Origin: an uncultured Flammeovirgaceae bacterium
Lineage (GTDB): Bacteria > Bacteroidota > Bacteroidia > Cytophagales > Cyclobacteriaceae
Reading direction: 5' to 3'
DNA length: 64,000 nt
Assembly (NCBI GenBank): GCA_937883755.1
Contig: CAKZYA010000061.1
Coordinates: forward strand, 248,001 to 312,000
Shown here: positions 1 through 64,000 of the stretch, piece after piece
How the letters are laid out: the number at the start of each line of letters is the position of its first letter
How positions within the stretch are numbered: position 1 is the first letter of the stretch
Position numbers and translations under genes: made by a program
The notes under the pieces: model-generated
Database searches by the model: none
Seen by the model: only the letters and a program-made list of their open reading frames with translations
What the model was told of the DNA's origin: nothing

Positions 1-952
1 CTGGTATCTTGATACCTGTATTGCCACCGTAGGGGGTAGCGCATTTTTCGATCCATTGCTCAGAAATAATTTGGCTTTCCTTCCAAAGGCCTCTGTTCAG
101 AAACGTTGCTCCCACCTTGATCATATCCCGGGGGGTGAGTTGTAGACCACCCGCCGCTTCAATCACTCCGTTCTCGAATCGTACCGACCAATCGGCAGAA
201 TCAACGCCCAGGGGGGCAAAAAGATACTTCTCGGAGAACGCATCAATCGTCATCCCGGTCGCGTGTTTGATAATTTCGCCTAGTACAATCATATTTCCTC
301 CGAAGTAGGAGAAGCTGGTACTCGGCTTACTCACCAGAGGTTTTTCCAGAATACAGGTGACTGGGTCTTTGCAGGGAGGAAACCATAGGGCAACGATGGG
401 GTTTTGCTTACTAGCGTAAGGTGCCGTCCATTCGTTACCGTCTAATCCGGAAGTCATGGTAAGCAAGTGCTCAATCGTAATTTCCGATTTACCCCTGGTT
501 TTGAGGTGTTGATGTTCTGGTAAGTAGTCAAAAATAGACTGATTCACATCTTGGATAAGTCCTTGGTCAACGGCAATACCCACGCAGGCGGAGGTAATGC
601 TTTTGGTATCTGACATAATACTGTGTGGCATATTCCGGTTCCAATTGACCAGTTCGCCCTGATGCCGGGGCGCATCCCACTGGTAGCGGTGACCCGAAAA
701 ATACTCTTCCAGCACAAGTTTGCCGTCCTTGTAAATTAGCAGAGAGTGGACTTCTTTATACCGACCCGCTAAAATCCGGTCTAATGCCTTAATAATTGGC
801 ACAGAATCCATCCGTACTTCATTTAGTGTGCCTACGATAAGCCCATCATCAGTTTGTTCCGGCACCCGGTAGGTATACTGTTCGGCCACATTGTAGGTAC
901 AGCTAATGGACAGAACCGAGAGAATTGCAACAAGAAAGATGAACCTGAGCAT
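1..952 (-). CDS. Serine hydrolase, beta-lactamase/class C family lipoprotein (partial, 3' end outside window)
   Basis: Reading leftward from an ATG at 952, an uninterrupted frame of 317 codons runs off the window edge. It begins with a hydrophobic leader ending in a lipobox-like LSISC, so it is probably an exported lipoprotein. An SDTK sequence near residue 110 fits the SxxK nucleophile/general-base motif of serine beta-lactamase and PBP-like hydrolases (Pfam Beta-lactamase). A Tyr-containing SYFGGN near residue 217 is where the family YxN/YxG motif is expected. Members hydrolyse esters or peptides in the periplasm; the substrate cannot be told. The start lies 3 bp after the stop of the upstream alpha/beta hydrolase, so it is the last visible gene of that operon. 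Confidence 0.8.
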   Translation of the reverse strand, partial: MLRFIFLVAILSVLSISCTYNVAEQYTYRVPEQTDDGLIVGTLNEVRMDSVPIIKALDRILAGRYKEVHSLLIYKDGKLVLEEYFSGHRYQWDAPRHQGELVNWNRNMPHSIMSDTKSITSACVGIAVDQGLIQDVNQSIFDYLPEHQHLKTRGKSEITIEHLLTMTSGLDGNEWTAPYASKQNPIVALWFPPCKDPVTCILEKPLVSKPSTSFSYFGGNMIVLGEIIKHATGMTIDAFSEKYLFAPLGVDSADWSVRFENGVIEAAGGLQLTPRDMIKVGATFLNRGLWKESQIISEQWIEKCATPYGGNTGIKIP

Positions 953-955
953 GGG

Positions 956-1864
956 TTACTGGTGATCTAAGTCAAGCCTTTTTATTTCTTCATGCCCAAT
1001 CAATCGCTCCAGTACTTCTTTCACATGCTCAATAATCCACAGATGGCCTACCTTCGGGATGAGGATGAATTCAGAGTTTGGTAGCTGATCGGCAATGTAC
1101 TTCGCCATATTTCCCGCTAGTATATCTTGCTCTGCCTGCCAGACTGCTACTTTGCATTTTATTTGATCAAGAGGGATTGTCCATCGTTTGGGCAGAGTGA
1201 CATCGTAGGCGGATCCGATACCGTTTTGAAGGTACGACTCAGGAAACACCGTCGTGAATACATTTTCTATTTCCTTGCGGCTGGCGATTTGTTTATCGTA
1301 CTCCGATAGTTCCAAATCGCGAATAGCCCGAAATAACCTAGCTGGGTCTTTTCGGGCCAACCGAGCCATTATCCGATTTTGCAGTTTCACCAAAAAGAAC
1401 AGCTTATTGGCCAGTCTCCAGAGTAGTTTGAGAGGAGCGTTTGCCCCCTGTACAGAATCTTTCGTGTACGGTCCAACGCTGCCAAAAACACCCACTGATT
1501 TCAATCGTTCTGGAACCTTCCAGGCACAAGCCAGCGCATAAGGTCCACCGCCCGAGGGTGCGAATAGGTGAAATTTGTCAATACCTAGATGATCAGCTAG
1601 TTCGCTAATATCGTTAGGCCATCGTTCCAGAGCATCTTTTTTGTATTCGGTACGGCCGTAACCGGGGCGGTCGGGCGCAATAATTCGGATGCCAGGCAGA
1701 AAGGGTGAGTCGGGGTACAGTCCCCAGCTGATTCTCGCTCCAGGATTGCCGTGAAATAAGAACACAGGCTCACCCCATGGATCGCCGTACTCGGCATAAC
1801 ACATGGTCTTACCGTCCGATAGCCAAAGGAAGTTTTCGGTTTTCATGTAATTGGATAGTTTCAC
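956..1864 (-). CDS. Alpha/beta hydrolase
   Basis: The 302-residue protein has the alpha/beta hydrolase signatures: oxyanion-hole HGNPG at residues 38-42, nucleophile elbow APSGGGP with Ser104, a likely acidic residue in AEQDI, and a C-terminal GHLW histidine. No signal peptide is evident, so it is probably cytoplasmic. Its start overlaps the 3' end of the metallo-beta-lactamase-fold gene by 56 bp (38 bp if the second Met at 1846 is used), which implies co-transcription and translational coupling. The substrate is unknown. Confidence 0.85.
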   Translation of the reverse strand: MKLSNYMKTENFLWLSDGKTMCYAEYGDPWGEPVFLFHGNPGARISWGLYPDSPFLPGIRIIAPDRPGYGRTEYKKDALERWPNDISELADHLGIDKFHLFAPSGGGPYALACAWKVPERLKSVGVFGSVGPYTKDSVQGANAPLKLLWRLANKLFFLVKLQNRIMARLARKDPARLFRAIRDLELSEYDKQIASRKEIENVFTTVFPESYLQNGIGSAYDVTLPKRWTIPLDQIKCKVAVWQAEQDILAGNMAKYIADQLPNSEFILIPKVGHLWIIEHVKEVLERLIGHEEIKRLDLDHQ

Positions 1865-2639
1865 CTTGATTCATGATAATGCATTCAATACCTAGTTTTT
1901 CAACTTCTTGTTTAAATAGCTGATCATCAGCTGGATTATAGCACTTACTAAAGAGAGCACCGCAATTGTAATGACACGGAATTACCATTGCTGGCTTAAT
2001 GATCTCCACGGCCTTCAGCGCCTCCTGCTCACTCATGGTATTGCCCGGGACGCTTCCGCCAATCGGCACCATGAGTATGTCGGGGTTGGCGATACTTTTC
2101 CAATCCTCCTCGAATAAGAGAGTATCTCCCAGATTCACGATGATCGTACCATCTATCTGTATCTCAAAGCCCATTTCTCCGTATCCCATACGTTCCTGCG
2201 GACCTTCGTGAAGGGTCTTGGAAAATGGCCCCATACTCACCGTAAGTGGTCCGTGAGTTCCTCTGATCCCGGTGATTTGCACGTCATCTACCGTAATGGT
2301 TTCATTCACTTTCACGGGATGGATATTTTTGACCTCGGTAGTAAAGGAAAGCCCTCGTGCTCTAGGGCCTAATATTAGGTTTTTTCCGTTGATGTTACGG
2401 ATCATCTTCTGGTTGCACACTACCGCAGCGTTCGATACTTCAGCCACCCGGTCAGTATGCCAATGGTGGTCGGGATCGCCGTGGGTGACCAGGATATGGG
2501 TGATTGCTGACCACTCCGCCTTCGGGATTAATGGTTTGAAAAAGTCGGGCAAGTAGAAACTCGCTCCGGGATCAATCGCAATGACTTTGTCGCTCGATTT
2601 GATTACGAACGTGTTGTAGCCGTAAAATGAGATTTTCAT
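1809..2639 (-). CDS. MBL-fold metal-dependent hydrolase, UlaG/UPF0173-like
   Basis: The 276-residue protein has a metallo-beta-lactamase fold N-terminus, with the metal motif HGDPDHH at residues 53-59. In the standard HxHxDH pattern the second His is Asp here, a variant I would not assume to be inactive. Further metal ligands are likely in the GTHGP and IPCHYN segments. Related proteins (UlaG-like lactonases, UPF0173) are cytoplasmic hydrolases with diverse substrates. It lies 10 bp downstream of a 30-codon membrane-peptide ORF, and the pair is preceded by a TGATTTACATCA box, so both probably share one promoter. Confidence 0.85.
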   Translation of the reverse strand: MKISFYGYNTFVIKSSDKVIAIDPGASFYLPDFFKPLIPKAEWSAITHILVTHGDPDHHWHTDRVAEVSNAAVVCNQKMIRNINGKNLILGPRARGLSFTTEVKNIHPVKVNETITVDDVQITGIRGTHGPLTVSMGPFSKTLHEGPQERMGYGEMGFEIQIDGTIIVNLGDTLLFEEDWKSIANPDILMVPIGGSVPGNTMSEQEALKAVEIIKPAMVIPCHYNCGALFSKCYNPADDQLFKQEVEKLGIECIIMNQGETIQLHENRKLPLAIGR

Positions 2640-2649
2640 GCTATGTAGG

Positions 2650-2742
2650 TTAAATGTACTTTCGGAAATAGTGCACTACTGGTTGGGCTAGGGCCGAAAA
2701 AGCAACTAAAATACCAGTGATAATGATCCCTACTTTTTTCAT
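2650..2742 (-). CDS. Candidate 30-aa single-span membrane peptide
   Basis: An ATG at 2742 opens a 30-codon frame ending with TAA at 2650. The product starts MKKVG, has one hydrophobic stretch of about 17 residues, and ends in a basic HYFRKYI tail, the layout of a tiny inner-membrane protein. The ATG is 48 bp from a TGATTTACATCA box, a spacing also seen for the 26-aa ORF at 44074. No good Shine-Dalgarno sequence is visible, as is common in Bacteroidota. I recognise no family. A chance frame of this length is possible, but composition and position favour a real gene. Confidence 0.5.
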   Translation of the reverse strand: MKKVGIIITGILVAFSALAQPVVHYFRKYI

Positions 2743-2790
2743 GGTCGCCGTGTTTTATATAATACTACCCCTTATTTGAATGACATCAAA

Positions 2791-2802
2791 TGATTTACAT
2801 CA
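2791..2802. promoter_or_regulatory. Palindromic box TGATTTACATCA
   Basis: This is an exact match to the window-wide pattern TGAY-N4-RTCA, with A before and T after. It lies 48 bp upstream of the 30-aa peptide ORF and the hydrolase operon. I see no second box at 22 bp. Confidence 0.6.
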
Positions 2803-2839
2803 TCGGGATGGTGTGGGTACTGACTATTCAGAAACAGGA

Positions 2840-3589
2840 CTATTTTGAATTAATTTCAGACATTCGTTTCGTGCCTTTATTCCCTTTCCACAGTAGCCAA
2901 ACGGCAAATATCAGTTCACCCCAACCGATCATCATTAACATTGACAGATCGTAATCCGGTAGGAGAAAATGGGTGAGCTTACTGATGAGATAGCCCACTC
3001 CAGCCAGCCCTACTAAGATCCCTAAAATCCAGGGAACATAGGTCGATCTGAGCACTAAATTGCCTAGGCAAATCAGATGCAGCCCTAAGAAGATAAAGCC
3101 GATATCCCATCCATCAGCAAATGCGTTGATTGATAACATGACTTGAGCATTCGCCTCGGTTGGTTCAAATACCGTGAGGTAGTCGGCGTTTTCTATCCAT
3201 TGAAAAACATCAAAATAGTTGATTAGGGCAACAGCAAAAATTGCGGAGTACAATAACCTAAACCAGGCTGCCAGCAACGAAAGGTTTTGAGAAGTAGGAC
3301 TAAAAAAAATATAAAGAGCCCAAGCCACTACCACATCCAGTATGATAACAACCAGATAGCTGCCGATACCCATTCGGAACAGCGCCTCATTATCTATGAT
3401 ATTGTTGGCGGTAGCAGTAGCATCCTCCGGTACAATCAATTGCTGAAAAATTAAAATGTCAGCGCCAACTGTCAACAGCGTCATTGCCACTATTCCCCAA
3501 CCGGCAACTAATGTTGCTAGGTGTTGTGTAGTGTCTGAGAATCTTGCCAATCTGGTTGTTATGACGTTCATAAGACCATACCGGGACAA
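2840..3589 (-). CDS. DUF4386 family integral membrane protein
   Basis: The 249-residue, very hydrophobic protein has about six predicted membrane spans and the DUF4386 pattern: long N-terminal span, VVPED-type loop, then LLAAWFRLLYSAIF. The function of DUF4386 is not established. It starts 22 bp after the DsrE-like gene, so the two form an operon. A second DUF4386 gene lies at 35049-35675. The internal Met at 3571 is an equally possible start. Confidence refers to the family, not to a function. Confidence 0.75.
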   Translation of the reverse strand: MSRYGLMNVITTRLARFSDTTQHLATLVAGWGIVAMTLLTVGADILIFQQLIVPEDATATANNIIDNEALFRMGIGSYLVVIILDVVVAWALYIFFSPTSQNLSLLAAWFRLLYSAIFAVALINYFDVFQWIENADYLTVFEPTEANAQVMLSINAFADGWDIGFIFLGLHLICLGNLVLRSTYVPWILGILVGLAGVGYLISKLTHFLLPDYDLSMLMMIGWGELIFAVWLLWKGNKGTKRMSEINSK

Positions 3590-3611
3590 TCAGAAAGACG
3601 GTTTTAACGTA

Positions 3612-4067
3612 TCAGTATGTAAAAACCGTCGGGTTACGTTTAATTTGGGTCATCATACTGGTGTCTCGGGCTATCGTTACGCCCTTCAGTACATCACCTT
3701 CTTGGATAGCGTGGGCTTCCATGCAGTGCGGACACGCAATCACCTGTCCTCCGTCGGCCATAATGCTCTGTAGGACTGTGTGGAGATTTTCATCACGAAA
3801 GCTAATGGTATCCGCTTCAGACGCCATTAACTTTACCCCGTGCACATTGAGGAAAATAGTCACTGGCAGGTCGTTTTTCAGGACGTTCTGCCCTAGGTGT
3901 AGCCCCATCAAGCTGGAGTGCGGATCAACGGTTGCATCGCTAGTTAAGTTGATGAGAAGTCCGGCAGGAGTATCGGCAACCTTCGGCACAGTTGCCTCTT
4001 GCCTTGGCTGGCAAGCATTGATGGTTAAGTTGAACAAAATGGCTACGGTAACTACCGAATTTTTCAT
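3612..4067 (-). CDS. DsrE-like lipoprotein
   Basis: I chose the ATG at 4067 because the longer frame would translate through the regulatory box at 4139-4150. The 151-residue product has a short leader ending in INAC (Cys19, possible lipobox). It then has a DsrE/DsrF-like fold pattern with LINLTSD, a central VTIFLN strand and ACPHC (Cys112, Cys115). DsrE relatives handle sulfur or sulfane groups, but a periplasmic role here is inferred only from the leader. It is divergent from Hsp20 and shares a two-box intergenic region with it. Confidence 0.7.
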   Translation of the reverse strand: MKNSVVTVAILFNLTINACQPRQEATVPKVADTPAGLLINLTSDATVDPHSSLMGLHLGQNVLKNDLPVTIFLNVHGVKLMASEADTISFRDENLHTVLQSIMADGGQVIACPHCMEAHAIQEGDVLKGVTIARDTSMMTQIKRNPTVFTY

Positions 4068-4138
4068 GGTGACTGTCGAGTTAATGGACACAAAAAACCG
4101 CTTGCACAATAGTAAGCACGGTGGTTCAATAGAATCAA

Positions 4139-4172
4139 TGACCAAAATCATCGGTGCCGGTAATCTGGATCA
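4139..4172. promoter_or_regulatory. Phased box pair TGACCAAAATCA / TAATCTGGATCA
   Basis: Boxes at 4139-4150 (exact) and 4161-4172 (one mismatch) are 22 bp apart, between the divergent DsrE-like gene (71 bp away) and the Hsp20 gene (69 bp away). The near-symmetrical placement suggests that one box serves each promoter. Confidence 0.65.
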
Positions 4173-4241
4173 TCGGTCAATAATGAGTAGGTGTTTATTT
4201 TCGCTATTGTAGATTAATGTTCAACCTTAACGAATAGTATC

Positions 4242-4676
4242 ATGACCCAATTAATGAAACCTTCCGGATTGCTAAGTAACATCCCTTCGTTACTGTCTGA
4301 CTTTTTTGACGATGACCGGTTTAGCTTCGACACTAGTTGGCTAGCCAGAGTGCCAGCGGCCAATGTAAAGGAAAAAGATGATGCTTTTTATATTGATTTA
4401 GCCATTCCCGGCATGAAAAAGGAAGATTTTCACGTCAATGTGGACAATCACACGTTAATGATTAGCTCTGAGAAGAAAGAAGAGAGTAAGGAAGAAAAAG
4501 ACGAATATACCCGTCAGGAATTTAGCTATCGCTCGTTCAAACGTTCTTTTGCTCTGCCTGAATCAGTGAAGGCAAATGAGATTCAAGCCAAGTACGAAGA
4601 CGGAGTGTTGAAACTAACAATCCCTAAGAAAGAGGAAGTCAAGCAAGCTCCTCGGAAAGAGATTGCCATCAATTAG
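4242..4676 (+). CDS. Small heat-shock protein, Hsp20/alpha-crystallin family
   Basis: The 144-residue protein has a short variable N-terminus and an alpha-crystallin domain from about residue 35 to 130, including AIPGMKKEDF and the conserved YEDGVLKLTIPK strand. It ends in a short basic tail. Hsp20 proteins are ATP-independent cytoplasmic holdases that bind unfolding proteins. The next gene (triple BON) follows within about 40 bp, so they are likely co-transcribed. A second Hsp20 of identical length lies at 8009-8443. Confidence 0.95.
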   Translation: MTQLMKPSGLLSNIPSLLSDFFDDDRFSFDTSWLARVPAANVKEKDDAFYIDLAIPGMKKEDFHVNVDNHTLMISSEKKEESKEEKDEYTRQEFSYRSFKRSFALPESVKANEIQAKYEDGVLKLTIPKKEEVKQAPRKEIAIN

Positions 4677-4714
4677 TGTTAGGTTACTTTTATTTACCCC
4701 ATAATTTTTTAGTC

Positions 4715-5377
4715 ATGAAAACGATAAATGATGCTTCATTACAGGAAGATGTAATGGATGAAATAGAATGGCGTACCTCACTCAAGCCTGCTGAGATTGG
4801 CGTAAGCGTGAAAGACGGGGTTGTCACTTTGTCAGGTTCAGTGGATTCCTATAGCAAGAAACGATCAGCTGAATTAGCGGCCGAGAAAGTAGTAGGGGTT
4901 AAGGCGATTGTAGACGATATCGAGGTGAAGTTGCCAGGTACTAGTATTCGGGATGATGAAGCTATTGCCCGAGCTGCTTACGATGCTTTACTTTGGCACG
5001 CGAGCCTTCCGGACGAAAAAATAAAGATTATCGTTGACGATGGATGGATCAAGTTGGAAGGAGAAGTAGAATGGAGCTTTCAGAAGCGCAAGGCGGAAGA
5101 GTCAGTGGAGAACCTGACCGGAGTCTATGGGGTAGTGAATGCCATCAAAGTAAAGCCGCAAGTAAGTGTGGAAGATATTAATCGCCGAATCCAGAGTGCA
5201 TTGGCTCGTCAGGCCTCGTTAGACGCTAAGAATATCCACGTAGATGTAGATGGAAGCAAGGTGATTCTAACCGGAAAAGTTCGATCGTATGTGGAGAAAA
5301 AAGACGCTGAGAATGCAGTATGGATTGCCCCCGGAGTTACCGCTATCGATGACCAATTAGAAATCTCTTACACCTAG
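4715..5377 (+). CDS. Triple BON-domain protein
   Basis: I chose the ATG at 4715, which begins MKTINDASLQ; upstream codons overlap the Hsp20 stop and look non-conserved. The 220-residue product is three tandem BON repeats of about 70 residues, each with a GxV-x-DG(V/W)-x-L-x-G-x-V core. BON domains (as in OsmY and secretins) bind phospholipid or peptidoglycan surfaces in known cases. No signal peptide is visible, so the location is uncertain. Its pairing with Hsp20 supports a stress role. Confidence 0.9.
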   Translation: MKTINDASLQEDVMDEIEWRTSLKPAEIGVSVKDGVVTLSGSVDSYSKKRSAELAAEKVVGVKAIVDDIEVKLPGTSIRDDEAIARAAYDALLWHASLPDEKIKIIVDDGWIKLEGEVEWSFQKRKAEESVENLTGVYGVVNAIKVKPQVSVEDINRRIQSALARQASLDAKNIHVDVDGSKVILTGKVRSYVEKKDAENAVWIAPGVTAIDDQLEISYT

Positions 5378-5716
5378 CTTGGAAGGCAGATAATAGAGTA
5401 AGAGCTAAGGTGGAGAGAAGAGGGTAAAAGCATTTGGCAGCTTTGAATTGAAGCTAGCTGAGTGCTTTTATATTTCTGTTTTATTGTACTGATAACAAGA
5501 AGCGAATATTTATTCATTGATACTACCTTCAGTCAGTAGATTACCCTCCCTCACGAGAACCTCAGCAGTAGCTTCGCTTCATAATGAAAAAACGCACAAT
5601 CTTTAGTTGGCAAATTATCAGCCCCTGAAAGAGTAAGTCAATACTACTTCCTCATCGGTATGTGTAGTATACAGGAATATTGAAAAGTTAGCATTACTTT
5701 TGATTCGAAGGCCTAC
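5378..5716. other. Intergenic, convergent genes, no gene seen
   Basis: This 339-bp gap separates the BON gene from the convergent oxidoreductase. It holds the hairpin at 5426-5469 and no ORF or box that I can support. Confidence 0.6.
5426..5469. terminator. Bidirectional hairpin terminator
   Basis: The sequence starts AAAAGCA and ends TGCTTTT, with an inner AGCTT/AAGCT pairing around a short loop. A T-run on one strand and an A-run on the other suit termination of both convergent units. Confidence 0.65.
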
Positions 5717-7771
5717 CTACAATGAAGTAGCTAATTTTGTGCCTTCTAATATCGCTTTTTGAATGGAAGGAGTGCCATTTCCCGCAGCATCGCCGACACG
5801 ATAAATACCGTCAACCACTCCCGTTAGCTCTTTCATCAGGCTATCATTAGCGTGGTACTGACTCATGACCATTACATTATCAGCTTTGATCTCTTCAGCA
5901 TGGCCTTCCGGGGTTACAAATGCAACGCCATGATCCAAAATTTTAAGGAACCTTACCCCCACGTAGCTTCGCACTCCTTTAGCTTCCAGCCAAGGTAATA
6001 GGCGAACCAGCCAGGCTAGGGGCATACCAGCCCCAAGTTGGGCGTCCGTACTTACCAGAGTAACGCTTCTTCCTCGCTTCACCAGGAACTCGGCTGCTTC
6101 CAGGGCAGTATAATCACTTCCAACAACCACTACTGATTTTCCAACAGGAAGAAATATTTTGGTAAGATTTGACATGGCGCGGGAGCCAATAAAGTGTAAG
6201 TATCTTCCTGCTTGCTTTTTCAGATCTTCGGTACTTATGACAACATCCTTATCAACCCCTTCTACATTGGGAAGACTAGCTTTACCCCCAGTAGCCAGAA
6301 TTACTACGTCTGGTTCATGAATTTTCACAAGTTCACGATCAACTTCTTTTCCTAAGTGGATGGGAATGTTGAGCCTGTGGAGCTCCTTTTGGTAGTAGCG
6401 AATAGCTTTCAACAGGTTATCGGCTAACCCAACTCCTTTAATAAAAGCTGCCATGGGCAGCAGTCCGCCTAAGTCAGATGAGCGATCATATACTTCTACG
6501 TGATGTCCCCGTAACGCTAAGATACGGGCTGCTTCTAAACCGGATGGCCCAGCACCAACGATCAAAATAGATTTAGGGTTGCTCACAGGTTGGATGGGCA
6601 TCTCACCTTCTCTTCCGAGAAAGGGGTTCATCCGACACTCTACCGGCTTGGCTAGCAAAATATTGCTCAGACATACATTGCAGCGTAAGCACTCTCGAAT
6701 CGTTGCGGGGTTTTCGCCCTTCAACTTGTTGGGGAAGTTCGGATCCACTAGTAGGGGACGACCAAAGCATACTAAATCTACCTGGTCTTTGGCAATGACT
6801 TTATTGGCTAACTCTGGCTCCAAATAGCCTACCCCGGAGACTGGGATACTCACCTGATTACGGATGAATTCGGCATCTTCTATCAGTGCTCCTTTCGGAA
6901 TGGCTTCGTAAAACTCCTTGACAGAAGGCGTTACTTCAGGATAACCAATAAGGTCGGGCAGAGCGCATAACGCGTACTCTCCGTAGCCGTAAGCAGAAAC
7001 CTGGAGATAATCGGCTCCGACGTCTTCAAACATTTTTGCAAAAGTTGCGGCTTCTTTGGGTGTGGTTCCAAGTTCGTGCCCCCGTTCTTGTCCGTTCATC
7101 CGTACCCCTAACACAAAGTTATTCCCACAAAGCTCTCGGGTGCGTTGTAAGATTTCTGTTGAAAAACGGGCGCGATTTTCTAGAGAAAGGCAACCGTAAT
7201 TGTCTTCGCGTTTGTTTTGAACTCGGGAAAGAAAAGCATTAACCAATGCGTAATGCGCCATATGTACCTCAACACCGTCAAATCCCGCTTTCTTTACCCG
7301 TAAGGCGGCTTGGGCAAATTTTTCTATCAGTGCTTCAATTTCATCTATCGTCAGCTCATTGGAAACCGAAAACGGCGGCTCGACCGGAGGATCTAATCGG
7401 GAAGGAGCTACGGGTGTTGATCCGTCAAATGGGGCGTGAGCCGGGCCGGCATGAGTAATTTGCACAATAGCCGGGGCGTGATACTGATGAATTGCTGAGG
7501 CCAGCCGTTGCAAGCCATCAATGAACCGGTCTTCATCCAGCCGTAAATGACCTTTCTGGCTGGCACCGAGCGGGTAATCGCACACGCTTTCTTCCACGGT
7601 AATTAAGCCTACTCCCCCCGCAGCTAAACGTTCGTAGAATTCAATCAGTCGATCCGTGACTTCACCATCGAGACTGGCGTACACTGTCCACTGGGCTGCC
7701 TTTACAATACGGTTCGGTAAATCTAAATGCTTTAGTTTAAACGGGCTAAGTAGGTGCGAATAGTCGTTCAT
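5717..7771 (-). CDS. NADH:flavin oxidoreductase / 2,4-dienoyl-CoA reductase-like (OYE + FeS + FAD/NAD)
   Basis: I used the ATG at 7771 (MNDYSHLL), because the longer frame reaches into the promoter copy discussed below. The 684-residue protein has an Old-Yellow-Enzyme TIM barrel over about residues 1-340. A 4Fe-4S motif CLRCNVC plus a later ECRMNP cysteine follows, then an FAD-binding VGAGPSGLEAA site and a second nucleotide site in which GSDYTA replaces the usual GxGxxG. This is the FadH/trimethylamine-dehydrogenase layout. Such enzymes reduce enoates or enals with NAD(P)H in the cytoplasm; the substrate is unknown. The gene appears monocistronic under a box shared in sequence with the downstream-located Hsp20 promoter. 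Confidence 0.9.
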   Translation of the reverse strand: MNDYSHLLSPFKLKHLDLPNRIVKAAQWTVYASLDGEVTDRLIEFYERLAAGGVGLITVEESVCDYPLGASQKGHLRLDEDRFIDGLQRLASAIHQYHAPAIVQITHAGPAHAPFDGSTPVAPSRLDPPVEPPFSVSNELTIDEIEALIEKFAQAALRVKKAGFDGVEVHMAHYALVNAFLSRVQNKREDNYGCLSLENRARFSTEILQRTRELCGNNFVLGVRMNGQERGHELGTTPKEAATFAKMFEDVGADYLQVSAYGYGEYALCALPDLIGYPEVTPSVKEFYEAIPKGALIEDAEFIRNQVSIPVSGVGYLEPELANKVIAKDQVDLVCFGRPLLVDPNFPNKLKGENPATIRECLRCNVCLSNILLAKPVECRMNPFLGREGEMPIQPVSNPKSILIVGAGPSGLEAARILALRGHHVEVYDRSSDLGGLLPMAAFIKGVGLADNLLKAIRYYQKELHRLNIPIHLGKEVDRELVKIHEPDVVILATGGKASLPNVEGVDKDVVISTEDLKKQAGRYLHFIGSRAMSNLTKIFLPVGKSVVVVGSDYTALEAAEFLVKRGRSVTLVSTDAQLGAGMPLAWLVRLLPWLEAKGVRSYVGVRFLKILDHGVAFVTPEGHAEEIKADNVMVMSQYHANDSLMKELTGVVDGIYRVGDAAGNGTPSIQKAILEGTKLATSL

Positions 7772-7821
7772 AGGAAGTGATATTTTCTTTCTAAGAAGCA
7801 ACCTTTACTGTTCCTAAGCAA

Positions 7822-7855
7822 TGACATCAATCAGCGTAAAGCATGATGATTAATC
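7822..7855 (-). promoter_or_regulatory. Box TGACATCAATCA with half-site at +22
   Basis: An exact box at 7822-7833 lies 50 bp upstream of the oxidoreductase start. A clean TGAT half-site begins 22 bp further on, at 7844, but its right half does not match. The surrounding 48 bp (7800-7847) match 8486-8533 at 41 positions. Confidence 0.6.
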
Positions 7856-8008
7856 GTGCTGAGTAGGTACGCCACGGATGGAAAGAGTACTTAATATTAT
7901 TCGCTTCTATATCATCTCATACGAACCCCGAACAGTTTGTAATAGGAAAGTTCAGGTATTCACTAAATAAAGTACTGTCTTGTAATCTACTCAATGATTT
8001 CCTGTGGT

Positions 8009-8443
8009 CTAATGTACAGCAATGGTATTGGACGGGACTTGGGATGAATAGGAAAGTCGTATGGATAAAACGCCATTATTGAATTTAGCTTTAATATTTT
8101 GGCCATCAATGTTGGGGGTAAGTTTGAAGGTACGTTTCAATAGTTGAGTGAAAAACTCGCGGCGTATCACACCATCCGTATCTTCTTCGCGCTCTTTTTT
8201 TGCTTCAATAATTAGGGTGTCGTCGTGTATGGTCAACGTAATCTCATCGCGGGAAAAGCCCGGCAATGCTACCTCTATGTCAAAATATCGGTCGGTCTCC
8301 CGCAGGTTGACTAAAGGTTTCTTGGTAGGGGCTATCCACGAATCATCGAAAGGCCCCCGCCCCAAAAAGCGTTCGGGGTCAATAAAGTGATTTATTCGGT
8401 CACCGATACGATGTAGTCCGCTGTGTAAGATATGAGGTCGCAT
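8009..8443 (-). CDS. Small heat-shock protein, Hsp20 family (second copy)
   Basis: I chose the ATG at 8443 (MRPHILHSG); the longer frame runs into the conserved promoter block. The 144-residue protein has an alpha-crystallin domain with VALPGFSRDEI and the terminal strand NNGVLSIRL. It is a distant paralogue of the 4242 gene rather than a recent duplicate. A holdase role in the cytoplasm follows from the family. It appears monocistronic under a box pair. Confidence 0.95.
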   Translation of the reverse strand: MRPHILHSGLHRIGDRINHFIDPERFLGRGPFDDSWIAPTKKPLVNLRETDRYFDIEVALPGFSRDEITLTIHDDTLIIEAKKEREEDTDGVIRREFFTQLLKRTFKLTPNIDGQNIKAKFNNGVLSIRLSYSSQVPSNTIAVH

Positions 8444-8841
8444 GGTTTTCTTTTTAAGATGGGTATTCTTTATCAGCAAAGGAACAATCTTTACTACTCC
8501 CAAGCAATGACATCAATCAGTCTAGAGCATGATAACTATCTATTTCAGATGGTGGGCCACTGTTTCATTTGTAATGGGTCATATTTATGCGATCTACTAC
8601 TTCCTGGTTGATTACAATTTGACAAAAATTGTATCCTTACATTCATATTTGATAGTAGTTTTTTTTGATAAACTTTTTTAAATAGTTTTACATGCATGTT
8701 GTAGAGGTCTTTGCTTGTTATTTATGGTAACTGACAATCTGTTGCTTTTGCAACATTTAGTTTCTTTCTTTTCAAAAAGATTTTTTAAACAACTTCATTA
8801 GTAAACGAGTAAGCATAATAAACATTAAAACCAGTTGTGTT
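8444..8841. other. AT-rich intergenic region between divergent Hsp20 and propeller gene
   Basis: The region holds the box pair at 8508-8541 and a small GTTGC/GCAAC palindrome at 8741-8754. The rest is AT-rich leader sequence. A 50-codon frame at 8529-8681 overlaps the box and I do not call it. Confidence 0.6.
8508..8541 (-). promoter_or_regulatory. Phased box pair TGACATCAATCA / TGATAACTATCT
   Basis: An exact box at 8508-8519 is followed exactly 22 bp on by a box with one mismatch at 8530-8541. The proximal box is 64 bp upstream of the Hsp20 start. Confidence 0.65.
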
Positions 8842-9765
8842 GTGAAGCAATCCATTCTCGCCGTAAAATTGATAACTGTTTTATTTTTTATTTCCATAAG
8901 TGCGAGCGGGCAACGACCTCAAAACATCGAGAGTTCCTTGATGCTATTGAATGTCCAGACAGGGCAAACAAAGGTCATCCTAAATGAAAAACGACATTTT
9001 GAAGCACCCAACTGGTCAAGGGATGGGAAGTATTTAATCATTAACTCTAAAGGGTTTCTGGAAAAAATTGATCTAGAAGGAAACAACCTGGGAAAGATCA
9101 GACCAGATATAATCAACAATTGTAACAATGATCATGGCCTTAGCTTCGATGGCAAGACACTAATTTTCAGTCGAAATGATAAAGAAGTAGCCCCAAGAGC
9201 AAACTCGAGGATCTATACGTTTTCTTTCGAAACCGAAGAGGTCAGCCAGGTCACCCCAAAATTTCCCAGTTACTGGCATGGCATTAGTCCCGATGATCAA
9301 ACGTTAGTATATTTTGCTTCCCGTAACGGACAAAAGGATATTTATAGCATCAATATTCAGGGAGGTGAAGAAAAGCAGTTAACCAATAGCCCAGCCTATG
9401 AAGATGGCCCGGAGTATAGTTATGACGGCCAATGGATTTATTTCAACTCGCATCGTACGGGACGTATGCAGCTGTACCGAATGAAACCGGATGGTAGTCA
9501 GCAAGAACAGTTAACGAATGATGACTATGACAATTGGTTTGCTCATCCGAGCCCCGATGGGGAATACATCGTATATATTTCTTATCTGAAAGACCAGAAA
9601 GGACGACACCCTTTTGGTCAGGATGTGAAACTTCGTGTGATGCAACTAAAAAATCGCGAGATCAAGGATTTAACGCCGGTGTTTTACGGAGGACAGGGGA
9701 CAATTAATGTTCCAAGCTGGTCACCTGATGGTGAGTGGATCGCCTATGTGCAATATCGACAGTAA
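8842..9765 (+). CDS. Secreted WD40/TolB-type beta-propeller protein
   Basis: The 307-residue product starts at GTG and carries a signal peptide ending near ISASGQ. The body is made of PD40-type repeats, with recurring motifs such as SPDDQTLVYFAS, SYDGQWIYFNSHR, SPDGEYIVYIS and SPDGEWIAYV. This is the pattern of TolB C-terminal-like propellers. It is probably periplasmic or secreted. No enzymatic residues are recognisable, and a binding or scaffold role is inferred. It seems to stand alone. Confidence 0.85.
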   Translation: MKQSILAVKLITVLFFISISASGQRPQNIESSLMLLNVQTGQTKVILNEKRHFEAPNWSRDGKYLIINSKGFLEKIDLEGNNLGKIRPDIINNCNNDHGLSFDGKTLIFSRNDKEVAPRANSRIYTFSFETEEVSQVTPKFPSYWHGISPDDQTLVYFASRNGQKDIYSINIQGGEEKQLTNSPAYEDGPEYSYDGQWIYFNSHRTGRMQLYRMKPDGSQQEQLTNDDYDNWFAHPSPDGEYIVYISYLKDQKGRHPFGQDVKLRVMQLKNREIKDLTPVFYGGQGTINVPSWSPDGEWIAYVQYRQ

Positions 9766-9960
9766 ATACAATCCAAAGAATGCCTCCCATCAAACCATTT
9801 CCTACCAGTTATGGAGAGCATAAAAATCATGGGAGATTTTGGTGATGCTTTCCTATGAGCTAAACTTAGATATACCATTTAACAATTGAGTTTGAAGAAA
9901 CATCACTGCAAAAATTACTCGTAAAATTTTTGTGCCCCACGGTTTTTCTATGATCTTTTT

Positions 9961-10806
9961 CTAATTAGCATAAAATTCACTGTATACTGAGCTATCTATG
10001 ATCTGATTTTTATTTTTAAGCTGTTTAAAGAACAGCAAAGTCAAGGTAGTTCCTACTACCCCCACAATGCACCAGAGGATAATCAGGAACGTATCCAAGC
10101 TTAAATTCTGAAGGTAAAGGCTTAGCGACATAGCCATTAGCGCGGCTCCTAGTGTACTGGTCTTGACAAGCATGACTCCTATCAGCTTGTAGCCGTATTG
10201 TTTACGCTGCCAATATCCGACTGCGGCGATAATCATGAGTGGAATTACAATTGCCAAATCGAGTGAATAGACCAGCAAAAGTGGCTCCCCGGTGGGAGTA
10301 TCAGAGGTATGACCAGAAATGGTCAGGTGCGCGATGATATCGGACATCCAAAGAAAAGTGAGCATAAAGGACATGAGAAGTAAGTAGCTGATGATTATGT
10401 TTTTTATTAAACCGGGTTGGCTTTTCAACTCTTGCTTTGGATCGAGTAAATCCATAAAGGAGATAAACAGGCCTATCACTGAAAGTCCAAAAATTGGAAG
10501 ATGCAACAGGTACAAGAAGGTTAGTTGAGTCCCAAATACGAAAAAGGTATAGGTATAGGCATAATATAATAAGACGCCAATTAGCACTATTTTCCATTTT
10601 AACTGATTTCTAACAAGCCCCCGGTTTCGGGCAATATAAAGCAACGGGGTAGCGATAAATAAAGTAACAATATCCTGGCCTAACCATTGAGCGTTGATCC
10701 ATTCACCATCCTGATAAATGTCATTTTTTATAGTGCTGATGAAGCAGGAGACAGCCGCCAGAAGTACAATGAGCAGGGTAATGTTAAGTGTAGGCTTGCT
10801 TGTCAT
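9961..10806 (-). CDS. Multi-span membrane protein, unknown
   Basis: The 281-residue protein has about eight hydrophobic segments, a small soluble loop after the first (KNDIYQDGEW) and a C-terminal polar tail. I do not recognise the family. Its ATG overlaps the stop of the upstream 72-codon gene by one base (TAATG), a classic translational-coupling arrangement. It is therefore the last gene of the dodecin operon. Confidence 0.75.
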   Translation of the reverse strand: MTSKPTLNITLLIVLLAAVSCFISTIKNDIYQDGEWINAQWLGQDIVTLFIATPLLYIARNRGLVRNQLKWKIVLIGVLLYYAYTYTFFVFGTQLTFLYLLHLPIFGLSVIGLFISFMDLLDPKQELKSQPGLIKNIIISYLLLMSFMLTFLWMSDIIAHLTISGHTSDTPTGEPLLLVYSLDLAIVIPLMIIAAVGYWQRKQYGYKLIGVMLVKTSTLGAALMAMSLSLYLQNLSLDTFLIILWCIVGVVGTTLTLLFFKQLKNKNQIIDSSVYSEFYAN

Positions 10807-11024
10807 TAATTATTGGGGCTTGAAGAATGCGTTTCCTGATGATGCCTTAGTAACTCTTCAAGGCTATTCAGATATTCGGGCAGTGCCTCCTCACTAAGGG
10901 GTTCATCCTTTGATAGCAGCGTGAGAGGATTCTCCTCTAAGGAGCGATAAAGTTCCAGGTAATCTGTTTCGATAGTGTCAGTGAGCTGGAAAATTTTAGG
11001 GGGTAGTACCTGATATTGGTTCAT
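10806..11024 (-). CDS. Small acidic protein, unknown
   Basis: The 72-residue protein is acidic and probably helical (LELYRSLEENP, EYLNSLEELLRHH), with no membrane segment. I do not recognise it. It overlaps the dodecin gene by 4 bp (ATGA) and the downstream membrane gene by 1 bp, so it is locked into a coupled three-gene operon. Confidence 0.75.
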   Translation of the reverse strand: MNQYQVLPPKIFQLTDTIETDYLELYRSLEENPLTLLSKDEPLSEEALPEYLNSLEELLRHHQETHSSSPNN

Positions 11025-11236
11025 GGGTTGGCGTCGTGCACAATCTCAAAGGTAATTTTAGCATCAATGCGGTATTCCACAATCTGATTGTTTTCTACTC
11101 GGGCACTTTTGTCTTTAATGTAAATAGACTTGATGTTCTTGACAGTTTTAGCGGCTTCCGTAACGGCTTGTTGGGCTGCATCTTCCCAACTTTGGGTAGA
11201 ATGGGCAAGCACTTCAATGACTTTTAAAATACTCAT
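11021..11236 (-). CDS. Dodecin flavoprotein
   Basis: The 71-residue sequence shows the dodecin pattern: an N-terminal VIEVLAHS strand, SWEDAAQQAV helix, KNIKSIYIKD, then VEYRIDAKITFEI. Dodecins form hollow dodecamers that bind and buffer flavins (riboflavin, FMN, FAD) in the cytoplasm. It heads an operon and lies 66 bp from the proximal box of the pair shared with the divergent FAD oxidoreductase gene. Flavin buffering next to a flavoenzyme is consistent. Confidence 0.92.
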   Translation of the reverse strand: MSILKVIEVLAHSTQSWEDAAQQAVTEAAKTVKNIKSIYIKDKSARVENNQIVEYRIDAKITFEIVHDANP

Positions 11237-11302
11237 GATATTGGGATTTTAAATGATTGATAACTGAATGAGAAAGGTATCCATAGAAATAGAGTGAAGC
11301 GA

Positions 11303-11336
11303 TGATTCGGATTAGCCCTTCCGATGATCTACGTCA
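11303..11336. promoter_or_regulatory. Phased box pair TGATTCGGATTA / TGATCTACGTCA
   Basis: Boxes at 11303-11314 (one mismatch) and 11325-11336 (exact) are 22 bp apart. They lie 66 bp from the dodecin start and 58 bp from the flavoprotein start. TACTTTA at 11360-11366 resembles a Bacteroidota -7 element and would put the right box near -40. Confidence 0.65.
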
Positions 11337-11394
11337 GTGCTTTGATAAGGCTAACAATATACTTTAAGCACTACGAACAATAATCAAGACAGTT

Positions 11395-12933
11395 ATGGGT
11401 GATTTTCGACCTTCAGTGATTATTATTGGCTCCGGAATGGCGGGTCTTTCAGCGGGTTGCTATGCTCAGATGAACGGATTCACTAGCCGAATTTTTGAAC
11501 AAAACGAGTATTCGGGCGGAGTATGTACCTCCTGGCAGAAAGATAGGTACACGGTCAACGGGTGCATTCACTGGCTGGTAGGTTCTAGTCCAACTAATAG
11601 CTTTCATCAAGTCTGGCAAGAACTCGGTGCTATCGACGGGCAATCCTTCATGGATCACGATCGGTTTTTTACGTTTGAGAGTAAATCGGGTCAGACTCTT
11701 ACGCTATTTACTGACGTAGATTGTCTGGAACAACACTTGTTGGAAATTGCCCCTGAAGATACCAAAGAGATTCAAAATCTTATTCAGGCAATTCAGTCGA
11801 TTGCCCGCTGTGATTATAGCCCTACTTTGCACGAAGGCTTTCAGGCCTGGCTGGAAAATATCCGTAAGGCATTTACGCACCTCCCTCTTTTCCGAGTGAT
11901 CATGAAATGGGGATTAGTAAGTATCCGTGACTACGCCGACCGTCTGAGAAGCCCAGTATTAAAAGAAGCTTTGCTACACTTCTGGCATCCTGAGATGTCC
12001 ATGATTATTTTGTTGATGACTCTAGCGTTTGCCCATCGTCGTACAGCAGGTTACCCCTTAGGCGGTTCAAGTACATGGATTCAGCGGATTGCTGATCGCT
12101 ACAGCGACTTAGGGGGAAGCCTACATCTAAATAGCCGGGTCAGTAAAATTCTGGTGAAAGAACAGGAAAACGAAGCCTACGGCATTCGCCTAGCGAGCGG
12201 TGAGGAGTATTACGCGGAGTATATCATATCGGCGGCCGATGCTCACCATACAATTTACCAAATACTCGAGGGGAATTATCAGGACGAAAGGATAACTGCT
12301 CCTTTTGAGCAATTAAAACTCTTCCCCCCGATCTTATTTGTTTCTTTTGGAGTGAATTGCCCATTTGAAGATGTTCCGGCTAGTGTAGTGGGATTAAGTT
12401 TTCCTTTGGAACAAGTTATCTCGGTGGGTGAGGAATCAGTAGATCGGCTGACGTTCCAGATTTACAATTTTGATCCCGAGCTAGCTCCCGCCGGGAAAAC
12501 GGTACTCACCTGCATGGTGGGTACGGAGTACGATTATTGGTATGATTTATACCAGCACCCAGCAGCCTATCAGGCAAAAAAGGAAGAAATACTTAATCAG
12601 ATGATACGAGCACTAGAACAACGTTTTCCTAGTATTTCTGGACAGATTGAGATGAAGGATTTAGCAACACCCATGACCTACTATCGCTACAGTAGTAACT
12701 TCCGGGCGAGCTACGAAGGTTGGCTACCGACCCCGCGGGCGCTACGAACCAAAATTAAACATACCTTACCGGGTCTAAGTCGTTTCTACCAAATCGGACA
12801 CTGGACCGAACCGGGAGGGGGATTACCACCTTCCGCTTTGTCGGGCCGGAAAGTCATTCAAAAGATATGCCACCGGGAGAGATTATCTTTTCAAACATCA
12901 AAGCCTCACGATAAGGAAGCCCTCGTTATTTAA
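11395..12933 (+). CDS. Phytoene-desaturase/RetSat-like FAD oxidoreductase
   Basis: The 512-residue protein opens with a dinucleotide-binding GSGMAGLSAG (residues 12-21) and the NEYSGG follow-on motif. It has a family C-terminus with EPGGGLPPSALSGR. This is the carotenoid desaturase/isomerase and retinol-saturase-like family, which uses FAD to oxidise or isomerise polyenes. No other carotenoid gene is nearby, so the substrate is open. A second, longer relative is encoded at 36936-38771. Expression probably depends on the box at 11325. Confidence 0.85.
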   Translation: MGDFRPSVIIIGSGMAGLSAGCYAQMNGFTSRIFEQNEYSGGVCTSWQKDRYTVNGCIHWLVGSSPTNSFHQVWQELGAIDGQSFMDHDRFFTFESKSGQTLTLFTDVDCLEQHLLEIAPEDTKEIQNLIQAIQSIARCDYSPTLHEGFQAWLENIRKAFTHLPLFRVIMKWGLVSIRDYADRLRSPVLKEALLHFWHPEMSMIILLMTLAFAHRRTAGYPLGGSSTWIQRIADRYSDLGGSLHLNSRVSKILVKEQENEAYGIRLASGEEYYAEYIISAADAHHTIYQILEGNYQDERITAPFEQLKLFPPILFVSFGVNCPFEDVPASVVGLSFPLEQVISVGEESVDRLTFQIYNFDPELAPAGKTVLTCMVGTEYDYWYDLYQHPAAYQAKKEEILNQMIRALEQRFPSISGQIEMKDLATPMTYYRYSSNFRASYEGWLPTPRALRTKIKHTLPGLSRFYQIGHWTEPGGGLPPSALSGRKVIQKICHRERLSFQTSKPHDKEALVI

Positions 12934-12985
12934 CGAACATAATTTGCCAATCGTTAGGTTTATCAATCACCTAAATTCCAACTTT
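12926..12985 (-). pseudogene. Remnant of a second glycogen-debranching-type gene (3' end)
   Basis: Read leftward, the frame encodes KVGI-stop-VIDKPNDWQIMFVK-stop. This matches the last codons of the intact gene at 14652 (VGIQVIDKPNDWEIVICK). Over 12941-12984 versus 14667-14710 about 39 of 44 bases agree. A CAG to TAG change interrupts it and nothing upstream remains. It overlaps the 3' end of the flavoprotein gene tail to tail. Confidence 0.75.
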
Positions 12986-13014
12986 AGAATGGAAACCATA
13001 AAAACAAGACAATT

Positions 13015-13179
13015 ATTAGTGTTAATAAACAACACTTAAAAAGCAAACCAATATGTAAAGTGCCCCTAAGCTTACCAGCCTCGATGGCGGGTTCCACTAA
13101 AAATGCATATGTAGTGGGAGAGTTTAATCATTGGAGTCATCAGGCTATGCCGATGAAGTCGCCAGTTGGCAGCAAGTGA
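13015..13179 (+). pseudogene. Truncated CBM48/isoamylase-early-set protein remnant
   Basis: A 54-codon frame encodes LKSKPICKV, then AYVVGEFNHWSHQAMPMK, the signature of small glycogen-binding CBM48 proteins common in Bacteroidota (normally about 100 residues). It stops at 13177, before the second half of the domain. The expected start position holds ATT (13015-13017) rather than ATG. I read it as a dead fragment; a functional 54-residue peptide is less likely. Confidence 0.7.
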
Positions 13180-13225
13180 GCCAGAGCCACAGAGCACATT
13201 GAACATCACATAGAAGGATTAAAAT

Positions 13226-13900
13226 ATGGGGTACTATATTGACTTAGAAAAAATAACAATCGATGATTATCGGATAAAATTAGAATCAGCCTATTTACCA
13301 CCGAGTCGGATGATCCTTAAAGATAAATTGGATGAGCGATTTGAATATTTTAAGAGTGTCGGAATTAAAAACATAAAAGAATTGATTCAACTGCTTAAGA
13401 AAAAGGACAAATTTACCGAACTATCAACGGTTGATTGCTTGTCTGAAGATTATTTAATCATTTTACTCAGAGAATTAAAAAGTACCCTTCCAAAGCCAAA
13501 TAGAATTGGAGACTTCAATGTGATATCAAAAGACTCAGTTGATAAACTTGAGAAAATCGGAATAAAAAATACAGAGAAGCTATTCGATAAGGTGATAACA
13601 AAAACAGATAGACAGAAACTTGCCGATTCAACAGGAATTGATTATGCTGATATTTTGAGTTTGACCAAATTATCTGATTTATCGAGAATAAAATGGGTTG
13701 GAGTAACTTATGCTCAGATGTTATATAACTTAGGTGTAGATACCGTTGAGAAAGTATCAAAATCTGACCCTATAGATTTGCATGTACGGATTAACCAAAT
13801 GATAAAAGAGCATAATATTTTTAAGGGTGCAATAGGATTAAATGATGTACAAATACTTGTTGAAACAGCAAATGAATTATCATTAGAAATTGAATATTGA
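13226..13900 (+). CDS. DUF4332 protein with helix-hairpin-helix-like repeats
   Basis: The 224-residue, lysine- and isoleucine-rich protein has a DUF4332 C-terminus (IKWVGVTYAQMLYNLGVDT, GAIGLNDVQILVETA). Two helix-hairpin-helix-like segments follow the pattern VGIKNIKELIQLL and IGIKNTEKLFDKV. Such folds often bind DNA non-specifically, but no function is established for this family. The coding sequence is clearly more AT-rich than its neighbours. It sits between a pseudogene scar and an imperfect inverted repeat, suggesting acquisition by transfer. Confidence 0.8.
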   Translation: MGYYIDLEKITIDDYRIKLESAYLPPSRMILKDKLDERFEYFKSVGIKNIKELIQLLKKKDKFTELSTVDCLSEDYLIILLRELKSTLPKPNRIGDFNVISKDSVDKLEKIGIKNTEKLFDKVITKTDRQKLADSTGIDYADILSLTKLSDLSRIKWVGVTYAQMLYNLGVDTVEKVSKSDPIDLHVRINQMIKEHNIFKGAIGLNDVQILVETANELSLEIEY

Positions 13901-14242
13901 AAAATAAAAGAATATTAGCTGCCAACAATAAATATACGTAATGCGGGGCGATTTAGTAAATTTGAATTTTAGAGCATTTAATTAAAATAGTAGCGGTTTG
14001 ATAGTGATTTGCCTTTAAATCCCGCACTACGCATATGCGAGCCGCTGATGAATATATTGCTAATGGTCTTACTGGTGATAAAAACTCGGTGATCAATATT
14101 TGACTATTCGCCATTAGCCACTACTAAGGTATCCATTTATGAGGCAGTAGCCCGCGTAACACTAGCGTCAACGTATCATTAGTAGGCATAAAGTGTCTAT
14201 AAAACCTTCTTTTTGGCTTCTCAACATATAACCTTTATTATC
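13901..14242. other. Non-coding stretch with inverted-repeat element
   Basis: The 342-bp gap is largely taken up by the element at 13919-14045. The remainder, before the AhpD-like gene, shows no regulatory box or plausible ORF. Confidence 0.55.
13919..14045. repeat. Cassette-like imperfect inverted repeat element 1
   Basis: The left end CTGCCAACA is followed by a 16-base arm (13932-13947) that pairs with 14021-14036 at 14 of 16 positions, then a right end GCGAGCCGC. The loop is 73 bp. The layout (CYGCCARC end, 16-base arms with two transitions, GCG-type end) is shared with element 2 at 36850-36914. It begins 19 bp after the DUF4332 stop codon. Confidence 0.5.
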
Positions 14243-14596
14243 ATGACCAAAGATCATCCAAAGTACTACCGCGAGCTAGTTGGGCTAATGAACCAGTTAG
14301 GAAGTGAGATACCAGGAACGATAAAGGGATTTAATAGTCTCCATAAAGCTAGTATTACCGCAGGGGCGTTAACTGCAAAAACCAAGGAATTAATTGCCCT
14401 GGGAATAGCCATTACGGTGAGATGTGATGGATGCATTGCTTTTCATATTCACGATGCACTAGAAGCGGGCGCCCTTAAAGAGGAAATTATGGAGACCATC
14501 GGGGTAGCTGTACTGATGGGCGGTGGGCCATCGGTGATGTATGGCTGCGAAGCACTGGCAGCTTTGAAGCAGTTTGAACAAAATCAGCCAGTATGA
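14243..14596 (+). CDS. AhpD-like / carboxymuconolactone decarboxylase family protein
   Basis: I used the ATG at 14243; the longer frame starts at TTG. The 117-residue protein has the AhpD-like helical fold with KTKELIALGIAI and the redox motif RCDGC-IAFHIHDA, where the CxxC cysteines and downstream His match AhpD-type peroxidase centres. Members reduce peroxides or act as decarboxylases in the cytoplasm. It is convergent with the debranching-type gene. Peroxide or redox stress is the likely context. Confidence 0.88.
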   Translation: MTKDHPKYYRELVGLMNQLGSEIPGTIKGFNSLHKASITAGALTAKTKELIALGIAITVRCDGCIAFHIHDALEAGALKEEIMETIGVAVLMGGGPSVMYGCEALAALKQFEQNQPV

Positions 14597-14651
14597 TCTC
14601 CGGAGGAAATTACGGAAAACGATATTGCTGCGTACACAATCATCTCGCTGT

Positions 14652-16820
14652 TCATTTGCAGATTACAATTTCCCAATCGTTGGGTTTATCAATCACCTGA
14701 ATTCCGACATCGTAGGCCTGTCGGTGCATCTCTAGGGTGGCGTACTCTGAACCGAGTTGAAGCCGTTCAATTCGAATATGTTCTAAATAATCGGGAAGGG
14801 TGGGCCAATGAAAGGTGATCCGCCGAGACAAAGCATCGATTCGTAGATTTAGCAATGATTGTAGCAATAAGAATACAGACGCTACCGACCAGGCCTGAGG
14901 TGAGCAGGCTACTGGATAAGCAGTTGGGCCTTCGCCCGGCCGACGATCAAAGCCGCAAAATAGCTCGGGTAGGCGTTGCAGATCTAGAAAGAGAGCAGCG
15001 TCAAACAAGCCAGCAGTAATACGTTGAGCCTCCTTCTGGAAACCGTACTGGGATAGGCCGTAAGCTATTAATGCTACATCGTGAGGCCATATTGATCCAT
15101 TGTGATATGACATGGGGTTATAGCGCGCTTCTCTAATACCCAATGTGCGAATTCCCCATCCAGAAAACATATCTTCACTCATCAACGTGTTAGCTAACGG
15201 GTGGGCTAATTCCTCTTCAACGATACCGGTAAATAAGCACTGGCCGGCATTCGATGATTTCACTCGGCAAGGAAGCTGATCGCCGTCTAAAGCTAAAATA
15301 AAGGTTTGAAATTTCTTGTCCCAAAAGCTCTGATTGAATTTTTGTTTGAGTGAGGTAGCTTCTTGATTAAGTTGATGGGATAGCTTTTTATCACTCATTA
15401 TCAGTGCTAACTGAGCTGCCTGTACTTTGGCGGCGTAGACATACCCTTGCACTTCACAGAGAGCAATAGGCGGTTTCGCTAGTGTTCCATCCTCGTGCAT
15501 CACCGAATCGAAGGAGTCTTTCCACCCCTGATTGGTCAGTCCATTTTCTGACTTATGCTGATATTCTACAAATCCATCCCCGTCTATATCGCCGTAGGTA
15601 TCTATCCACTGCAAAGCGGATTTGATATTAGGCCAGATTTGTCTAATCGTAGTTTTGTCACCCGTACGCTGGTAGTAGGCTCCAGCTAACATCACAAACA
15701 GTGGAGTAGCATCTACCGTACCGTAATAGTGCCCAAAGGGCAGTTCATTCAATGCTACCATCTCGCCACCTCTAATTTCGTGAAATACTTTACCAGGTTC
15801 GGCATCTCGGGCCGGGTTAGATGTCTGTGCTTGGGTTTGGGCAATAAAGTTTAGTACACCTCGGGCGATTTCCGGGGCTACCCACAGGGTTTCGTACGCC
15901 GTCAGGATACCGTCCCGACCGAAGACTGTATTGTACCAGGGTACTCCGGCGTAAGGGTATTTTCCATGGGGAGTATCGGTGAGCAAGGAGACTAAATCTG
16001 TTTTGGAACGGTTAATCCAGTGGTTAAACTGTTCATTGGAAGTCTGCACCGTAGTGATGATGGCGCGGGTATCCTGCAACTGCTGGGTTAGCTTCTGCAT
16101 CGCTTCGTCGTGGCTAATCGCCTTCGTTAGCTCATCCCCGGTTCGTAACTGAATACTATATTCTACATCGTAGGTTTGCTGAGGAGCTAAAGTGATACGG
16201 TACTCTACTTGCTGATTGCCAAACGTATCGGGGTGAGGTGAGAAAGTAATTTCAGTTTTTCGCTCTACTTTGTCGAGACCTCGGTACGAAAGAATCATCG
16301 TATCTTTTTCCATGTAGCAAGCATCTGACTTCCCTCGCTTTGCCCGCTTCATACCCCGTACTTCGAAAATATCTTTAAAATCAGCGTGAGCCGTAACGGT
16401 TAGCGTTATCGCATGGGTCTGGGTATCGTAGTTAGTAAGCTGGATAGTCTCGAAGCACGCTCCGTGCTGTATAAACTTCTTCCGGCTGATATGCAGCATT
16501 CCCTGGTGTACGATAGTTCCATTATCCGAATATTCAGGATTGGTGAGGTCAACCGACAGCACTTCATTTTCTTCCTTGATAGATGAGCTTAGTAGCAGAG
16601 GGCGTTCGCCATTTAATCTGATTTCTAAGGCGGATAGAAAACGAGTACCTTCATGGTAAAGTCCTTGCACTTCTTGGCCAATGGGTTGAATGTCACCCCA
16701 ACGATCAAATACTCCAAAGGTATCGGAGTCATTCAAGACACGTGTCCGGTCGTCTGCATAAGTAGAGTTGGTAGAAATATAGTACTTATCATCAACCTTT
16801 AAGAACCGCTGGTAGTCCAT
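14652..16820 (-). CDS. Amylo-alpha-1,6-glucosidase / glycogen debranching-type enzyme
   Basis: The 722-residue protein has an N-terminal beta-rich domain of the GDE_N_bis type (GVFDRWGDIQPIG, LYHEGTRFLSALEI) and a C-terminal (alpha/alpha)6 toroid like glycogen debranching enzyme GDE_C (PWYNTVFGRDG, YHNGSIWPHDVALIAYG). Such proteins cleave alpha-1,6 branches or related oligosaccharide ends in the cytoplasm. The exact substrate is not settled for the bacterial subfamily. It lies 33 bp downstream of a GT4 glycosyltransferase in one operon. A decayed copy of its 3' end sits at 12926-12985. Confidence 0.85.
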   Translation of the reverse strand: MDYQRFLKVDDKYYISTNSTYADDRTRVLNDSDTFGVFDRWGDIQPIGQEVQGLYHEGTRFLSALEIRLNGERPLLLSSSIKEENEVLSVDLTNPEYSDNGTIVHQGMLHISRKKFIQHGACFETIQLTNYDTQTHAITLTVTAHADFKDIFEVRGMKRAKRGKSDACYMEKDTMILSYRGLDKVERKTEITFSPHPDTFGNQQVEYRITLAPQQTYDVEYSIQLRTGDELTKAISHDEAMQKLTQQLQDTRAIITTVQTSNEQFNHWINRSKTDLVSLLTDTPHGKYPYAGVPWYNTVFGRDGILTAYETLWVAPEIARGVLNFIAQTQAQTSNPARDAEPGKVFHEIRGGEMVALNELPFGHYYGTVDATPLFVMLAGAYYQRTGDKTTIRQIWPNIKSALQWIDTYGDIDGDGFVEYQHKSENGLTNQGWKDSFDSVMHEDGTLAKPPIALCEVQGYVYAAKVQAAQLALIMSDKKLSHQLNQEATSLKQKFNQSFWDKKFQTFILALDGDQLPCRVKSSNAGQCLFTGIVEEELAHPLANTLMSEDMFSGWGIRTLGIREARYNPMSYHNGSIWPHDVALIAYGLSQYGFQKEAQRITAGLFDAALFLDLQRLPELFCGFDRRPGEGPTAYPVACSPQAWSVASVFLLLQSLLNLRIDALSRRITFHWPTLPDYLEHIRIERLQLGSEYATLEMHRQAYDVGIQVIDKPNDWEIVICK

Positions 16821-16853
16821 AGGTACTAAGTGTTAATCTGCCGATTTAGCGTG

Positions 16854-17969
16854 TTAATTTTTAGGTAGTTGACTGGGCAAGGTATCCTGAGAAAGATCTA
16901 CACGTTTTGGTCGGGTAGTTCGGGATGGCGGAAAAATATAAGCACCCTTTTCAATCATCTGCTCGTAAAGCTCAACGTACTCATGGGCCATGCGAGTATC
17001 TAGAAACCGCCTTTCAAATACTTCACGACAACCTTGCCGGTCTATTAAGTCTATGTTATTCAGTGCTTCTACTGCTTCGGATACCGACTCTACTGTAAAC
17101 CCTGATTCGCCTACATCAATTACTTCGGGTACCGAACCATTTCGGAAGGCAATTACCGGAGTGCCGCAAGCCATCGCTTCGATCATCACCATACCGAAGG
17201 GTTCGGGCCAGTCAATAGGAAATAGTAATGCCCGGGCATTTCCTAAGAATGTTTCCTTTTCCACTTCACCAATCTCGCCTATAAATTCAATTAGAGGATG
17301 ATTTAGTAAAGGTTTAATTTCTTGCTCATAATATTGTCGATCTACCGGATCAACTTTCGCTGCTATTTTGAGTCTGATATTCGCCTGCTTAGCAATTTCT
17401 ATCGCCCGGTCTACTCGTTTCTCCGGACTAATTCGACCCACAAAGGCTACGTAATTTCCCTCACCTGCTCCGTAGTGGTACAAATTTTTGGGCAGACCGT
17501 GGTATACCGTTCCAATCCAGTTCGCCTGAGGTAGTGGTTTTTGCTGGGCATCCGAAATAGAAACTACGGGCATGTCGGAAAAGTGATTGTATAGGTCTTG
17601 TAAATCAAGCAGATCCAATCGTCCGTGTAGCGTAGTAAGCTGAGGTTTTTGATTGATACGTGATAGTGGAAAGTGGATGTAATCGATGTGGTAGTGAATC
17701 ACATCAAAATCTACCAGTTGTTCCTGCACTTTTTGTAGCTCAACAATATGGTGGGCAAGCTGATCAACTACCGTATGGTCTAAGCGTAAAGCTGAGTGAC
17801 AGATCGGAACTAACTGAGCTTTAGTCTGGGAGTCGCCGGAGGCAAATAAAGTGACGTCGTGACCTTGGTCAACTAATGCATCGGTAAGGTAGGCTACAAT
17901 GCGCTCAGTGCCACCGTACAGTTTAGGAGGAACGCTTTCATACAGGGGGGATACTTGGGCAATCTTCAT
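16854..17969 (-). CDS. GT4 family glycosyltransferase
   Basis: The start at 17969 (MKIAQVSPLYES) fits the family and keeps the regulatory box 57 bp upstream. The 371-residue protein is a GT-B glycosyltransferase with N-terminal PPKLYGGTERIVAYL, GRISPEKRVDRAIEIA and the donor-site EPFGMVMIEAMACGTPVIA. It uses a nucleotide sugar in the cytoplasm. Operon pairing with a debranching-type enzyme suggests alpha-glucan or trehalose-like metabolism, as an inference. Confidence 0.88.
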   Translation of the reverse strand: MKIAQVSPLYESVPPKLYGGTERIVAYLTDALVDQGHDVTLFASGDSQTKAQLVPICHSALRLDHTVVDQLAHHIVELQKVQEQLVDFDVIHYHIDYIHFPLSRINQKPQLTTLHGRLDLLDLQDLYNHFSDMPVVSISDAQQKPLPQANWIGTVYHGLPKNLYHYGAGEGNYVAFVGRISPEKRVDRAIEIAKQANIRLKIAAKVDPVDRQYYEQEIKPLLNHPLIEFIGEIGEVEKETFLGNARALLFPIDWPEPFGMVMIEAMACGTPVIAFRNGSVPEVIDVGESGFTVESVSEAVEALNNIDLIDRQGCREVFERRFLDTRMAHEYVELYEQMIEKGAYIFPPSRTTRPKRVDLSQDTLPSQLPKN

Positions 17970-18026
17970 CATCAATCCAGTTAAGTTTAAAAGCCTCATA
18001 TTACGCAACTCTAAGACGAATTACGA

Positions 18027-18038
18027 TGACTAAGATCA
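18027..18038. promoter_or_regulatory. Box TGACTAAGATCA between divergent operons
   Basis: An exact box sits 57 bp from the glycosyltransferase start and 61 bp from the lipoprotein start. No good partner is seen at 22 bp; the best, at 18049, matches 5 of 8 positions. A single box may serve both directions. Confidence 0.6.
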
Positions 18039-18099
18039 TCAGAGATCAGGATAGTAATTCTTAAGTTGAGTCAGTTTATCAATCTAAAGGAGGATAGTC

Positions 18100-18705
18100 A
18101 TGAAATGGATGCTTCTGTGTGGTATGGCTCTACTTATTGGGGGTGCCTGCAGCCCTATTCGGGTACTTTCGGACTACGATAGAAGAGCTGATTTTAGTCA
18201 TTATAAGACCTTTGCCCTATCAGAACCCAGGGACGTAGATCCGACGGATCCCTTGCTTAATCAGCTCAACCAGAATCGCTTACGAAGGGAGATTACTGAA
18301 CAAATGGAGTTGAGAGGTTACAACCAATCTGATGATGATCCTGATCTTGCCGTAAATATCTACGTGAAAATTACTCCCTATCACGAGGTATATGTTGCGC
18401 GGGACTACTACCTACCGTATCGGGGGTATTATCGTTACTATGGTCATTGGGGTTACTACCGTTATTGGGGACCAGGTTGGACATACATGCGTGACGTAGT
18501 ACGAGAGTATGAGGAAGGTACGCTGATTATTGATCTGGTAGATACCGAAGAAGACCAGTTAGTATGGCACGGGGTGGCCGTGGGAATACTGGAAGAATTG
18601 CCTAGCGACCCGGATGTACTGATTCATCAGGCCGTCAAGACTATTTTTGATCAGTATCCCTACGTGGCGGGTAATGGAGACTCTATGATTTCAACCACCA
18701 AATAA
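18100..18705 (+). CDS. DUF4136 lipoprotein
   Basis: The 201-residue product has a lipoprotein leader ending in GGAC (Cys17). It has the DUF4136 pattern: DYDRRADFSHYKTFAL, RLRREITEQMELRGY, a Tyr/Gly-rich RGYYRYYGHW patch, then LIIDLVD and LVWHGVA. It is outer- or inner-membrane-anchored; the function is unknown. It has an unusually strong ribosome binding site for this phylum (AAAGGAGG at 18086-18093, 6 bp before ATG). It is the first gene of a run extending to about 20.7 kb. Confidence 0.88.
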   Translation: MKWMLLCGMALLIGGACSPIRVLSDYDRRADFSHYKTFALSEPRDVDPTDPLLNQLNQNRLRREITEQMELRGYNQSDDDPDLAVNIYVKITPYHEVYVARDYYLPYRGYYRYYGHWGYYRYWGPGWTYMRDVVREYEEGTLIIDLVDTEEDQLVWHGVAVGILEELPSDPDVLIHQAVKTIFDQYPYVAGNGDSMISTTK

Positions 18706-18714
18706 CTGGATAAC

Positions 18715-19062
18715 ATGCAAAATATCACTATTTATCATCGTGAACCACCTACCGAAGCTATCAAGGGCTTTCAATCAGCCCTTTTTGGGCGGCAATTATC
18801 TCGTGCTTTGTATGAACTGCATACCTTAGGGTTTGATGATGAAGAGCTTCATCAGGCATTAAAGCGGGCAATGAACGCTTGTCTGGCACTGGATTTACCC
18901 ATTGAGCAGCACTTTCGGTGCACCTATGTTTGTCATCGGCAAGCAGTAGTTCCTAGCTGGAAATTGTCGGAGACCGCCTTTCGGCTGGTATTGCTCAATG
19001 CTAACCCTATTCATCCCGAAGTAGCCCAATTTCAAATTAAACTGATTGAAAAACTACGGTAG
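18715..19062 (+). CDS. Conserved-looking hypothetical protein, 115 aa
   Basis: The protein is soluble and mostly helical, with a Cys-containing centre (HFRCTYVCHRQ) and a helical end (EVAQFQIKLIEKL). I do not recognise the family. The start lies 9 bp after the DUF4136 stop. The next gene's ATG comes 1 bp after its stop, so it is firmly inside the operon. Confidence 0.7.
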   Translation: MQNITIYHREPPTEAIKGFQSALFGRQLSRALYELHTLGFDDEELHQALKRAMNACLALDLPIEQHFRCTYVCHRQAVVPSWKLSETAFRLVLLNANPIHPEVAQFQIKLIEKLR

Positions 19063-19063
19063 A

Positions 19064-19378
19064 ATGGCAAAACAGTCGCTGATAATGAGAAAAATATACG
19101 TAGGTAGTCTAATTGTGTCCATTTTAGTAGGCTTTTACCTCTTTGATCTCCGTATACATGTCATTCCCCAATCAGTACTGATGTGGGTAGCTTTTATTCC
19201 GTTTTTACTTTTCGTGTTTGGAATGGTAGGGCTGGTCATTTCCTATCAGATGAAAGGTAGGCATGGTTTCTTCTGGTGGATCATTTTCCCACTATTAATG
19301 GGAGCATTGTTCTACGGTCTTTTCTTTGTCCATATGTTTGTATTAGAGCCCCACTTATGCCCTTGCTTACAGCCTTAG
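19064..19378 (+). CDS. Small membrane protein with three spans, unknown
   Basis: I chose the ATG at 19064, one base after the previous stop; the longer frame begins with TTG inside the previous gene. The 104-residue product has three hydrophobic segments (starting YVGSLIVSILVGFY, LMWVAFIPFLLFVFG and FFWWIIFPLLMGALFY) and ends CPCLQP. No family is recognised. Confidence 0.7.
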   Translation: MAKQSLIMRKIYVGSLIVSILVGFYLFDLRIHVIPQSVLMWVAFIPFLLFVFGMVGLVISYQMKGRHGFFWWIIFPLLMGALFYGLFFVHMFVLEPHLCPCLQP

Positions 19379-19384
19379 TGGATT

Positions 19385-19462
19385 ATGAGCCTTACCTACC
19401 CAAACTACTCCATCTTCCTTCTTGTCAGTGGTGTGATTGTGCGTAGTGCTATTCAAATTTAA
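19385..19462 (+). CDS. Candidate 25-aa membrane peptide inside the operon
   Basis: An ATG 6 bp after the stop of the preceding gene opens a 25-codon frame that ends 6 bp before the nitroreductase start. The product starts MSLTYPNYS and continues with one hydrophobic segment (IFLLVSGVIV) and a single Arg. It fits the gap exactly, as an operon gene would. There is no recognisable family. Confidence 0.4.
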   Translation: MSLTYPNYSIFLLVSGVIVRSAIQI

Positions 19463-19468
19463 ATTGAA

Positions 19469-20473
19469 GTGTCTGTGGAGATAAACTCGGAAATTAGAAG
19501 ACTCATTGAATTAGGAACGAAGGCTCCATCGGGGCATAACAGCCAGCCCTGGAAGTTTAAGGTTATTGATGATCGTATTGAGATACATCCGAACTTTTCT
19601 TGCTCCTTACCCGTGGTAGATCCTTCCCACCGAGAGTTATATATTAGCTTGGGTTGTGCTGGGGAAAATATTTGCGCTGCTGCCCCCGCTTTTGGCTACA
19701 TCGCTAACTGGTCATCTAACCTAACCCCGAGTGGAAAATATTCCATCCAAATCGATTTAAAAAAGGCTGAATTAGAACCAGATAACTCCATGCCTAAATT
19801 GATACTGGAGCGGCAATCCAATAGAAGTATTTTTAAGGGTAAGTTTATTGAAGAGGAGAAAATTGATATGTTAAAAAGGGTAAGTTTGGAAGAGAACATT
19901 AACGCCTACTTCTTCAAAAAAGATTCAATTCAATCCAACGTCATTAAAAACTTCATCATGCAGGGTAATGAAATTCAGATGAACGATACAAATTTTAAAA
20001 ACGAACTGTTATCCTGGATTAGATTCAATCAAGGGCACGTGAATAAAACCAGAAACGGCCTCACTTATCGAGTAATGGGCGCACCTCCGATGCCTAAGTT
20101 TTTGGGGAAGATGATTGTAAAATCATTTCTGAAACCAGAAAAGCAGAATAAATCTGATCAACAAAAAATAGACTCTTCTTCGCACTTCGTACTACTAACC
20201 TCTAACAATAACACTCCCGCCGAATGGATTGCCTTAGGATTTTCACTCGAGAGATTATTATTGAAGCTTACGGAACTGGGTATTGCCAATGCTTATTTAA
20301 ACCCTCCCTGTGAAGTGGATTTACTCTCAGACGAGTTCAAGAATAGCCTTCAAATGAACGGATATCCAACCATTATTATGAGGATAGGATATGCTGATAA
20401 AACTCCGTATTCTCCCCGAAGAGAAGTGGAAGAAGTGTTACTGAATAACGAGAGTAGTATCGGAAAGCAATAA
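19469..20473 (+). CDS. Acg-like nitroreductase-family protein
   Basis: The 334-residue protein, starting at GTG, has the nitroreductase-fold pattern KAPSGHNSQPWKF near the N-terminus and HRELYISLGCAGENI. It has a C-terminal half with EWIALGFSLERLLLKLTELGIANAYL. This is the large two-half Acg-like branch, related to Mycobacterium tuberculosis Rv2032, a DosR-regulon protein, rather than a classical nitroreductase. It may sequester FMN; enzymatic activity is uncertain. It belongs to the run headed by the box at 18027. Its codon use looks somewhat AT-richer than upstream genes. Confidence 0.8.
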   Translation: MSVEINSEIRRLIELGTKAPSGHNSQPWKFKVIDDRIEIHPNFSCSLPVVDPSHRELYISLGCAGENICAAAPAFGYIANWSSNLTPSGKYSIQIDLKKAELEPDNSMPKLILERQSNRSIFKGKFIEEEKIDMLKRVSLEENINAYFFKKDSIQSNVIKNFIMQGNEIQMNDTNFKNELLSWIRFNQGHVNKTRNGLTYRVMGAPPMPKFLGKMIVKSFLKPEKQNKSDQQKIDSSSHFVLLTSNNNTPAEWIALGFSLERLLLKLTELGIANAYLNPPCEVDLLSDEFKNSLQMNGYPTIIMRIGYADKTPYSPRREVEEVLLNNESSIGKQ

Positions 20474-20504
20474 CCCAAGTTAAATCCGCTTTATTCCTTC
20501 AACT

Positions 20505-20693
20505 ATGAAACGTAAGCGTACCATAGGATACTTTCTGTTTATTCCGGGCGCAGTAGCTCTGGGTTTTTTGGTTTACTCGGTGGTGAACCGGGAGCGATTA
20601 GCGATTTCTATGACGCATCCTAGAATTCTGGTTGAGTTCGGGCTGTTTGCGGGCTTTACCGTGGCGGGAGTTTTTTGGCTGATTAACAAGTGA
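20505..20693 (+). CDS. Small two-span membrane protein, 62 aa
   Basis: A basic MKRKR start is followed by a hydrophobic segment (TIGYFLFIPGAVALGFLVY), a short polar loop and a second segment ending FWLINK. The family is not recognised. The start is 31 bp after the nitroreductase stop, consistent with an operon tail. Confidence 0.65.
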   Translation: MKRKRTIGYFLFIPGAVALGFLVYSVVNRERLAISMTHPRILVEFGLFAGFTVAGVFWLINK

Positions 20694-20737
20694 ACAACTA
20701 AAATCTAGTAGACAGTAAAAAGATAAAGTCTAACACA

Positions 20738-21811
20738 ATGATGCTTAAAGGTAAAAAATATTTGATTTTAATAATTCTTGGGGCGATTGCTATCTTTTTC
20801 TTATTAATATGGAGAGTTGCTTTGGTTGGGATGTATCTGCCTCAAGGAGCAGAACAGGTTATCGATGAAGTTTGGGAAGAAGACCTTCCCGAATTTGTAA
20901 CTGGTGAGACTGGCTACGCTGATTCAGATGAGGTAAGAATTTGGTACGAAATAGTAGGAAAACCAAAAAGCACCAAAGGGACGATTTTGCTTATTAGAGG
21001 GTTAACCAGAACGGCCTTACACTGGCATCCTTCTTTCTATGAGCCGATGATTGAAGCCGGTTATCAAGTAATTCGGTTTGACAACCGAGATGTGGGAATG
21101 TCTGATTGGATTGAAGATTGGAGCGAAGAAAACGCTTACACTGTCCATGACATGGCTAAAGATGCTATTGCCGTGCTAAATGCAATTGGTGTTGACCGAG
21201 TGCATTTAGTGGGGATTTCACTCGGCGGAGCCATTGCCCAGGAAGTAGTGATACATTACCCTGAAAGGGTTTTAACGCTAACCACTATTGCATCCAGCGG
21301 TGAGAGTCGGCATGACTTGCCAGATATTCCTGACATAGCGAAAAACTACACGAGGAAATTAGGAAAAATCATTCTTCGCTATGCTTTTTTAGGAGGCGAG
21401 AAAAATGAAGTAAGACTTGCGCTTGCCAGTGACTATGCAACTAAAGGAGAGGCAGAGTATACGTATGATACCAAGAATACCGTCCAACGGATTCTTTATG
21501 AACTCCGAGAGCGCAAAGGTTCTAACTCAAAAGCTTTAAACCAGCAGCTTTACGCCGGAGATAACTCGGAACCTCGTTTTGAGCATCTGGCAAAATTAGA
21601 AATTCCGGTCCTCATCGTTCATGGCACCAAGGATTTTTTACTAGATATTGAACACTCGAAGAAACTGACCAGAGTTATTCCGAATGCCCAGGCACTCTGG
21701 GTTGAAGGCATGGGACACGATATTCCACCAGAATACGTCGGCCAGATAATGGAGCGATTTTTACCAATGTTAGATAAAAATGCCCATGATAAATTGAGTA
21801 GTCCACGATAA
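20738..21811 (+). CDS. Membrane-anchored alpha/beta hydrolase
   Basis: The 357-residue protein has an N-terminal membrane span (residues about 8-28). The periplasmic alpha/beta hydrolase domain has LLIRGLTRTALHWHP, DNRDVGMSD, nucleophile elbow GISLGG, a TKDF acid segment and catalytic-type GMGHDIPP. Similar proteins are esterases or epoxide-hydrolase-like enzymes; the substrate is unknown. It ends before a strong terminator. Confidence 0.85.
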   Translation: MMLKGKKYLILIILGAIAIFFLLIWRVALVGMYLPQGAEQVIDEVWEEDLPEFVTGETGYADSDEVRIWYEIVGKPKSTKGTILLIRGLTRTALHWHPSFYEPMIEAGYQVIRFDNRDVGMSDWIEDWSEENAYTVHDMAKDAIAVLNAIGVDRVHLVGISLGGAIAQEVVIHYPERVLTLTTIASSGESRHDLPDIPDIAKNYTRKLGKIILRYAFLGGEKNEVRLALASDYATKGEAEYTYDTKNTVQRILYELRERKGSNSKALNQQLYAGDNSEPRFEHLAKLEIPVLIVHGTKDFLLDIEHSKKLTRVIPNAQALWVEGMGHDIPPEYVGQIMERFLPMLDKNAHDKLSSPR

Positions 21812-21883
21812 GTTTGAAATATTGAATAGTGACAAACTTCTAGCAGTGAGAAAACAGGTGGAAGAACTAGCTTTTTTAAACAG

Positions 21884-21909
21884 AAAAGCGGTCACAAAAA
21901 CCGCTTTTT
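21884..21909. terminator. Strong bidirectional terminator
   Basis: AAAAGCGGT pairs with ACCGCTTTT around a short loop, with a T-run on one side and an A-run on the other. It lies between convergent genes. Confidence 0.85.
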
Positions 21910-21931
21910 CTTGACTATCACCTTTTTGTAG

Positions 21932-22441
21932 TTAGATAAACTCACCAGTTTCGTCTACTTTTACCCGCATACGCTTATCGCCATTTTCCAATACGAGTTT
22001 GTATTGCTTTTTAGCTTCTCCGCTTCTTTGATGGAATGTTACCCGGTAGATGTCTTTCGAGATACTCCAGTTGGGAAACCGCTCGGCGATAGATTGCTTG
22101 ATGGCCTGTGGCACATTCACGTTCTTAAAGCGTTCGGCGGTACGTAGCAAGGTGCCATCTCCGTCGTAAGAAGCAAGAATTTTGCCTTCAGGAATGTAAA
22201 AGGACACGAAATAAGTACTGTACTCATCCTCGTAAAAGTCGGCGCTTTTCACGTCGTAGTCAGCGACAGCGTTTTCTAATTCCCGGACGGGAATAGAGGC
22301 TTCTTCACCCAGCGAATTGAGGTACTTGTAATTGGTCGCAACAATTTCGATTTCCGGTAATTCTACTACCTGAGCGAGAGAGGGAAGAGTGGCTCCAAGA
22401 ATGAGTATACTAGCACTTAATAACAATAATGATCGTTTCAT
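21932..22441 (-). CDS. Exported PepSY-like protein
   Basis: The 169-residue protein has a signal peptide ending near LPSLAQ. It has a PepSY-like / BLIP-type repeat pattern: VPQAIKQSIAERFPNWSI, then IYRVTFHQ and QYKLVLENGDKRMRVKVDETGEF. Such Bacteroidota proteins are periplasmic or secreted, with unknown ligands. The nearest box of the upstream pair is 76 bp away, so it is likely a member of the regulon. Confidence 0.75.
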   Translation of the reverse strand: MKRSLLLLSASILILGATLPSLAQVVELPEIEIVATNYKYLNSLGEEASIPVRELENAVADYDVKSADFYEDEYSTYFVSFYIPEGKILASYDGDGTLLRTAERFKNVNVPQAIKQSIAERFPNWSISKDIYRVTFHQRSGEAKKQYKLVLENGDKRMRVKVDETGEFI

Positions 22442-22517
22442 GACTTTTCGTGTTTAGGGTTGGAAAATTGGTTCTGACATCAAGAGACAATTTCCGAAAC
22501 TTAGCTAGGTAAAGAAA

Positions 22518-22551
22518 CGATTTAGGTCATCGGATACGATGATCGAGATCA
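22518..22551. promoter_or_regulatory. Phased box pair CGATTTAGGTCA / TGATCGAGATCA
   Basis: Boxes at 22518-22529 (one mismatch) and 22540-22551 (exact, within the longer near-palindrome CGATGATCGAGATCATCG) are 22 bp apart. They are 76 bp upstream of the PepSY-like gene; the divergent DUF1080 gene is 173 bp away. Confidence 0.7.
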
Positions 22552-22724
22552 TCGCGTATTTCTGGTAAAAAATTGCTGTTAGACTGCTCTGGGTTACTTT
22601 TACTATTGTATTAAGAGCTGAGCTTGCGTGACACGAGTAAAACTTTTGGTAATGGAAGTCAGTAAGGTTGGGCATTTAACGAATATTCGCTATAATGTCT
22701 GTCAGATCAATAAGATAGACTACC

Positions 22725-23483
22725 TTGAAACTTCATTACGTACTTATGGTAATCTTCACCGTACCGGTTGCGGTAAGTGCCCAACAGAACCAAAACGAAT
22801 CACCGCCTTATTCGGAAGAAGGATGGATTAGGCTGCTGAATGGGCGTGATCTTTCGGGTTGGCATGCTCAGGATTCAACGGCGGAGAACCAGTGGGTCAT
22901 AACCAGCGCGGTTCACTTCGATTCGATCAACTCTCCTAACTTGCTCATTCCCGAACCCACTCCCGGAGATCATATTGTGAATGGCCCTGACGGCAAAACG
23001 GTGAATTTGGTTTCGGATGATGATTTCGGTGATATAGAATTGTATGTGGAGTTTATGATGAGCAAAGAGCCTAATGCATCGGGTATCTATTTGCATGGTT
23101 TGTACGAACTACAGATTTTTGGTAGTTGGGATACTGATGAGCTGAAGACATCGGATTGTGGCGCTATCTACCATCGTTGGATTGATGAAAAACCAGTGGG
23201 TGGGTCGCCTCCCCTGACCAATGCTTGCCGCCCAGCTGGGCAATGGCAAAGCTTTCACGTATGGTTTCGAGCGCCAAAGTTCAATGCCAGTGGTGATAAG
23301 ATTGCTAACGCGAAGTTCGAGAAGGTGCTGCTCAACGGAGTAGTAGTACAAGAGAATGTTGAAGTGGAAGGGGGCACCCGCTCGCATATGTCTATTCCGG
23401 AGGCACCGCTTAACCCCTTGTTGCTTCAGGGAAACCATAAGTCTATTGCCTTCCGGAATATTTACTACCGCCCTTTAGATTGA
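22725..23483 (+). CDS. Secreted DUF1080 (3-keto-disaccharide hydrolase-like) protein
   Basis: The 252-residue product has a signal peptide ending VSAQ and a DUF1080 concanavalin-like fold (WIRLLNGRDLSGW, SGIYLHGLYELQIFGSW, CGAIYHRW, PAGQWQSFHVWFRAP, SIAFRNIYYRPL). DUF1080 members include 3-keto-glycoside hydrolases and polysaccharide-binding proteins. The start codon appears to be TTG at 22725, giving a normal signal peptide; an internal ATG at 22746 is the alternative. Confidence 0.85.
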   Translation: MKLHYVLMVIFTVPVAVSAQQNQNESPPYSEEGWIRLLNGRDLSGWHAQDSTAENQWVITSAVHFDSINSPNLLIPEPTPGDHIVNGPDGKTVNLVSDDDFGDIELYVEFMMSKEPNASGIYLHGLYELQIFGSWDTDELKTSDCGAIYHRWIDEKPVGGSPPLTNACRPAGQWQSFHVWFRAPKFNASGDKIANAKFEKVLLNGVVVQENVEVEGGTRSHMSIPEAPLNPLLLQGNHKSIAFRNIYYRPLD

Positions 23484-23542
23484 TTGGGATCAACAAGAAG
23501 AAATTCCTGGCCAGTTAAAGAAAGATGCATAAAATGCGTAGG

Positions 23543-24649
23543 TCACTTGCTGGTAAGTACTTTGCTGATAAGCACGTCTTGGTAAAGAGAAGTCTCCTCA
23601 ATATTGATCATATGCGCTGATTTCTCGAACCAGATCAGTTCCTTATACGGAGCTTGGAGCCGGTTTACGTATTGCTCAACTAGTTCGGAGGGCACACAAT
23701 AATCATATCGGCCTTCCAAAAAATAAACGGGTACCTCTAGTGCTGTAATCGTTTCTTCAATGCTCACCTTTTGAAAATCAGCCCAAATGCAGGACAGAGA
23801 GAAGTCTCTAGCCTCAAACTCATTGATATGATCCCAGATTGAATACTCCGGAGAAACAAGGGCATCCGTAACCGTTTTAAAGAGAGAGCGATTGTGAATC
23901 AGCCCTTGGTAAGATGTCAGCCAGTTACGTTCAGCCAATAACTCTTTATGATCATCGTAGGGAGGTGGGCCAATCCTTTCTAAATCGCGAATTGCCTTTC
24001 GATCATTAGCTGCTCGGGCTTTTTCGAGAACATAGTCGTAAGAGATAGTTTCGCCCACTGGCATGTTGACGACCTGCCCCATGCCGATGTATGCATGCAA
24101 CAGTTCAGGATGACGAGAGGCCGTTATAATGCCCAGATAACTTCCCCAGGAATGGCCGAGTAAAAACACCTTTTCTTTACCAAAACGCTCGCAGAGGTGG
24201 TGAATTAATGCATGGGTATCGGAAAGGTAATGTTCAATGGTTAAGTCTGCCCGATTCGTATTTTTAGTATAAGATTTTCCCGCCCCTCGTTGGTCCCAAT
24301 GTACCACGATGAACTTCTCTTCCAGTTTCCGGTCGGACACGTAAGCGAATGGCATTAACGGAGAGCCGGGGCCTCCATGCAAAAAGAGCAAAATCGGGTT
24401 AGCGGTATCTTGGCTGCGAATAAGAATTGTCTGCTTTATTCCACCTAGATTAACTTTTTCCAACGAAGCTATACTGTTAGCCCCTTTAATTTTAGGAGTA
24501 TAAGACCGTGACAAGAAAAGCAGAGAAACGATTACCAGTAGCAGAGTCGATCCTGTAAGGATACCAAATATCAAAAAGAATTGCTTGATTATCCTTATGA
24601 GAACGGAACTCTTGCCGGAAAAAAAAGTAGGCTTTTTCTTAATCTTCAT
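23543..24649 (-). CDS. Membrane-anchored prolyl-iminopeptidase-like alpha/beta hydrolase (S33)
   Basis: The 368-residue protein has an N-terminal span, then the S33-family motifs FLHGGPGSP, HWDQRGAGKSY, nucleophile GHSWGS and a C-terminal KSAHMINIEE histidine. Prolyl iminopeptidase-like enzymes remove N-terminal proline or act as general hydrolases. An extracytoplasmic location is inferred from the anchor. It is followed by a convergent gap of 59 bp. Confidence 0.85.
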   Translation of the reverse strand: MKIKKKPTFFSGKSSVLIRIIKQFFLIFGILTGSTLLLVIVSLLFLSRSYTPKIKGANSIASLEKVNLGGIKQTILIRSQDTANPILLFLHGGPGSPLMPFAYVSDRKLEEKFIVVHWDQRGAGKSYTKNTNRADLTIEHYLSDTHALIHHLCERFGKEKVFLLGHSWGSYLGIITASRHPELLHAYIGMGQVVNMPVGETISYDYVLEKARAANDRKAIRDLERIGPPPYDDHKELLAERNWLTSYQGLIHNRSLFKTVTDALVSPEYSIWDHINEFEARDFSLSCIWADFQKVSIEETITALEVPVYFLEGRYDYCVPSELVEQYVNRLQAPYKELIWFEKSAHMINIEETSLYQDVLISKVLTSK

Positions 24650-24732
24650 AGTATGCTGTCTATTTTCTCATTCCGCTTCTAACTGGGTTAAGCCGTACTT
24701 TTTGGGTTAGTATACAATGGGTGTAAATTCAA

Positions 24733-25680
24733 TTATTTTTTTTGGTCGTGATTTTCTATTTTAAAATATTCTAATACGCGCATGGCTCTTAGCGTGTTCC
24801 ATCGGCTTGGTTTACCTGCTTTTTCCATTTCGAAGTGCTCTTTCCCAGGATGTTTTGCTTGCAGATTCCAAGTGCAATTTTTATTACGCTTCTTTTGTAA
24901 AACCTGGATGGCCGGATTCATTCTTTCATCCCATTTGCTTCCGGCATATTGAAAATAATCCAATGCTCGCAGGATATCGTACTTCCATCTATTTGGATAT
25001 GGCATCTTTAAAAATTCTTTCCGAATAACTTCTCCGGTATGATCAGAAAGAAACAACTTATGCAAAAGAATAAACTCTTCTGAACTTTTCCTGGCACGCT
25101 GAATATCTCGTGCTCGATATACGTACCCAGCCTTCTGAAACTCTAGGAGTCCTTCAAGAACCGATAGCGTGGTGTGCAACGAGCTGTGTACTGCACCACT
25201 TCTCGTGGTTCTGCAATTGAAACCACCGTCGGGCATTATCTCACGCAGAATACTGTCTATCATCGAGCGTAATTTATCCCCATCAGTATTGAAATAGGAA
25301 GCATAATTTAAAAACATCCCGTTTACACAGACATCACTATGCTCGGAGGTTGAAGGTCCCAATCGAATACCACCATCCGCTGCTTTACAGGTATTTATGG
25401 TCAGCTCAATAGTTTCTTTTACAACCTCATTATTTGGACTGAGACATAAATTGCGTAGATCAAGTAAAGTGTAATGAGTGGAAGTCCATTTAGGCTGATA
25501 AAATGCCAGCCCCCAATGTCCATTGGACTTTCGCTCGGACAAGAAACGTTTTCCCCAACCTTCGTGGGCTATTCGGTCTTGTAGATCCTTTCTATCGTTG
25601 CCCAGCAAATCACGATGCACCTGGTATTGTATCGAAACATCCCCTTCCAGTAACCACTCTATAACTTGATGCTCGTCCAT
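24733..25680 (-). CDS. Terpenoid-cyclase-fold (alpha/alpha toroid) protein
   Basis: The 315-residue, helix-rich protein has HWGLAFYQPKWTSTHYTLLDL, a DGGFNCR motif and repeated long helices, resembling the prenyltransferase/squalene-oxidase alpha/alpha toroid. Catalytic residues of true cyclases (DxDD) are not seen, so a cyclase role is not supported. It starts 11 bp after the acyl carrier protein gene and is probably the distal gene of that operon. Confidence 0.65.
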   Translation of the reverse strand: MDEHQVIEWLLEGDVSIQYQVHRDLLGNDRKDLQDRIAHEGWGKRFLSERKSNGHWGLAFYQPKWTSTHYTLLDLRNLCLSPNNEVVKETIELTINTCKAADGGIRLGPSTSEHSDVCVNGMFLNYASYFNTDGDKLRSMIDSILREIMPDGGFNCRTTRSGAVHSSLHTTLSVLEGLLEFQKAGYVYRARDIQRARKSSEEFILLHKLFLSDHTGEVIRKEFLKMPYPNRWKYDILRALDYFQYAGSKWDERMNPAIQVLQKKRNKNCTWNLQAKHPGKEHFEMEKAGKPSRWNTLRAMRVLEYFKIENHDQKK

Positions 25681-25691
25681 TTAAACTACAG

Positions 25692-25922
25692 TTACTTGCT
25701 GGATAAATAGTGGGTAATACTGTCTAACGTGGTCAACTGGTCGTAGTCCGCCTCAGGGATATCTATTCCAAACTCTTCGTCAATAGACACAATGAAATTC
25801 AGCCAGTCCACCGAGTCAATGTCTAGTTCTTCCCGCAGATTATCTTCGGAGTTGACCGCCTGCATATCGACTTCGGGTGCGATGAGGCGTAACAGTTGCC
25901 GCAGTTTTGCTTGGGTGTCCAT
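25692..25922 (-). CDS. Acyl carrier protein-like
   Basis: The 76-residue protein has a four-helix carrier layout with the phosphopantetheine site DSVDW (Ser37). This is close to the ACP DSL motif, with Val in place of Leu. It would carry acyl groups as thioesters in the cytoplasm. It follows the E2 gene by 4 bp and is not next to any fatty-acid synthase gene, so it is a stand-alone, dehydrogenase-linked carrier. Confidence 0.9.
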   Translation of the reverse strand: MDTQAKLRQLLRLIAPEVDMQAVNSEDNLREELDIDSVDWLNFIVSIDEEFGIDIPEADYDQLTTLDSITHYLSSK

Positions 25923-25926
25923 AGGC

Positions 25927-27222
25927 TTATTCTTTTAAAGATTGGGTATCCTGGAGATAGTAGGTGAATGCTTCTAGAAAAAGTGCACCCTGGTGACCAT
26001 CGGTAGCTCGATGGTCAGCCGCTAAGGTAGCGTGGATAACCGGCCGGATGCCCAGCATGCCCTTGGAGGCCCAGGGTTGATCGGTCACCTTCCCTAGTCC
26101 CACAATGGCTACCTGAGGTGGATATATTACCCCGTAAACGGTTTCTACTCCTCGGTCGCCCAGACTGGTTAGGGTTATAGTAGCATCAGTTAGTTCTGAG
26201 CTACGAAGTCGGCCTGAACGTACCCGTTTCGTGAGATCCAGGATATTTTTCATCAATTCGTCCAAGCTCTGCATATCAGCATGGTGGATAGCCGGAATCA
26301 CCAGTCCGCCCTGCCGAAGCGCAATGGCCATACCGATGTGGATTCCTTCTTGAATGTGTAAAGAATCATTTTCCCAATAGCCGTTGAGTTGGGGCACTTC
26401 GGTTAAAGCTCGAGCTAACGCCCGAACGAATAGTACCGCGGGCAGTAACCGTTCTTTTACCGAACGTTGTTGGTTTTCTTGGGCTAACCAAGCTAGGGGC
26501 TCGCTGAGGTCAATATGGGTCTCCAGATAGTAATGCGGAATGTCCCGGTTAGACTGGCTCATAGCAGCCGCAATCGCCCGCCGCATTTTGGTAGAAAAAT
26601 CTCCATTGAACGCCTGGCGAGAAGCTTTAGTAACCACTTCTTCGGTAGGCAAAGGTTCTTTTTTCTCCTTAAGAGCCGTAACTTCTTTGAATTGCTCGGC
26701 AATAGCCTGTTCTACATCGGCTCGGCCAATCGCTCCGTAGGGACGACTTCCGTGCACTGTGTGTAAATCAACACCTCGTTCGACGGCAATCTTGCGGGCG
26801 AGAGGAGAGGCTTTAATGCGTTCGTCCTGGGTAGGTCGAGGGGGCGGGGCAGATGCTGCAACTTGGTGGATAGGATACGTTTTTTCCGTAACTACCGATC
26901 CGGTTTTCAGGACTTTCCCATTGGTTTTAAGGGCTATTTCGGTAGTAGCTGGCTGAGGGGCCTCTATCTCCTCCCAACTTGGTTCACCCTCGCCCCGAAT
27001 GTAGGCGAGTACGGTACCTACCGGAAGTTTTTCGCCCGGTTGCACCAGGATTTTTTCCAAGATTCCATCCTCGAAGACTTCTACGTCAATATCCCCCTTG
27101 TCGGTGGCGATGTCGGCAATGATATCCCCTCTTTTTACCTGATCGCCCAACTGAACGTACCACTCAACCAGGATGGCGGCTTCCATATCGGCCCCTAAAC
27201 TTGGCATAACAAACTTACCCAT
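25927..27222 (-). CDS. 2-oxoacid dehydrogenase E2 (dihydrolipoamide acetyltransferase)
   Basis: The 431-residue protein has one lipoyl domain (residues about 1-80, lipoyl Lys42 in ATDKGD) and a Pro/Ala-rich linker. A peripheral subunit-binding domain follows near residues 135-170 ([13 protein letters not shown]). The catalytic domain ends in the CAT-type motif HRATDG near residue 404. It transfers the acyl group from E1 to CoA. It overlaps the E1beta gene by 8 bp. Confidence 0.93.
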
Positions 27223-28219
27223 ACTGCTGCAAAAACGATTTAGTGGTTTGGATAATACTTTCTACTTGCGGTAGTGCTGCATCTTCTAGATGCTTCGCGT
27301 AGGGGATGGGCACTTCAGCACTGCACAAGCGTTCTACCGGGGCATCCAGCTCGTAAAAGACCTTCTCGGTAATACGCGCACTAATTTCCGCAGAGATACT
27401 GCCGCTGCGCCATCCTTCGTCAACCACCATCATCCGGTGGGTTTTACTTACTGATGATAGTAAAGTATCGTCGTCTAGTGGTCGTAATACGCGCAGATCA
27501 ATCACTTCGGCTTCAATACCTTCTTCGGCTAGCTGATTCGCTGCCTCCAGCACTTTGTAGAGACTGGCTCCGTAGGTAGCGATAGAAAGGTCTTTTCCCT
27601 TTCGCATGACCTTGGCCTGACTAATATCTACTGGCTCGTCACTCTCCGGTAACTGTCCTTTGCGATTGTACAGGGTTGAGTTTTCAAAGATCAGGATCGG
27701 ATCAGGATCGTCCAGAGCCGCAGCAAGCATGCCACGGGCATCGGCGATGGTAGCTGGAGTAAGCACCTTAATGCCGGGAATATGGGCGTACCATCCCTCC
27801 AGGCTATGCGAATGCTGAGCTGCGAGCTGCTTACCTCCTCCGGTAGCCATCCGAATCACTACTGGTACATTGAGTTGCCCTCCGGACATATGTAGCAGTG
27901 TAGCGGCATTATTGAGAATCTGGTCTAGGGCTAACAAGCTGAAGTTGACGGTCATGATCTCCACAATGGGTTTCATACCGCCCAGTGCGGCCCCGATGCC
28001 TGCTCCCACGAACGCTGACTCTGACAGCGGAGTGTCGCGAATGCGCTCGGAGCCAAACTCTTTGAGTAGTCCTTGGCTCACGGCAAAACAACCTCCGTAG
28101 TGCCCTATGTCTTCGCCCATCAAAAATACCCGCTCGTCTTGCTGCATAGCCGTACGGATAGCGGCTCGCGTCGCTTCTCGGTAGGTGGTTTGGTGATTAT
28201 CTAGCTGGGTTTCAGTCAT
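27215..28219 (-). CDS. 2-oxoacid dehydrogenase E1 beta subunit (pyruvate dehydrogenase-like)
   Basis: The 334-residue protein has the E1beta pattern: [37 protein letters not shown], and a C-terminal transketolase domain with [15 protein letters not shown]. With E1alpha it performs thiamine-diphosphate-dependent decarboxylation. It overlaps E1alpha by 4 bp. Acetoin dehydrogenase E1 is the main alternative, since the sequences are similar; the adjoining acetate-CoA ligase favours pyruvate/acetyl-CoA metabolism. Confidence 0.9.
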
Positions 28220-29238
28220 GATTTTTCGGTTTCAGAATATACGAAACGAGTAAGGTCTTCTACTGGCTCCCAAGTGCCTTGCTCGGCAAAATCAACCGCA
28301 GCCTGTACTTCTTCGGCTACTTGATCTTCTAGCTCTTTAATTACCTCGTTGGTGATTAACCGTCGACTCTTCAATAGCTGAATGAACTGGTTGATAGGAT
28401 CTTTCCTTTTCCAGGCAGCTACTTCGGCTTTCGTGCGGTAGAGTTCAGCGTCGAACATGGAATGAGCGCGGAAGCGGTAGGTTCGGCACTCCAGAAAGTA
28501 GGGTTTCTGCTCGGTACGCACGAATTGGGCAGCTTTTTGGGCAGCCTTTCCTACGGCTAGCACATCCATGCCATCCACCGATGCGGCGGTAACTCCGTAG
28601 CTCTTGGACTTTTCTACCAGATCAGTCACCGACTCCGATAGTTTAAGAGCGGTACCCATCGCATACGAATTATTTTCACAAACAAACAGGACGGGTAGTT
28701 GCCAGAGAGCGGTAAGGTTCATCGTCTCATGAAACTCGCCTTCGGCAACCGCGCCTTCGCCAAAAAAGCAACAGGTAACTTGTTGTTTATGCTGCATCTT
28801 ATCAGCTAATGCCAGTCCACCCGCTACCGGTAATCCCCCGCCTACAATGGCGTTACCGCCGTAAAAGCGCAGACTCGCATCAAACAGATGCATCGAGCCC
28901 CCTCGTCCCCGGCTGCACCCTTCTTGCTTGCCGTACATTTCCGCCATGATAGCGTTGGCGGTTAGGCTCCGGGCTAGCGCGTGACCGTGTTCCCGGTAGG
29001 TAGCCACTACGGCATCTTCCGGATTGAGGGCTTCCATGATCCCTACCGCCACGGCTTCCTCACCGATATACAGGTGCAGAAACCCCCTAATCTTGAGCTT
29101 GGTGTATAATTCGGCAGACTTCTCCTCTAGCCGTCGGATGCGGATCATTTGGTGGAGCAAATGTTTGGCGTGATTCTTAGTGAGACTAGCTCTTTTTTTC
29201 TGAGAAGTTTTCTTTTCTACTATTTTCTCGGTCTCCAT
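28216..29238 (-). CDS. 2-oxoacid dehydrogenase E1 alpha subunit (pyruvate dehydrogenase-like)
   Basis: The 340-residue protein has [10 protein letters not shown] and the thiamine diphosphate/Mg motif [15 protein letters not shown] near residue 156, followed by [10 protein letters not shown] basic N-terminal extension (KKTSQKKR) is unusual but short. It forms the first enzymatic gene of the PDH block and follows a coiled-coil lipoprotein gene by 6 bp. Confidence 0.92.
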
Positions 29239-29244
29239 AGAGCG

Positions 29245-30132
29245 TTACTTTACTAGCATTACCATGTATTTTGACGACTCCCAGAATTTTTCAGGATCGG
29301 AAACAACGAGGTTTACCTTCTCGCCCGAATCCTCTTTATCAATTTCGTAAGAATCAGACGGATGCACCGTGACTAGGGTAACGTCTTTTCCTTCTACAGA
29401 AAATTGATTCGTTTCCCGGATGTCGATGCGGGTGAATTTATCTGGGTCAAAGTCATCATTTAGGGTTTTGACTCCTCCGAAGATTCCCAGAAAACCTCCT
29501 TTCTTGTCCAGAATTTCTTCTTCCTTCAAGTTTTTGAAATCGCCGGTCACAAAGTAGGCGGTGTTGAGGGCGTTGGCTTTCTCTTCATTGAGTTGGATTA
29601 GACTATCTACTTCGGTTTGCAGGGTTACGACCGTGGTTTGCACTTCTTCTAACTGAGTTTTTAGCGTGATCAAGTTTTGTTCTCGCTCCTCAAGTTGCTG
29701 CTCCAGATTTTCTTTCAATTCGGTGGCAGTCGTGCTTAACTGCCCTTTTTCTTGAAGAGATGCCCTCAGCCGAGCGTTTAGCTGCTTAATTACTTGCTTA
29801 TTCTTGGTAAGCAGACTATCAATTGCCTGTATGTCTTGACGAATTTGCTCGCCTAAATCCTTGGGGGAAAGGTCATTTTTCTTAGTTAGTTGAATATTCA
29901 GCTCGCGGGCTCGAATTTCTCCCAGATCGTCCTCTATACCGCTCATAGATTCCATGAAGTTAGCAAGCATCGAGTCTTTCTGCTGAATCTGTTGCTGCAC
30001 TTCTTGTCGCAGTTGGGATTCAGCTTCTTCCAAAGTAGCAACTCGACTTTGGAGCTCTTCTCTTTCCTGGCGGTTGCACTGGAAGAATAAAGTTGCTGAT
30101 AACAGAATGATGAAATAGTTTTTTGTAGCCAT
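29245..30132 (-). CDS. Coiled-coil lipoprotein
   Basis: The 295-residue protein has a leader ending FFQC (Cys19, lipobox-like). A long coiled coil runs from about residue 25 to 195 (repeated QLRQEVQQQIQQ-type heptads). A compact beta-rich C-terminal domain carries GGFLGIFGG. It is anchored in a membrane and periplasmic or surface-exposed. It sits inside the acetate-CoA ligase/PDH operon, where its role is not evident. Confidence 0.75.
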   Translation of the reverse strand: MATKNYFIILLSATLFFQCNRQEREELQSRVATLEEAESQLRQEVQQQIQQKDSMLANFMESMSGIEDDLGEIRARELNIQLTKKNDLSPKDLGEQIRQDIQAIDSLLTKNKQVIKQLNARLRASLQEKGQLSTTATELKENLEQQLEEREQNLITLKTQLEEVQTTVVTLQTEVDSLIQLNEEKANALNTAYFVTGDFKNLKEEEILDKKGGFLGIFGGVKTLNDDFDPDKFTRIDIRETNQFSVEGKDVTLVTVHPSDSYEIDKEDSGEKVNLVVSDPEKFWESSKYMVMLVK

Positions 30133-30160
30133 GACTGTTTTGTTTATTAAGCTCAGTAGT

Positions 30161-31894
30161 TCACGTATTTTTCTCTAAAGTAGAGGTATCGCCTTCCGGA
30201 AGCCCTAATTCCCGCGCTTTTAGTAATCGTCGCATAATCTTACCACTTCGGGTTCGGGGCATGTCCTCGCTAAACTCAATCTCTTTGGGAGCTACAGCTG
30301 ACCCTAGTTTTTTTCGGGCAAGTCCTTTAATATCCAAAGCCAGTTCTTCATTAGGCTCTATTCCGGGCTTCAGGGCTACGTAGGCTTTCACTAGTTCGCC
30401 AATCATGGTATCCGGAATACCAATCACGGCTGCTTCGGCTACTGCCGGATGTTCCATCAGGGCGCTTTCCACCTCAAAAGGTCCTACCATATGGCCTGAG
30501 GTTTTGATAATATCGTCGGCTCTTCCTACAAACCAGAAGTAGCCATCTTCGTCTTGTTTTGCCAGGTCGCCGGTGATGTACCACCCATCCACGAAGCACT
30601 TATTATATCGCTCCTCTTCGTGTAAATACCCCCGAAACATAGACGGCCAACCGGGTTTAAGTGCTAAATCTCCAATTTCACCCGGAGGAAGTACTTTTAC
30701 GTTTTGATCATCAACTTGCTCAACTACCGCCGCTTCTATACCCGGAAGAGGACGACCCATGGAGCCGGGTTTGATGGGAACGGAAGCAAAATTAGAGATC
30801 ATAATCCCTCCTGTCTCGCTTTGCCACCAGTTATCGTAAATCGGCATTCCCAATACCTTTTGAGCCCAGGAAATGGCTTCCGGGTTAAGGGGCTCGCCTA
30901 CGCTATGAATGAGCCGCAGATGATTAAGTTGATGTTGATTTTTCGGCTCAGTATCTGAGCGCATTAGCATACGAACCGCGGTGGGCGCGGTGTACCATAC
31001 GCTTACCTGTTGCTGTTCCAGAGTATTGTACCAACGTTCGGTATCGAAATCGGCTTCATCAATGATGCTGGTGACGCCGTGGGTGAGAGGAGCGATAATG
31101 CCGTAAGAAGTACCAGTCACCCATCCGGGGTCGGCCGTACACCAATAGATATCTTCTGGGTGAAGGTCTAACACGTATTTCCCAGTGATATAGTGCGTAA
31201 GGACAGCCTGATGGGCGTGGATAGCCCCTTTAGGCATTCCGGTAGTGCCACTGGTGAAGTGGAGAATCGCCATATCTTCTGGGTCGGTAGGAGGAATAGT
31301 AAATTCATCAGAGGCCTCCTTCATCAACAGAGGCCAGGAAACTACCCTCGTATTAAGGTGTTCTTCAGCGTCCACTAGTATCACGTACTGCAAGCTGGGC
31401 AGGTGATCGAGTAGTCCTATGATTTTCCGGTGGAATAATCGTTCTGTAGTCACTAACACCTTAGCATCGCCTTTGGTGAGCCGTTGGCGAATCGGTTCCG
31501 GGCCGAAGGCGGAGAACAAGGGGCAAAAAACACTGGTGTTTTTCCAAGTGCCCAGAGCCGCGATATAGAGCTCGAGGATGCGACCGGTTAGCAGAAAAAC
31601 CCGATCTTGTTTACCAACTTCTAATTTCTGGAGCACATTGGCGAAGCGGTTGGATTGCTTTCGTAATGCATCGTAGGTCAGATCACGTACTTCGCCTTTT
31701 TTTCCTAGCCATCGGAAGGCAGTTCGATCCAGACTAGCATGTCGATCTACGGCTTCATGGGCAATATTGAGTCCTTTCTTTTCTGGTAGGCCGTCTAGTT
31801 CTTCGTATACCTGCTCCCAGCGAAAGTCGGCGCAGGTTTTTTCGTAGTCCTGAAGGTGAGGAGTAACTGAAAGGGTATTTGTTAGTGTTTCCAT
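30161..31894 (-). CDS. acsA: AMP-forming acetate-CoA ligase (acetyl-CoA synthetase)
   Basis: The 577-residue adenylating enzyme has the AMP-binding motif [12 protein letters not shown] near residue 219, GEPLNPEA and DNWWQSETG in the acetate-type active site, [22 protein letters not shown], and a C-terminal [11 protein letters not shown] (catalytic, acetylatable Lys). It makes acetyl-CoA from acetate, ATP and CoA. It heads the operon that includes the PDH genes. A phased box pair (31965/31987) lies 70 bp upstream and is shared with the divergent haem lipoprotein. Confidence 0.9.
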
Positions 31895-31964
31895 GGTGCT
31901 AATTGCTTAAGGAGATATTAGATCAATTGGATGATAAGGTAGGCCGCCCCTGCCAGGGTAGCAA

Positions 31965-31998
31965 TAACTTGGGTCACTAATAAGAATGACCTAGATCA
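31965..31998. promoter_or_regulatory. Phased box pair TAACTTGGGTCA / TGACCTAGATCA
   Basis: Boxes at 31965-31976 (one mismatch) and 31987-31998 (exact) are 22 bp apart, 70 bp from the acetate-CoA ligase start and 75 bp from the haem lipoprotein start. Confidence 0.7.
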
Positions 31999-32073
31999 TT
32001 TTCATATTGAAAATTGATTCTTTGCTTGCAAAATGTAGGGGTTTATGAAATCTTGAAACAGACGATCAATCAC

Positions 32074-32697
32074 ATGAATAAGTTATTACTCGTAGTGGCT
32101 CTAGCCACGCTGTTGAGCTGCACCGATAGTAGCAAGAAAGAAACTACTAATGCCACACAAACCGAAGAAATAGAAGAGGTAGTATTAGCTGAAGGGAACC
32201 GAATATCAGCGCTGGCTCAACAGGCTTTGGGTGGGCAGTTAAAACAGGCTATTTCGGAGAGAGGCGTTCTGGAGGCAGTGAAATTTTGTAACGTTGCAGC
32301 TTACCCCATTCTTGACACATTGACAACTGGATTGGATGCTGAAATCAAACGAGCTTCCCTGCGGCCTAGAAACCCCCAAGATGCGCCTACGGATACAGAA
32401 GGAAAAATTCTGGAGCAGTATCAATCGCAGCTAAGCAGCAGTCAGGAGCTTCAGCCAGTGGTGGAAGTGCTGGACGAACAGCATATACTTTATGCTAAAC
32501 CGATTGTGATGAACAATCCGTTGTGCCTAAATTGTCACGGCACAGTAGGAACACAGGTAAGCGACGAAACGAATGCTTTGCTCAAAAGCCTGTATCCGGA
32601 AGATAATGCTACCGGGCACCAACTGGGTGATTTACGGGGTATTTGGAGTATTACATTTTCGCGAGAAGATTTGGTTGCTTACCTAAATCAGCAGTAA
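32074..32697 (+). CDS. Haem-binding DUF3365/Tll0287-like lipoprotein
   Basis: The start at 32074 (MNKLLLVV) gives a lipoprotein leader with LLSC; the longer frame would begin only 16 bp after the regulatory box. The 207-residue product has the DUF3365 pattern (LEAVKFCNVAA, SLRPRNPQDAPTD, then the c-type haem motif CLNCHG near residue 150, and DLRGIWSITF). Such periplasmic haem domains serve as redox or gas sensors or electron carriers. It stands alone, divergent from the acetate-CoA ligase operon. Confidence 0.85.
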   Translation: MNKLLLVVALATLLSCTDSSKKETTNATQTEEIEEVVLAEGNRISALAQQALGGQLKQAISERGVLEAVKFCNVAAYPILDTLTTGLDAEIKRASLRPRNPQDAPTDTEGKILEQYQSQLSSSQELQPVVEVLDEQHILYAKPIVMNNPLCLNCHGTVGTQVSDETNALLKSLYPEDNATGHQLGDLRGIWSITFSREDLVAYLNQQ

Positions 32698-32699
32698 GA

Positions 32700-33044
32700 T
32701 TAGCCTTGATTCCAACCAAGTAAAAAACTCCTTAGCAACACTAGTAACAGCCCGATGCCAAACAGCGTACCGAAAATCGTTTTGTTGTACCTGGCAAGCC
32801 ACTCAGGCAAATAGATATCAAAGTTATCGTTTTGCGCCTCAGTATACCGGGCCGCTATATCGGATAGGGGGCAACGCCAGCGATTAATCAGTAGCACTCC
32901 CGTTTCCAGCACGATCAATCCGATGGCTGACCAAACGAGGCCTTGTTTTTCTCCGCTGATCCCGACGTACAGCACGTAAAAAATAGCCGAAGCCATGATG
33001 GCCCAAACCAGGGTGTGGATTGTTTTGATAACGCGTAATTCCAT
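32700..33044 (-). CDS. Three- to four-span membrane protein, unknown
   Basis: I chose the ATG at 33044 (MELRVIKT); the longer frame overlaps the upstream gene. The 114-residue product has hydrophobic segments separated by an RWRCPLSDIAARY loop and a PEWLARYNK loop, and ends in a hydrophobic tail. The family is not recognised with confidence (DUF2784-like at best). It ends only 2 bp from the stop of the convergent haem lipoprotein gene. Confidence 0.7.
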   Translation of the reverse strand: MELRVIKTIHTLVWAIMASAIFYVLYVGISGEKQGLVWSAIGLIVLETGVLLINRWRCPLSDIAARYTEAQNDNFDIYLPEWLARYNKTIFGTLFGIGLLLVLLRSFLLGWNQG

Positions 33045-33070
33045 AGGGAAGGTAAACTGTTTATCGGACG

Positions 33071-33472
33071 TTAATGCTGGAACCATATAATAGCTGATAG
33101 GATAAAAACGGCTGCTCCTAAAGTTAGATAGAAAAGTTCAATGCGGGTAGCACCAGGGTTACCCTGATCCAGTATGCGTATTTCCACCAGAATAAATCCG
33201 ACCATGATCAAACCGGCCAGCATGGCGTAGACCGGATAGACAGGATTGCTAGCAAAGTATAGGATAGCGGCTACCAGGGAACTCCCGCCCACGATGACCG
33301 AAAGGATCAGTGCCGGGATGGTGTAGCTTCTAAACAGGGTGCTCCGCAACCAGGCTAAAGGGAATTTATCCACCCTAGTGATAATGGCTATTCCGCCTCC
33401 GATGGCCGTCAGTGCCATAAAGGCTGTTATCAATCCGATAACAAGCGGTACTATATCCGTTATGCTTTCCAT
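33071..33472 (-). CDS. Four-span membrane protein, unknown
   Basis: The 133-residue protein is almost entirely hydrophobic, with four likely spans and one polar loop (RILDQGNPGATRIE). I do not recognise it. It lies 22 bp downstream of the phosphoribosyltransferase gene and upstream of another small membrane protein, forming a three-gene unit. Confidence 0.75.
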   Translation of the reverse strand: MESITDIVPLVIGLITAFMALTAIGGGIAIITRVDKFPLAWLRSTLFRSYTIPALILSVIVGGSSLVAAILYFASNPVYPVYAMLAGLIMVGFILVEIRILDQGNPGATRIELFYLTLGAAVFILSAIIWFQH

Positions 33473-33494
33473 AGGTAATAGTTAGATGAAGTTA

Positions 33495-34115
33495 TTAATC
33501 AGAACGAAGTAGCTCGATTACTTCCTGATCACTCACTGGTCTGAAATCCTGATAAAATTCTCCTACTGCCCCAAAGGGTTTAGGAGTAGCTAAGCAGAAT
33601 GTCTGGTCGGCTTTGCGAGCGGTCTTTCGGTAGGCTTCCTCGGAGGCTACCGGAACAGCAACAATAATCTGCTTAGCTCCCTGACCTCGAACCAAATCAA
33701 TCGCTCCTAGCATGGTGCTACCGGTAGCCATGCCATCGTCTACCAAAAGCGCAGTCTTTTGCTTTGGATCAATCGGCTTTCGTCCGCTCTGATACATCTG
33801 GTATTTTTGCCGAATCTCTCGTTGAAGACGAGCGACTTCGGTAGCTACATAGTTCTCAGGAATAAGTTCGTGCTTATTGACGACGTATCCGGAAGCACTG
33901 ACTGAACCGACGGCATACTCGGGGTTAAGGGGATGACCGATTTTTTTAGCAATCACAATGTCCAGTGGCCAGTGTAAATAATCGGCAATATATCGCCCTA
34001 AAGGAACTCCGCCACGGGGTAAAGCTAACACTACGCCATCTTTTTGTGATTGATACGATTGCAGAAAGGTGAGTAGTTTTTCGGCGGCATCTTCTCGATT
34101 CAAAAACTGATTCAT
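33495..34115 (-). CDS. Phosphoribosyltransferase-domain protein
   Basis: I chose the start at 34115 (MNQFLNREDAAEKLL). The 206-residue protein has the type I PRTase fold: VVLALPRGGVPLG near the N-terminus, DIVIAKKIGHP, and the PRPP loop LLVDDGMATGSTM. The substrate base is unknown. This branch recurs in bacterial stress gene sets rather than purine salvage operons. A perfect TGATTTAAATCA box lies 113 bp upstream of this start. Confidence 0.88.
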   Translation of the reverse strand: MNQFLNREDAAEKLLTFLQSYQSQKDGVVLALPRGGVPLGRYIADYLHWPLDIVIAKKIGHPLNPEYAVGSVSASGYVVNKHELIPENYVATEVARLQREIRQKYQMYQSGRKPIDPKQKTALLVDDGMATGSTMLGAIDLVRGQGAKQIIVAVPVASEEAYRKTARKADQTFCLATPKPFGAVGEFYQDFRPVSDQEVIELLRSD

Positions 34116-34228
34116 CGCTCCTTGTTTGAAAGATACTCCTCTAAAAAGGCGAAGTACGGCACCAGGATGTTCTTTTCCTATGATGTAGATCACTGAAGTT
34201 TGCCAAAGATGAAAGTTGTAATCGCTAC

Positions 34229-34240
34229 TGATTTAAATCA
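34229..34240. promoter_or_regulatory. Box TGATTTAAATCA
   Basis: This fully palindromic 12-mer lies upstream of the phosphoribosyltransferase operon. No partner is visible at 22 bp on either side. Confidence 0.6.
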
Positions 34241-34448
34241 TTGCTCTCTTCTAGCTACTAGGTTAAATTGCTCATGCAGTACGAAAGAATGAGCTATAAA
34301 AAAGCGAAGCATATTGATGCTACTCCTTTTAACCGACCATCCAAGAAGCAAACCTGTCGGTGGTGACTATTCTTATACTCACTGTTAGCGTTCCTGCTTC
34401 AGGAACATACCATAGATTAAAACATTAACCACTTATAACGTTATTATC

Positions 34449-34730
34449 ATGAACAATCAGGAAGCCCGACAAAGAGCCGAAAAAAAGGTTGAAGCAAAGA
34501 TTGGACTTTATATTCACTTAGCCGTTTACGTTGTGATAATCACGTCTCTTGCAATTATTAATTACAGTACATCAACCGAATACATCTGGTTTAAGTGGCC
34601 ATTAATCGGATGGGGAATTGCTGTGATTATTCACGCTTTGAGTATCTACAATCCATTGGGAGAATCGACTATCAAAGAACGGATGATTGAAAAAGAAATG
34701 AACAAGGAAAGCCAATTAAGAAAATTATAG
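34449..34730 (+). CDS. 2TM-domain protein
   Basis: The 93-residue protein matches the small 2TM domain family: a basic N-terminal helix (ARQRAEKKVEAKIGLYIHLAVYV), a first span, the WFKWPLIGWGIAVIIHAL second span, then a charged helix. In other Bacteroidota this domain occurs alone or fused to LytTR regulators. Its stand-alone role is unknown. Confidence 0.85.
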   Translation: MNNQEARQRAEKKVEAKIGLYIHLAVYVVIITSLAIINYSTSTEYIWFKWPLIGWGIAVIIHALSIYNPLGESTIKERMIEKEMNKESQLRKL

Positions 34731-35048
34731 CAGTTTGTGACAGCCCGAGTAAAGGATAGTGTATATATCATAGGAATGACTTTTTGCCAACCTCTCAAGA
34801 TTGTAGCGACTGACGTTAGGTTGATCAAGCGGCGGCTGTGCAAAAGTATTTGCTGGCTAAGTAACGATTTTCTCAGGCTATAGAAAAAGACAGTATCTTT
34901 CGCTCTAGACGGACATATCGCTACCGAAGTAGAGTTAGGTAAAAGATTTTGGTGCGGCAGGTATCTATGTTATTTTGATCTCGCAACAGTGTAGATGTCA
35001 GCATATAATTAAAAATGCCTCGAGGTTCTAATTGTAATTTCACTAAAA
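34731..35048. other. Intergenic, possibly decayed coding sequence
   Basis: This 318-bp gap has no intact gene or box. Short readable stretches (AAAVQKYLLAK, stop, RFSQAIEKDSIF) hint at decayed protein-coding sequence, but I cannot assign a family. Confidence 0.35.
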
Positions 35049-35675
35049 TTAATTTTCAGGTAGCCTATTTCTTTTCACTATAAGCCAGATGCTTAGTGAA
35101 AGTTCCGCAATAGCCATTGTTGACATTATAATGACCGCAAGTGTTTCGGGTAGCTGAAAATCTACAAAGAATACTATATAGGTAAACGATGCAACGATCA
35201 ATAATACTCCAAGGCTTTTTGGGATATATGCTGACTTGAAGACCGAATAACCAAGTATAAGTATGTGTAAGGCGAAAAATATGTATCCCGTAAGCTTTAC
35301 AGATGCATAACCGTAAACATCGATAATTTGGAATACCAGAGCAAACAATCCAATGGTCAAAGTAAAAGCGTATAGCAATCTGAGCACTGCCGTTAACGAC
35401 GCAAGATTCTTATTCGCGGGTTTAAGAACTACATAAAGCGCGAGACCAATAATTGAATCAAGGGCAAGTACGAGTAGATAACCAAAAACAGCCAAACCAA
35501 AGCGTCTCGAGTTAGCCTCAATATCGCTGGCTAAAGCTTCTGTATCACCTGGTACTACAAAATTGGCTAAAAGAAAATCATCAACTAAGGTTACGATAAA
35601 AATCGAGGTTATAAACGCAATTCCTACAACCATTGCCGCTTTGCTGCTCGATAAATTAGTGACGAAACTCTTCAT
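35049..35675 (-). CDS. DUF4386 family integral membrane protein (second copy)
   Basis: The 208-residue protein has about six spans and the DUF4386 pattern (NFVVPGDTEALASDIEANSRRFGLAVFGYLLVL is spread over the first loop and second span; LASLTAVLRLLYAFTLTIG follows). It is a paralogue of the 2840 gene, though diverged. Function unknown. The coding sequence is AT-richer than its surroundings. Confidence 0.75.
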   Translation of the reverse strand: MKSFVTNLSSSKAAMVVGIAFITSIFIVTLVDDFLLANFVVPGDTEALASDIEANSRRFGLAVFGYLLVLALDSIIGLALYVVLKPANKNLASLTAVLRLLYAFTLTIGLFALVFQIIDVYGYASVKLTGYIFFALHILILGYSVFKSAYIPKSLGVLLIVASFTYIVFFVDFQLPETLAVIIMSTMAIAELSLSIWLIVKRNRLPEN

Positions 35676-35782
35676 ATAGTTTTCTTTTGGTTTGTTAGAT
35701 GTTTGTTAATCACAATGATTCATCCTTTTAAATACTTAGAACACAACTTTGAAAACGTCATGAGTAATTCTATCTATTCTTA

Positions 35783-36799
35783 TCAAGACATTCTTAACAG
35801 AATTTTACCTCCAGTCATTTGGCTGGTATAATCGTGGATGGCTTCTTTCACTTCTTGTAGCGGATAGACTTTTCTGATTTCACTTTTGAGATGACTAGGT
35901 ATTTGTTTCTGGGCTTGTTTCCACAACAGCATCATTTTCACAACATTTTGTGTGCTGAGCCAAGGACCTAGCCAGAAACTGTCAATCCTCTTATTTTCAA
36001 AGATTAAAAGACCTGGATTCGCTTGTACCTCTTGTCTGGAAAGTGCGCTAAATACAGTAACCTTGCTATTGGGGGGCATAGCTTTTAACAGCTGATTGGT
36101 TAATGGACCTGCCACCGCATCAAATGCTATACGAGTATTAGTTTGATGACATACATCATGTAGTTGTTGTTCAAATCCGGCGTCATTACTATTCAGCACA
36201 ATGTCAACTCCTTGGGCCTTTAGAAGATCCACTTGGGCATCTCTGCGAACAACATTTACTACTTGAATTCCTTCTTTTCGGCCCAGACGGTTCACCATCT
36301 TGCCCAGTGAGCTTGCCGCAGCGGTCAATAAAATGGCTTTATGTCCTTCTTTTTTCGAAATGTCCAAAAAAGCACTGGCGGTAAGCGGGTTTATGAAGGA
36401 CATTGCTCCTTGTTCTAAACTCAATGATTTATTCAAGGCCAATACTCCTCCTTTAACACTTTTAACCACATATTCTGACCAAACACCTCCACCTGTTCCC
36501 CAACCAGTACAGGCAACCCTTTTACCAAGAAAATAGCTTGCCATAATTCCTGGCCCGGCAGAAACAACTTCTCCCGAACCTTCTCCACCGGGAACAATAG
36601 GAGTGGGATCTTTAAAGCCGTAATGCCCTTGCAGTGTTGCCAAATCTGAAGGGTTTATTGGTGAGAAGGCAACTTTGACCAAAACTTCGTTTTTTCCTGG
36701 TGTTGGTATCGGTCGTTGCTCAATACTTAAGGCATCAGCCCCAGAATATGAATTCAAAACGGCCACTGCCATAGTATCCGGGACTCTTATTTTCCCCAT
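35783..36799 (-). CDS. Zinc-free MDR-type NADPH:quinone/alcohol oxidoreductase
   Basis: The 338-residue protein has the medium-chain dehydrogenase/reductase layout: N-terminal GroES-like domain (VKVAFSPINPSDLATLQGHYG), then a Rossmann domain with LLTAAASSLGKMVNRLGR. The Cys ligands of zinc ADHs are absent, pointing to the quinone-reductase/enoyl-reductase branch. It would use NADPH to reduce quinones or enones in the cytoplasm. It is separated from the upstream flavoprotein by element 2. Confidence 0.85.
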   Translation of the reverse strand: MGKIRVPDTMAVAVLNSYSGADALSIEQRPIPTPGKNEVLVKVAFSPINPSDLATLQGHYGFKDPTPIVPGGEGSGEVVSAGPGIMASYFLGKRVACTGWGTGGGVWSEYVVKSVKGGVLALNKSLSLEQGAMSFINPLTASAFLDISKKEGHKAILLTAAASSLGKMVNRLGRKEGIQVVNVVRRDAQVDLLKAQGVDIVLNSNDAGFEQQLHDVCHQTNTRIAFDAVAGPLTNQLLKAMPPNSKVTVFSALSRQEVQANPGLLIFENKRIDSFWLGPWLSTQNVVKMMLLWKQAQKQIPSHLKSEIRKVYPLQEVKEAIHDYTSQMTGGKILLRMS

Positions 36800-36849
36800 A
36801 TTGATTCTGTTTTGTGAGGCGTGAGATTGGATATTTATAAAGCCAATTA

Positions 36850-36914
36850 CCGCCAGCGTTTATGTGTATAGTTAGTTGCGTGGTTTTAAGCAATTAATTA
36901 TACACGGCTTGCGC
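36850..36914. repeat. Cassette-like imperfect inverted repeat element 2
   Basis: The left end CCGCCAGCG is followed by a 16-base arm (36864-36879) pairing with 36890-36905 at 14 of 16 positions, then the right end GGCTTGCGC. The layout matches element 1. On RNA the two mismatches would be G-U pairs, so it could also act as a hairpin after the flavoprotein gene. Confidence 0.5.
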
Positions 36915-36935
36915 TCTCGCGCTTTTTATTTGTAC

Positions 36936-38771
36936 TTAACCCATAGGGCCAAATATAATGGCATCATCACCGACATCGATAGACTCACAACTTTTTGAAA
37001 AGCTACTACCATCCAGTTCAATTTGAAAGTGTATCGTATCTTCTTCAGGAGAAGAAACAAGGGGAAGCCACCGGTAAGGTAGGTCCAATTCGGTTACTTT
37101 TGGGTTCACGAGATTTAGAATGGCATACTGTCCCTGTTGGTGATTAAATCCACTCGGTTTTTCAAAGCTCAGGTCAATTATTTTATCATCGATTCTGTCG
37201 CTCTCTACGAGCTTAATATCTCTTTTATCAACATACTTGGCCTTATCACAATCTGACCATATCTTATCTTGATTCATCTGCAAAGCAGCTAAGAAGCCTC
37301 CTTGAATTGAACCTTCAAAACCGCCGCCAGGGAAAGCCCATGCCGATGCAAAGTACAGATTAGGAATCAAGAAATTGTTTCTAAAGCGCTTACTTGCTAT
37401 TTGGTTTTTAATTTGGGCATAACCATAAACAGATCCACTTGGATTAGAGGTGTATCGTTTAATGGTTTTGGATGTAGACACTTCGTAGTATTCAATACTA
37501 TTTCGGATTCCTGGATACTGCTTTTCTAATCGCTGCAATAAAACTTGCGCTACTTCTTCTTTTTTTGCGTTGTAGTCTTCTTTGTCTAGATTTTCCCAAT
37601 CTTCAATATAGTCCACAGTGCAAATTACACCTTCAGACTTATGAGCTGGTGCCAGTCCCGAATCTACTTTGTTATAGTCTACAAAAATGAACCTGCGTTT
37701 AGACCAATCGCCATGGTGGTTATTGTAAATATCCTTCAAGGTCTTTACATCATCACCTTGAAAAACATTTGAGTAGTATTTTACCCCAAACTTTTTTACA
37801 TCTGTATTAAAACCGAGATACATACATAGTAGTGAACATGAATTGGTTTTTGAACTTATTTTTTGTTGAAGCTGAGCTAAATAAGGCTCATCCAGCATTG
37901 CGGGTACTGTAGGAATGGCACAATTTGCTATAACATTATCACATAAAATAGTAATTGGTTTTGAATGGTCATTGAAACTATCACGAAAAGTGACTCCAGT
38001 TGCTGTGCCATTATTCGTAATAATTTTCTCTGCTCTTTTACCTAATAGAACACTGCCGCCATTTTTTTCTATGTAGGAAGCAAGGTAATTTGAAAGCTGT
38101 TGCGAACCACCTTTTATAAAATGGCCACCATTCTCAATAAAGCCAGAAAATGGTGTAGCAAAATAAAACATGGATAGTGTATAAGGATCATCTCCCCAAT
38201 AAACTAAATGTGCTATGAGATCTAATTTTGCATTTTCATTGGTAATGTATTTATCTAACCAAGATCCAACGGTATGCTTAGTTGCCTCTACTAGGTTAGG
38301 ATAGAGCAAAGGCATAAATGGATAAATTAATTTTTGTTTTAAAGGTGAACGAGGTTGTTTAGTTGCTTCCTTTCGCACACCTGCAATCAACTTTATAAAA
38401 CGTTTGATACCTTTTTCGTCTTCTGGATATTTGTTGATTAACGCTTTCGTGGCAGCAGCATAGCCATGTGGCATCACAAAATCTTCTTTATCAGAAACCA
38501 CTCCGTAGAATTCAGGTACTTTTTCAAATTGAACGTGCTTATCTACATCCAGCATTTTAAGAATTCGCGTAAGCGAACCATTTTTAGTCAGTCCACTCAT
38601 TTCATGTAGACCAACCTCTACGATAAAATCTCCTCGCTTGAAGGTGGTTGCACAGCCACCAGGTTTGTGGTGCTGTTCTAATAATAGGACTTTCTTTCCA
38701 AATTTTGAGAGCGTAGCGCCGGCAGTCAATCCAGCTAAGCCTCCTCCAATAACAATAGTGTTGTATTTCAT
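36936..38771 (-). CDS. Carotenoid-desaturase-like flavoprotein fused to a truncated ferredoxin-reductase-type domain
   Basis: The 611-residue protein starts with the FAD motif VIGGGLAGLTAG and HHKPGGCATTF. It carries the desaturase/RetSat-like body to about residue 510 (SAWAFPGGGFEGSIQGG). The last 90 residues look like the FAD-binding barrel of ferredoxin-NADP reductases (FNHQQGQYAILNL, PYRWLPLVSSP, then GDDAIIFGPMG). They stop exactly where the NAD(P)-binding half would begin. It is AT-richer than neighbours. A downstream frameshift continuation is not seen. Confidence 0.8.
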   Translation of the reverse strand: MKYNTIVIGGGLAGLTAGATLSKFGKKVLLLEQHHKPGGCATTFKRGDFIVEVGLHEMSGLTKNGSLTRILKMLDVDKHVQFEKVPEFYGVVSDKEDFVMPHGYAAATKALINKYPEDEKGIKRFIKLIAGVRKEATKQPRSPLKQKLIYPFMPLLYPNLVEATKHTVGSWLDKYITNENAKLDLIAHLVYWGDDPYTLSMFYFATPFSGFIENGGHFIKGGSQQLSNYLASYIEKNGGSVLLGKRAEKIITNNGTATGVTFRDSFNDHSKPITILCDNVIANCAIPTVPAMLDEPYLAQLQQKISSKTNSCSLLCMYLGFNTDVKKFGVKYYSNVFQGDDVKTLKDIYNNHHGDWSKRRFIFVDYNKVDSGLAPAHKSEGVICTVDYIEDWENLDKEDYNAKKEEVAQVLLQRLEKQYPGIRNSIEYYEVSTSKTIKRYTSNPSGSVYGYAQIKNQIASKRFRNNFLIPNLYFASAWAFPGGGFEGSIQGGFLAALQMNQDKIWSDCDKAKYVDKRDIKLVESDRIDDKIIDLSFEKPSGFNHQQGQYAILNLVNPKVTELDLPYRWLPLVSSPEEDTIHFQIELDGSSFSKSCESIDVGDDAIIFGPMG

Positions 38772-38893
38772 AGTAGTTTATATTGTTTAATACAAATCCA
38801 GTTTTGGGTATTACTTCTCACTAGATTATAGGTTCAACTGTAGCTAGTTGCAACAGACAAAACGGAAAAGAACGGGCAAAACCTTCTCAACTT

Positions 38894-38968
38894 TTACATC
38901 ATGTAGATTACCATAATGATAACCAGCAAAATAACCATCAAGAAAAATATGCGGAGGAACTGTTTCAT
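38894..38968 (-). CDS. Candidate 24-aa membrane peptide
   Basis: An ATG at 38968 opens a 24-codon frame ending TAA. The product is MKQFLR followed by an almost purely hydrophobic segment of Leu, Ile, Val and Met. That is a typical single-span microprotein. AGGAAC sits 10 bp inside the frame, not upstream, so there is no clear ribosome site. The weak distal box at 39021-39032 lies 52 bp upstream. No family is recognised. Confidence 0.5.
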   Translation of the reverse strand: MKQFLRIFFLMVILLVIIMVIYMM

Positions 38969-39020
38969 GATAACTAAAGCTTAATTGGCTCAAGCTACTG
39001 CCTCTTACACTATATTTCAA

Positions 39021-39054
39021 TGCACTAGGTCATGCTGAAGGATGATCTGAATCA
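39021..39054. promoter_or_regulatory. Box TGATCTGAATCA with weaker partner TGCACTAGGTCA at -22
   Basis: The exact box at 39043-39054 is 59 bp upstream of the DUF6567 gene. A partner matching 6 of 8 positions begins exactly 22 bp left, towards the 24-aa ORF. TACTTTG at 39079-39085 resembles a -7 element and would place the exact box near -41. Confidence 0.6.
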
Positions 39055-39113
39055 TCGGTCGAGCCAGAAGTATTTCGCTACTTTGCAGTCACTCTAAAAA
39101 ATACGGAATACCC

Positions 39114-39563
39114 ATGTTATACCAAAGCTTATTTTCCAGCAACCGCAGAGGAATGTTATTACTCACTTTAGTTTTGCTAATAGCAACTACCGGATGCACT
39201 ACTTCCGGGTTATTTTCTTCTACCCACCTGACGAACATAGAACTCTCGGAAAATAACTATCGAATCGTAGCTAGAAACGTAGGAGGCGAAGCCAGTGCTG
39301 GATATATTTTGGGAATCAGTGGTGCGTTTCGGGGAGAGATGCAAACCTTTGCGCTCATCCGGATTAATGGTGAAGGAATGTTGTACCAAGAAGCCCTGAA
39401 TAATCTTTGGATCAATTTTGAAACCAAGTACGGACAATCGGTGGAAGGAAAACAATTAGCATTAGTCAATGTTCGTTACGACTCCGATGCATTGAATGTA
39501 TTGGGCGTATACACCAAGCCCGAAGTAGCCATACGGGCAGATGTTATTGAATTTGTTGAGTAG
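39114..39563 (+). CDS. DUF6567-type lipoprotein
   Basis: The 149-residue product has a basic N-terminus, a hydrophobic leader and the lipobox TTGC. Its body contains VARNVGGEASAGYILGISG, a repeated small-residue pattern, and ALVNVRYD. This is a Bacteroidota lipoprotein family with no known function. The downstream gene begins within its stop codon (TAGTG), so the two are coupled. Confidence 0.8.
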   Translation: MLYQSLFSSNRRGMLLLTLVLLIATTGCTTSGLFSSTHLTNIELSENNYRIVARNVGGEASAGYILGISGAFRGEMQTFALIRINGEGMLYQEALNNLWINFETKYGQSVEGKQLALVNVRYDSDALNVLGVYTKPEVAIRADVIEFVE

Positions 39564-39859
39564 TGAATGAAAGGCTAAAGAATATTATGGAAACAATCAG
39601 TAGAGCTAATTTACGCGAACTACAACCTGACGAAAAAAGAAGGTACGGCTTATCAGCAGGAGTTAAGGTAATTGGTCCTCAGCTCGCTGGCGATTTACGT
39701 TGGAATCAAAACATCTGCTCGGGCTTCATTATTTCAACCGTAAATGGAAAGGCAGTTACCGGCTTATCTAATTTTAAGCGGCTGCTAAAAACCGGACAGG
39801 GTTTATTCGTAGGTGGCATGTACCCCGACGGCACCCACGATACTTACTATATTGATTAG
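39563..39859 (+). CDS. Stand-alone PDZ-like domain protein
   Basis: The 98-residue frame starts at GTG overlapping the previous stop by one base; an ATG at 39587 is the alternative. The sequence resembles the C-terminal PDZ domain of Bacteroidota DegP/HtrA proteases (SGFIISTVNGKAVTGLSNF, then GGMYPDGTHDTYYID). No protease domain or signal peptide is present. It may be a peptide-binding adaptor or a relic. It is paired with a lipoprotein gene. Confidence 0.7.
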   Translation: MNERLKNIMETISRANLRELQPDEKRRYGLSAGVKVIGPQLAGDLRWNQNICSGFIISTVNGKAVTGLSNFKRLLKTGQGLFVGGMYPDGTHDTYYID

Positions 39860-40077
39860 GGTATTCATGGTAGGTTACTAATCAAGCATTAAGACCTTGC
39901 TTCCCCACCCCATTTACTGACTTACCTCTTTTCATGGGAATATTAAATAATATCTACAACGGAAAAAAAGCAGTAATAGCAGAACTAGGCAAAGATAGCC
40001 TGTGCCATCTTACGACCGAAGTTTGTTGAAGACATTGTGACACTAAGGTAGGTTGTGCTATCGAACTATTAGATGTG

Positions 40078-40107
40078 AAAAAGAGGTAGCTTGAAACTAC
40101 CCCTTTT
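40078..40107. terminator. Terminator hairpin
   Basis: GAGGTAG and CTACCCC form a stem with A-rich and T-rich flanks, between the convergent PDZ-like and T9SS genes. The rest of the 291-bp gap (39860-40150) holds only a doubtful 31-codon frame at 39934. Confidence 0.75.
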
Positions 40108-40150
40108 ATTCACTAGATGATTTAATGAAATTACTCTCCAACCCAATTAT

Positions 40151-43100
40151 TTATTGCTTGACCATCAACTTTTTGACCATTCGCCGCCCTTGGGTCTGTA
40201 TAGCCACCAGATAGGTTCCGGCGGGTTGCCCATCCAACTGAACTGATTCCATAACATTGCCCATACCCTGCTGGCGGAACACCTCCCGACCATAAAGATC
40301 ATACAGTTGCAGTATGTAGGTTTGATCCTTCAGTAGCGGCAGATTGACTTCTACGTAGCTTTGCGCCGGGTTAGGATAAACCAGCAAACTACCCCCGTCT
40401 AAATCGGACAGCCCAAACTCAGTAAAGATAGCACTGGCATTTTGCTTGTCAGATTTTGATTGAGCAACCCGTGCATTTCCGTCGCTATTGATTTGAAACT
40501 GAATTTGCGCGGGGCTACCTGATATGCCAGTGGCATTAGGGCCCGAGTATGGGGTTGCTACTACCGTATACGTCCCTACGGCTAGTGTTTCACCGTCAAA
40601 ATCTCCGTTATCATCACCAAAGCTAGCGAAAGGAGCCACACTCTCGTTTTTGGAAGTCGCCAAACCAGGTCCGGTTACCTGAATGTTGAAACTACCTACT
40701 GGCTCAGCCGGAATTACTTCGATAGCTAGTTTGCTACTAGGTAGGCTAGCTTGGCTTAGCTGCGTGCCATCCGTCAAATCCATAATCGGCTGATCGGTAT
40801 CAGCATCCACCAATCGGAAAGCGATGTCATCAGGACTAAGAACCTCTTCTACCACAATTGTTTGGGAGGAGAAACTGGAACAGTCTGTGGACAAATCGGT
40901 CACGGTCAGCGTGACAGTATATTCTCCCACTTCCGTGTAGGTGTGTGTTGTGCTGAAATCCGTCACCCGGCGGACGCCATCCCCAAAATCAAACAGATAA
41001 TTGTAATCAGGATTGTCCTCGTCCGCTACAAAGCTAATTTCTAAGGGTACCTTACCGGAGGTAGGCATAGCGGTGAACTGAGACGAAGGTGGTACGCAGG
41101 ACTCAATTTCCAGGGTAAGTTCTACGGGTGCCCCCGCCGTACCGGCAGCATTTCTTCCGGAGTAGGCCGTAGCTGTAATGAGATAGATGCCCTCGCTGAA
41201 TTCTTCACCCAAAATATCATCTCCATTATCTCCAAAGGCGGAGTAGGGCGCTACGTGTTCAATCATACTGGTGCTGATACCCGGTCCTTCTACCTGAACC
41301 CGAATGCTACCGGCTTCTCCAGAATGTATTGCTTCAATACCCAGGTTGTCTTCCGGTATTTCTGTAGTGTTAACGGTTAGTCGGTTGGTGAATATGCGAT
41401 CATCAAATAGTCGTACCTCCGTTGCCGCATCCACTAATTTAAAGCCGGCAATGCTTAAATCAGGAACTGTCTCACTGATTTCAAAGCTGATTTCACCGGG
41501 GGTACCAGGAACACCGGTAGCATTAGGTCCCGAATACGGGGTTGCGGTTACGGTGTAGCTGCCTATACCTAGTGCCTTACCGCGGAAGTCCCCATTATCG
41601 TCGCCAAAGCTGGCATAGGGAGGGGCGCTTTCATTTTTAGAGTTAAACAAACCGGGTCCAACAACTCTAATCTTAAAACTACCCACCACGCCCGCCGGGA
41701 TGACCTCAATAGCTAGACTGCTGGAGAGACCCTGGGCTGGGATCTGAGCTCCGTTGGACAGATCAGCAATGGCGGCATCAGTCTCGGCATCAATTAGCCG
41801 GAAAGCGATACCAGGGGTAGGCTCGGCGACCACGGTGATGCTGGTAGAAGCCGCCCCGCCATTTCCGTCATCATCCCGGACATTGAGCAGCACATCGTAT
41901 TGACCAGCAGCTGCATAGGTATGGGTAACCGTGGGCGAAGTGCTTTCAACGCGAGTACCATCCCCGAAGATGAAAATATATTGCGTGATTTCACCGTCCT
42001 CGTCGGTAGAACCACTGGCATCAAATAGTACGGTGAGGGGAACTGACCCGAGTATGGGTGTTGCGGTGAGTCGGGCGATAGGAGCGATGGGAGGCTCGAG
42101 GAACTCAAAGGATATCTCCACAGGTTCTCCGGGTACTCCAGTAGCGTTCCCCCCCGAGTAGGGCGTGGCTTTGACGTGATAGACTCCTACTGCTGACGGC
42201 ATACCCTTAAAATCTCCGTTTTCGTCACCAAAGCTGGAGTAAGGGGCAGCACTCTGGTTGCGGGTACTTTGGATACCAGGCCCTGTAACTTCAATACGGA
42301 TACTTCCGACGGGATTACGAGGAATGGCCTCGATCGCTATACTGGTGGGGAGCTCTACAAACGAGGTAAAAAAACCATCGAATAGGTCAAGAGTCGGTTG
42401 ATCGGTGTCAGCATCAATCAACCGAAAGGTGATGCTGGGCTGTTCCATCACTTTAATGAGCCAAAAGTCATTTCCTCCCTTACTGTCTTCACTTTTATCT
42501 CCCGAAATATTAGAATTAGACCACCCGTATACAATAAACTCATCGTCTGCAGTAGGAGTAGTTAGCCCCGCAATTTCATCACCACTTCCTCCTAGTGCTT
42601 TATCCCATACTATATTGCCATCAGCATCAATTTTGATGAGCCACGAATCAGACCCCCCTTTACTATTCTCACTCTTCTCTCCGGAAGCATCCGACTCGGA
42701 TCGACCAGTTAACAGATAACCACCGTCAGCCAAAGCAAGAGGTAGAATCCCAAAATCAAGTGCATTTCCTCCGTAAGTCTTATCCCATTGTTTATTACCA
42801 CTGCCATCAATTTTGACAACCCAATAGTCAGCATTACCTCGACTATTTTGAGTCTTATCCCCCGAGGCATCAGAAGTAGAAAAACCATTTATTAGGTAAC
42901 CGCCATCACTAGTCATTGCCATTCGCCGACCTGAATCCCGGCTTGTCCCTCCGAAGGTCTTGTCCCAGACCTTATTTCCGTTCGCATCAATCTTGACAAT
43001 CCAGTAGTCCCTATCTCCTCGGCTATTCTCACTTTTATCCCCCGATGTATCGGATTGGGAGTCTCCGCTCAAAAGATAACCACCATCGGCCGTAGGTAAA

Positions 43101-43780
43101 ATATCGGCAAAACCATCGTCATTACCACTTCCCCCTAGTGTTTTGTCCCAGACTTTATTACCATTCACATCAATCTTGACAATCCACCAGTCATTACTTC
43201 CTTTGCTATTCTCGCTCTTATCCCCCGATGCATTAGAAGAAGAAAAACCTCCCAGTAGGTACCCACCATCCGAGGTAGTAGCCACCCGGTTAAGCTGATC
43301 CGTACCACTTCCGCCGTAAGTTTTGTCCCAGACTTTATTGCCGTCAGCATCAATTTTTACGACCCAGTAATCATTTCCACCTCTACTGGCTTCACTCTTA
43401 TCTCCAGAGACCCCCGACTGTGACCACCCAACCAAAAGATAGCCACCATCAGCGGTAGCGACGGCGTTTTGAAGGATTTCAAACTGATCCCCACCAAAAG
43501 TTTTGTCCCATTGCTTCTGGCGATTCGCATCAAGTTTCACGATCCAGTAGTCACGACTTCCTCGGCTATCCTCGCTTTTATCCCCCGAAATATTAGATTC
43601 AGAAGCCCCAGCAAGAAGATACCCACCATCAGAGGTAGAGGTAACGAACCCTAGTGCATCATAACTGCTGCCCCCTATGGTTTTATCCCATAGTACGTCC
43701 ACTTGGGCAAAGACTGAATAAGTAGTGGCTAAACAACCTAGGCTGAGTAGCCAAATCCGATAGTACAAACGTGTGTTCAT
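40151..43780 (-). CDS. Large secreted T9SS repeat protein with PKD domains
   Basis: The 1209-residue protein has a signal peptide ending VFAQ. Seven tandem repeats of about 60 residues follow (WDKTxGG, ADGGYLLxG, SGDKSExSRG, DYWIVKIDADGNK), together spanning roughly residues 30-450. This number and spacing fit a seven-bladed propeller. Then come four copies of an about 115-residue domain (FRLIDADTD, GSIRIEVTGPG, FGDDNGDF, ATPYSGPNATG), interrupted by two PKD domains (FIFGDGTRV, FDFGDGVRR). The final 85 residues are a type A T9SS sorting domain (VYPNPAQSYVEV, YDLYGREV, GTYLVAIQT). It is probably surface-attached or released. Confidence 0.92.
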   Translation of the reverse strand: MNTRLYYRIWLLSLGCLATTYSVFAQVDVLWDKTIGGSSYDALGFVTSTSDGGYLLAGASESNISGDKSEDSRGSRDYWIVKLDANRQKQWDKTFGGDQFEILQNAVATADGGYLLVGWSQSGVSGDKSEASRGGNDYWVVKIDADGNKVWDKTYGGSGTDQLNRVATTSDGGYLLGGFSSSNASGDKSENSKGSNDWWIVKIDVNGNKVWDKTLGGSGNDDGFADILPTADGGYLLSGDSQSDTSGDKSENSRGDRDYWIVKIDANGNKVWDKTFGGTSRDSGRRMAMTSDGGYLINGFSTSDASGDKTQNSRGNADYWVVKIDGSGNKQWDKTYGGNALDFGILPLALADGGYLLTGRSESDASGEKSENSKGGSDSWLIKIDADGNIVWDKALGGSGDEIAGLTTPTADDEFIVYGWSNSNISGDKSEDSKGGNDFWLIKVMEQPSITFRLIDADTDQPTLDLFDGFFTSFVELPTSIAIEAIPRNPVGSIRIEVTGPGIQSTRNQSAAPYSSFGDENGDFKGMPSAVGVYHVKATPYSGGNATGVPGEPVEISFEFLEPPIAPIARLTATPILGSVPLTVLFDASGSTDEDGEITQYIFIFGDGTRVESTSPTVTHTYAAAGQYDVLLNVRDDDGNGGAASTSITVVAEPTPGIAFRLIDAETDAAIADLSNGAQIPAQGLSSSLAIEVIPAGVVGSFKIRVVGPGLFNSKNESAPPYASFGDDNGDFRGKALGIGSYTVTATPYSGPNATGVPGTPGEISFEISETVPDLSIAGFKLVDAATEVRLFDDRIFTNRLTVNTTEIPEDNLGIEAIHSGEAGSIRVQVEGPGISTSMIEHVAPYSAFGDNGDDILGEEFSEGIYLITATAYSGRNAAGTAGAPVELTLEIESCVPPSSQFTAMPTSGKVPLEISFVADEDNPDYNYLFDFGDGVRRVTDFSTTHTYTEVGEYTVTLTVTDLSTDCSSFSSQTIVVEEVLSPDDIAFRLVDADTDQPIMDLTDGTQLSQASLPSSKLAIEVIPAEPVGSFNIQVTGPGLATSKNESVAPFASFGDDNGDFDGETLAVGTYTVVATPYSGPNATGISGSPAQIQFQINSDGNARVAQSKSDKQNASAIFTEFGLSDLDGGSLLVYPNPAQSYVEVNLPLLKDQTYILQLYDLYGREVFRQQGMGNVMESVQLDGQPAGTYLVAIQTQGRRMVKKLMVKQ

Positions 43781-44073
43781 AGTTATTATGGTTTAAATGA
43801 ATAAAAAATGATCAACTTGTCTCAGGTGACTCATAATGGAAGTGAAGAAGGGAGTTAGTGTTACCCCTCCTGATGTGTATAAAAAGTAAAATTAAACCTC
43901 TATGGGCAACCTCTCAGCTTTCCAAGCTAGACACTGCAATTCATTCCACAGAGACTTTAGTATGAAGGTACCTATTTTGTCACTTTCATGCGATGAGGTT
44001 TATTACCGTAGCTGATGATCTAGATCACTGCATTTATTAAAAAGTATTTGTGAAGCTTCTCAGAAAATGATTG
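43781..44073. other. Intergenic with box upstream of a tiny gene
   Basis: The region between the T9SS gene start and the 26-aa ORF holds the box pair at 43994-44027. No gene is seen in the 236 bp between the box and the T9SS start. Confidence 0.5.
43994..44027. promoter_or_regulatory. Box TGATCTAGATCA with weaker partner TGAGGTTTATTA at -22
   Basis: A perfectly palindromic box at 44016-44027 lies 46 bp before the ATG of the 26-aa ORF. A partner matching 6 of 8 positions begins exactly 22 bp upstream. Confidence 0.65.
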
Positions 44074-44154
44074 ATGTCTACTGCAAGGCCATTGGTCTTT
44101 GCTGCTATCTGTGGTCTAATTGGAACCTTCCTCTTGTCAATAGTAGATAAATAG
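44074..44154 (+). CDS. Candidate 26-aa membrane peptide with own promoter box and terminator
   Basis: An ATG at 44074 opens a 26-codon frame (MSTARP, then a hydrophobic VFAAICGLIGTFLLSIV, ending DK). The stop at 44152-44154 runs directly into a strong hairpin with a T-rich tail. A perfect box lies 46 bp upstream. Box, ORF and terminator make a complete miniature transcription unit between two large genes on the other strand. No family is recognised; it is probably an inner-membrane microprotein. Confidence 0.6.
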   Translation: MSTARPLVFAAICGLIGTFLLSIVDK

Positions 44155-44186
44155 ACGAGGTGTTACATCATACACACTTCGTCTAT
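44151..44186. terminator. Terminator hairpin
   Basis: ATAGACGAGGTGT pairs with ACACACTTCGTCTAT around a short loop and is followed by a T-rich run on the plus strand. It serves the 26-aa ORF and, from the other side, the 4.5-kb T9SS gene. Confidence 0.8.
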
Positions 44187-44200
44187 TACATTTTTATTAG

Positions 44201-47200
44201 CTAGCGTTTCACTAAGCGTATGTCTGATCGAGGATATCCGTTATGGGCTACCTTCAGAACATACATGCCGGGCAGGAAACGATCCATCGGAATAGCAATC
44301 TCAGATTGCGGTATGGGTAATGAATACTGATGATTATATACCGGAAATCCTAGATGATCGTACAACCGCACTTCCAAAACACCTGTGGTAAACTCTTCAC
44401 TCAATTCTAAAGTGACTGAAGAAATGACTGGGTTTGGGTAAATCTTCAGCGAATCCTGAGCAGGTAGAATAGCTTCCGCTATGGCGATATTTTCCAGGCT
44501 AGCAGCAGGAGAAGTAAAGGCAGGAGAGTTATATCCTAAACTGGCCAAAAAGAAACCATCTTGTTCGATGTCATCAAAAGTTGCCCCCACACCGAAGGCA
44601 GCCCGTCCGGTAAGGCGGAGCTGATCTTCAGCTAACACACTGATATCAACTGGGGCATCACTTCCCGTCCCTCCGGCAGTTTTTATCCAACGTAACGCTC
44701 CCTTTGAGTCAAATTTACTGACAATAATATCTTCTTTACCCTTTGAGGTTAGCATTACCGCACCTACTTGTGTCTGATCGGTAAAAGTTGCCGTCACGTA
44801 GCTATTGCCCGCTGCATCGGTAACTAAACTTGGAGCTGTGGTTGACCCTTCAAACCATTGTTTTGCCCAACTGATGCTTTCACTGGTTGCATCTTTCATT
44901 AATTTAGCGACAAATAACCCGGTATTCAGCGGGGTTTGGGCTAGTTCACCCATTCCTTCCCAGGATCCAGTTACATAAATACTTCCTTGGTCGTCATGAT
45001 CAATATCGAAGATTTCAACTCTTTGATCATTATCAATGATATGGGTCTTTATGAGCGACCCTGAAGCATCAAACTGAATGATGAAGCTATCAAAATCATT
45101 CCCAGTAGCTGTGGAGTATGTGTCTCCGCCTATCGTAATCGTACCCCGTAAGGTGCCTGCTAAATAATTATTTCCATTGGTGTCAGCCGTAGCAGCATTT
45201 ATCTCAGCAACATCATTACTAGAAAAGCTTTTTGCCCATAACGCAGTGCCATCGGAGTCAAATTGCACCTGAAAACGATTGCCCGTATCAAGGGTAAAGT
45301 CGCCGAACCGGATAAATGAACCATTAAAACTACCACTGAGATACAGGCGATCTTGATGGTCAATTGCTAGAGCTGATCCTGAAGCGAAAGTTCTAGAAAG
45401 TCCATTACTTTCTCCTAACCGAAACCACATTAATGAACCTTCAGTGTCGAATTTGGCAATAAATGCATCTTCTTCCCAAAACTGGGATGTGAAACATGAA
45501 TCTCCAAAACAAATAAAATCAAAGGAGCCAGCCAAGTAGAGATGACCTTGGCTATCGGTTACAGCATCTACGATGGAAACTATTCCCGATGAAAAGCCTC
45601 TACTCCACAGCCTGCTTCCCAGTGCATCATACTTGGCGATAGTCGCAAAATCAGTAAGACTTTCAACGGTATAGCTATTTCCCTGAACATCTGTAGCGAG
45701 TACTCGCGTGCTAGCCGCATCATCGAGATCTTCACTCACCCACTGCCAGTCAGGAGCCGATGACAGCAGTGGCGAATCAATACCCGCTTTATAATTCTGT
45801 AGCACCTGGGCGGGAGAAAGTGCTTGGTTATAAACCGCCACTAAGTGGTAATCTCCTAGCCAAGGGCGTTCGCCACCAATTTCGTTCGCTAGTGCAAAAT
45901 GATAATCACTTCGCCAGGAAGAAAAATCGCCTGACCGGGTACCCCTTACTCCACCCAGACCATTGACGTAGAGCCTTTCGGAGCCGTCCGCAGCGTGAGT
46001 GAATACAATATGTTGCAACTGCGAGTAGTCATCAAGAATTTCGTCAATATCGGCGGATAGGCTAGGAATTCCGTTCTCATTATTCTCAGTGGTGTTGAGG
46101 CGGGCAATGTAAGTAAAAGCATCCCCACTTCCCGGTTCCTGACCGAGGGTAAACGCTCGTTGACTGGTATTACGTGACAGCGTCGCTATTCTGGCGGGGC
46201 CACCAAGCTCAGGATCAGAAGTTTTAATCCAGGCTTCTATAGTCACCTCATTTGTTTGCTTACAGGCTTGAATCAACTTCTTAGCCCGTTTGTTAGATTC
46301 AATCATGGTGGGTTGGTCAATACGCAATACGCCATTCCCTAACCAGGTAACTGCCGACTCATCGCCAATGGTAAGGTTCAAGGGAGTACCTACGCCAGAA
46401 ACATCTTTAATCACTTTTCCCGAACCTTCTTGGAAGGTGTATAGTACCTGTAAACTCTCGGTTACCCGCTTTGGTAACGGGGGCTCTTGGGAGAGCATCG
46501 CCACAAAAGGGCCACTAGCGGGTGCAGATCGCCCATCATCAAGAGGTATGGTTCTTGCAAATCCACTAATGCGTAGGTTGTTATCGCCAATAACCTCAAT
46601 AGCATTCACTTTGGTGAACCAGGCAAACCGTAAGGCACTCAATTGCTTGGTCCAAATTGATTTTCCGTCTATATCCAGCTTAGAGATAATTGCGTCTACA
46701 TCCTCCGGATTATTAAATATCAGACCTTCATCTAGACTATTGAATACCACATTGCCTACGGCAGCGATACCTTGGAAGTTGTACGCGACATACAGATGAT
46801 CGTTCTGAAACGTTAATGCTCCGTCACGCTCGCCCCTAGTGAAATATTGATAAGTAAATGGATGAACCCAGGTCGGTTCCCCTTGACTGTTGTATTTGAC
46901 CAAGAAGTCACGGGAGTTAAGATTGATACCTAAAAGCGACCCTCCTCCTTCTGCATAGTCCGATAGAATATAAAGATTATCTTGCTTATCAACGGCTAGA
47001 TCATGAATCCGAAGAGCTCCATCATTCTCGATTTCTTCGGCCCACATCAGTCCCCCTCCTGAATTGTATTTCGCCAGAAAACCGTCTTGTTCAGACGTAT
47101 TTTCTCGAGTGGAAAATGAAATACCACCAAAGCGCACATTTCCCTGAAATGCTCCTGTGATGTATATGTTCTGGGTTGCCCCTACCTGTAATCCGTCGAG

Positions 47201-48664
47201 TGCATGGGTAAAGTAATTATCTTCACTAAAATTACCCCCTGCCTGCGCCCAAAGTACTTCACCGGTCGAATTGTACTTAGCCAAAAACATATTACCTGAC
47301 TGCTGAGATACAGCGGTGCCATCTAGTGTAATATCTGACCCTCGGAAAAAGCCATTGACATAGACATGCCCATCTTTATCTAGGGCAATTTTATCACCTC
47401 GGGCATTTAACTCGAAGTTGCTCAGTGATCCCTCTAGCTTTCCATCTTGAAACCAGAGTAAACCTCCCTCTTCATCAAACTTTGCTAGGAAAAAAGTATA
47501 GTTAGTTGAAGAAAAATTTTGACCATCTAGCAAAATATCATCGTAGTAGCCAGTTAAATAAATATGGTTTTGGGAATCAATAGCCACATCAGAAACATGA
47601 AATAATACATCCTGGGTGACACCCTCTGCTCCCAGTTGCTTAGCCCATAGCAGGTGACCATATGTGTCATACTTAGCCAGAAAATAGATATTATCGAATT
47701 CACCTACTGTTTCTCGATACTCAAAGTAACCCGAAACATAGGTATTTCCTGATTCATCGGTAGCTAAATCAAAATCAGCCAATTCGTACCCGTACCAATC
47801 CAGTTCAAAATCAAATTCTTCAATTTTAGTGGCCCACTGAAAATCTGGGGCACGCTGTACTAATTCCGAACCTAGCGAAGCAGCTTGGTAGTTTTGTTGT
47901 ACTTGCTGAGGAGAAATAGCCTGATCATAGATGGCAGCCATGTAATATGTACCTAACCAGGGACGGTCTCCTCCTACTTCATTAGCTAGTCCCAACTGGT
48001 AGTCATTACGCCAACTACTGGTAGTTCCCATCCGGGTTTGGCTTGCTACCTCTTGACCATCTATGTAAATCTTCTCAGTACCATCGGCGGCGTGAGTAAA
48101 TACCACATGCTGTATCTGCAACTCTTCATATGGTTCTTGGATAGTGAATGCGGGAGCACCATAGGAATTATTCCCGCTAGTATTAAACCGAGTAAGATAT
48201 TCATAATTACTCGTATTGCTAGTCTGACCTAGCAATGCTGCGCTTTCGGTACGGGTTTGCGACAGCGTTATAATTCGGGCTGGGCCGTTTTGATTTATTG
48301 TAGCAGGCCGTATCCAAGCCTCAAGTGTTATTTCATCGGTGGCTTGGCAAGCCTCAATGAGTTTAGTAGCCGGAGAGCTAGTATGTACAAAGGTAGGTTG
48401 AGTGATTTCTAATCCACCCCCTCGAACCCAACGTACTCGACCTACGTTGGCAATGTCCAAGTTAAGCGGTTCACCAACGCCTGACACGTCTGATACAACA
48501 GAACCTTCCCCTTCCTGAAAGAAATAAAGGGCTTGTATTCCTTCGGTAATCCGCTCAACAGGAGTATTGGCTGCAGGCTGAGCAGATCCAGAAGATATGA
48601 AACAAAGAACGAGGGCTACCAAGTTGAGTCCAAAGCTTGTAAAAAAGTCGCATAGAGGCTTCAT
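44201..48664 (-). CDS. Giant secreted T9SS protein with duplicated LamG + propeller modules
   Basis: The 1487-residue protein has a signal peptide (ISSGSAQ). Two copies of a LamG/concanavalin-like domain follow (ALYFFQEGEGSVVSDVSGVG ... EAWIRPATINQNGPARI ... HVVFTHAADGTEKIYIDGQ; second copy near residues 735-960). After each comes a set of SBBP/NHL-like propeller repeats (DESGNTYVSGYF, SQNHIYLTGYY, KYNSTGEVLWAQ). The C-terminus is a T9SS sorting domain (IYPNPVISSVTLEL, GMYVLKVAHNG). Likely surface-attached, perhaps glycan-binding through LamG. A box pair lies 98 bp upstream. Confidence 0.92.
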   Translation of the reverse strand: MKPLCDFFTSFGLNLVALVLCFISSGSAQPAANTPVERITEGIQALYFFQEGEGSVVSDVSGVGEPLNLDIANVGRVRWVRGGGLEITQPTFVHTSSPATKLIEACQATDEITLEAWIRPATINQNGPARIITLSQTRTESAALLGQTSNTSNYEYLTRFNTSGNNSYGAPAFTIQEPYEELQIQHVVFTHAADGTEKIYIDGQEVASQTRMGTTSSWRNDYQLGLANEVGGDRPWLGTYYMAAIYDQAISPQQVQQNYQAASLGSELVQRAPDFQWATKIEEFDFELDWYGYELADFDLATDESGNTYVSGYFEYRETVGEFDNIYFLAKYDTYGHLLWAKQLGAEGVTQDVLFHVSDVAIDSQNHIYLTGYYDDILLDGQNFSSTNYTFFLAKFDEEGGLLWFQDGKLEGSLSNFELNARGDKIALDKDGHVYVNGFFRGSDITLDGTAVSQQSGNMFLAKYNSTGEVLWAQAGGNFSEDNYFTHALDGLQVGATQNIYITGAFQGNVRFGGISFSTRENTSEQDGFLAKYNSGGGLMWAEEIENDGALRIHDLAVDKQDNLYILSDYAEGGGSLLGINLNSRDFLVKYNSQGEPTWVHPFTYQYFTRGERDGALTFQNDHLYVAYNFQGIAAVGNVVFNSLDEGLIFNNPEDVDAIISKLDIDGKSIWTKQLSALRFAWFTKVNAIEVIGDNNLRISGFARTIPLDDGRSAPASGPFVAMLSQEPPLPKRVTESLQVLYTFQEGSGKVIKDVSGVGTPLNLTIGDESAVTWLGNGVLRIDQPTMIESNKRAKKLIQACKQTNEVTIEAWIKTSDPELGGPARIATLSRNTSQRAFTLGQEPGSGDAFTYIARLNTTENNENGIPSLSADIDEILDDYSQLQHIVFTHAADGSERLYVNGLGGVRGTRSGDFSSWRSDYHFALANEIGGERPWLGDYHLVAVYNQALSPAQVLQNYKAGIDSPLLSSAPDWQWVSEDLDDAASTRVLATDVQGNSYTVESLTDFATIAKYDALGSRLWSRGFSSGIVSIVDAVTDSQGHLYLAGSFDFICFGDSCFTSQFWEEDAFIAKFDTEGSLMWFRLGESNGLSRTFASGSALAIDHQDRLYLSGSFNGSFIRFGDFTLDTGNRFQVQFDSDGTALWAKSFSSNDVAEINAATADTNGNNYLAGTLRGTITIGGDTYSTATGNDFDSFIIQFDASGSLIKTHIIDNDQRVEIFDIDHDDQGSIYVTGSWEGMGELAQTPLNTGLFVAKLMKDATSESISWAKQWFEGSTTAPSLVTDAAGNSYVTATFTDQTQVGAVMLTSKGKEDIIVSKFDSKGALRWIKTAGGTGSDAPVDISVLAEDQLRLTGRAAFGVGATFDDIEQDGFFLASLGYNSPAFTSPAASLENIAIAEAILPAQDSLKIYPNPVISSVTLELSEEFTTGVLEVRLYDHLGFPVYNHQYSLPIPQSEIAIPMDRFLPGMYVLKVAHNGYPRSDIRLVKR

Positions 48665-48762
48665 AAAACAATAAGCTAAAAGTGAAACATAATATGTTTT
48701 GATCGGGATATTTATGATAAATATCTATTTTTGAAAATAGTCAAATGGAAAATTGATCAAAA

Positions 48763-48796
48763 TGATTTAGATCATCGCCTTATATAACTTGGAACA
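48763..48796 (-). promoter_or_regulatory. Box TGATTTAGATCA with weaker partner TAACTTGGAACA at +22
   Basis: The exact box at 48763-48774 is 98 bp upstream of the giant T9SS gene. The partner at 48785-48796 matches 6 of 8 positions, exactly 22 bp away, and closely resembles the 31965 box. Confidence 0.6.
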
Positions 48797-48880
48797 ATAG
48801 AGTTCATTTTGAAAGCAGATCTTATTGGCCTTTTGGAAGTAGCAAACCACGCTTTATAAATATTAAAACAGTTAGCTGAA

Positions 48881-49933
48881 TTAGCGGCAAAGACACCAGC
48901 GGTAATGGGTATTTGACGAGCCTGGTACTGATATTGATGGGAAGTTATTGACCAAAGAAGATGAGTGAGACTTTTTGACCAGTTCATAAATGTCATCCAG
49001 TTGCAAAGAATTGCCCCATTCGTCCGTTACCTCCAAATCGTAACGAAAATTTACCCTGGTTCCTACTGGAGCATAGTAATAAATGATCCAGGCCACTCCT
49101 TCAGGTGTTCCCACACAGCCGTTAGAATAGGCTTTTCCCAGTGTATTAGGATTAGTGGTCGGATGAATCATAGAACCGTATCGGATACCGTTAATCTCGG
49201 GTTCTAACCAAGGGATTTGGGGCATCATTGTGCGTTTTCCATCATCCCGCCGGGTAGTAGTGAATGGCTCACCTGAGACTGGATCGACAAAATAAGGATC
49301 TCGCTCAATCCGTACGATTTTACCGCTCCCAATAGGAGTACGTAGATCTACCACCCGTCCAGCGGTTTCCAGATATTTTCGCTCATCGCGACCTACCCTA
49401 GCTGGAAAAGTATGTAGCACCGAGTCGTGCCGATAAATCCTAAGCTTGAATTCGGGAATGTTCACATCGACTACCGTATGGCTAAGCTGCTGCTGGATTG
49501 TACTGGCTTCTTCTTGGGTAGGAATGCGGAGAATACTCTCTCTAGAAAGTACAATTATCTCCCGCTGATCATATACAAAAGTATCTTTAGCCGATTGCTG
49601 ATAATAGTCAGTGCTAACCAAAGTATCAATGATCCAAGAATTGGCCCAAACTAACAGATGCTCAGTGAGTGAGTAATCTACTAACGAATCATAGGTTGCT
49701 ACTATACTGTCCATAAACGGAAAGTAGTCTTTTACTCGGATATGTTGCGGCACCTGCATTTCGTAAGAAATCTTGTCGGGCTTCACCCGCGTGTCTTTGG
49801 GTTGTGAGCGTAAAGAATCCAAGGCAGGGCGATCAGCACTACTGGTGGTGGTTGGAGGGCGGACACAGGCATTCAGTAGAAAGAGCCCTAGGAGCACACA
49901 GGCCGTAATGACGCGGTTCGGTATACTATCCAC
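48881..49933 (-). CDS. L,D-transpeptidase lipoprotein (YkuD family)
   Basis: The 350-residue protein has a lipoprotein leader (LLNACV). Its YkuD catalytic domain contains RVGRDERKYL, DLRTPIGSGKIVRIERDP and the active-site segment MIHPTTNPNTLGKAYSNGCVG, with the nucleophilic Cys near residue 270. It would form 3-3 peptidoglycan cross-links or anchor proteins in the periplasm. It follows the Zn-ribbon gene by 3 bp. L,D-cross-linking is often raised in non-growing cells, in keeping with the regulon seen here. Confidence 0.92.
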   Translation of the reverse strand: MDSIPNRVITACVLLGLFLLNACVRPPTTTSSADRPALDSLRSQPKDTRVKPDKISYEMQVPQHIRVKDYFPFMDSIVATYDSLVDYSLTEHLLVWANSWIIDTLVSTDYYQQSAKDTFVYDQREIIVLSRESILRIPTQEEASTIQQQLSHTVVDVNIPEFKLRIYRHDSVLHTFPARVGRDERKYLETAGRVVDLRTPIGSGKIVRIERDPYFVDPVSGEPFTTTRRDDGKRTMMPQIPWLEPEINGIRYGSMIHPTTNPNTLGKAYSNGCVGTPEGVAWIIYYYAPVGTRVNFRYDLEVTDEWGNSLQLDDIYELVKKSHSSSLVNNFPSISVPGSSNTHYRWCLCR

Positions 49934-49936
49934 GAG

Positions 49937-50209
49937 CTACTTAGTAAAATGATGGTAATGATACGGAAAACGCTGGTGGCACTTCGGGCAATATATTTTA
50001 TTTTCGTGCTCTTCTTTCTGAAGATAGCTTCCAGTAAGATGTTCTTCTCCGAACTTTTGAATGAAGCTTTTCATCACTCGATGATTGTTCACCTCTATTT
50101 GAAGGTCCTTCATTGCATCGTGAAATTGACCTTCGTAAGATTGTTTCCCCCAGCAATTAGGGCATATCTCTTGAGGGCGCAGTAACTCATATTGAGCTTT
50201 ATCAATCAT
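49937..50209 (-). CDS. Small zinc-ribbon protein
   Basis: The 90-residue protein has two CxxC knuckles (CPNCWG near residue 16 and CPKCHQRF near residue 74), a His-rich end (YHYHHF) and a helical middle. It is probably a cytoplasmic zinc-binding protein. The family is not recognised. It is the first gene of the L,D-transpeptidase operon, with a box 35 bp upstream. Confidence 0.75.
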   Translation of the reverse strand: MIDKAQYELLRPQEICPNCWGKQSYEGQFHDAMKDLQIEVNNHRVMKSFIQKFGEEHLTGSYLQKEEHENKIYCPKCHQRFPYHYHHFTK

Positions 50210-50681
50210 GCTGCGATCTTAATCGAGAAAAAAACAAGAAGCAATGATCTATGTCATCGGTAGAATCTGTTTTAGCAATTATCTTTGATTATATCAAGTG
50301 AGAGATAAAAGGCAGGCTAATCACGGCCAGGCCGAGTAAACTTTTTTCTTGGAAACTGTTTCTCCGAAAGGAGAGCAGGGGAAAGGAACAGAGGTTTGTT
50401 CGGTCAGAAGGGGAACAACGATTTATTGTAGTGCAACCGGAAGTCATAATAACAGTAGCTTGGCGGATCATAGTTTTTACGGAAATTGTGAGCCGGAGCG
50501 GGTATCTACGTAAGTAGGTGCCCGTTTACAGTTCATACTGTTCCAATACATCCATATCTTGCCAAATATATCGCCTAAATCGGAAGAGCCCCCCGGTTAT
50601 CAGCTATTTTTAATACTTCTAAACTAATGATAGACCCAGCTATTTCGATAGACTTTTCATATCTTTCATGAGTCAACGACC
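50210..50681. other. Intergenic between divergent units
   Basis: The 472-bp region holds the box at 50245-50256 near its left end. A 60-codon minus-strand frame (50289-50471) has a hydrophobic end but no supporting start or spacing. I see no box near the metal-efflux side. Confidence 0.5.
50245..50256 (-). promoter_or_regulatory. Box TGATCTATGTCA
   Basis: An exact match, 35 bp upstream of the zinc-ribbon/L,D-transpeptidase operon, closer than the usual 45-100 bp. No partner at 22 bp. Confidence 0.55.
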
Positions 50682-51065
50682 ATGATACAAGCAGTACGAT
50701 ACTTTTTCTTACACTTATCCTTAGCATTGCTACTGGCTCATTCGTTAGTGCCTCACCAGCATGGGGTAGAAAACGAAACTCCATCATTCCAAAGTACTGC
50801 GGTGGCTAATCCTCTCAATGTATTTGATTGGCTAGCCTCCTTATTTCAACAAGACCTTGGGGAAGATCATCTGCAAAACTATCGTCCTTCGCCGGAATTC
50901 CTGGCCGTTTATCTCCTTCCGGGTTTGGATGCTACTAAACAAGAGGAGTACGATAACTGTCAGGTACTACTTCGGTCCCTAAGCTATATACCTTATCAAA
51001 CTCTCTTCCACGATCATCACTGGTCGCTCTCTGCTGTTAGTCGTGGCCCCCCGTCTCAAATATAA
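50682..51065 (+). CDS. Small His-containing exported protein preceding metal efflux genes
   Basis: The 127-residue protein has a signal-like N-terminus with SLVPHQHG just after it and a C-terminal HDHHW cluster. Small proteins of this type often precede CusA/CzcA operons in Bacteroidota. A metal-binding role is inferred from the His clusters and position only. The family name is uncertain. It starts 516 bp before the RND gene. Confidence 0.65.
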   Translation: MIQAVRYFFLHLSLALLLAHSLVPHQHGVENETPSFQSTAVANPLNVFDWLASLFQQDLGEDHLQNYRPSPEFLAVYLLPGLDATKQEEYDNCQVLLRSLSYIPYQTLFHDHHWSLSAVSRGPPSQI

Positions 51066-51197
51066 TCAGTACTGACATTGTTATTCTTCCCATCTAGTTC
51101 AAGAGAGGTGGATACTGTCAGTACCTGATTTAGCTCTTGCTAATTCATCCTAAGTTATCTAAACGCATACTCCGGGTCTTAGTACTGACTATCCGTC

Positions 51198-54100
51198 ATG
51201 ATCAATGCCATTATTACTTTTAGTGTAAGAAACAAGCTTGTTATCGCCTTGATGGTGCTGGCTCTTATTGGCTGGGGAGCTTACTCTTTTACCCAAATCC
51301 CCATAGGGGCTGTGCCAGATGTCACCAATAATCAGGTACAGGTAATTACCACCAGTCGTAATCTTTCTACTCAAGACATTGAGCAGTTTATCACCTATCC
51401 AATCGAGTTAGAGATGGCTAATATTCCCGGTGTTACTGAAATACGTTCGGTTTCTAAGTTCGGGCTTTCGGTAGTGACGGTCGTATTTGAAGATGACATG
51501 GGTACCTACTTACCCCGCCAGTTGATTGCTGAAAAACTCAAGTCAGCGCAGGAAAAAATACCCGTAGGCTTCGGTACTCCCATGATGGGCCCCATTACTA
51601 CTGGATTAGGGGAAATCTATCAGTATACCCTGGAAACGAAGCCGGGCTATCAGTACTCACCCATGGAACTTCGTACTATCCAGGACTGGATTGTGAAGCG
51701 TCAGCTTTCCGGTATTCCCGGAGTAGTAGAAGTAAACACCTGGGGTGGATTACTAAAGCAGTACGAGGTGGCGGTAAACCCAGAGCGACTTAATGCCTTA
51801 AATATAGCCATTACCGAAGTTTTTGAAGCACTGGAAAGTAATAACGATGTAGCCGGAGGCGGGTATATTGAACGTTACGATGAAAGCTATTTTGTGCGGG
51901 GCGAGGGGCTGATCGGAACACTAGAAGATATCCGCAGTATTGTCGTAACCCAGCGAGGAGGGGTTCCGGTGCTCATCAAAGACATTGCTGAGGTGCAGTT
52001 CGGCTCAGCTACCCGCTTCGGGGCCATTACCGGCAACGGTGAAGGCGAAAAAGTGTTGGGGCAGGTCATGATGCTGAAAGGAGCCAATTCCAATCAAGTA
52101 ATCGGGCGGGTTAAGGCGCGGGTAGCTGAAATACAGCAAAGTCTACCTGAGGGGGTCTACATCAACCCATTTTTAGAGCGAAGCGAGTTGATCGCTAAAA
52201 CTACGTCTACCGTAGCTGAGAATTTAGGTTTGGGGGCGTTAATCGTCATTTTTGTATTGGTGTTGTTGTTAGGTAATCCGCGAGCCGGGCTTATTGTTGC
52301 CTCGGTGATTCCCCTTTCGCTACTGTTTGGTATTTCTATGATGAACGTCTTTGGGGTTGCAGCCAACCTGATGAGCCTGGGAGCCATTGATTTCGGAATT
52401 ATCATTGACGGAGCGGTGATTATTGTAGAGTTTGTCGTGTTTCAGTTCACCCGGGAGCTAGCTAATGAAACTGATGCTTCGGTGATCAAATCGCAAGCTG
52501 TTCGCGACAAAATAACGATCCGAAGTGCCAGCCAAATGATGCGCGCGGCTATTTTTGGTCAGGTTATTATCCTCATCGTGTTTATTCCTATTCTGTCACT
52601 ATCGGGTATTGAGGGTAAGATGTTTCGCCCCATGGCGATATCCTTTGCTTTTGTTCTAATTGGGGCTATGCTGTTGGGGCTAACTTATATCCCCATGATT
52701 GCTTCGCTACTGATCCGCCCAGAAAAGAACCAGGAGAAGAGTATAGCCAACCGGGTAATGGACACTATCCGGGAAGCATACATTCCAGTGCTGCGCTGGT
52801 CGATTCGCCACCGGATGGTATCGCTATCCGTGGCCGGGGCGAGTCTGGGAGTCGTCGTATTGATCTTCGCTCATATGGGGGGAGAGTTCATTCCTACTCT
52901 AGATGAAGGCGATTATGTAGTGCAACCCGTACTCAAAACTGGCACCTCTTTAGGAAAGACCATTGACATCTCCACCCGCATCGAGCAAATACTGCTCGAC
53001 AGTTTTCCTGAAGTAGAACAGGTAGTAACGCGCATTGGTGCCGCCGAAGTACCTACCGACCCGATGGGAATGGAAGAGACAGATGCGATTATTAAACTAA
53101 TCCCTAAACAAGAGTGGACCAGTGCCCACAGCAAGGATGAACTAGCTGATCGGATGAAACAAGCCATGTCAGTAATTCCTGGCGTAGATTTTGAGTTCAC
53201 GCAGCCGATTGAAATGCGGTTTAACGAGCTGGTGACTGGGGTACGCGCCGACCTGGCGGTTAAAATTTACGGTGAAGACTTGGATATACTGTACGACCTG
53301 GCGCAGCAAGCAAGTCGGTTAGTAGAACCGGTGGAGGGAGCGGCCGATATTACCGTAGAGAAAGTAGTAGGCTTGCCCCAGATGCAAGTAAACTACCATC
53401 GCCCCAAGTTAGCACAATACGGACTCAACATTCGTGATTTAAACCAGATCGTCCAGATGGCTTTTGGCGGCAGCGTAGCCGGAACGGTCTTCGAGGGAGA
53501 GCGACGGTTTGATTTGGTCGTTCGTTTACAATCCGGCTATCGGCAAGATTTAGAACAGTTAAAAAACCTTTATGTAGACCTGCCTCAAGGTGGACGGGTA
53601 CCGTTACGCGAATTAGCGGACGTACAATACGATACCGGCCCGGCCAAGATATCTCGGGATGATACCCAGCGGCGCATTGTGGTGGGGGGCAATGTGCGTA
53701 ACCGCGACCTTCAGTCGTTGGTAGAAGAAATTCAGACCATCTTGTCAGAAAGATTAAAATTGCCTCCTGGCTACCGTGTTCAGTACGGCGGGCAGTTTGA
53801 AAATTTACAAAATGCTAAGCAACGGTTGCTGGTAGCAGTGCCCGTAGCCCTCTTCCTGATTTTATTTTTACTGTATTTAACGTTTCGTTCGCTCAGGCAA
53901 GCTCTGATGGTGTTTTCGGCGATTCCCCTCGCTGCTACGGGAGGAGTATTGCTCTTAGCATTACGTGATATACCCTTTAGCATTTCAGCGGGAGTGGGCT
54001 TTATTGCCCTCTTCGGTATTGCCGTACTCAATGGCATTGTTTTGATTGACTTCTTTAATGAATTGAAGGAAGAAGGGGTAAAAGAATTATCGGATCGGGT

Positions 54101-54329
54101 AGTGCAAGGAGCTTCCCAGCGATTGCGCCCGGTCTTGCTAACGGCTCTGACAGACATTCTGGGCTTTCTGCCCATGGCATTATCTACCTCGGCGGGTGCC
54201 GAAGTACAACGCCCCTTGGCTACCGTCGTGATCGGGGGGCTAATAACGGCAACGATACTCACCTTAATTGTACTTCCTTTGCTATATATCACATTTGAAA
54301 AAGCACAACCTCATGAAGCAGCTAATTAA
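51198..54329 (+). CDS. czcA: CzcA/CusA-family heavy-metal RND efflux pump
   Basis: The 1043-residue protein has the RND layout: span 1, a large periplasmic domain, spans 2-6, a second periplasmic domain, then spans 7-12. The fourth span carries DFGIIIDGAVI near residues 396-402, with the two Asp residues typical of CzcA/CnrA-type Co/Zn/Cd/Ni exporters rather than CusA. It exports metal cations with proton influx through a tripartite complex. Its 3' end overlaps the TolC-type gene by 17 bp. Confidence 0.93.
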   Translation: MINAIITFSVRNKLVIALMVLALIGWGAYSFTQIPIGAVPDVTNNQVQVITTSRNLSTQDIEQFITYPIELEMANIPGVTEIRSVSKFGLSVVTVVFEDDMGTYLPRQLIAEKLKSAQEKIPVGFGTPMMGPITTGLGEIYQYTLETKPGYQYSPMELRTIQDWIVKRQLSGIPGVVEVNTWGGLLKQYEVAVNPERLNALNIAITEVFEALESNNDVAGGGYIERYDESYFVRGEGLIGTLEDIRSIVVTQRGGVPVLIKDIAEVQFGSATRFGAITGNGEGEKVLGQVMMLKGANSNQVIGRVKARVAEIQQSLPEGVYINPFLERSELIAKTTSTVAENLGLGALIVIFVLVLLLGNPRAGLIVASVIPLSLLFGISMMNVFGVAANLMSLGAIDFGIIIDGAVIIVEFVVFQFTRELANETDASVIKSQAVRDKITIRSASQMMRAAIFGQVIILIVFIPILSLSGIEGKMFRPMAISFAFVLIGAMLLGLTYIPMIASLLIRPEKNQEKSIANRVMDTIREAYIPVLRWSIRHRMVSLSVAGASLGVVVLIFAHMGGEFIPTLDEGDYVVQPVLKTGTSLGKTIDISTRIEQILLDSFPEVEQVVTRIGAAEVPTDPMGMEETDAIIKLIPKQEWTSAHSKDELADRMKQAMSVIPGVDFEFTQPIEMRFNELVTGVRADLAVKIYGEDLDILYDLAQQASRLVEPVEGAADITVEKVVGLPQMQVNYHRPKLAQYGLNIRDLNQIVQMAFGGSVAGTVFEGERRFDLVVRLQSGYRQDLEQLKNLYVDLPQGGRVPLRELADVQYDTGPAKISRDDTQRRIVVGGNVRNRDLQSLVEEIQTILSERLKLPPGYRVQYGGQFENLQNAKQRLLVAVPVALFLILFLLYLTFRSLRQALMVFSAIPLAATGGVLLLALRDIPFSISAGVGFIALFGIAVLNGIVLIDFFNELKEEGVKELSDRVVQGASQRLRPVLLTALTDILGFLPMALSTSAGAEVQRPLATVVIGGLITATILTLIVLPLLYITFEKAQPHEAAN

Positions 54330-55518
54330 TATCGGCATTCTACTGATGGTATACATAGTTAGTAGCCACGCCCAGTCGTATGTTGCTTTAGAAAGTCTTG
54401 ATCAGGCTGTTGCCATTGCGCTGGAAAAAAATGCAGGCCTACAAGCTTTATCATTGGAGGAAGAACGACAGCTACGATTACAAAAGACAGTTAGTGAGCT
54501 GGATAAGACCCAGTTTTATCACTCTTTTGATGAGAATAATATTGCCCCCAACGACCGCCCTCTTCGGGTCTATGGGGTTCAGCAGAATTTTCCATTTCCA
54601 ACAGTTTGGGGTAGCCGAAAGCGCTTATACCGCTTAAACACCCGGCTGGCTCATACGCAATATCTAATGGGTGAGTGGGAGCTAAAACGTAAAGTTTCCC
54701 AAGCCTACTATGAGGTTATTTACCGTCAAAACCGATTGAAACAGCTTACCTATTTGGACAGTTTGTACGAGGAATTTCAAGGGGCAGCTACTCGTCAGTA
54801 CGCATCAGGTGAGTCTGGTTACCTAGAAAAAATTGCGGCGACGAACTATTATCAGCGGATTCATTTGCAACGGCTCCAAGAAGAGGAAGCCTTAGGCCTG
54901 GTCTATGCTAAGTTGGAAGCAGCTTTGCAAACCGAAGATGCAATTCGGGTAACTTATACACCTCTCGAGCAGTCTGTGGTGCCTGATACCGCGATGATGC
55001 CCCTCACCTTAAACTACGTTAAGCTAATTGAGCAACAAGCGCAAGCGAACTTTCGGTTGCAACGTCAAACCTTGCTACCGGATATTTCGCTGGAGTATTT
55101 TCGTGGCTTTAATAACGGTGAGAATGCCCAAGTCTACAACGGTTACTCAGTGGGGTTAGCAGTACCCCTTTGGTTTGTGCCTGCTGCCCATCAGGTGCAG
55201 GCCGAAAAGATACGTCTGGCTAGGGTAGAGCAAGAAGGGCGTCACTACTTGCGACAGTGGGAATCCCAACGTCACCAGCTTCAGTCTTCCCTCAATCAGT
55301 ACTATCAAGCTATTCAATACCTAGAAGAAAGTGGGCTGCCTTCTGCCCGAGAAATGCAGGAAGTGGCCCGTAAAAGTTATCAATTAGGGGAAATCAACTA
55401 TCTCAATTATATCCAGATTTTGGAAAGTGTTACTCATAGCCAGTTAGAATATCTGGATAACCTGAACAGCTACAACCAGGCTTTCTGGGAATTATATTAC
55501 TTAACCGGCTTACCTTGA
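54313..55518 (+). CDS. czcC: TolC-family outer-membrane efflux protein (CzcC-like)
   Basis: I chose the ATG at 54313 (MKQLINIGILLMVY with signal ending SSHAQ); the longer frame overlaps the pump gene more deeply. The 401-residue product has two outer-membrane-factor repeats of long helices (VSQAYYEVIYRQNRLKQL, QEVARKSYQLGEINYLNYI) joined by the beta-strand portion. It forms the exit channel of the metal efflux complex. Confidence 0.9.
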   Translation: MKQLINIGILLMVYIVSSHAQSYVALESLDQAVAIALEKNAGLQALSLEEERQLRLQKTVSELDKTQFYHSFDENNIAPNDRPLRVYGVQQNFPFPTVWGSRKRLYRLNTRLAHTQYLMGEWELKRKVSQAYYEVIYRQNRLKQLTYLDSLYEEFQGAATRQYASGESGYLEKIAATNYYQRIHLQRLQEEEALGLVYAKLEAALQTEDAIRVTYTPLEQSVVPDTAMMPLTLNYVKLIEQQAQANFRLQRQTLLPDISLEYFRGFNNGENAQVYNGYSVGLAVPLWFVPAAHQVQAEKIRLARVEQEGRHYLRQWESQRHQLQSSLNQYYQAIQYLEESGLPSAREMQEVARKSYQLGEINYLNYIQILESVTHSQLEYLDNLNSYNQAFWELYYLTGLP

Positions 55519-55524
55519 AACAAC

Positions 55525-56661
55525 ATGAGCTTACGAATCTTCATAATACTACTAGTAGGAATAACAGCCTGCCAGCCACCAAACTCACCCTCGGACGAGG
55601 AAGGAAAAGTCCCTACAGATACCGAGAGCATTGCATCGGTCTCATTAGTTCCAGCTCAGCTACAGACTGCTGACATACGTCTGGGAACACTGCAAAAGCA
55701 ACGTATGAGCGAAGCTATTGAGGCTAGAGGGTTCCTAGATGCCCCTCCTCAGCATAGGGCTGTTGTATCACCTATCATGGCAGGCTATGTAAAAACCACC
55801 TCACTACTGGTAGGCGACCAAGTAAAAAAAGGCCAGACATTAGCCGTGCTCAGCCACCCCGATTATGTAGCCTTGCAGCAACAGTATTTGGAAGAGCTAA
55901 AGCGCTTGGACTACCTAAAGTCAGCGTATGAGCGGCAGTTGGCCTTAGGCGAGGATCAGATCAATGCGAAGAAGAACCTGATTAAAGCTACCTCGGACTA
56001 TGAAGCCGCTCAGGCCAGGATGGAAGGGTTGCGGCAGCGATTAAGTATGTTGGGTTTGCCCCCTAAAAAAATTGAGCAAGGTGCAATTACTTCCGAAATT
56101 CGCCTGGTCTCGCCCCTAAGTGGTTACATTACCCGGGTGAATAGCACCATCGGGAAACTGGTGCTACCTGGTGAAGAGCTGTTTGAGATCGTAAACTTAG
56201 ACCATCTTCACGTAGAAATGCGAGTATTCGAGAAAGACCTGCCTCAAATACGTATCGGGCAGCCATTTTCGTTTACTTTGACGGGCTCAAGTCAGCGTTA
56301 TTCAGGTAAGGTATATTTGATAGGCAAATCACTATCCCATGAAGACCGAACGGTACAAGTGCACGGGCATCCGGATGAGAATCATTCATTTTTTTTACCA
56401 GGGATGTATGTAAACGCCACCATCTACACCGGATCAGATTCGGTATGGGTGTTGCCCGAACAAGCCGTAGTATCGGCCAATCAGCAAGCATTTACATTTG
56501 TTAAACGATCAAAAGGTCAATTTGCCAAAGTTCTCGTTCAGATGGGAAGAGTGTCTCAGGGTTGGATAGAAGTCACTCCCAGTGAAGAGTTAGGCCCCCA
56601 AGACAGTGTGGTGATTGCTGGGACGTACTACCTATCCGCCGCCTCAGAACGGGAAGATTAG
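55525..56661 (+). CDS. czcB: RND periplasmic adaptor lipoprotein (CzcB-like)
   Basis: The 378-residue protein has a lipobox (GITACQ), a biotinyl-lipoyl-like half (VVSPIMAGYVKTTSLLVGDQVKKGQ) and an alpha-hairpin. It continues with the second half (LSGYITRVNSTIGKLVLPGEELFEIVNLDHL) and beta-barrel/membrane-proximal domains. It bridges pump and channel. It begins 6 bp after the CzcC-like stop, so A-C-B is one operon. Confidence 0.92.
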   Translation: MSLRIFIILLVGITACQPPNSPSDEEGKVPTDTESIASVSLVPAQLQTADIRLGTLQKQRMSEAIEARGFLDAPPQHRAVVSPIMAGYVKTTSLLVGDQVKKGQTLAVLSHPDYVALQQQYLEELKRLDYLKSAYERQLALGEDQINAKKNLIKATSDYEAAQARMEGLRQRLSMLGLPPKKIEQGAITSEIRLVSPLSGYITRVNSTIGKLVLPGEELFEIVNLDHLHVEMRVFEKDLPQIRIGQPFSFTLTGSSQRYSGKVYLIGKSLSHEDRTVQVHGHPDENHSFFLPGMYVNATIYTGSDSVWVLPEQAVVSANQQAFTFVKRSKGQFAKVLVQMGRVSQGWIEVTPSEELGPQDSVVIAGTYYLSAASERED

Positions 56662-56795
56662 TATTTTAAACTAGCCACTCGTTATCCTAACCAGGAGTGA
56701 TTTTCTGAAGTAGATTTGTGTTCGTAACTAAAGTGCCACAAAGCCGGTAAATGACTAGGAAATAGTAGGAGGTATAAAATATCCGATGCTAAATA

Positions 56796-57881
56796 TTAAG
56801 CGCAATTAACAGCAAAGAACTTGACTTTTTTCTGTTTACCTCTCAGCGGTATGTCGTTAATAAATTCAAATTCGTACCCGTTAGTAGAGATAATTTTCTT
56901 GGTAAGGTGTTCGGTAACCAATAAAGACTTTTCGTATTCGTTACACTTTTTTTCAAGCCGAGAAGCGGTGTTTAGTACGTCGCCGTGAAAGGCAATCTCC
57001 CGCTTCAGATCCCCAATCTCCGTTACGGTAACTTCACCGGTATCCATGCCAGCTTTAAATTCGGGGTATATTCCGTATTTTTTCTCAAAGTATCCCATAC
57101 GCTGATCTAGTCTTTTTTTAAAGGTGAAGAAAGTGTTTAAACAATTCAGTTGGTCAAGCCCGACCTTGGTTTTCCAGTGAAGGACAATTTCATCTCCTAC
57201 ATATTGATAAACCCTTGCTTGGTTGTTGAGGAGGATGGGCGTGAGCTGATGAACACAATCTTTAATAAATTCACTGTATTTTTCGTGGCCCAGCTTTTCG
57301 GCGATTGTCGTAGAGCCTTTGAGATCAAGAAAAAGAAAAATCAAATGCTCTCTACGCGGATGGTAGTACTTTCCCTTTATTAAATCTATCAAGACACCCG
57401 GACCAAATTTTTTATTAATCTGAATGATGAAGTTCATTAACAAAATAAAAAAGAGAAAATAGACAGCCAGAGAAGCAGTGTAGGTGAGATTAGCCATTTC
57501 ATGCCAATAATACTCAAATTGTTCTGGGGTAATAAGTTTTAGTCTCGCGAAGATTTGAAAGACAATTACTCCGCAGATAATCAGAGAAGCCGAGTAAAGA
57601 ATACTCTTGATTAAAATGTTAAACCCAAAAGATCTTTCTCTAAACCAGGGATAGTTGGTAAGATAATTAACTACTGAAAACAGCGTCCCGAAAATGAATC
57701 CGGTTAGTACCACTTCCAGGTAAAAGAAATATGAATTGAGATACTCAATAAAAGGGTTTTGGACGATATAGTCTCTTAACCCCCAAAAGGTAAGAAAAGT
57801 ATAAAAGTAGATAATAAATATCCAGGCGATAACGATCCAAAGCCAATTTTCCAAGACAGCTTTTCTATTAGCCATTTTCAA
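56796..57881 (-). CDS. Membrane-bound class III nucleotidyl cyclase
   Basis: The 361-residue protein has four to five N-terminal spans (to about residue 165) and a class III adenylate/guanylate cyclase domain. Metal-binding Asp residues lie in FLDLKGST (about 184) and YVGDEIVLHW (about 228). The transition-state segment is LNTASRLE. Such enzymes make cAMP (or cGMP). No cyclic-nucleotide receptor is encoded nearby, but the window is rich in Crp/Fnr-like boxes. The next box pair is 162 bp from its start, so control by it is uncertain. Confidence 0.9.
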   Translation of the reverse strand: MKMANRKAVLENWLWIVIAWIFIIYFYTFLTFWGLRDYIVQNPFIEYLNSYFFYLEVVLTGFIFGTLFSVVNYLTNYPWFRERSFGFNILIKSILYSASLIICGVIVFQIFARLKLITPEQFEYYWHEMANLTYTASLAVYFLFFILLMNFIIQINKKFGPGVLIDLIKGKYYHPRREHLIFLFLDLKGSTTIAEKLGHEKYSEFIKDCVHQLTPILLNNQARVYQYVGDEIVLHWKTKVGLDQLNCLNTFFTFKKRLDQRMGYFEKKYGIYPEFKAGMDTGEVTVTEIGDLKREIAFHGDVLNTASRLEKKCNEYEKSLLVTEHLTKKIISTNGYEFEFINDIPLRGKQKKVKFFAVNCA

Positions 57882-58043
57882 TCTTGATTTTCTACCTTAA
57901 GATAAAAATTTGCGCGCAGACTCACCACTCTCTTGTGATTCTGTTAATGAAGAGACAAATTTTCGGCTAGAGTAATACGATTATTGCGGTTAGAGATAGA
58001 ATATTTCGTGCGGCAATGTCAATTTTCTACTTTGAATAACCAA

Positions 58044-58077
58044 TGATCAAGCTCATTCCGGACGGTGATGCGTATCA
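58044..58077. promoter_or_regulatory. Phased box pair TGATCAAGCTCA / TGATGCGTATCA
   Basis: Boxes at 58044-58055 (one mismatch) and 58066-58077 (exact) are 22 bp apart; the latter is 67 bp upstream of the envelope operon. Confidence 0.65.
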
Positions 58078-58144
58078 GTGTGGGTTGTCGAAAGAATAGT
58101 CAAATTGGAAGTACGTTAAGAAAAGTAGATTGACATTGGTAATC

Positions 58145-58921
58145 ATGGTAAAGATCTATGGGCTATTTATTCTTTGGGTTAGTATGTTGTATCTGGTTCC
58201 ACCAAAGGGGAAAATAGAAGACACGACCGATCCACCTGATGCTATCGAAATTATCCGGCGAGCTGATGAAAAACGCCGCGGCGAGACTTCTCAGGCCGAA
58301 ATGACCATTTCTATTATTCGCCCCACGTGGTCGAGAGAAATGCGGGTAAAATCCTGGTCGCTCGAAACGGACTATTCACTCATCCTGATTACGCACCCAG
58401 CCCGGGATGAAGGAACTGTGTTTCTAAAACGGAAGCAGGAAATCTGGAACTGGATACCCTCTATTGACCGCAATGTGAAGCTGCCCCCGTCGATGATGAT
58501 GCAGTCGTGGATGGGTTCCGATTTTACCAATGACGACCTCATCAAAGAATCCTCCATTGTGGAAGACTACACCCACAAGATTGTCGGCGATTCAGTCATC
58601 CTAGATCGTCACTGCTATAAGATAGAGCTACTGCCCAAACCGGATGCCCCCGTGGTTTGGGGAAAAGTATACAGCTGGATTGACGAGCAAGATTATATGG
58701 AGCTGCGGGCAGAGATGTATGATGAAGACGGTTATTTGGTCAACAAAGTTGTGTTCTCGGATATTCGGCTGTTGGACGAACGATTATTACCGGCTAAGAT
58801 GGAGTATATACCGGCGGATGAAGTAGGGCATAAAACGGTGATTCAGTATCACGAAGTGGAGTACGATGTGCCGATTACTTCGCAGTTTTTTTCTTTACAA
58901 AATATGAAGCGAGTTCAGTAA
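58145..58921 (+). CDS. LolA-like outer-membrane lipoprotein-sorting protein
   Basis: The ATG at 58145 (MVKIYGLF) gives a signal-peptide-like start and 258 residues. The body matches the DUF/LolA-like branch often called outer membrane lipoprotein-sorting protein (IIRRADEKRRGETSQAEMTISIIRP, WNWIPSIDRNVKLPPSMM, WMGSDFTNDDL). It is periplasmic and likely carries a lipid or lipoprotein. It is the first gene of a five-gene operon with two FtsX-type permeases, an ATPase and a beta-barrel protein. Confidence 0.85.
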   Translation: MVKIYGLFILWVSMLYLVPPKGKIEDTTDPPDAIEIIRRADEKRRGETSQAEMTISIIRPTWSREMRVKSWSLETDYSLILITHPARDEGTVFLKRKQEIWNWIPSIDRNVKLPPSMMMQSWMGSDFTNDDLIKESSIVEDYTHKIVGDSVILDRHCYKIELLPKPDAPVVWGKVYSWIDEQDYMELRAEMYDEDGYLVNKVVFSDIRLLDERLLPAKMEYIPADEVGHKTVIQYHEVEYDVPITSQFFSLQNMKRVQ

Positions 58922-58947
58922 GTATAGACCTTCAACCTTGAACAGTG

Positions 58948-60162
58948 ATGTTAATAAAACTAGCCTGGCGTAACCTGTGGCGCAACCGACGCCGAACGTT
59001 CATCACCATGGCCTCCATTATTTTCGCGGTACTTCTGGCCGTCTCGCTAAATTCGGTTAAGGAAGGGGTATTGGAACGAATGCAAGAAAACGTAGTGAGC
59101 TTTTACACAGGAGCCGTACAAGTACATCAGCAGGGCTACTGGGACGATAAAACCATTGACGACACCTTTGTTTTAAGTGATTCATTAATACAAGATATTC
59201 TGGCACACGAAGAGGTAACTGCAGCCATTCCCCGATTAGAATCATTCGCTTTGGCTGCTTCCGATGAGTACTCAAAAGGTTGTATGGTGGTAGGGTTTGA
59301 TCCTGCGGCCGAGCCGCTTGTCACCCGTCTTGACGAAAAACTGGTAGAAGGGCAGTATTTGGAAATGGAAGATCGAGCCGTGCTTTTATCCGTCGGGTTA
59401 GCTGAATACTTGAAGCTAGGGGTAGGTGATACTCTAGTGCTTATCGGACAGGGATATCACGGAGTGAGTGCCGCCGGAAAGTATTCTGTTCAGGGACTAT
59501 TAGAGTTTGCTTCGCCTGAGCTCAACCGGCAAATGGTCTACTTACCCTTACCCGAAATGCAGTGGTTGCTAGGAGCTGATCAACGAGCTACCGCTCTCGT
59601 GTTGCAACTGCGGGATATTGACCGTTCGTCAGCGGTTGCCCAAACGCTGGCAGCCACAGTAGGGAGCGATTACGAAGTAATGAATTGGCAAACGATGATG
59701 CCAGTGCTTGATCAGATTATTGAGGGGGAGCGGGCCGAGAATGTCATCTTTTTACTGGTGCTTTACATACTGATCACCTTCGGTATTTTTGGTACGATTC
59801 TGATGATGACGGTAGAACGGCAGTATGAGTTCGGAGTGCTAGTGGCGATTGGCATGAAAAAATTCAAGTTGTCGTCGGTCATTATCTACGAGAATGTGTT
59901 CATTGCCATTTTGGGAGCGTTAGGAGGTTTGCTGTTGAGTATCCCAGTAGTCTTTTACTTCTATACCTTCCCGATTCGTATCACGGGGGAACGATCGGAA
60001 TTCTACGAAAAATTTGGCTATGAACCGATCTTTTATTTCTCTACCGAGCCGGCAATCTTTTATTCCCAAACGTTTGTAGTGCTGGCCATTGCTTTGGTGC
60101 TCTCGGTATATCCGATGATCAAGATTGGACGGTTAGACCCGGTAGCAGCTATGCGAAGCTAG
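58948..60162 (+). CDS. FtsX/LolE-type ABC permease 1
   Basis: I used the ATG at 58948. The 404-residue protein has an N-terminal span (AWRNLWRNRRRTFITMASI), a MacB-like periplasmic domain and three C-terminal spans. It ends with the family YPMIKIGRLDPVAAMRS. Such permeases work mechanically with an ATPase to move lipids or lipoproteins off the membrane. It is a paralogue of the next gene, with identical length. Confidence 0.9.
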   Translation: MLIKLAWRNLWRNRRRTFITMASIIFAVLLAVSLNSVKEGVLERMQENVVSFYTGAVQVHQQGYWDDKTIDDTFVLSDSLIQDILAHEEVTAAIPRLESFALAASDEYSKGCMVVGFDPAAEPLVTRLDEKLVEGQYLEMEDRAVLLSVGLAEYLKLGVGDTLVLIGQGYHGVSAAGKYSVQGLLEFASPELNRQMVYLPLPEMQWLLGADQRATALVLQLRDIDRSSAVAQTLAATVGSDYEVMNWQTMMPVLDQIIEGERAENVIFLLVLYILITFGIFGTILMMTVERQYEFGVLVAIGMKKFKLSSVIIYENVFIAILGALGGLLLSIPVVFYFYTFPIRITGERSEFYEKFGYEPIFYFSTEPAIFYSQTFVVLAIALVLSVYPMIKIGRLDPVAAMRS

Positions 60163-60247
60163 GATTTAAACGAGAAGAGCTTATGATGGATATGCGCTAT
60201 TCTAACCAATTAACTTTCAATTATCTATTTTCAACTATCAATTGATT

Positions 60248-61462
60248 ATGTTATTCTTAGTAGCTTGGCGAAATATTTGGAGAAACAAACCCCGTAGCCT
60301 ACTGGTGATGACTTCGGTAGCTTTGGGGCTATGGGCAGGGGCTTTCATCTTAGCCTACGTGTTCGGTATGATTGACCAGCGCCTGAATGATGCCATCGGT
60401 AACGAAATATCGCACTTGCAATTACACCACCCGCAGTTCGAGCAAGACCAAGACCCTGGTTTTTTTATTCCTAATGGTGCGGATTGGGTAGACCGACTGG
60501 AAGAAAATGAGCAGGTACAAGCGGTCACCGGACGGGTGTTGGCCTACGGAATGGTAGCTTCGGCCAATAGTAGCACTGGGGGCAAATTAGTGGGACTTAT
60601 ACCGGAAGATGAACAAACTGTCACGGGATTACAAGACAAAATTGTGGAAGGAGACTATCTTGGTAACGATGATCGCAATAAGATTTTGCTCGGGGAGCAA
60701 CTAGCCAAGAAACTGAAAGTAAAGCTGCGCTCCAAACTGGTGCTCACTTTTCAGGATACCAGTGGAACGATTGTGGCTGGAGCGTTTCGAGTAATGGGAA
60801 TCTACAAAACGACCAATACTACCTTTGATGAGACCAACATTTTCACCCGGGCGGAAGACGTACGGCAGCTGCTGGGTCTTGAGGGTGAGTACCACGAAAT
60901 TGCGGTGCTACTCCAAGATCCCAATACCGTGGAAACTTTCGTTCAGAATCTTCAAGCCGAATCATCCTCTGTTCTAGTCGAATCATGGAAGACATTGGCT
61001 CCAGAACTAGGTTTCATGATTGAGTCTCTGGATCAGTATATGGTTATTTTCATTGTCATTATTCTGTTGGCTCTGTCGTTCGGTATTGTCAACACTATGC
61101 TGATGGCGATATTAGAGCGGGTTCGGGAGATTGGTATGCTGATGGCCATCGGGATGAACCGAACGAGGCTATTTGGCATGATTACGCTGGAGACGCTGTT
61201 TCTGGTGCTGATCGCTAGTCCACTGGGACTGCTGTTGGCTTACCTGACTATTCAGTGGCTAGGCCGCTACGGATTGGATTTATCGGGCATTTATCAAGGC
61301 TACGCCGCTTACGGATTCCAGCCGATTATCTACCCTCATTTGGCTCCCATTTACTACGGACGCATGATGCTCATGGTCGCCATTGCCGCTATTCTAGCGT
61401 CTATTTATCCCAGTATTACCGCAATTAGGCTCAATCCGGTAACGGCTATCCGAAAAATATAA
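60248..61462 (+). CDS. FtsX/LolE-type ABC permease 2
   Basis: The ATG at 60248 gives 404 residues with the same layout as permease 1 (AWRNIWRNKPRSLLVMTSVA ... SIYPSITAIRLNPVTAIRKI). The pair probably forms a heterodimer. The 85-bp gap between the permeases contains no ORF that I support. Confidence 0.9.
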   Translation: MLFLVAWRNIWRNKPRSLLVMTSVALGLWAGAFILAYVFGMIDQRLNDAIGNEISHLQLHHPQFEQDQDPGFFIPNGADWVDRLEENEQVQAVTGRVLAYGMVASANSSTGGKLVGLIPEDEQTVTGLQDKIVEGDYLGNDDRNKILLGEQLAKKLKVKLRSKLVLTFQDTSGTIVAGAFRVMGIYKTTNTTFDETNIFTRAEDVRQLLGLEGEYHEIAVLLQDPNTVETFVQNLQAESSSVLVESWKTLAPELGFMIESLDQYMVIFIVIILLALSFGIVNTMLMAILERVREIGMLMAIGMNRTRLFGMITLETLFLVLIASPLGLLLAYLTIQWLGRYGLDLSGIYQGYAAYGFQPIIYPHLAPIYYGRMMLMVAIAAILASIYPSITAIRLNPVTAIRKI

Positions 61463-61474
61463 AAGAGATAAACG

Positions 61475-62188
61475 ATGAACAATCACCAACCTATCATCCA
61501 GACCAAAAAAGTTACCCGCGTATACGACGAACTGGCTGTACCAGTGCGAGCGGTTGACGGTGTATCGCTCACGGTAGAAGCAGGGGAGTTCACGGCGTTG
61601 GTAGGACCCTCCGGATCGGGTAAAACAACCCTGTTAAACCTGATCGGTGGGCTTGATCACCCCACTTCCGGTAAAGTTTGGGTGAACGGAGTAGATATTT
61701 CGGCCATGAAGCGTAATAAGCTCATCGATTTTCGCCTGCATAATATCGGTTTCGTCTTTCAGGCGTACAACCTAATTCCGGTGCTTACCGCTAAAGAAAA
61801 TGTAGAGTTTGTAATGCTGTTGCAGAAGCGTCCTAAGGAAGAGCGAGAGCGGCGCGTTCGTGAGTTATTTAGGGAAGTTGATTTGGAAGATCGGATGGAT
61901 AATCGTCCTTCGGAATTATCGGGTGGCCAGCAGCAACGGGTGGCCGTGGCTCGAGCCTTGGCTTCTAAACCCAAGTTTGTACTAGCTGATGAACCTACCG
62001 CTAACCTAGATTCTAAATCGGCGGAAAACTTATTAGATATGATGGCTCGCCTCAACCAGGAAGAAAACATGACGTTCATTTTCTCTACGCATGACCAACG
62101 GGTGATTGATCGGGCTCGACGAGTTGTTCAACTAGTTGACGGACAAATTAGCTCGGATGTAGCGCAAGAATCAGTTGTGGCTAGATAA
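61475..62188 (+). CDS. ABC transporter ATPase (LolD/MacB-like)
   Basis: The 237-residue protein has Walker A GPSGSGKTT (44-52), signature LSGGQQQRVAVARAL, Walker B FVLADEPTANLD and the H-loop FSTHDQ. It energises the two FtsX-type permeases. It starts 12 bp after permease 2. A tiny membrane ORF follows 4 bp after its stop. Confidence 0.95.
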   Translation: MNNHQPIIQTKKVTRVYDELAVPVRAVDGVSLTVEAGEFTALVGPSGSGKTTLLNLIGGLDHPTSGKVWVNGVDISAMKRNKLIDFRLHNIGFVFQAYNLIPVLTAKENVEFVMLLQKRPKEERERRVRELFREVDLEDRMDNRPSELSGGQQQRVAVARALASKPKFVLADEPTANLDSKSAENLLDMMARLNQEENMTFIFSTHDQRVIDRARRVVQLVDGQISSDVAQESVVAR

Positions 62189-62191
62189 CTT

Positions 62192-62284
62192 ATGGATGAC
62201 TGGGTTTATGGTTTAGTCGCTATTATTTTGCTTACAGCGGGAGTGATTGCTTGGTGGATTGCTCAAGAAACTCCCAAAGAATAA
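62192..62284 (+). CDS. Candidate 30-aa membrane peptide in the ABC operon
   Basis: An ATG 4 bp after the ATPase stop opens a 30-codon frame ending 5 bp before the beta-barrel start. The product begins MDDWVYGL, has one hydrophobic segment, then WWIAQETPKE. The tight fit between two operon genes and the single-span composition argue for a real subunit, possibly a small accessory peptide of the transporter. Confidence 0.55.
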   Translation: MDDWVYGLVAIILLTAGVIAWWIAQETPKE

Positions 62285-62289
62285 GAATT

Positions 62290-63510
62290 ATGGGCTCTCA
62301 TGATGTCCGAAATGGAGTTAGACCACCAACTATGGTGATTTACACACCACTGATTATTATTTTGATAGTATGGCTGGAAGTGGTTTTAGTAATGCATCCA
62401 GCTTCTGCGCAAGAGGAGGAGTCTAAGATACAGTGGGCTTTACGTGGATACGTGAAAGACTTGGTTTCGGTGCAGCGTCTTAATGACGAGACCTACGTCG
62501 ATAACTTGGTTCATAATAGACTGAATCTTAGTGTTACCTTTAGTTCCTCCCTTTCAGCTTACGTAGAAGTACGAAACCGGATATTCACTGGCGATCTAGT
62601 CAAGACCATTCCTGGCTACAGTACTTTGATTGATGTGAATGACGACTACTTTGACCTTTCGGCTACCGTACTCGACCGAAAGGCCTGGGTGATCCATTCT
62701 ATGATTGATCGGGCGTACGTAGAATGGTACTATAAACAATGGGAAGTACGAGCCGGTCGGCAGCGTATTAACTGGGGAAAAAACCTGGTATGGAATCCCA
62801 ACGACTGGTTCAATGCGTACTCATTCTTTGACTTTGATTACGAGGAGCGTCCTGGTAGCGATGCAATTCGTATCCGTCGGTATACCGGATTCGCTTCTAG
62901 TTTGGAAGTAGCAGCTAGTGTACACGAAGATTTTGACCAAATGGTAATGGCCGGACTTTGGCAGATCAACCGTTGGAATTACGATATTCAGTTTTTAGCC
63001 GGGAAGGTACGGGAGGATATAGCTTTTGGTGTGGGCTGGGCAGGAAATTTATCGGATGCTAGCTTCAAAGGCGAACTTTCTTACTTTACCCCCTATACAT
63101 CTTCCATCCAAAATGCAGCATTTTCGGCTTCCTTATCGACGGATTACTCCTTTGAAAGCTCACTGTATTTACATGGTTCATTGCTGTTTAACAGCGACGG
63201 ATCAAACGATCCACCGGTAACCGGATTACTTACTGCATCCTCCGAGCGGCTTACGGCTCGCAGCCTATTACCGTATCGTTATTCCTTGTTTGAGCAAACT
63301 TCCTATCAAATCCACCCTTTGCTGACTGCCGGGGCTGCATTTATGTTCTTTCCCAGTGATCATGCGCTGTTCATTAATCCTACCCTCACCTGGTCTGTAT
63401 GTCCCAACTGGGACATAGATATCGTAGGACAAATTTTCCTCGACGAGTTTGAAGAAGAGTATCAAGCAGTCGCTAAACTTTTGTTTTTCCGGGCGAAGTG
63501 TAGTTTCTGA
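62290..63510 (+). CDS. Outer-membrane beta-barrel protein (DUF1302-like)
   Basis: The ATG at 62290 follows the microprotein by 5 bp; a later ATG at 62332 would leave a compact signal peptide ending ASAQ. The 406-residue product has alternating beta-strand patterns, AYVEWYYKQWEVRAGRQRINWGK and RPGSDAIRIRRYTG, and ends in an aromatic Phe typical of outer-membrane barrels. It is the outer-membrane partner of the LolA-like/ABC operon. Confidence 0.85.
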   Translation: MGSHDVRNGVRPPTMVIYTPLIIILIVWLEVVLVMHPASAQEEESKIQWALRGYVKDLVSVQRLNDETYVDNLVHNRLNLSVTFSSSLSAYVEVRNRIFTGDLVKTIPGYSTLIDVNDDYFDLSATVLDRKAWVIHSMIDRAYVEWYYKQWEVRAGRQRINWGKNLVWNPNDWFNAYSFFDFDYEERPGSDAIRIRRYTGFASSLEVAASVHEDFDQMVMAGLWQINRWNYDIQFLAGKVREDIAFGVGWAGNLSDASFKGELSYFTPYTSSIQNAAFSASLSTDYSFESSLYLHGSLLFNSDGSNDPPVTGLLTASSERLTARSLLPYRYSLFEQTSYQIHPLLTAGAAFMFFPSDHALFINPTLTWSVCPNWDIDIVGQIFLDEFEEEYQAVAKLLFFRAKCSF

Positions 63511-63611
63511 AAATCTGCGGTTAGAAGCTAGAGGTAATTACTGAAAACAGGTGTGTTTTTAAGTGTAATTCGCTTTTCTTAGTACGTTCTTATCACCTGC
63601 CTAGTTAGGCG

Positions 63612-63644
63612 TTGTATCCGAAGCCGAAAGAGGCGAGGATACAA
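63612..63644. repeat. Strong hairpin, no clear T-run
   Basis: TTGTATCC and GGATACAA form an 8-bp stem enclosing an inner GCC/GGC pairing and a small loop. Without a T-run it is not a textbook terminator. It lies just after the stop of the minus-strand tiny ORF. Confidence 0.6.
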
Positions 63645-63653
63645 TGAGGTTAG

Positions 63654-63734
63654 CTAAAACCACTTGTAGTCTGGGGTTCCCTCAAAGAGCAGAGCACTAA
63701 TCACAAGAGCCACTAGCCCGATAACCCTCAACAA
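63654..63734 (-). CDS. Possible 26-aa membrane peptide (TTG start)
   Basis: Between stops there is a frame with one hydrophobic span (RVIGLVALVISALLF) and an EGTPDYKWF tail. No ATG is present; TTG at 63734 is the only reasonable start. No box is nearby. It is listed because its composition matches the other microproteins here. Confidence 0.25.
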   Translation of the reverse strand: MLRVIGLVALVISALLFEGTPDYKWF

Positions 63735-64000
63735 ACTATAGTTAGAGAGCTAATGTTAAGTCTGTCGCGCTATCATTTTAAACAATAATCAGTCTGTAAT
63801 GAACCGTTTTATATTGATATGCATTGTGTGAGCTGTTCTTTTCAAAAAATATTGTGCGTCCGATAAAAGGGGCAGTCTACAATCTCGCAGCTATTGAATA
63901 CACCTGATGTAGATGGTCAGATTTGGGCAACTTGTAGAAGGGCGAATTTTGCACACTTTAATTAGCTTGTTTCGTTGAAGCTTTTTGCTGGTCTGATCCC

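Follow-up and report, generated by a model that had tools for sequence, protein, structure and literature searches.

Pairs of short inverted repeats, set exactly 22 bp apart and held in a fixed register to the promoter -7 element, recur in this genome and among its relatives. Judging from sequence, each pair is probably occupied by adjacent dimers of Crp/Fnr-superfamily proteins that co-activate class II promoters.

RESULTS

Box pairs in the window

The box is TGAYNNNNRTCA, with eight fixed positions over which mismatches were counted, and it is built around the inverted repeat TGA-N6-TCA, the core of Crp/Fnr sites. The window, by which we mean the whole 64-kb stretch analysed, carries 26 exact boxes and 136 boxes with at most one mismatch. 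Six exact boxes have, precisely 22 bp away, a second box with no more than one mismatch, and the sequences there are as the original prediction described them. The same holds for its weaker partners and half-site, which are included below.

4139..4172, no strand: exact box 4139-4150 paired at 22 bp with one-mismatch box 4161-4172
4196-4203, + strand: -7-like TATTTTCG at the register expected from pair 4139, towards hsp20 (4242-4676)
4107-4114, - strand: -7-like TACTATTG, one base off register from pair 4139, towards a DsrE-family gene
7822..7855, - strand: exact box 7822 with half-site 7844 (three mismatches), upstream of an NADH:flavin oxidoreductase-like gene (ATG ORF 5717-7771); -7-like element in register not found
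8508..8541, - strand: exact box 8508-8519 paired at 22 bp with one-mismatch box 8530-8541
8477-8484, - strand: -7-like TTCCTTTG of pair 8508, upstream of a second hsp20 (ATG ORF 8009-8443)
11303..11336, no strand: exact box 11325 paired at 22 bp with one-mismatch box 11303
11272-11279, - strand: -7-like TACCTTTC of pair 11303
11360-11367, + strand: weaker -7-like TACTTTAA of pair 11303; flavin amine oxidase at 11395-12933
22518..22551, no strand: exact box 22540 paired at 22 bp with one-mismatch box 22518; flanked by divergent genes, 21932-22441(-) and 22725-23483(+); in-register -7-like element absent on either strand (3 mismatches each)
31965..31998, no strand: exact box 31987 paired at 22 bp with one-mismatch box 31965; between an AMP-binding-enzyme gene, 30161-31894(-), and a Tll0287-like gene, 32014-32697(+)
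31934-31941, - strand: weak -7-like TACCTTAT of pair 31965
39021..39054, no strand: weaker pair; 39021 two mismatches, 39043 exact
39078-39085, + strand: weak in-register -7-like CTACTTTG of pair 39021
38990-38997, - strand: weak -7-like TAGCTTGA of pair 39021
43994..44027, - strand: weaker pair; 43994 two mismatches, 44016 exact (TGATCTAGATCA)
43963-43970, - strand: weak in-register -7-like TACCTTCA of pair 43994
48763..48796, - strand: weaker pair of exact box 48763 and 48785 (two mismatches), upstream of 44201-48664(-)
48732-48739, - strand: weak in-register -7-like TATTTTCA of pair 48763
50245..50256, + strand: exact box without a partner, alone at a predicted -41.5; perfect TATCTTTG at +35
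58044..58077, no strand: exact box 58066 paired at 22 bp with one-mismatch box 58044; - side, class III nucleotide cyclase-domain gene 56796-57881(-); + side, LolA-like, MacB/FtsX-type and ABC-ATPase gene row 58130-62188(+)
58101-58108: weak -7-like CAAATTGG of pair 58044

Good -7 elements (one mismatch, best over four shifts and two strands) accompany three of the six pairs (4139, 8508 and 11303). Only 6 of the 26 exact boxes have a one-mismatch partner, including 5 of the 14 flagged intergenic; the sixth paired box, 4139, was flagged coding only because the ORF rule preferred the longer + strand ORF 3661-4212.

One spacing predominates

Spacing 22 yields six partners in the window, against 0.16 per other spacing (12-80, largest 2; Poisson P ~2e-8). 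In 200 first-order Markov simulations of the window it yielded 0.015, and the largest count at any spacing from 12 to 60 in any simulation was 2. Because the simulated sequences are poor in exact boxes (4.1 on average versus 26), the other spacings of the real window are the fairer control. The original estimate of fewer than 0.1 partners by chance was of the right order, although the real box density gives ~0.11 (26 x 2 x 136 / 64000) and the other spacings 0.16.

A genome-wide distance distribution had been proposed as a check, a flat one counting as refutation; the distribution proved not flat, with a sharp peak at 22 in the same genome outside the window (7 versus 0.32 per other spacing; 379,357 bases in 20 stretches, 14 from the same contig). 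The peak recurs in islands of relatives (35 versus 0.57) and, with 76 versus 1.43, in the surroundings of Crp/Fnr genes (80 named loci), the four data sets overlapping slightly. Exact/exact pairs in these 80 loci number 50 at 22 and 12 in total over the other 76 spacings from 4 to 80, at most 3 each; a one-mismatch pair is missing from 31 of the 80 in the DNA covered.

Twenty-two base pairs make 2.1 helical turns. Spacings 21 and 23 are rare, and 12, 32, 33, 43 and 44, which preserve helical phase only, are not enriched. Since the one exact spacing equals the length of a Crp-type operator, 22 bp, two operators abut. Two dimers side by side, as originally envisaged, fit the dyad-symmetric box and its fixed placement; helical phasing as the whole explanation does not. 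Three boxes in a row (22+22) occur in genomes G116 and G147.

Distribution over genomes

The whole genome (7.6 Mb) has 16 places with spacing 22 and at most one mismatch, compared with 3 for a reversed-pattern control; in further scans such controls gave 2 versus 84 and 0 versus 44 (summed). Ten of the 16 lie in C61:195-306 kb, three in C50:73-86 kb and three elsewhere, and each of the two clusters, together holding 13 of the 16, contains a Crp/Fnr gene. The spacing peak is thus sharp but comes mainly from two gene clusters; rather than being scattered genome-wide, the pairs mark what looks like a regulon.

Despite a mean coding density of 90%, 117 of 121 non-redundant pairs are intergenic, 47 of these 117 being flanked by divergent genes. 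Among the genomes sampled, 15 of 29 from the class have exact pairs, versus 3 of 89 from elsewhere in the phylum; an exact pair is missing from the sampled order members G027, G030, G032, G033, G035 and G038, all of which encode a good homolog.

Register to the -7 element

Among 66 pairs facing a single gene, TAnnTT starts at offset 57 from the pair in 33 and at 58 in 7, with at most 6 at any other offset; TTTG is not enriched at the place of the -33 element in these 66. The Flavobacterium johnsoniae -7 element spans T-12 to G-5 in the accessible text of PMC6847099; counted from there, the centre of box 2 falls at -41.5 and that of box 1 at -63.5. Judged by register to the -7 element only, the downstream box would therefore be centred at the class II activator position, with the upstream box at -63.5. 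The same text describes a near absence of G at -10 and -9, a pattern matched by the paired promoters (7% and 0%).

Of the exact boxes in the -63.5 register, 45 of 56 are matched at -41.5 by a box with no more than one mismatch, and of those in the -41.5 register 39 of 64 are so matched at -63.5; each other distance from 14 to 40 gives 0 or 1. Unpaired intergenic boxes also show a -7 element at +35, in 6 versus 0.40 per offset in the same genome (39 boxes) and in 19 versus 1.16 per offset at other loci (87 boxes); boxes inside genes show it in 0/50 and 3/141. Directly upstream of box 1 lies an A-rich stretch (A 57-62% at -5 to -3).

Downstream genes and candidate regulators

The 110 genes scanned downstream of pairs represent 75 Pfam families, including Usp (19), COX1 (10), FixO (10), CcoI-type ATPase (7), cNMP-binding (6), Hsp20 (5), HTH_Crp (3) and FixH (2). 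With usp, ccoNO, ccoI, fixH, hsp20 and crp/fnr among the candidates for pair control, the paired boxes look like marks of a low-oxygen/stress regulon.

The gene for protein P0001 (C61:202933-203619, ~44 kb outside the window) adjoins genes for a PAS histidine kinase and a NarL-type response regulator. A cNMP-binding-type domain (PF00027, 3.9e-23) and a Crp-type HTH (PF13545, 4.9e-16) place P0001 in the Crp/Fnr superfamily, as do its best PDB relatives, which are Crp/Fnr proteins. It is not an FNR sensu stricto, having no N-terminal cysteine and a single Cys at residue 132, and C-x2-C is found in 0/5 P0001-type rows. A second, Fnr-like protein, P0002, is encoded at a cbb3-type respiration cluster on contig C50; C-x2-C is present in P0002 and in 11/11 Fnr-type rows, with the third Cys off the E. 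coli spacing. The residue before the conserved Glu of the recognition helix is K in 5/5 P0001-type rows and T (9), S (1) or Q (1) in the 11 Fnr-type rows.

The boxes, too, differ in dialect. C61 half-sites read C(A/G)ATGA(T/C)CT, with an A/T tract of four in 0/9 spacers; Fnr-type loci have A-rich flanks and such a tract in 47/71 spacers, and over all P0001-type islands the dialect is blurred (12/46). An exact pair lies upstream of the gene row leading to the P0001 ortholog in G012 and G019; the promoter of that row in the window's own genome has a single box only (L014:6969). P0001 is likely the cognate protein for the window boxes. What would link the C61 boxes to P0001, and not to the Fnr-like proteins, is adjacency and dialect (10 pairs, 9 of which entered the dialect comparison).

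FNR boxes (TTGAT-N4-ATCAA) have T before TGA, and CRP boxes (TGTGA) have G. Both were rejected in the strict sense, with T in 6% of own island boxes, 13% of those at Fnr-type loci and 23% in all P0001-type islands, and G in 11% of own island boxes and 5% at Fnr-type loci.

DISCUSSION

We propose that each box is a putative site for one dimer of a Crp/Fnr-superfamily activator and that a pair forms two 22-bp operators end to end. The downstream dimer at -41.5 would act as a class II activator, covering the position that the -33 element has in Bacteroidota promoters, and the upstream dimer at -63.5 would abut the downstream one where the C-terminal domain of the alpha subunit (alpha-CTD) otherwise docks. 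Binding co-operatively through a rigid protein contact, both would jointly recruit RNA polymerase to a promoter with the -7 element (TAHHTTTG) and without a separate -33 element. P0001 may act in this way at the window boxes, and the C50 cbb3-type cluster would have the same geometry with P0002; the regulon so governed, presumably activated on an oxygen or redox signal, would be the low-oxygen/stress response.

Since each box of a pair keeps its distance from the -7 element, the spacing could be set by polymerase alone, each dimer contacting it independently (class II at -41.5, class I at -63.5). We hold this to be unlikely, though deserving of weight: class I sites usually tolerate shifts by whole helical turns, whereas 32, 33, 43 and 44 are not enriched, and the third box of the 22+22 rows is hardly set by the same contact. 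In E. coli, alpha-CTD docks upstream of a class II activator, at a place that the upstream box overlaps; a dimer at -63.5 might thus block docking and damp expression at high activator level. Such a repressing or tuning site seems doubtful, given that an in-register box 1 usually comes with a good box 2 and that the A-rich stretch upstream could serve alpha-CTD instead. Flanks common to 7822 and 8508 indicate that some copying occurs, yet chance or one promoter copied around is hardly credible as the general explanation in view of spacing peaks in four data sets, the many downstream Pfam families and the reversed-pattern controls.

We regard it as quite improbable that the NarL/GerE-type response regulator whose gene lies beside that of P0001 binds the boxes, with Crp/Fnr proteins as bystanders. 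The kinase-regulator-Crp neighbourhood is indeed conserved, response-regulator homologs (47-72% identity) adjoining P0001 orthologs at loci L100 (= L137), L101, L138, L092, L096 (= L139), L140, L141, L144 and L102. However, no such homolog is found (tblastn, E <=1e-12; contigs cut) in 42 of 46 loci with a non-redundant intergenic pair, or in 43 of 49 when copies are counted (the L137 and L139 pairs having previously been dropped). The TGA-N6-TCA core also argues against the response regulator. So does position, as the accessible text of PMC3688515 places FNR sites mostly at ~-41.5, with very few known at -61.5 or beyond.

If adjacent Crp/Fnr dimers do co-activate these promoters, a single rigid promoter layout conveys low oxygen or stress in many members of a large bacterial class. 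This layout, in which a -7 element stands in fixed register to two abutting operators of the Crp/Fnr kind, would be recognisable in raw sequence and offer a way to predict low-oxygen/stress regulons in uncultured Bacteroidota. It would also pose the question of how Crp/Fnr dimers function together with a promoter and a sigma factor unlike those of E. coli. A bolder version, which we advance tentatively and at less than even confidence, is a Bacteroidia dimer-of-dimers: abutting dimers at -41.5 and -63.5 acting as one unit on the divergent sigma-ABfr polymerase, the upstream one in the alpha-CTD seat, distinct from E. coli classes I, II and III and common to two paralogs with different dialects.

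Comparison with known systems

The promoters resemble E. coli FNR and CRP class II promoters in their nearby Crp/Fnr genes, TGA-N6-TCA core, box 2 at a predicted -41.5 and low-oxygen targets such as cbb3 oxidase genes. They differ in the second operator abutting at -63.5 (39/64 in-register boxes), in the base before TGA, mostly neither T nor G, and in a Bacteroidota -7 element instead of the E. coli -10. Tandem CRP/FNR promoters (class III; Mycobacterium tuberculosis whiB1, ~21 bp apart) likewise have two Crp-type sites upstream of one promoter. To our knowledge these are single promoters or have varied spacings; the pairs described here, by contrast, keep a single exact spacing throughout a regulon and across many genomes of a class. 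The Burkholderia lxa (low-oxygen-activated) locus is a large island with usp, hsp20, PEP synthase/dikinase-like, nitroreductase and cation ATPase genes; genes of these kinds also occur in C61, in a different phylum.

Bacteroides MalR/Cur and HcpR are Crp-family regulators. They and Porphyromonas gingivalis CrpPg (PMC12040651) share superfamily and phylum with the candidates here. Neither the accessible text of PMC12040651 nor PMC8510549, which took homologs of its Ignavibacteria, Flavobacteriales and Saprospiraceae bins as MalR-like, contains the terms tandem, spacing or palindrom. The original view that no described Bacteroidota regulator has this architecture agrees with our searches of an open-access library, which does not include most subscription journals; there we found no fixed tandem Crp/Fnr arrangement. 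The boxes themselves are nevertheless of a known kind, given their Crp/Fnr core, Crp/Fnr genes in both clusters and fixed promoter register. The family is a known one; its fixed 22-bp tandem layout, which suggests a shared two-dimer switch, we have not found described.

The redox regulator ArcA binds as adjacent dimers on direct repeats spaced 11 or 22 bp, and one extra base accompanied lost protection of a third repeat (accessible text of PMC3798270). Adjacent dimers of a redox regulator at 22-bp spacing would be common to both systems. Unlike ArcA, an OmpR/PhoB-type response regulator whose direct repeats vary in number, the layout described here comprises two inverted-repeat operators and would employ Crp/Fnr proteins.

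Paired boxes in the window and source genome

The original prediction placed six pairs of boxes exactly 22 bp apart in the window, together with weaker partners at that distance, and all are present as listed. Written as TGAYNNNNRTCA, the box occurs 26 times without mismatch in the window, and six of these occurrences are accompanied, exactly 22 bp away, by a second box with no more than one mismatch.

Pairs at 22 bp in the window (start of upstream box, box 1), with the match to the Bacteroidota promoter element TAnnTTTG (−7 element) in the register described below
4139: pair; good −7 element (one mismatch)
7822: half-site pair; no −7 element in register
8508: pair; good (one mismatch)
11303: pair; good (one mismatch)
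22518: pair; no −7 element in register
31965: pair; weak (two mismatches)
39021: weaker pair; weak (two mismatches)
43994: weaker pair; weak (two mismatches)
48763: weaker pair; weak (two mismatches)
58044: pair; weak (two mismatches)

At the other spacings from 12 to 80 the highest count in the window is 2 and the average 0.16 per spacing; with exact/exact pairs counted twice, the runners-up are 48, with three, and 9 and 52, with two each. Markov simulations of the window yielded 0.015 pairs at 22, but the simulated sequences averaged only 4.1 exact boxes, compared with 26 in the window itself.

The window (C61:248001-312000) belongs to a 7.6-Mb genome of 75 contigs, and the distance distribution proposed as a check peaks at 22 outside the window as well, with 7 pairs versus 0.32 per other spacing in 379,357 bases (20 stretches, 14 of them from the window's own contig, C61). 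A whole-genome search at spacing 22, allowing at most one mismatch, returned 16 places versus 3 with the reversed pattern. Ten lie in C61:195-306 kb and three in C50:73-86 kb, while C33, C59 and C60 together hold the remaining three, about the number predicted by the reversed-pattern control. Because 13 of the 16 places fall in two clusters, a genome-wide regulator is ruled out, and the counts at other spacings together with the reversed-pattern controls rule out a chance origin of the pairs. Exact pairs with gaps of 2-30 occur at four places in the source genome; two have spacing 22, and these both lie in C50.

Near-identical sequence surrounds the first box (aagcaaTGACATCAATCAg...agcaTGAT) at window positions 7808-7860 and 8494-8546, upstream of a flavin oxidoreductase gene and the second hsp20, respectively. 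The resemblance suggests that one promoter was copied, with a different second box at 7844.

Pairs in relatives

All three sampled congeners have exact pairs at 22, and 18 stretches of relatives' DNA around regulator homologs and pairs contain 35 at 22 versus 0.57 per other spacing. Further loci were gathered by a search with an alignment of Crp/Fnr proteins and therefore sample Crp/Fnr neighbourhoods by design; these are the best 80 of more than 564, each at most 20.7 kb around Crp/Fnr genes and totalling 1,405,477 bases. Many are from Cytophagales (for example a Catalimonadaceae, Roseivirga, Marivirga, Belliella and Hymenobacter), with further bins labelled Flavobacteriales, Balneolales, Ignavibacteria, Calditrichota and Bifidobacterium, the last label probably being wrong. 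Among these best 80 loci, exact/exact pairs number 50 at spacing 22, three at 23, one at 21 and eight at the remaining spacings from 4 to 80. With at most one mismatch there are 76 at 22 versus 1.43 per other spacing, such a pair at 22 being present in 49 loci and absent from 31.

Across the order (presumably Cytophagales, judging from matching contigs such as G003:C62, which is L137), 39 of 118 genomes contain exact pairs, at 84 places in all, compared with 2 places for the reversed control. In a phylum-wide draw, an exact pair was found in 15 of 29 genomes of the source's class versus 3 of 89 outside it, the latter near the estimated chance level (about 1), and the reversed control gave 0. 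One genome from another family of the class, G236, carries 13 exact pairs at 22 on its contigs C14, C43, C44, C46, C57 and C58, six of them concentrated in C43:81-108 kb. Exact pairs reach a density of about 36 per Mb near Crp/Fnr genes in the best 80 of more than 564 loci versus ~0.2 per Mb order-wide, a figure based on the 84 places and an assumed 4.5 Mb or so per genome. The data sets overlap, in that L137 and L100, L139 and L096, and L204 and L105 are the same contigs; for the non-redundant set, pairs repeating an identical 44-bp stretch were discarded.

A fixed promoter register

Intergenic positions account for 117 of the 121 non-redundant pairs, in DNA that is on average 90% coding. Genes were taken as the longest non-overlapping ORFs, uncurated, and four pairs were classed as coding, the window's 4139 pair among them. 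The register was derived from the 66 intergenic pairs that face one gene, with 47 divergent pairs and 4 others left out. When these are aligned in gene direction and offsets are counted from the start of box 1, TAnnTT starts at offset 57 in 33 pairs and at 58 in 7, and TTTG is found at offset 61 in 38. According to work on Flavobacterium johnsoniae (PMC6847099), the −7 element spans T−12 to G−5, with G nearly absent at −10 and −9; at the matching positions of the 66 pairs, G makes up 7% and 0%. In this alignment box 2 is predicted to be centred at −41.5 and box 1 at −63.5. Box 1 is preceded by A's, and at offsets 14-17 the spacer is rich in T.

Exact boxes in the −41.5 register have a partner at −63.5 with at most one mismatch in 39 of 64 cases and with at most three in 49, and those in the −63.5 register have one at −41.5 in 45 and 54 of 56 cases, respectively. 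Single class II boxes exist too, since a −7 element lies at +35 of unpaired intergenic boxes 6 times in the source genome (versus 0.40 per offset) and 19 times in the other loci (versus 1.16). For boxes within genes, the counts are 0 of 50 and 3 of 141.

Elements resembling the −7 element flank the 4139 pair on both sides (window 4107-4203), and this pair may drive two divergent promoters. At four of the divergent intergenic pairs, both strands carry such an element, each with no more than one mismatch.

Genes downstream of pairs

A Pfam scan covered 110 genes at most 400 bp downstream of pairs (closed ORFs of 40-900 aa, with both flanking genes taken for seven ambiguous divergent pairs). It identified Usp (19), the cbb3 oxidase subunits COX1 and FixO (10 each), CcoI-type ATPase (7), cNMP-binding (6), DUF4136 (6), Hsp20 (5), HTH_Crp (3), and FixH, radical SAM and Rieske (2 each). 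In the window and nearby on C61 the genes are two hsp20, DsrE, BON, nitroreductase-like, phosphoribosyltransferase, glycogen debranching, Usp, PEP-dikinase-type, cation-ATPase and efflux genes.

A gene with a class III adenylate/guanylate cyclase domain (window 56796-57881) is divergent to the 58044 pair. A putative cyclic-nucleotide link between this gene and a Crp-type regulator is possible.

Candidate regulators

Both source-genome clusters contain a Crp/Fnr gene, the protein fold being established by Pfam.

P0001, C61:202933-203619: Crp/Fnr protein that lacks N-terminal cysteines; the same gene row encodes a NarL-type response regulator, a PAS kinase and a short protein resembling a cNMP domain
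P0002, C50: Fnr-like protein of the cbb3-type respiration cluster; its gene and that of a CcoI-type ATPase diverge from an exact pair lying between them

In the protein alignment, C-x2-C near the N-terminus is present in 11 of 11 Fnr-type rows versus 0 of 5 P0001-type rows. In two relatives (G012 and G019) the gene row leading to the P0001 ortholog has an exact pair upstream of it, and in the source genome the promoter of the P0001 row contains a single box. Box sequences also differ by dialect between the two types of locus, which we told apart by identities. Half-sites of the C61 island read C(A/G)ATGA(T/C)CT and none of its nine spacers has an A/T tract of four, and Fnr-type loci have A-rich flanks and such a tract in 47 of 71 spacers. 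Over all P0001-type islands the tract occurs in 12 of 46 spacers, and thus the dialect is sharpest in the source genome. In the recognition helix, the residue before the conserved Glu, which we take to be the place of CRP Arg180, is K in 5 of 5 P0001-type rows, and 9 of the 11 Fnr-type rows have T there. Gene placement and dialect point to P0001 as the probable regulator of the window boxes. The boxes are neither FNR nor CRP boxes in the strict sense.

The response regulator beside P0001 might instead bind the boxes, and genes for a Crp/Fnr protein lacking N-terminal cysteines, a histidine kinase and a response regulator of the NarL type do form a conserved neighbourhood at L014:2088-6880 (C61:202088-206880) and orthologous loci. 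Binding by that response regulator is unlikely, however: among the best 80 of more than 564 loci, 46 contain a non-redundant pair, and 42 of these have no homolog of it within the sequence covered (43 of 49 when copies are included). The short cNMP-domain-like protein lies near the neighbourhood in the source genome, G012 and G019 (weak matches to P0001, E 1e-8 to 4e-6). Five loci from several sampled genomes (L031, L066, L070, L072 and L075) encode longer Crp/Fnr proteins, about 350-365 aa, with an N-terminus that resembles a response-regulator receiver domain; these look like putative receiver-Crp fusions.

Spacing and proposed mechanism

The spacing had been read as two helical turns. Boxes at a fixed 22 bp are indeed found, but helical phasing alone is ruled out, since the same-face spacings 12, 32, 33, 43 and 44 are not enriched in pair counts of the data sets compared. 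Since the CRP operator of E. coli spans 22 bp, two such operators abut at this spacing. Triple exact boxes at 22+22 occur in two sampled genomes (G116:C275:8213-8268 and G147:C2:2518584-2518639). Slight excesses were also seen in the best 80 of more than 564 loci at spacing 70 (5 versus a mean of 1.43) and at 48 (5 pairs with at most one mismatch), 70 being 48 + 22; the window itself has an exact/exact pair at 48 (34181/34229).

Two dimers most likely bind side by side on a pair. The downstream dimer would act as a class II activator, substituting for the missing −33 contact, while the upstream dimer would reinforce binding and touch alpha. We infer binding and its co-operativity, as well as the direction of regulation and the signal, from the observed sites, spacing, register and genes.

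The C61 gene set recalls low-oxygen/stress islands of other organisms. Class II activation by Crp/Fnr proteins is textbook knowledge, and single promoters with tandem Crp sites have been described. Searches of an open-access library turned up no fixed 22-bp tandem Crp/Fnr arrangement and, in keeping with the original prediction, no Bacteroidota regulator with such an architecture. Nor did they turn up a single exact tandem spacing that runs through a regulon and recurs across a class of bacteria.
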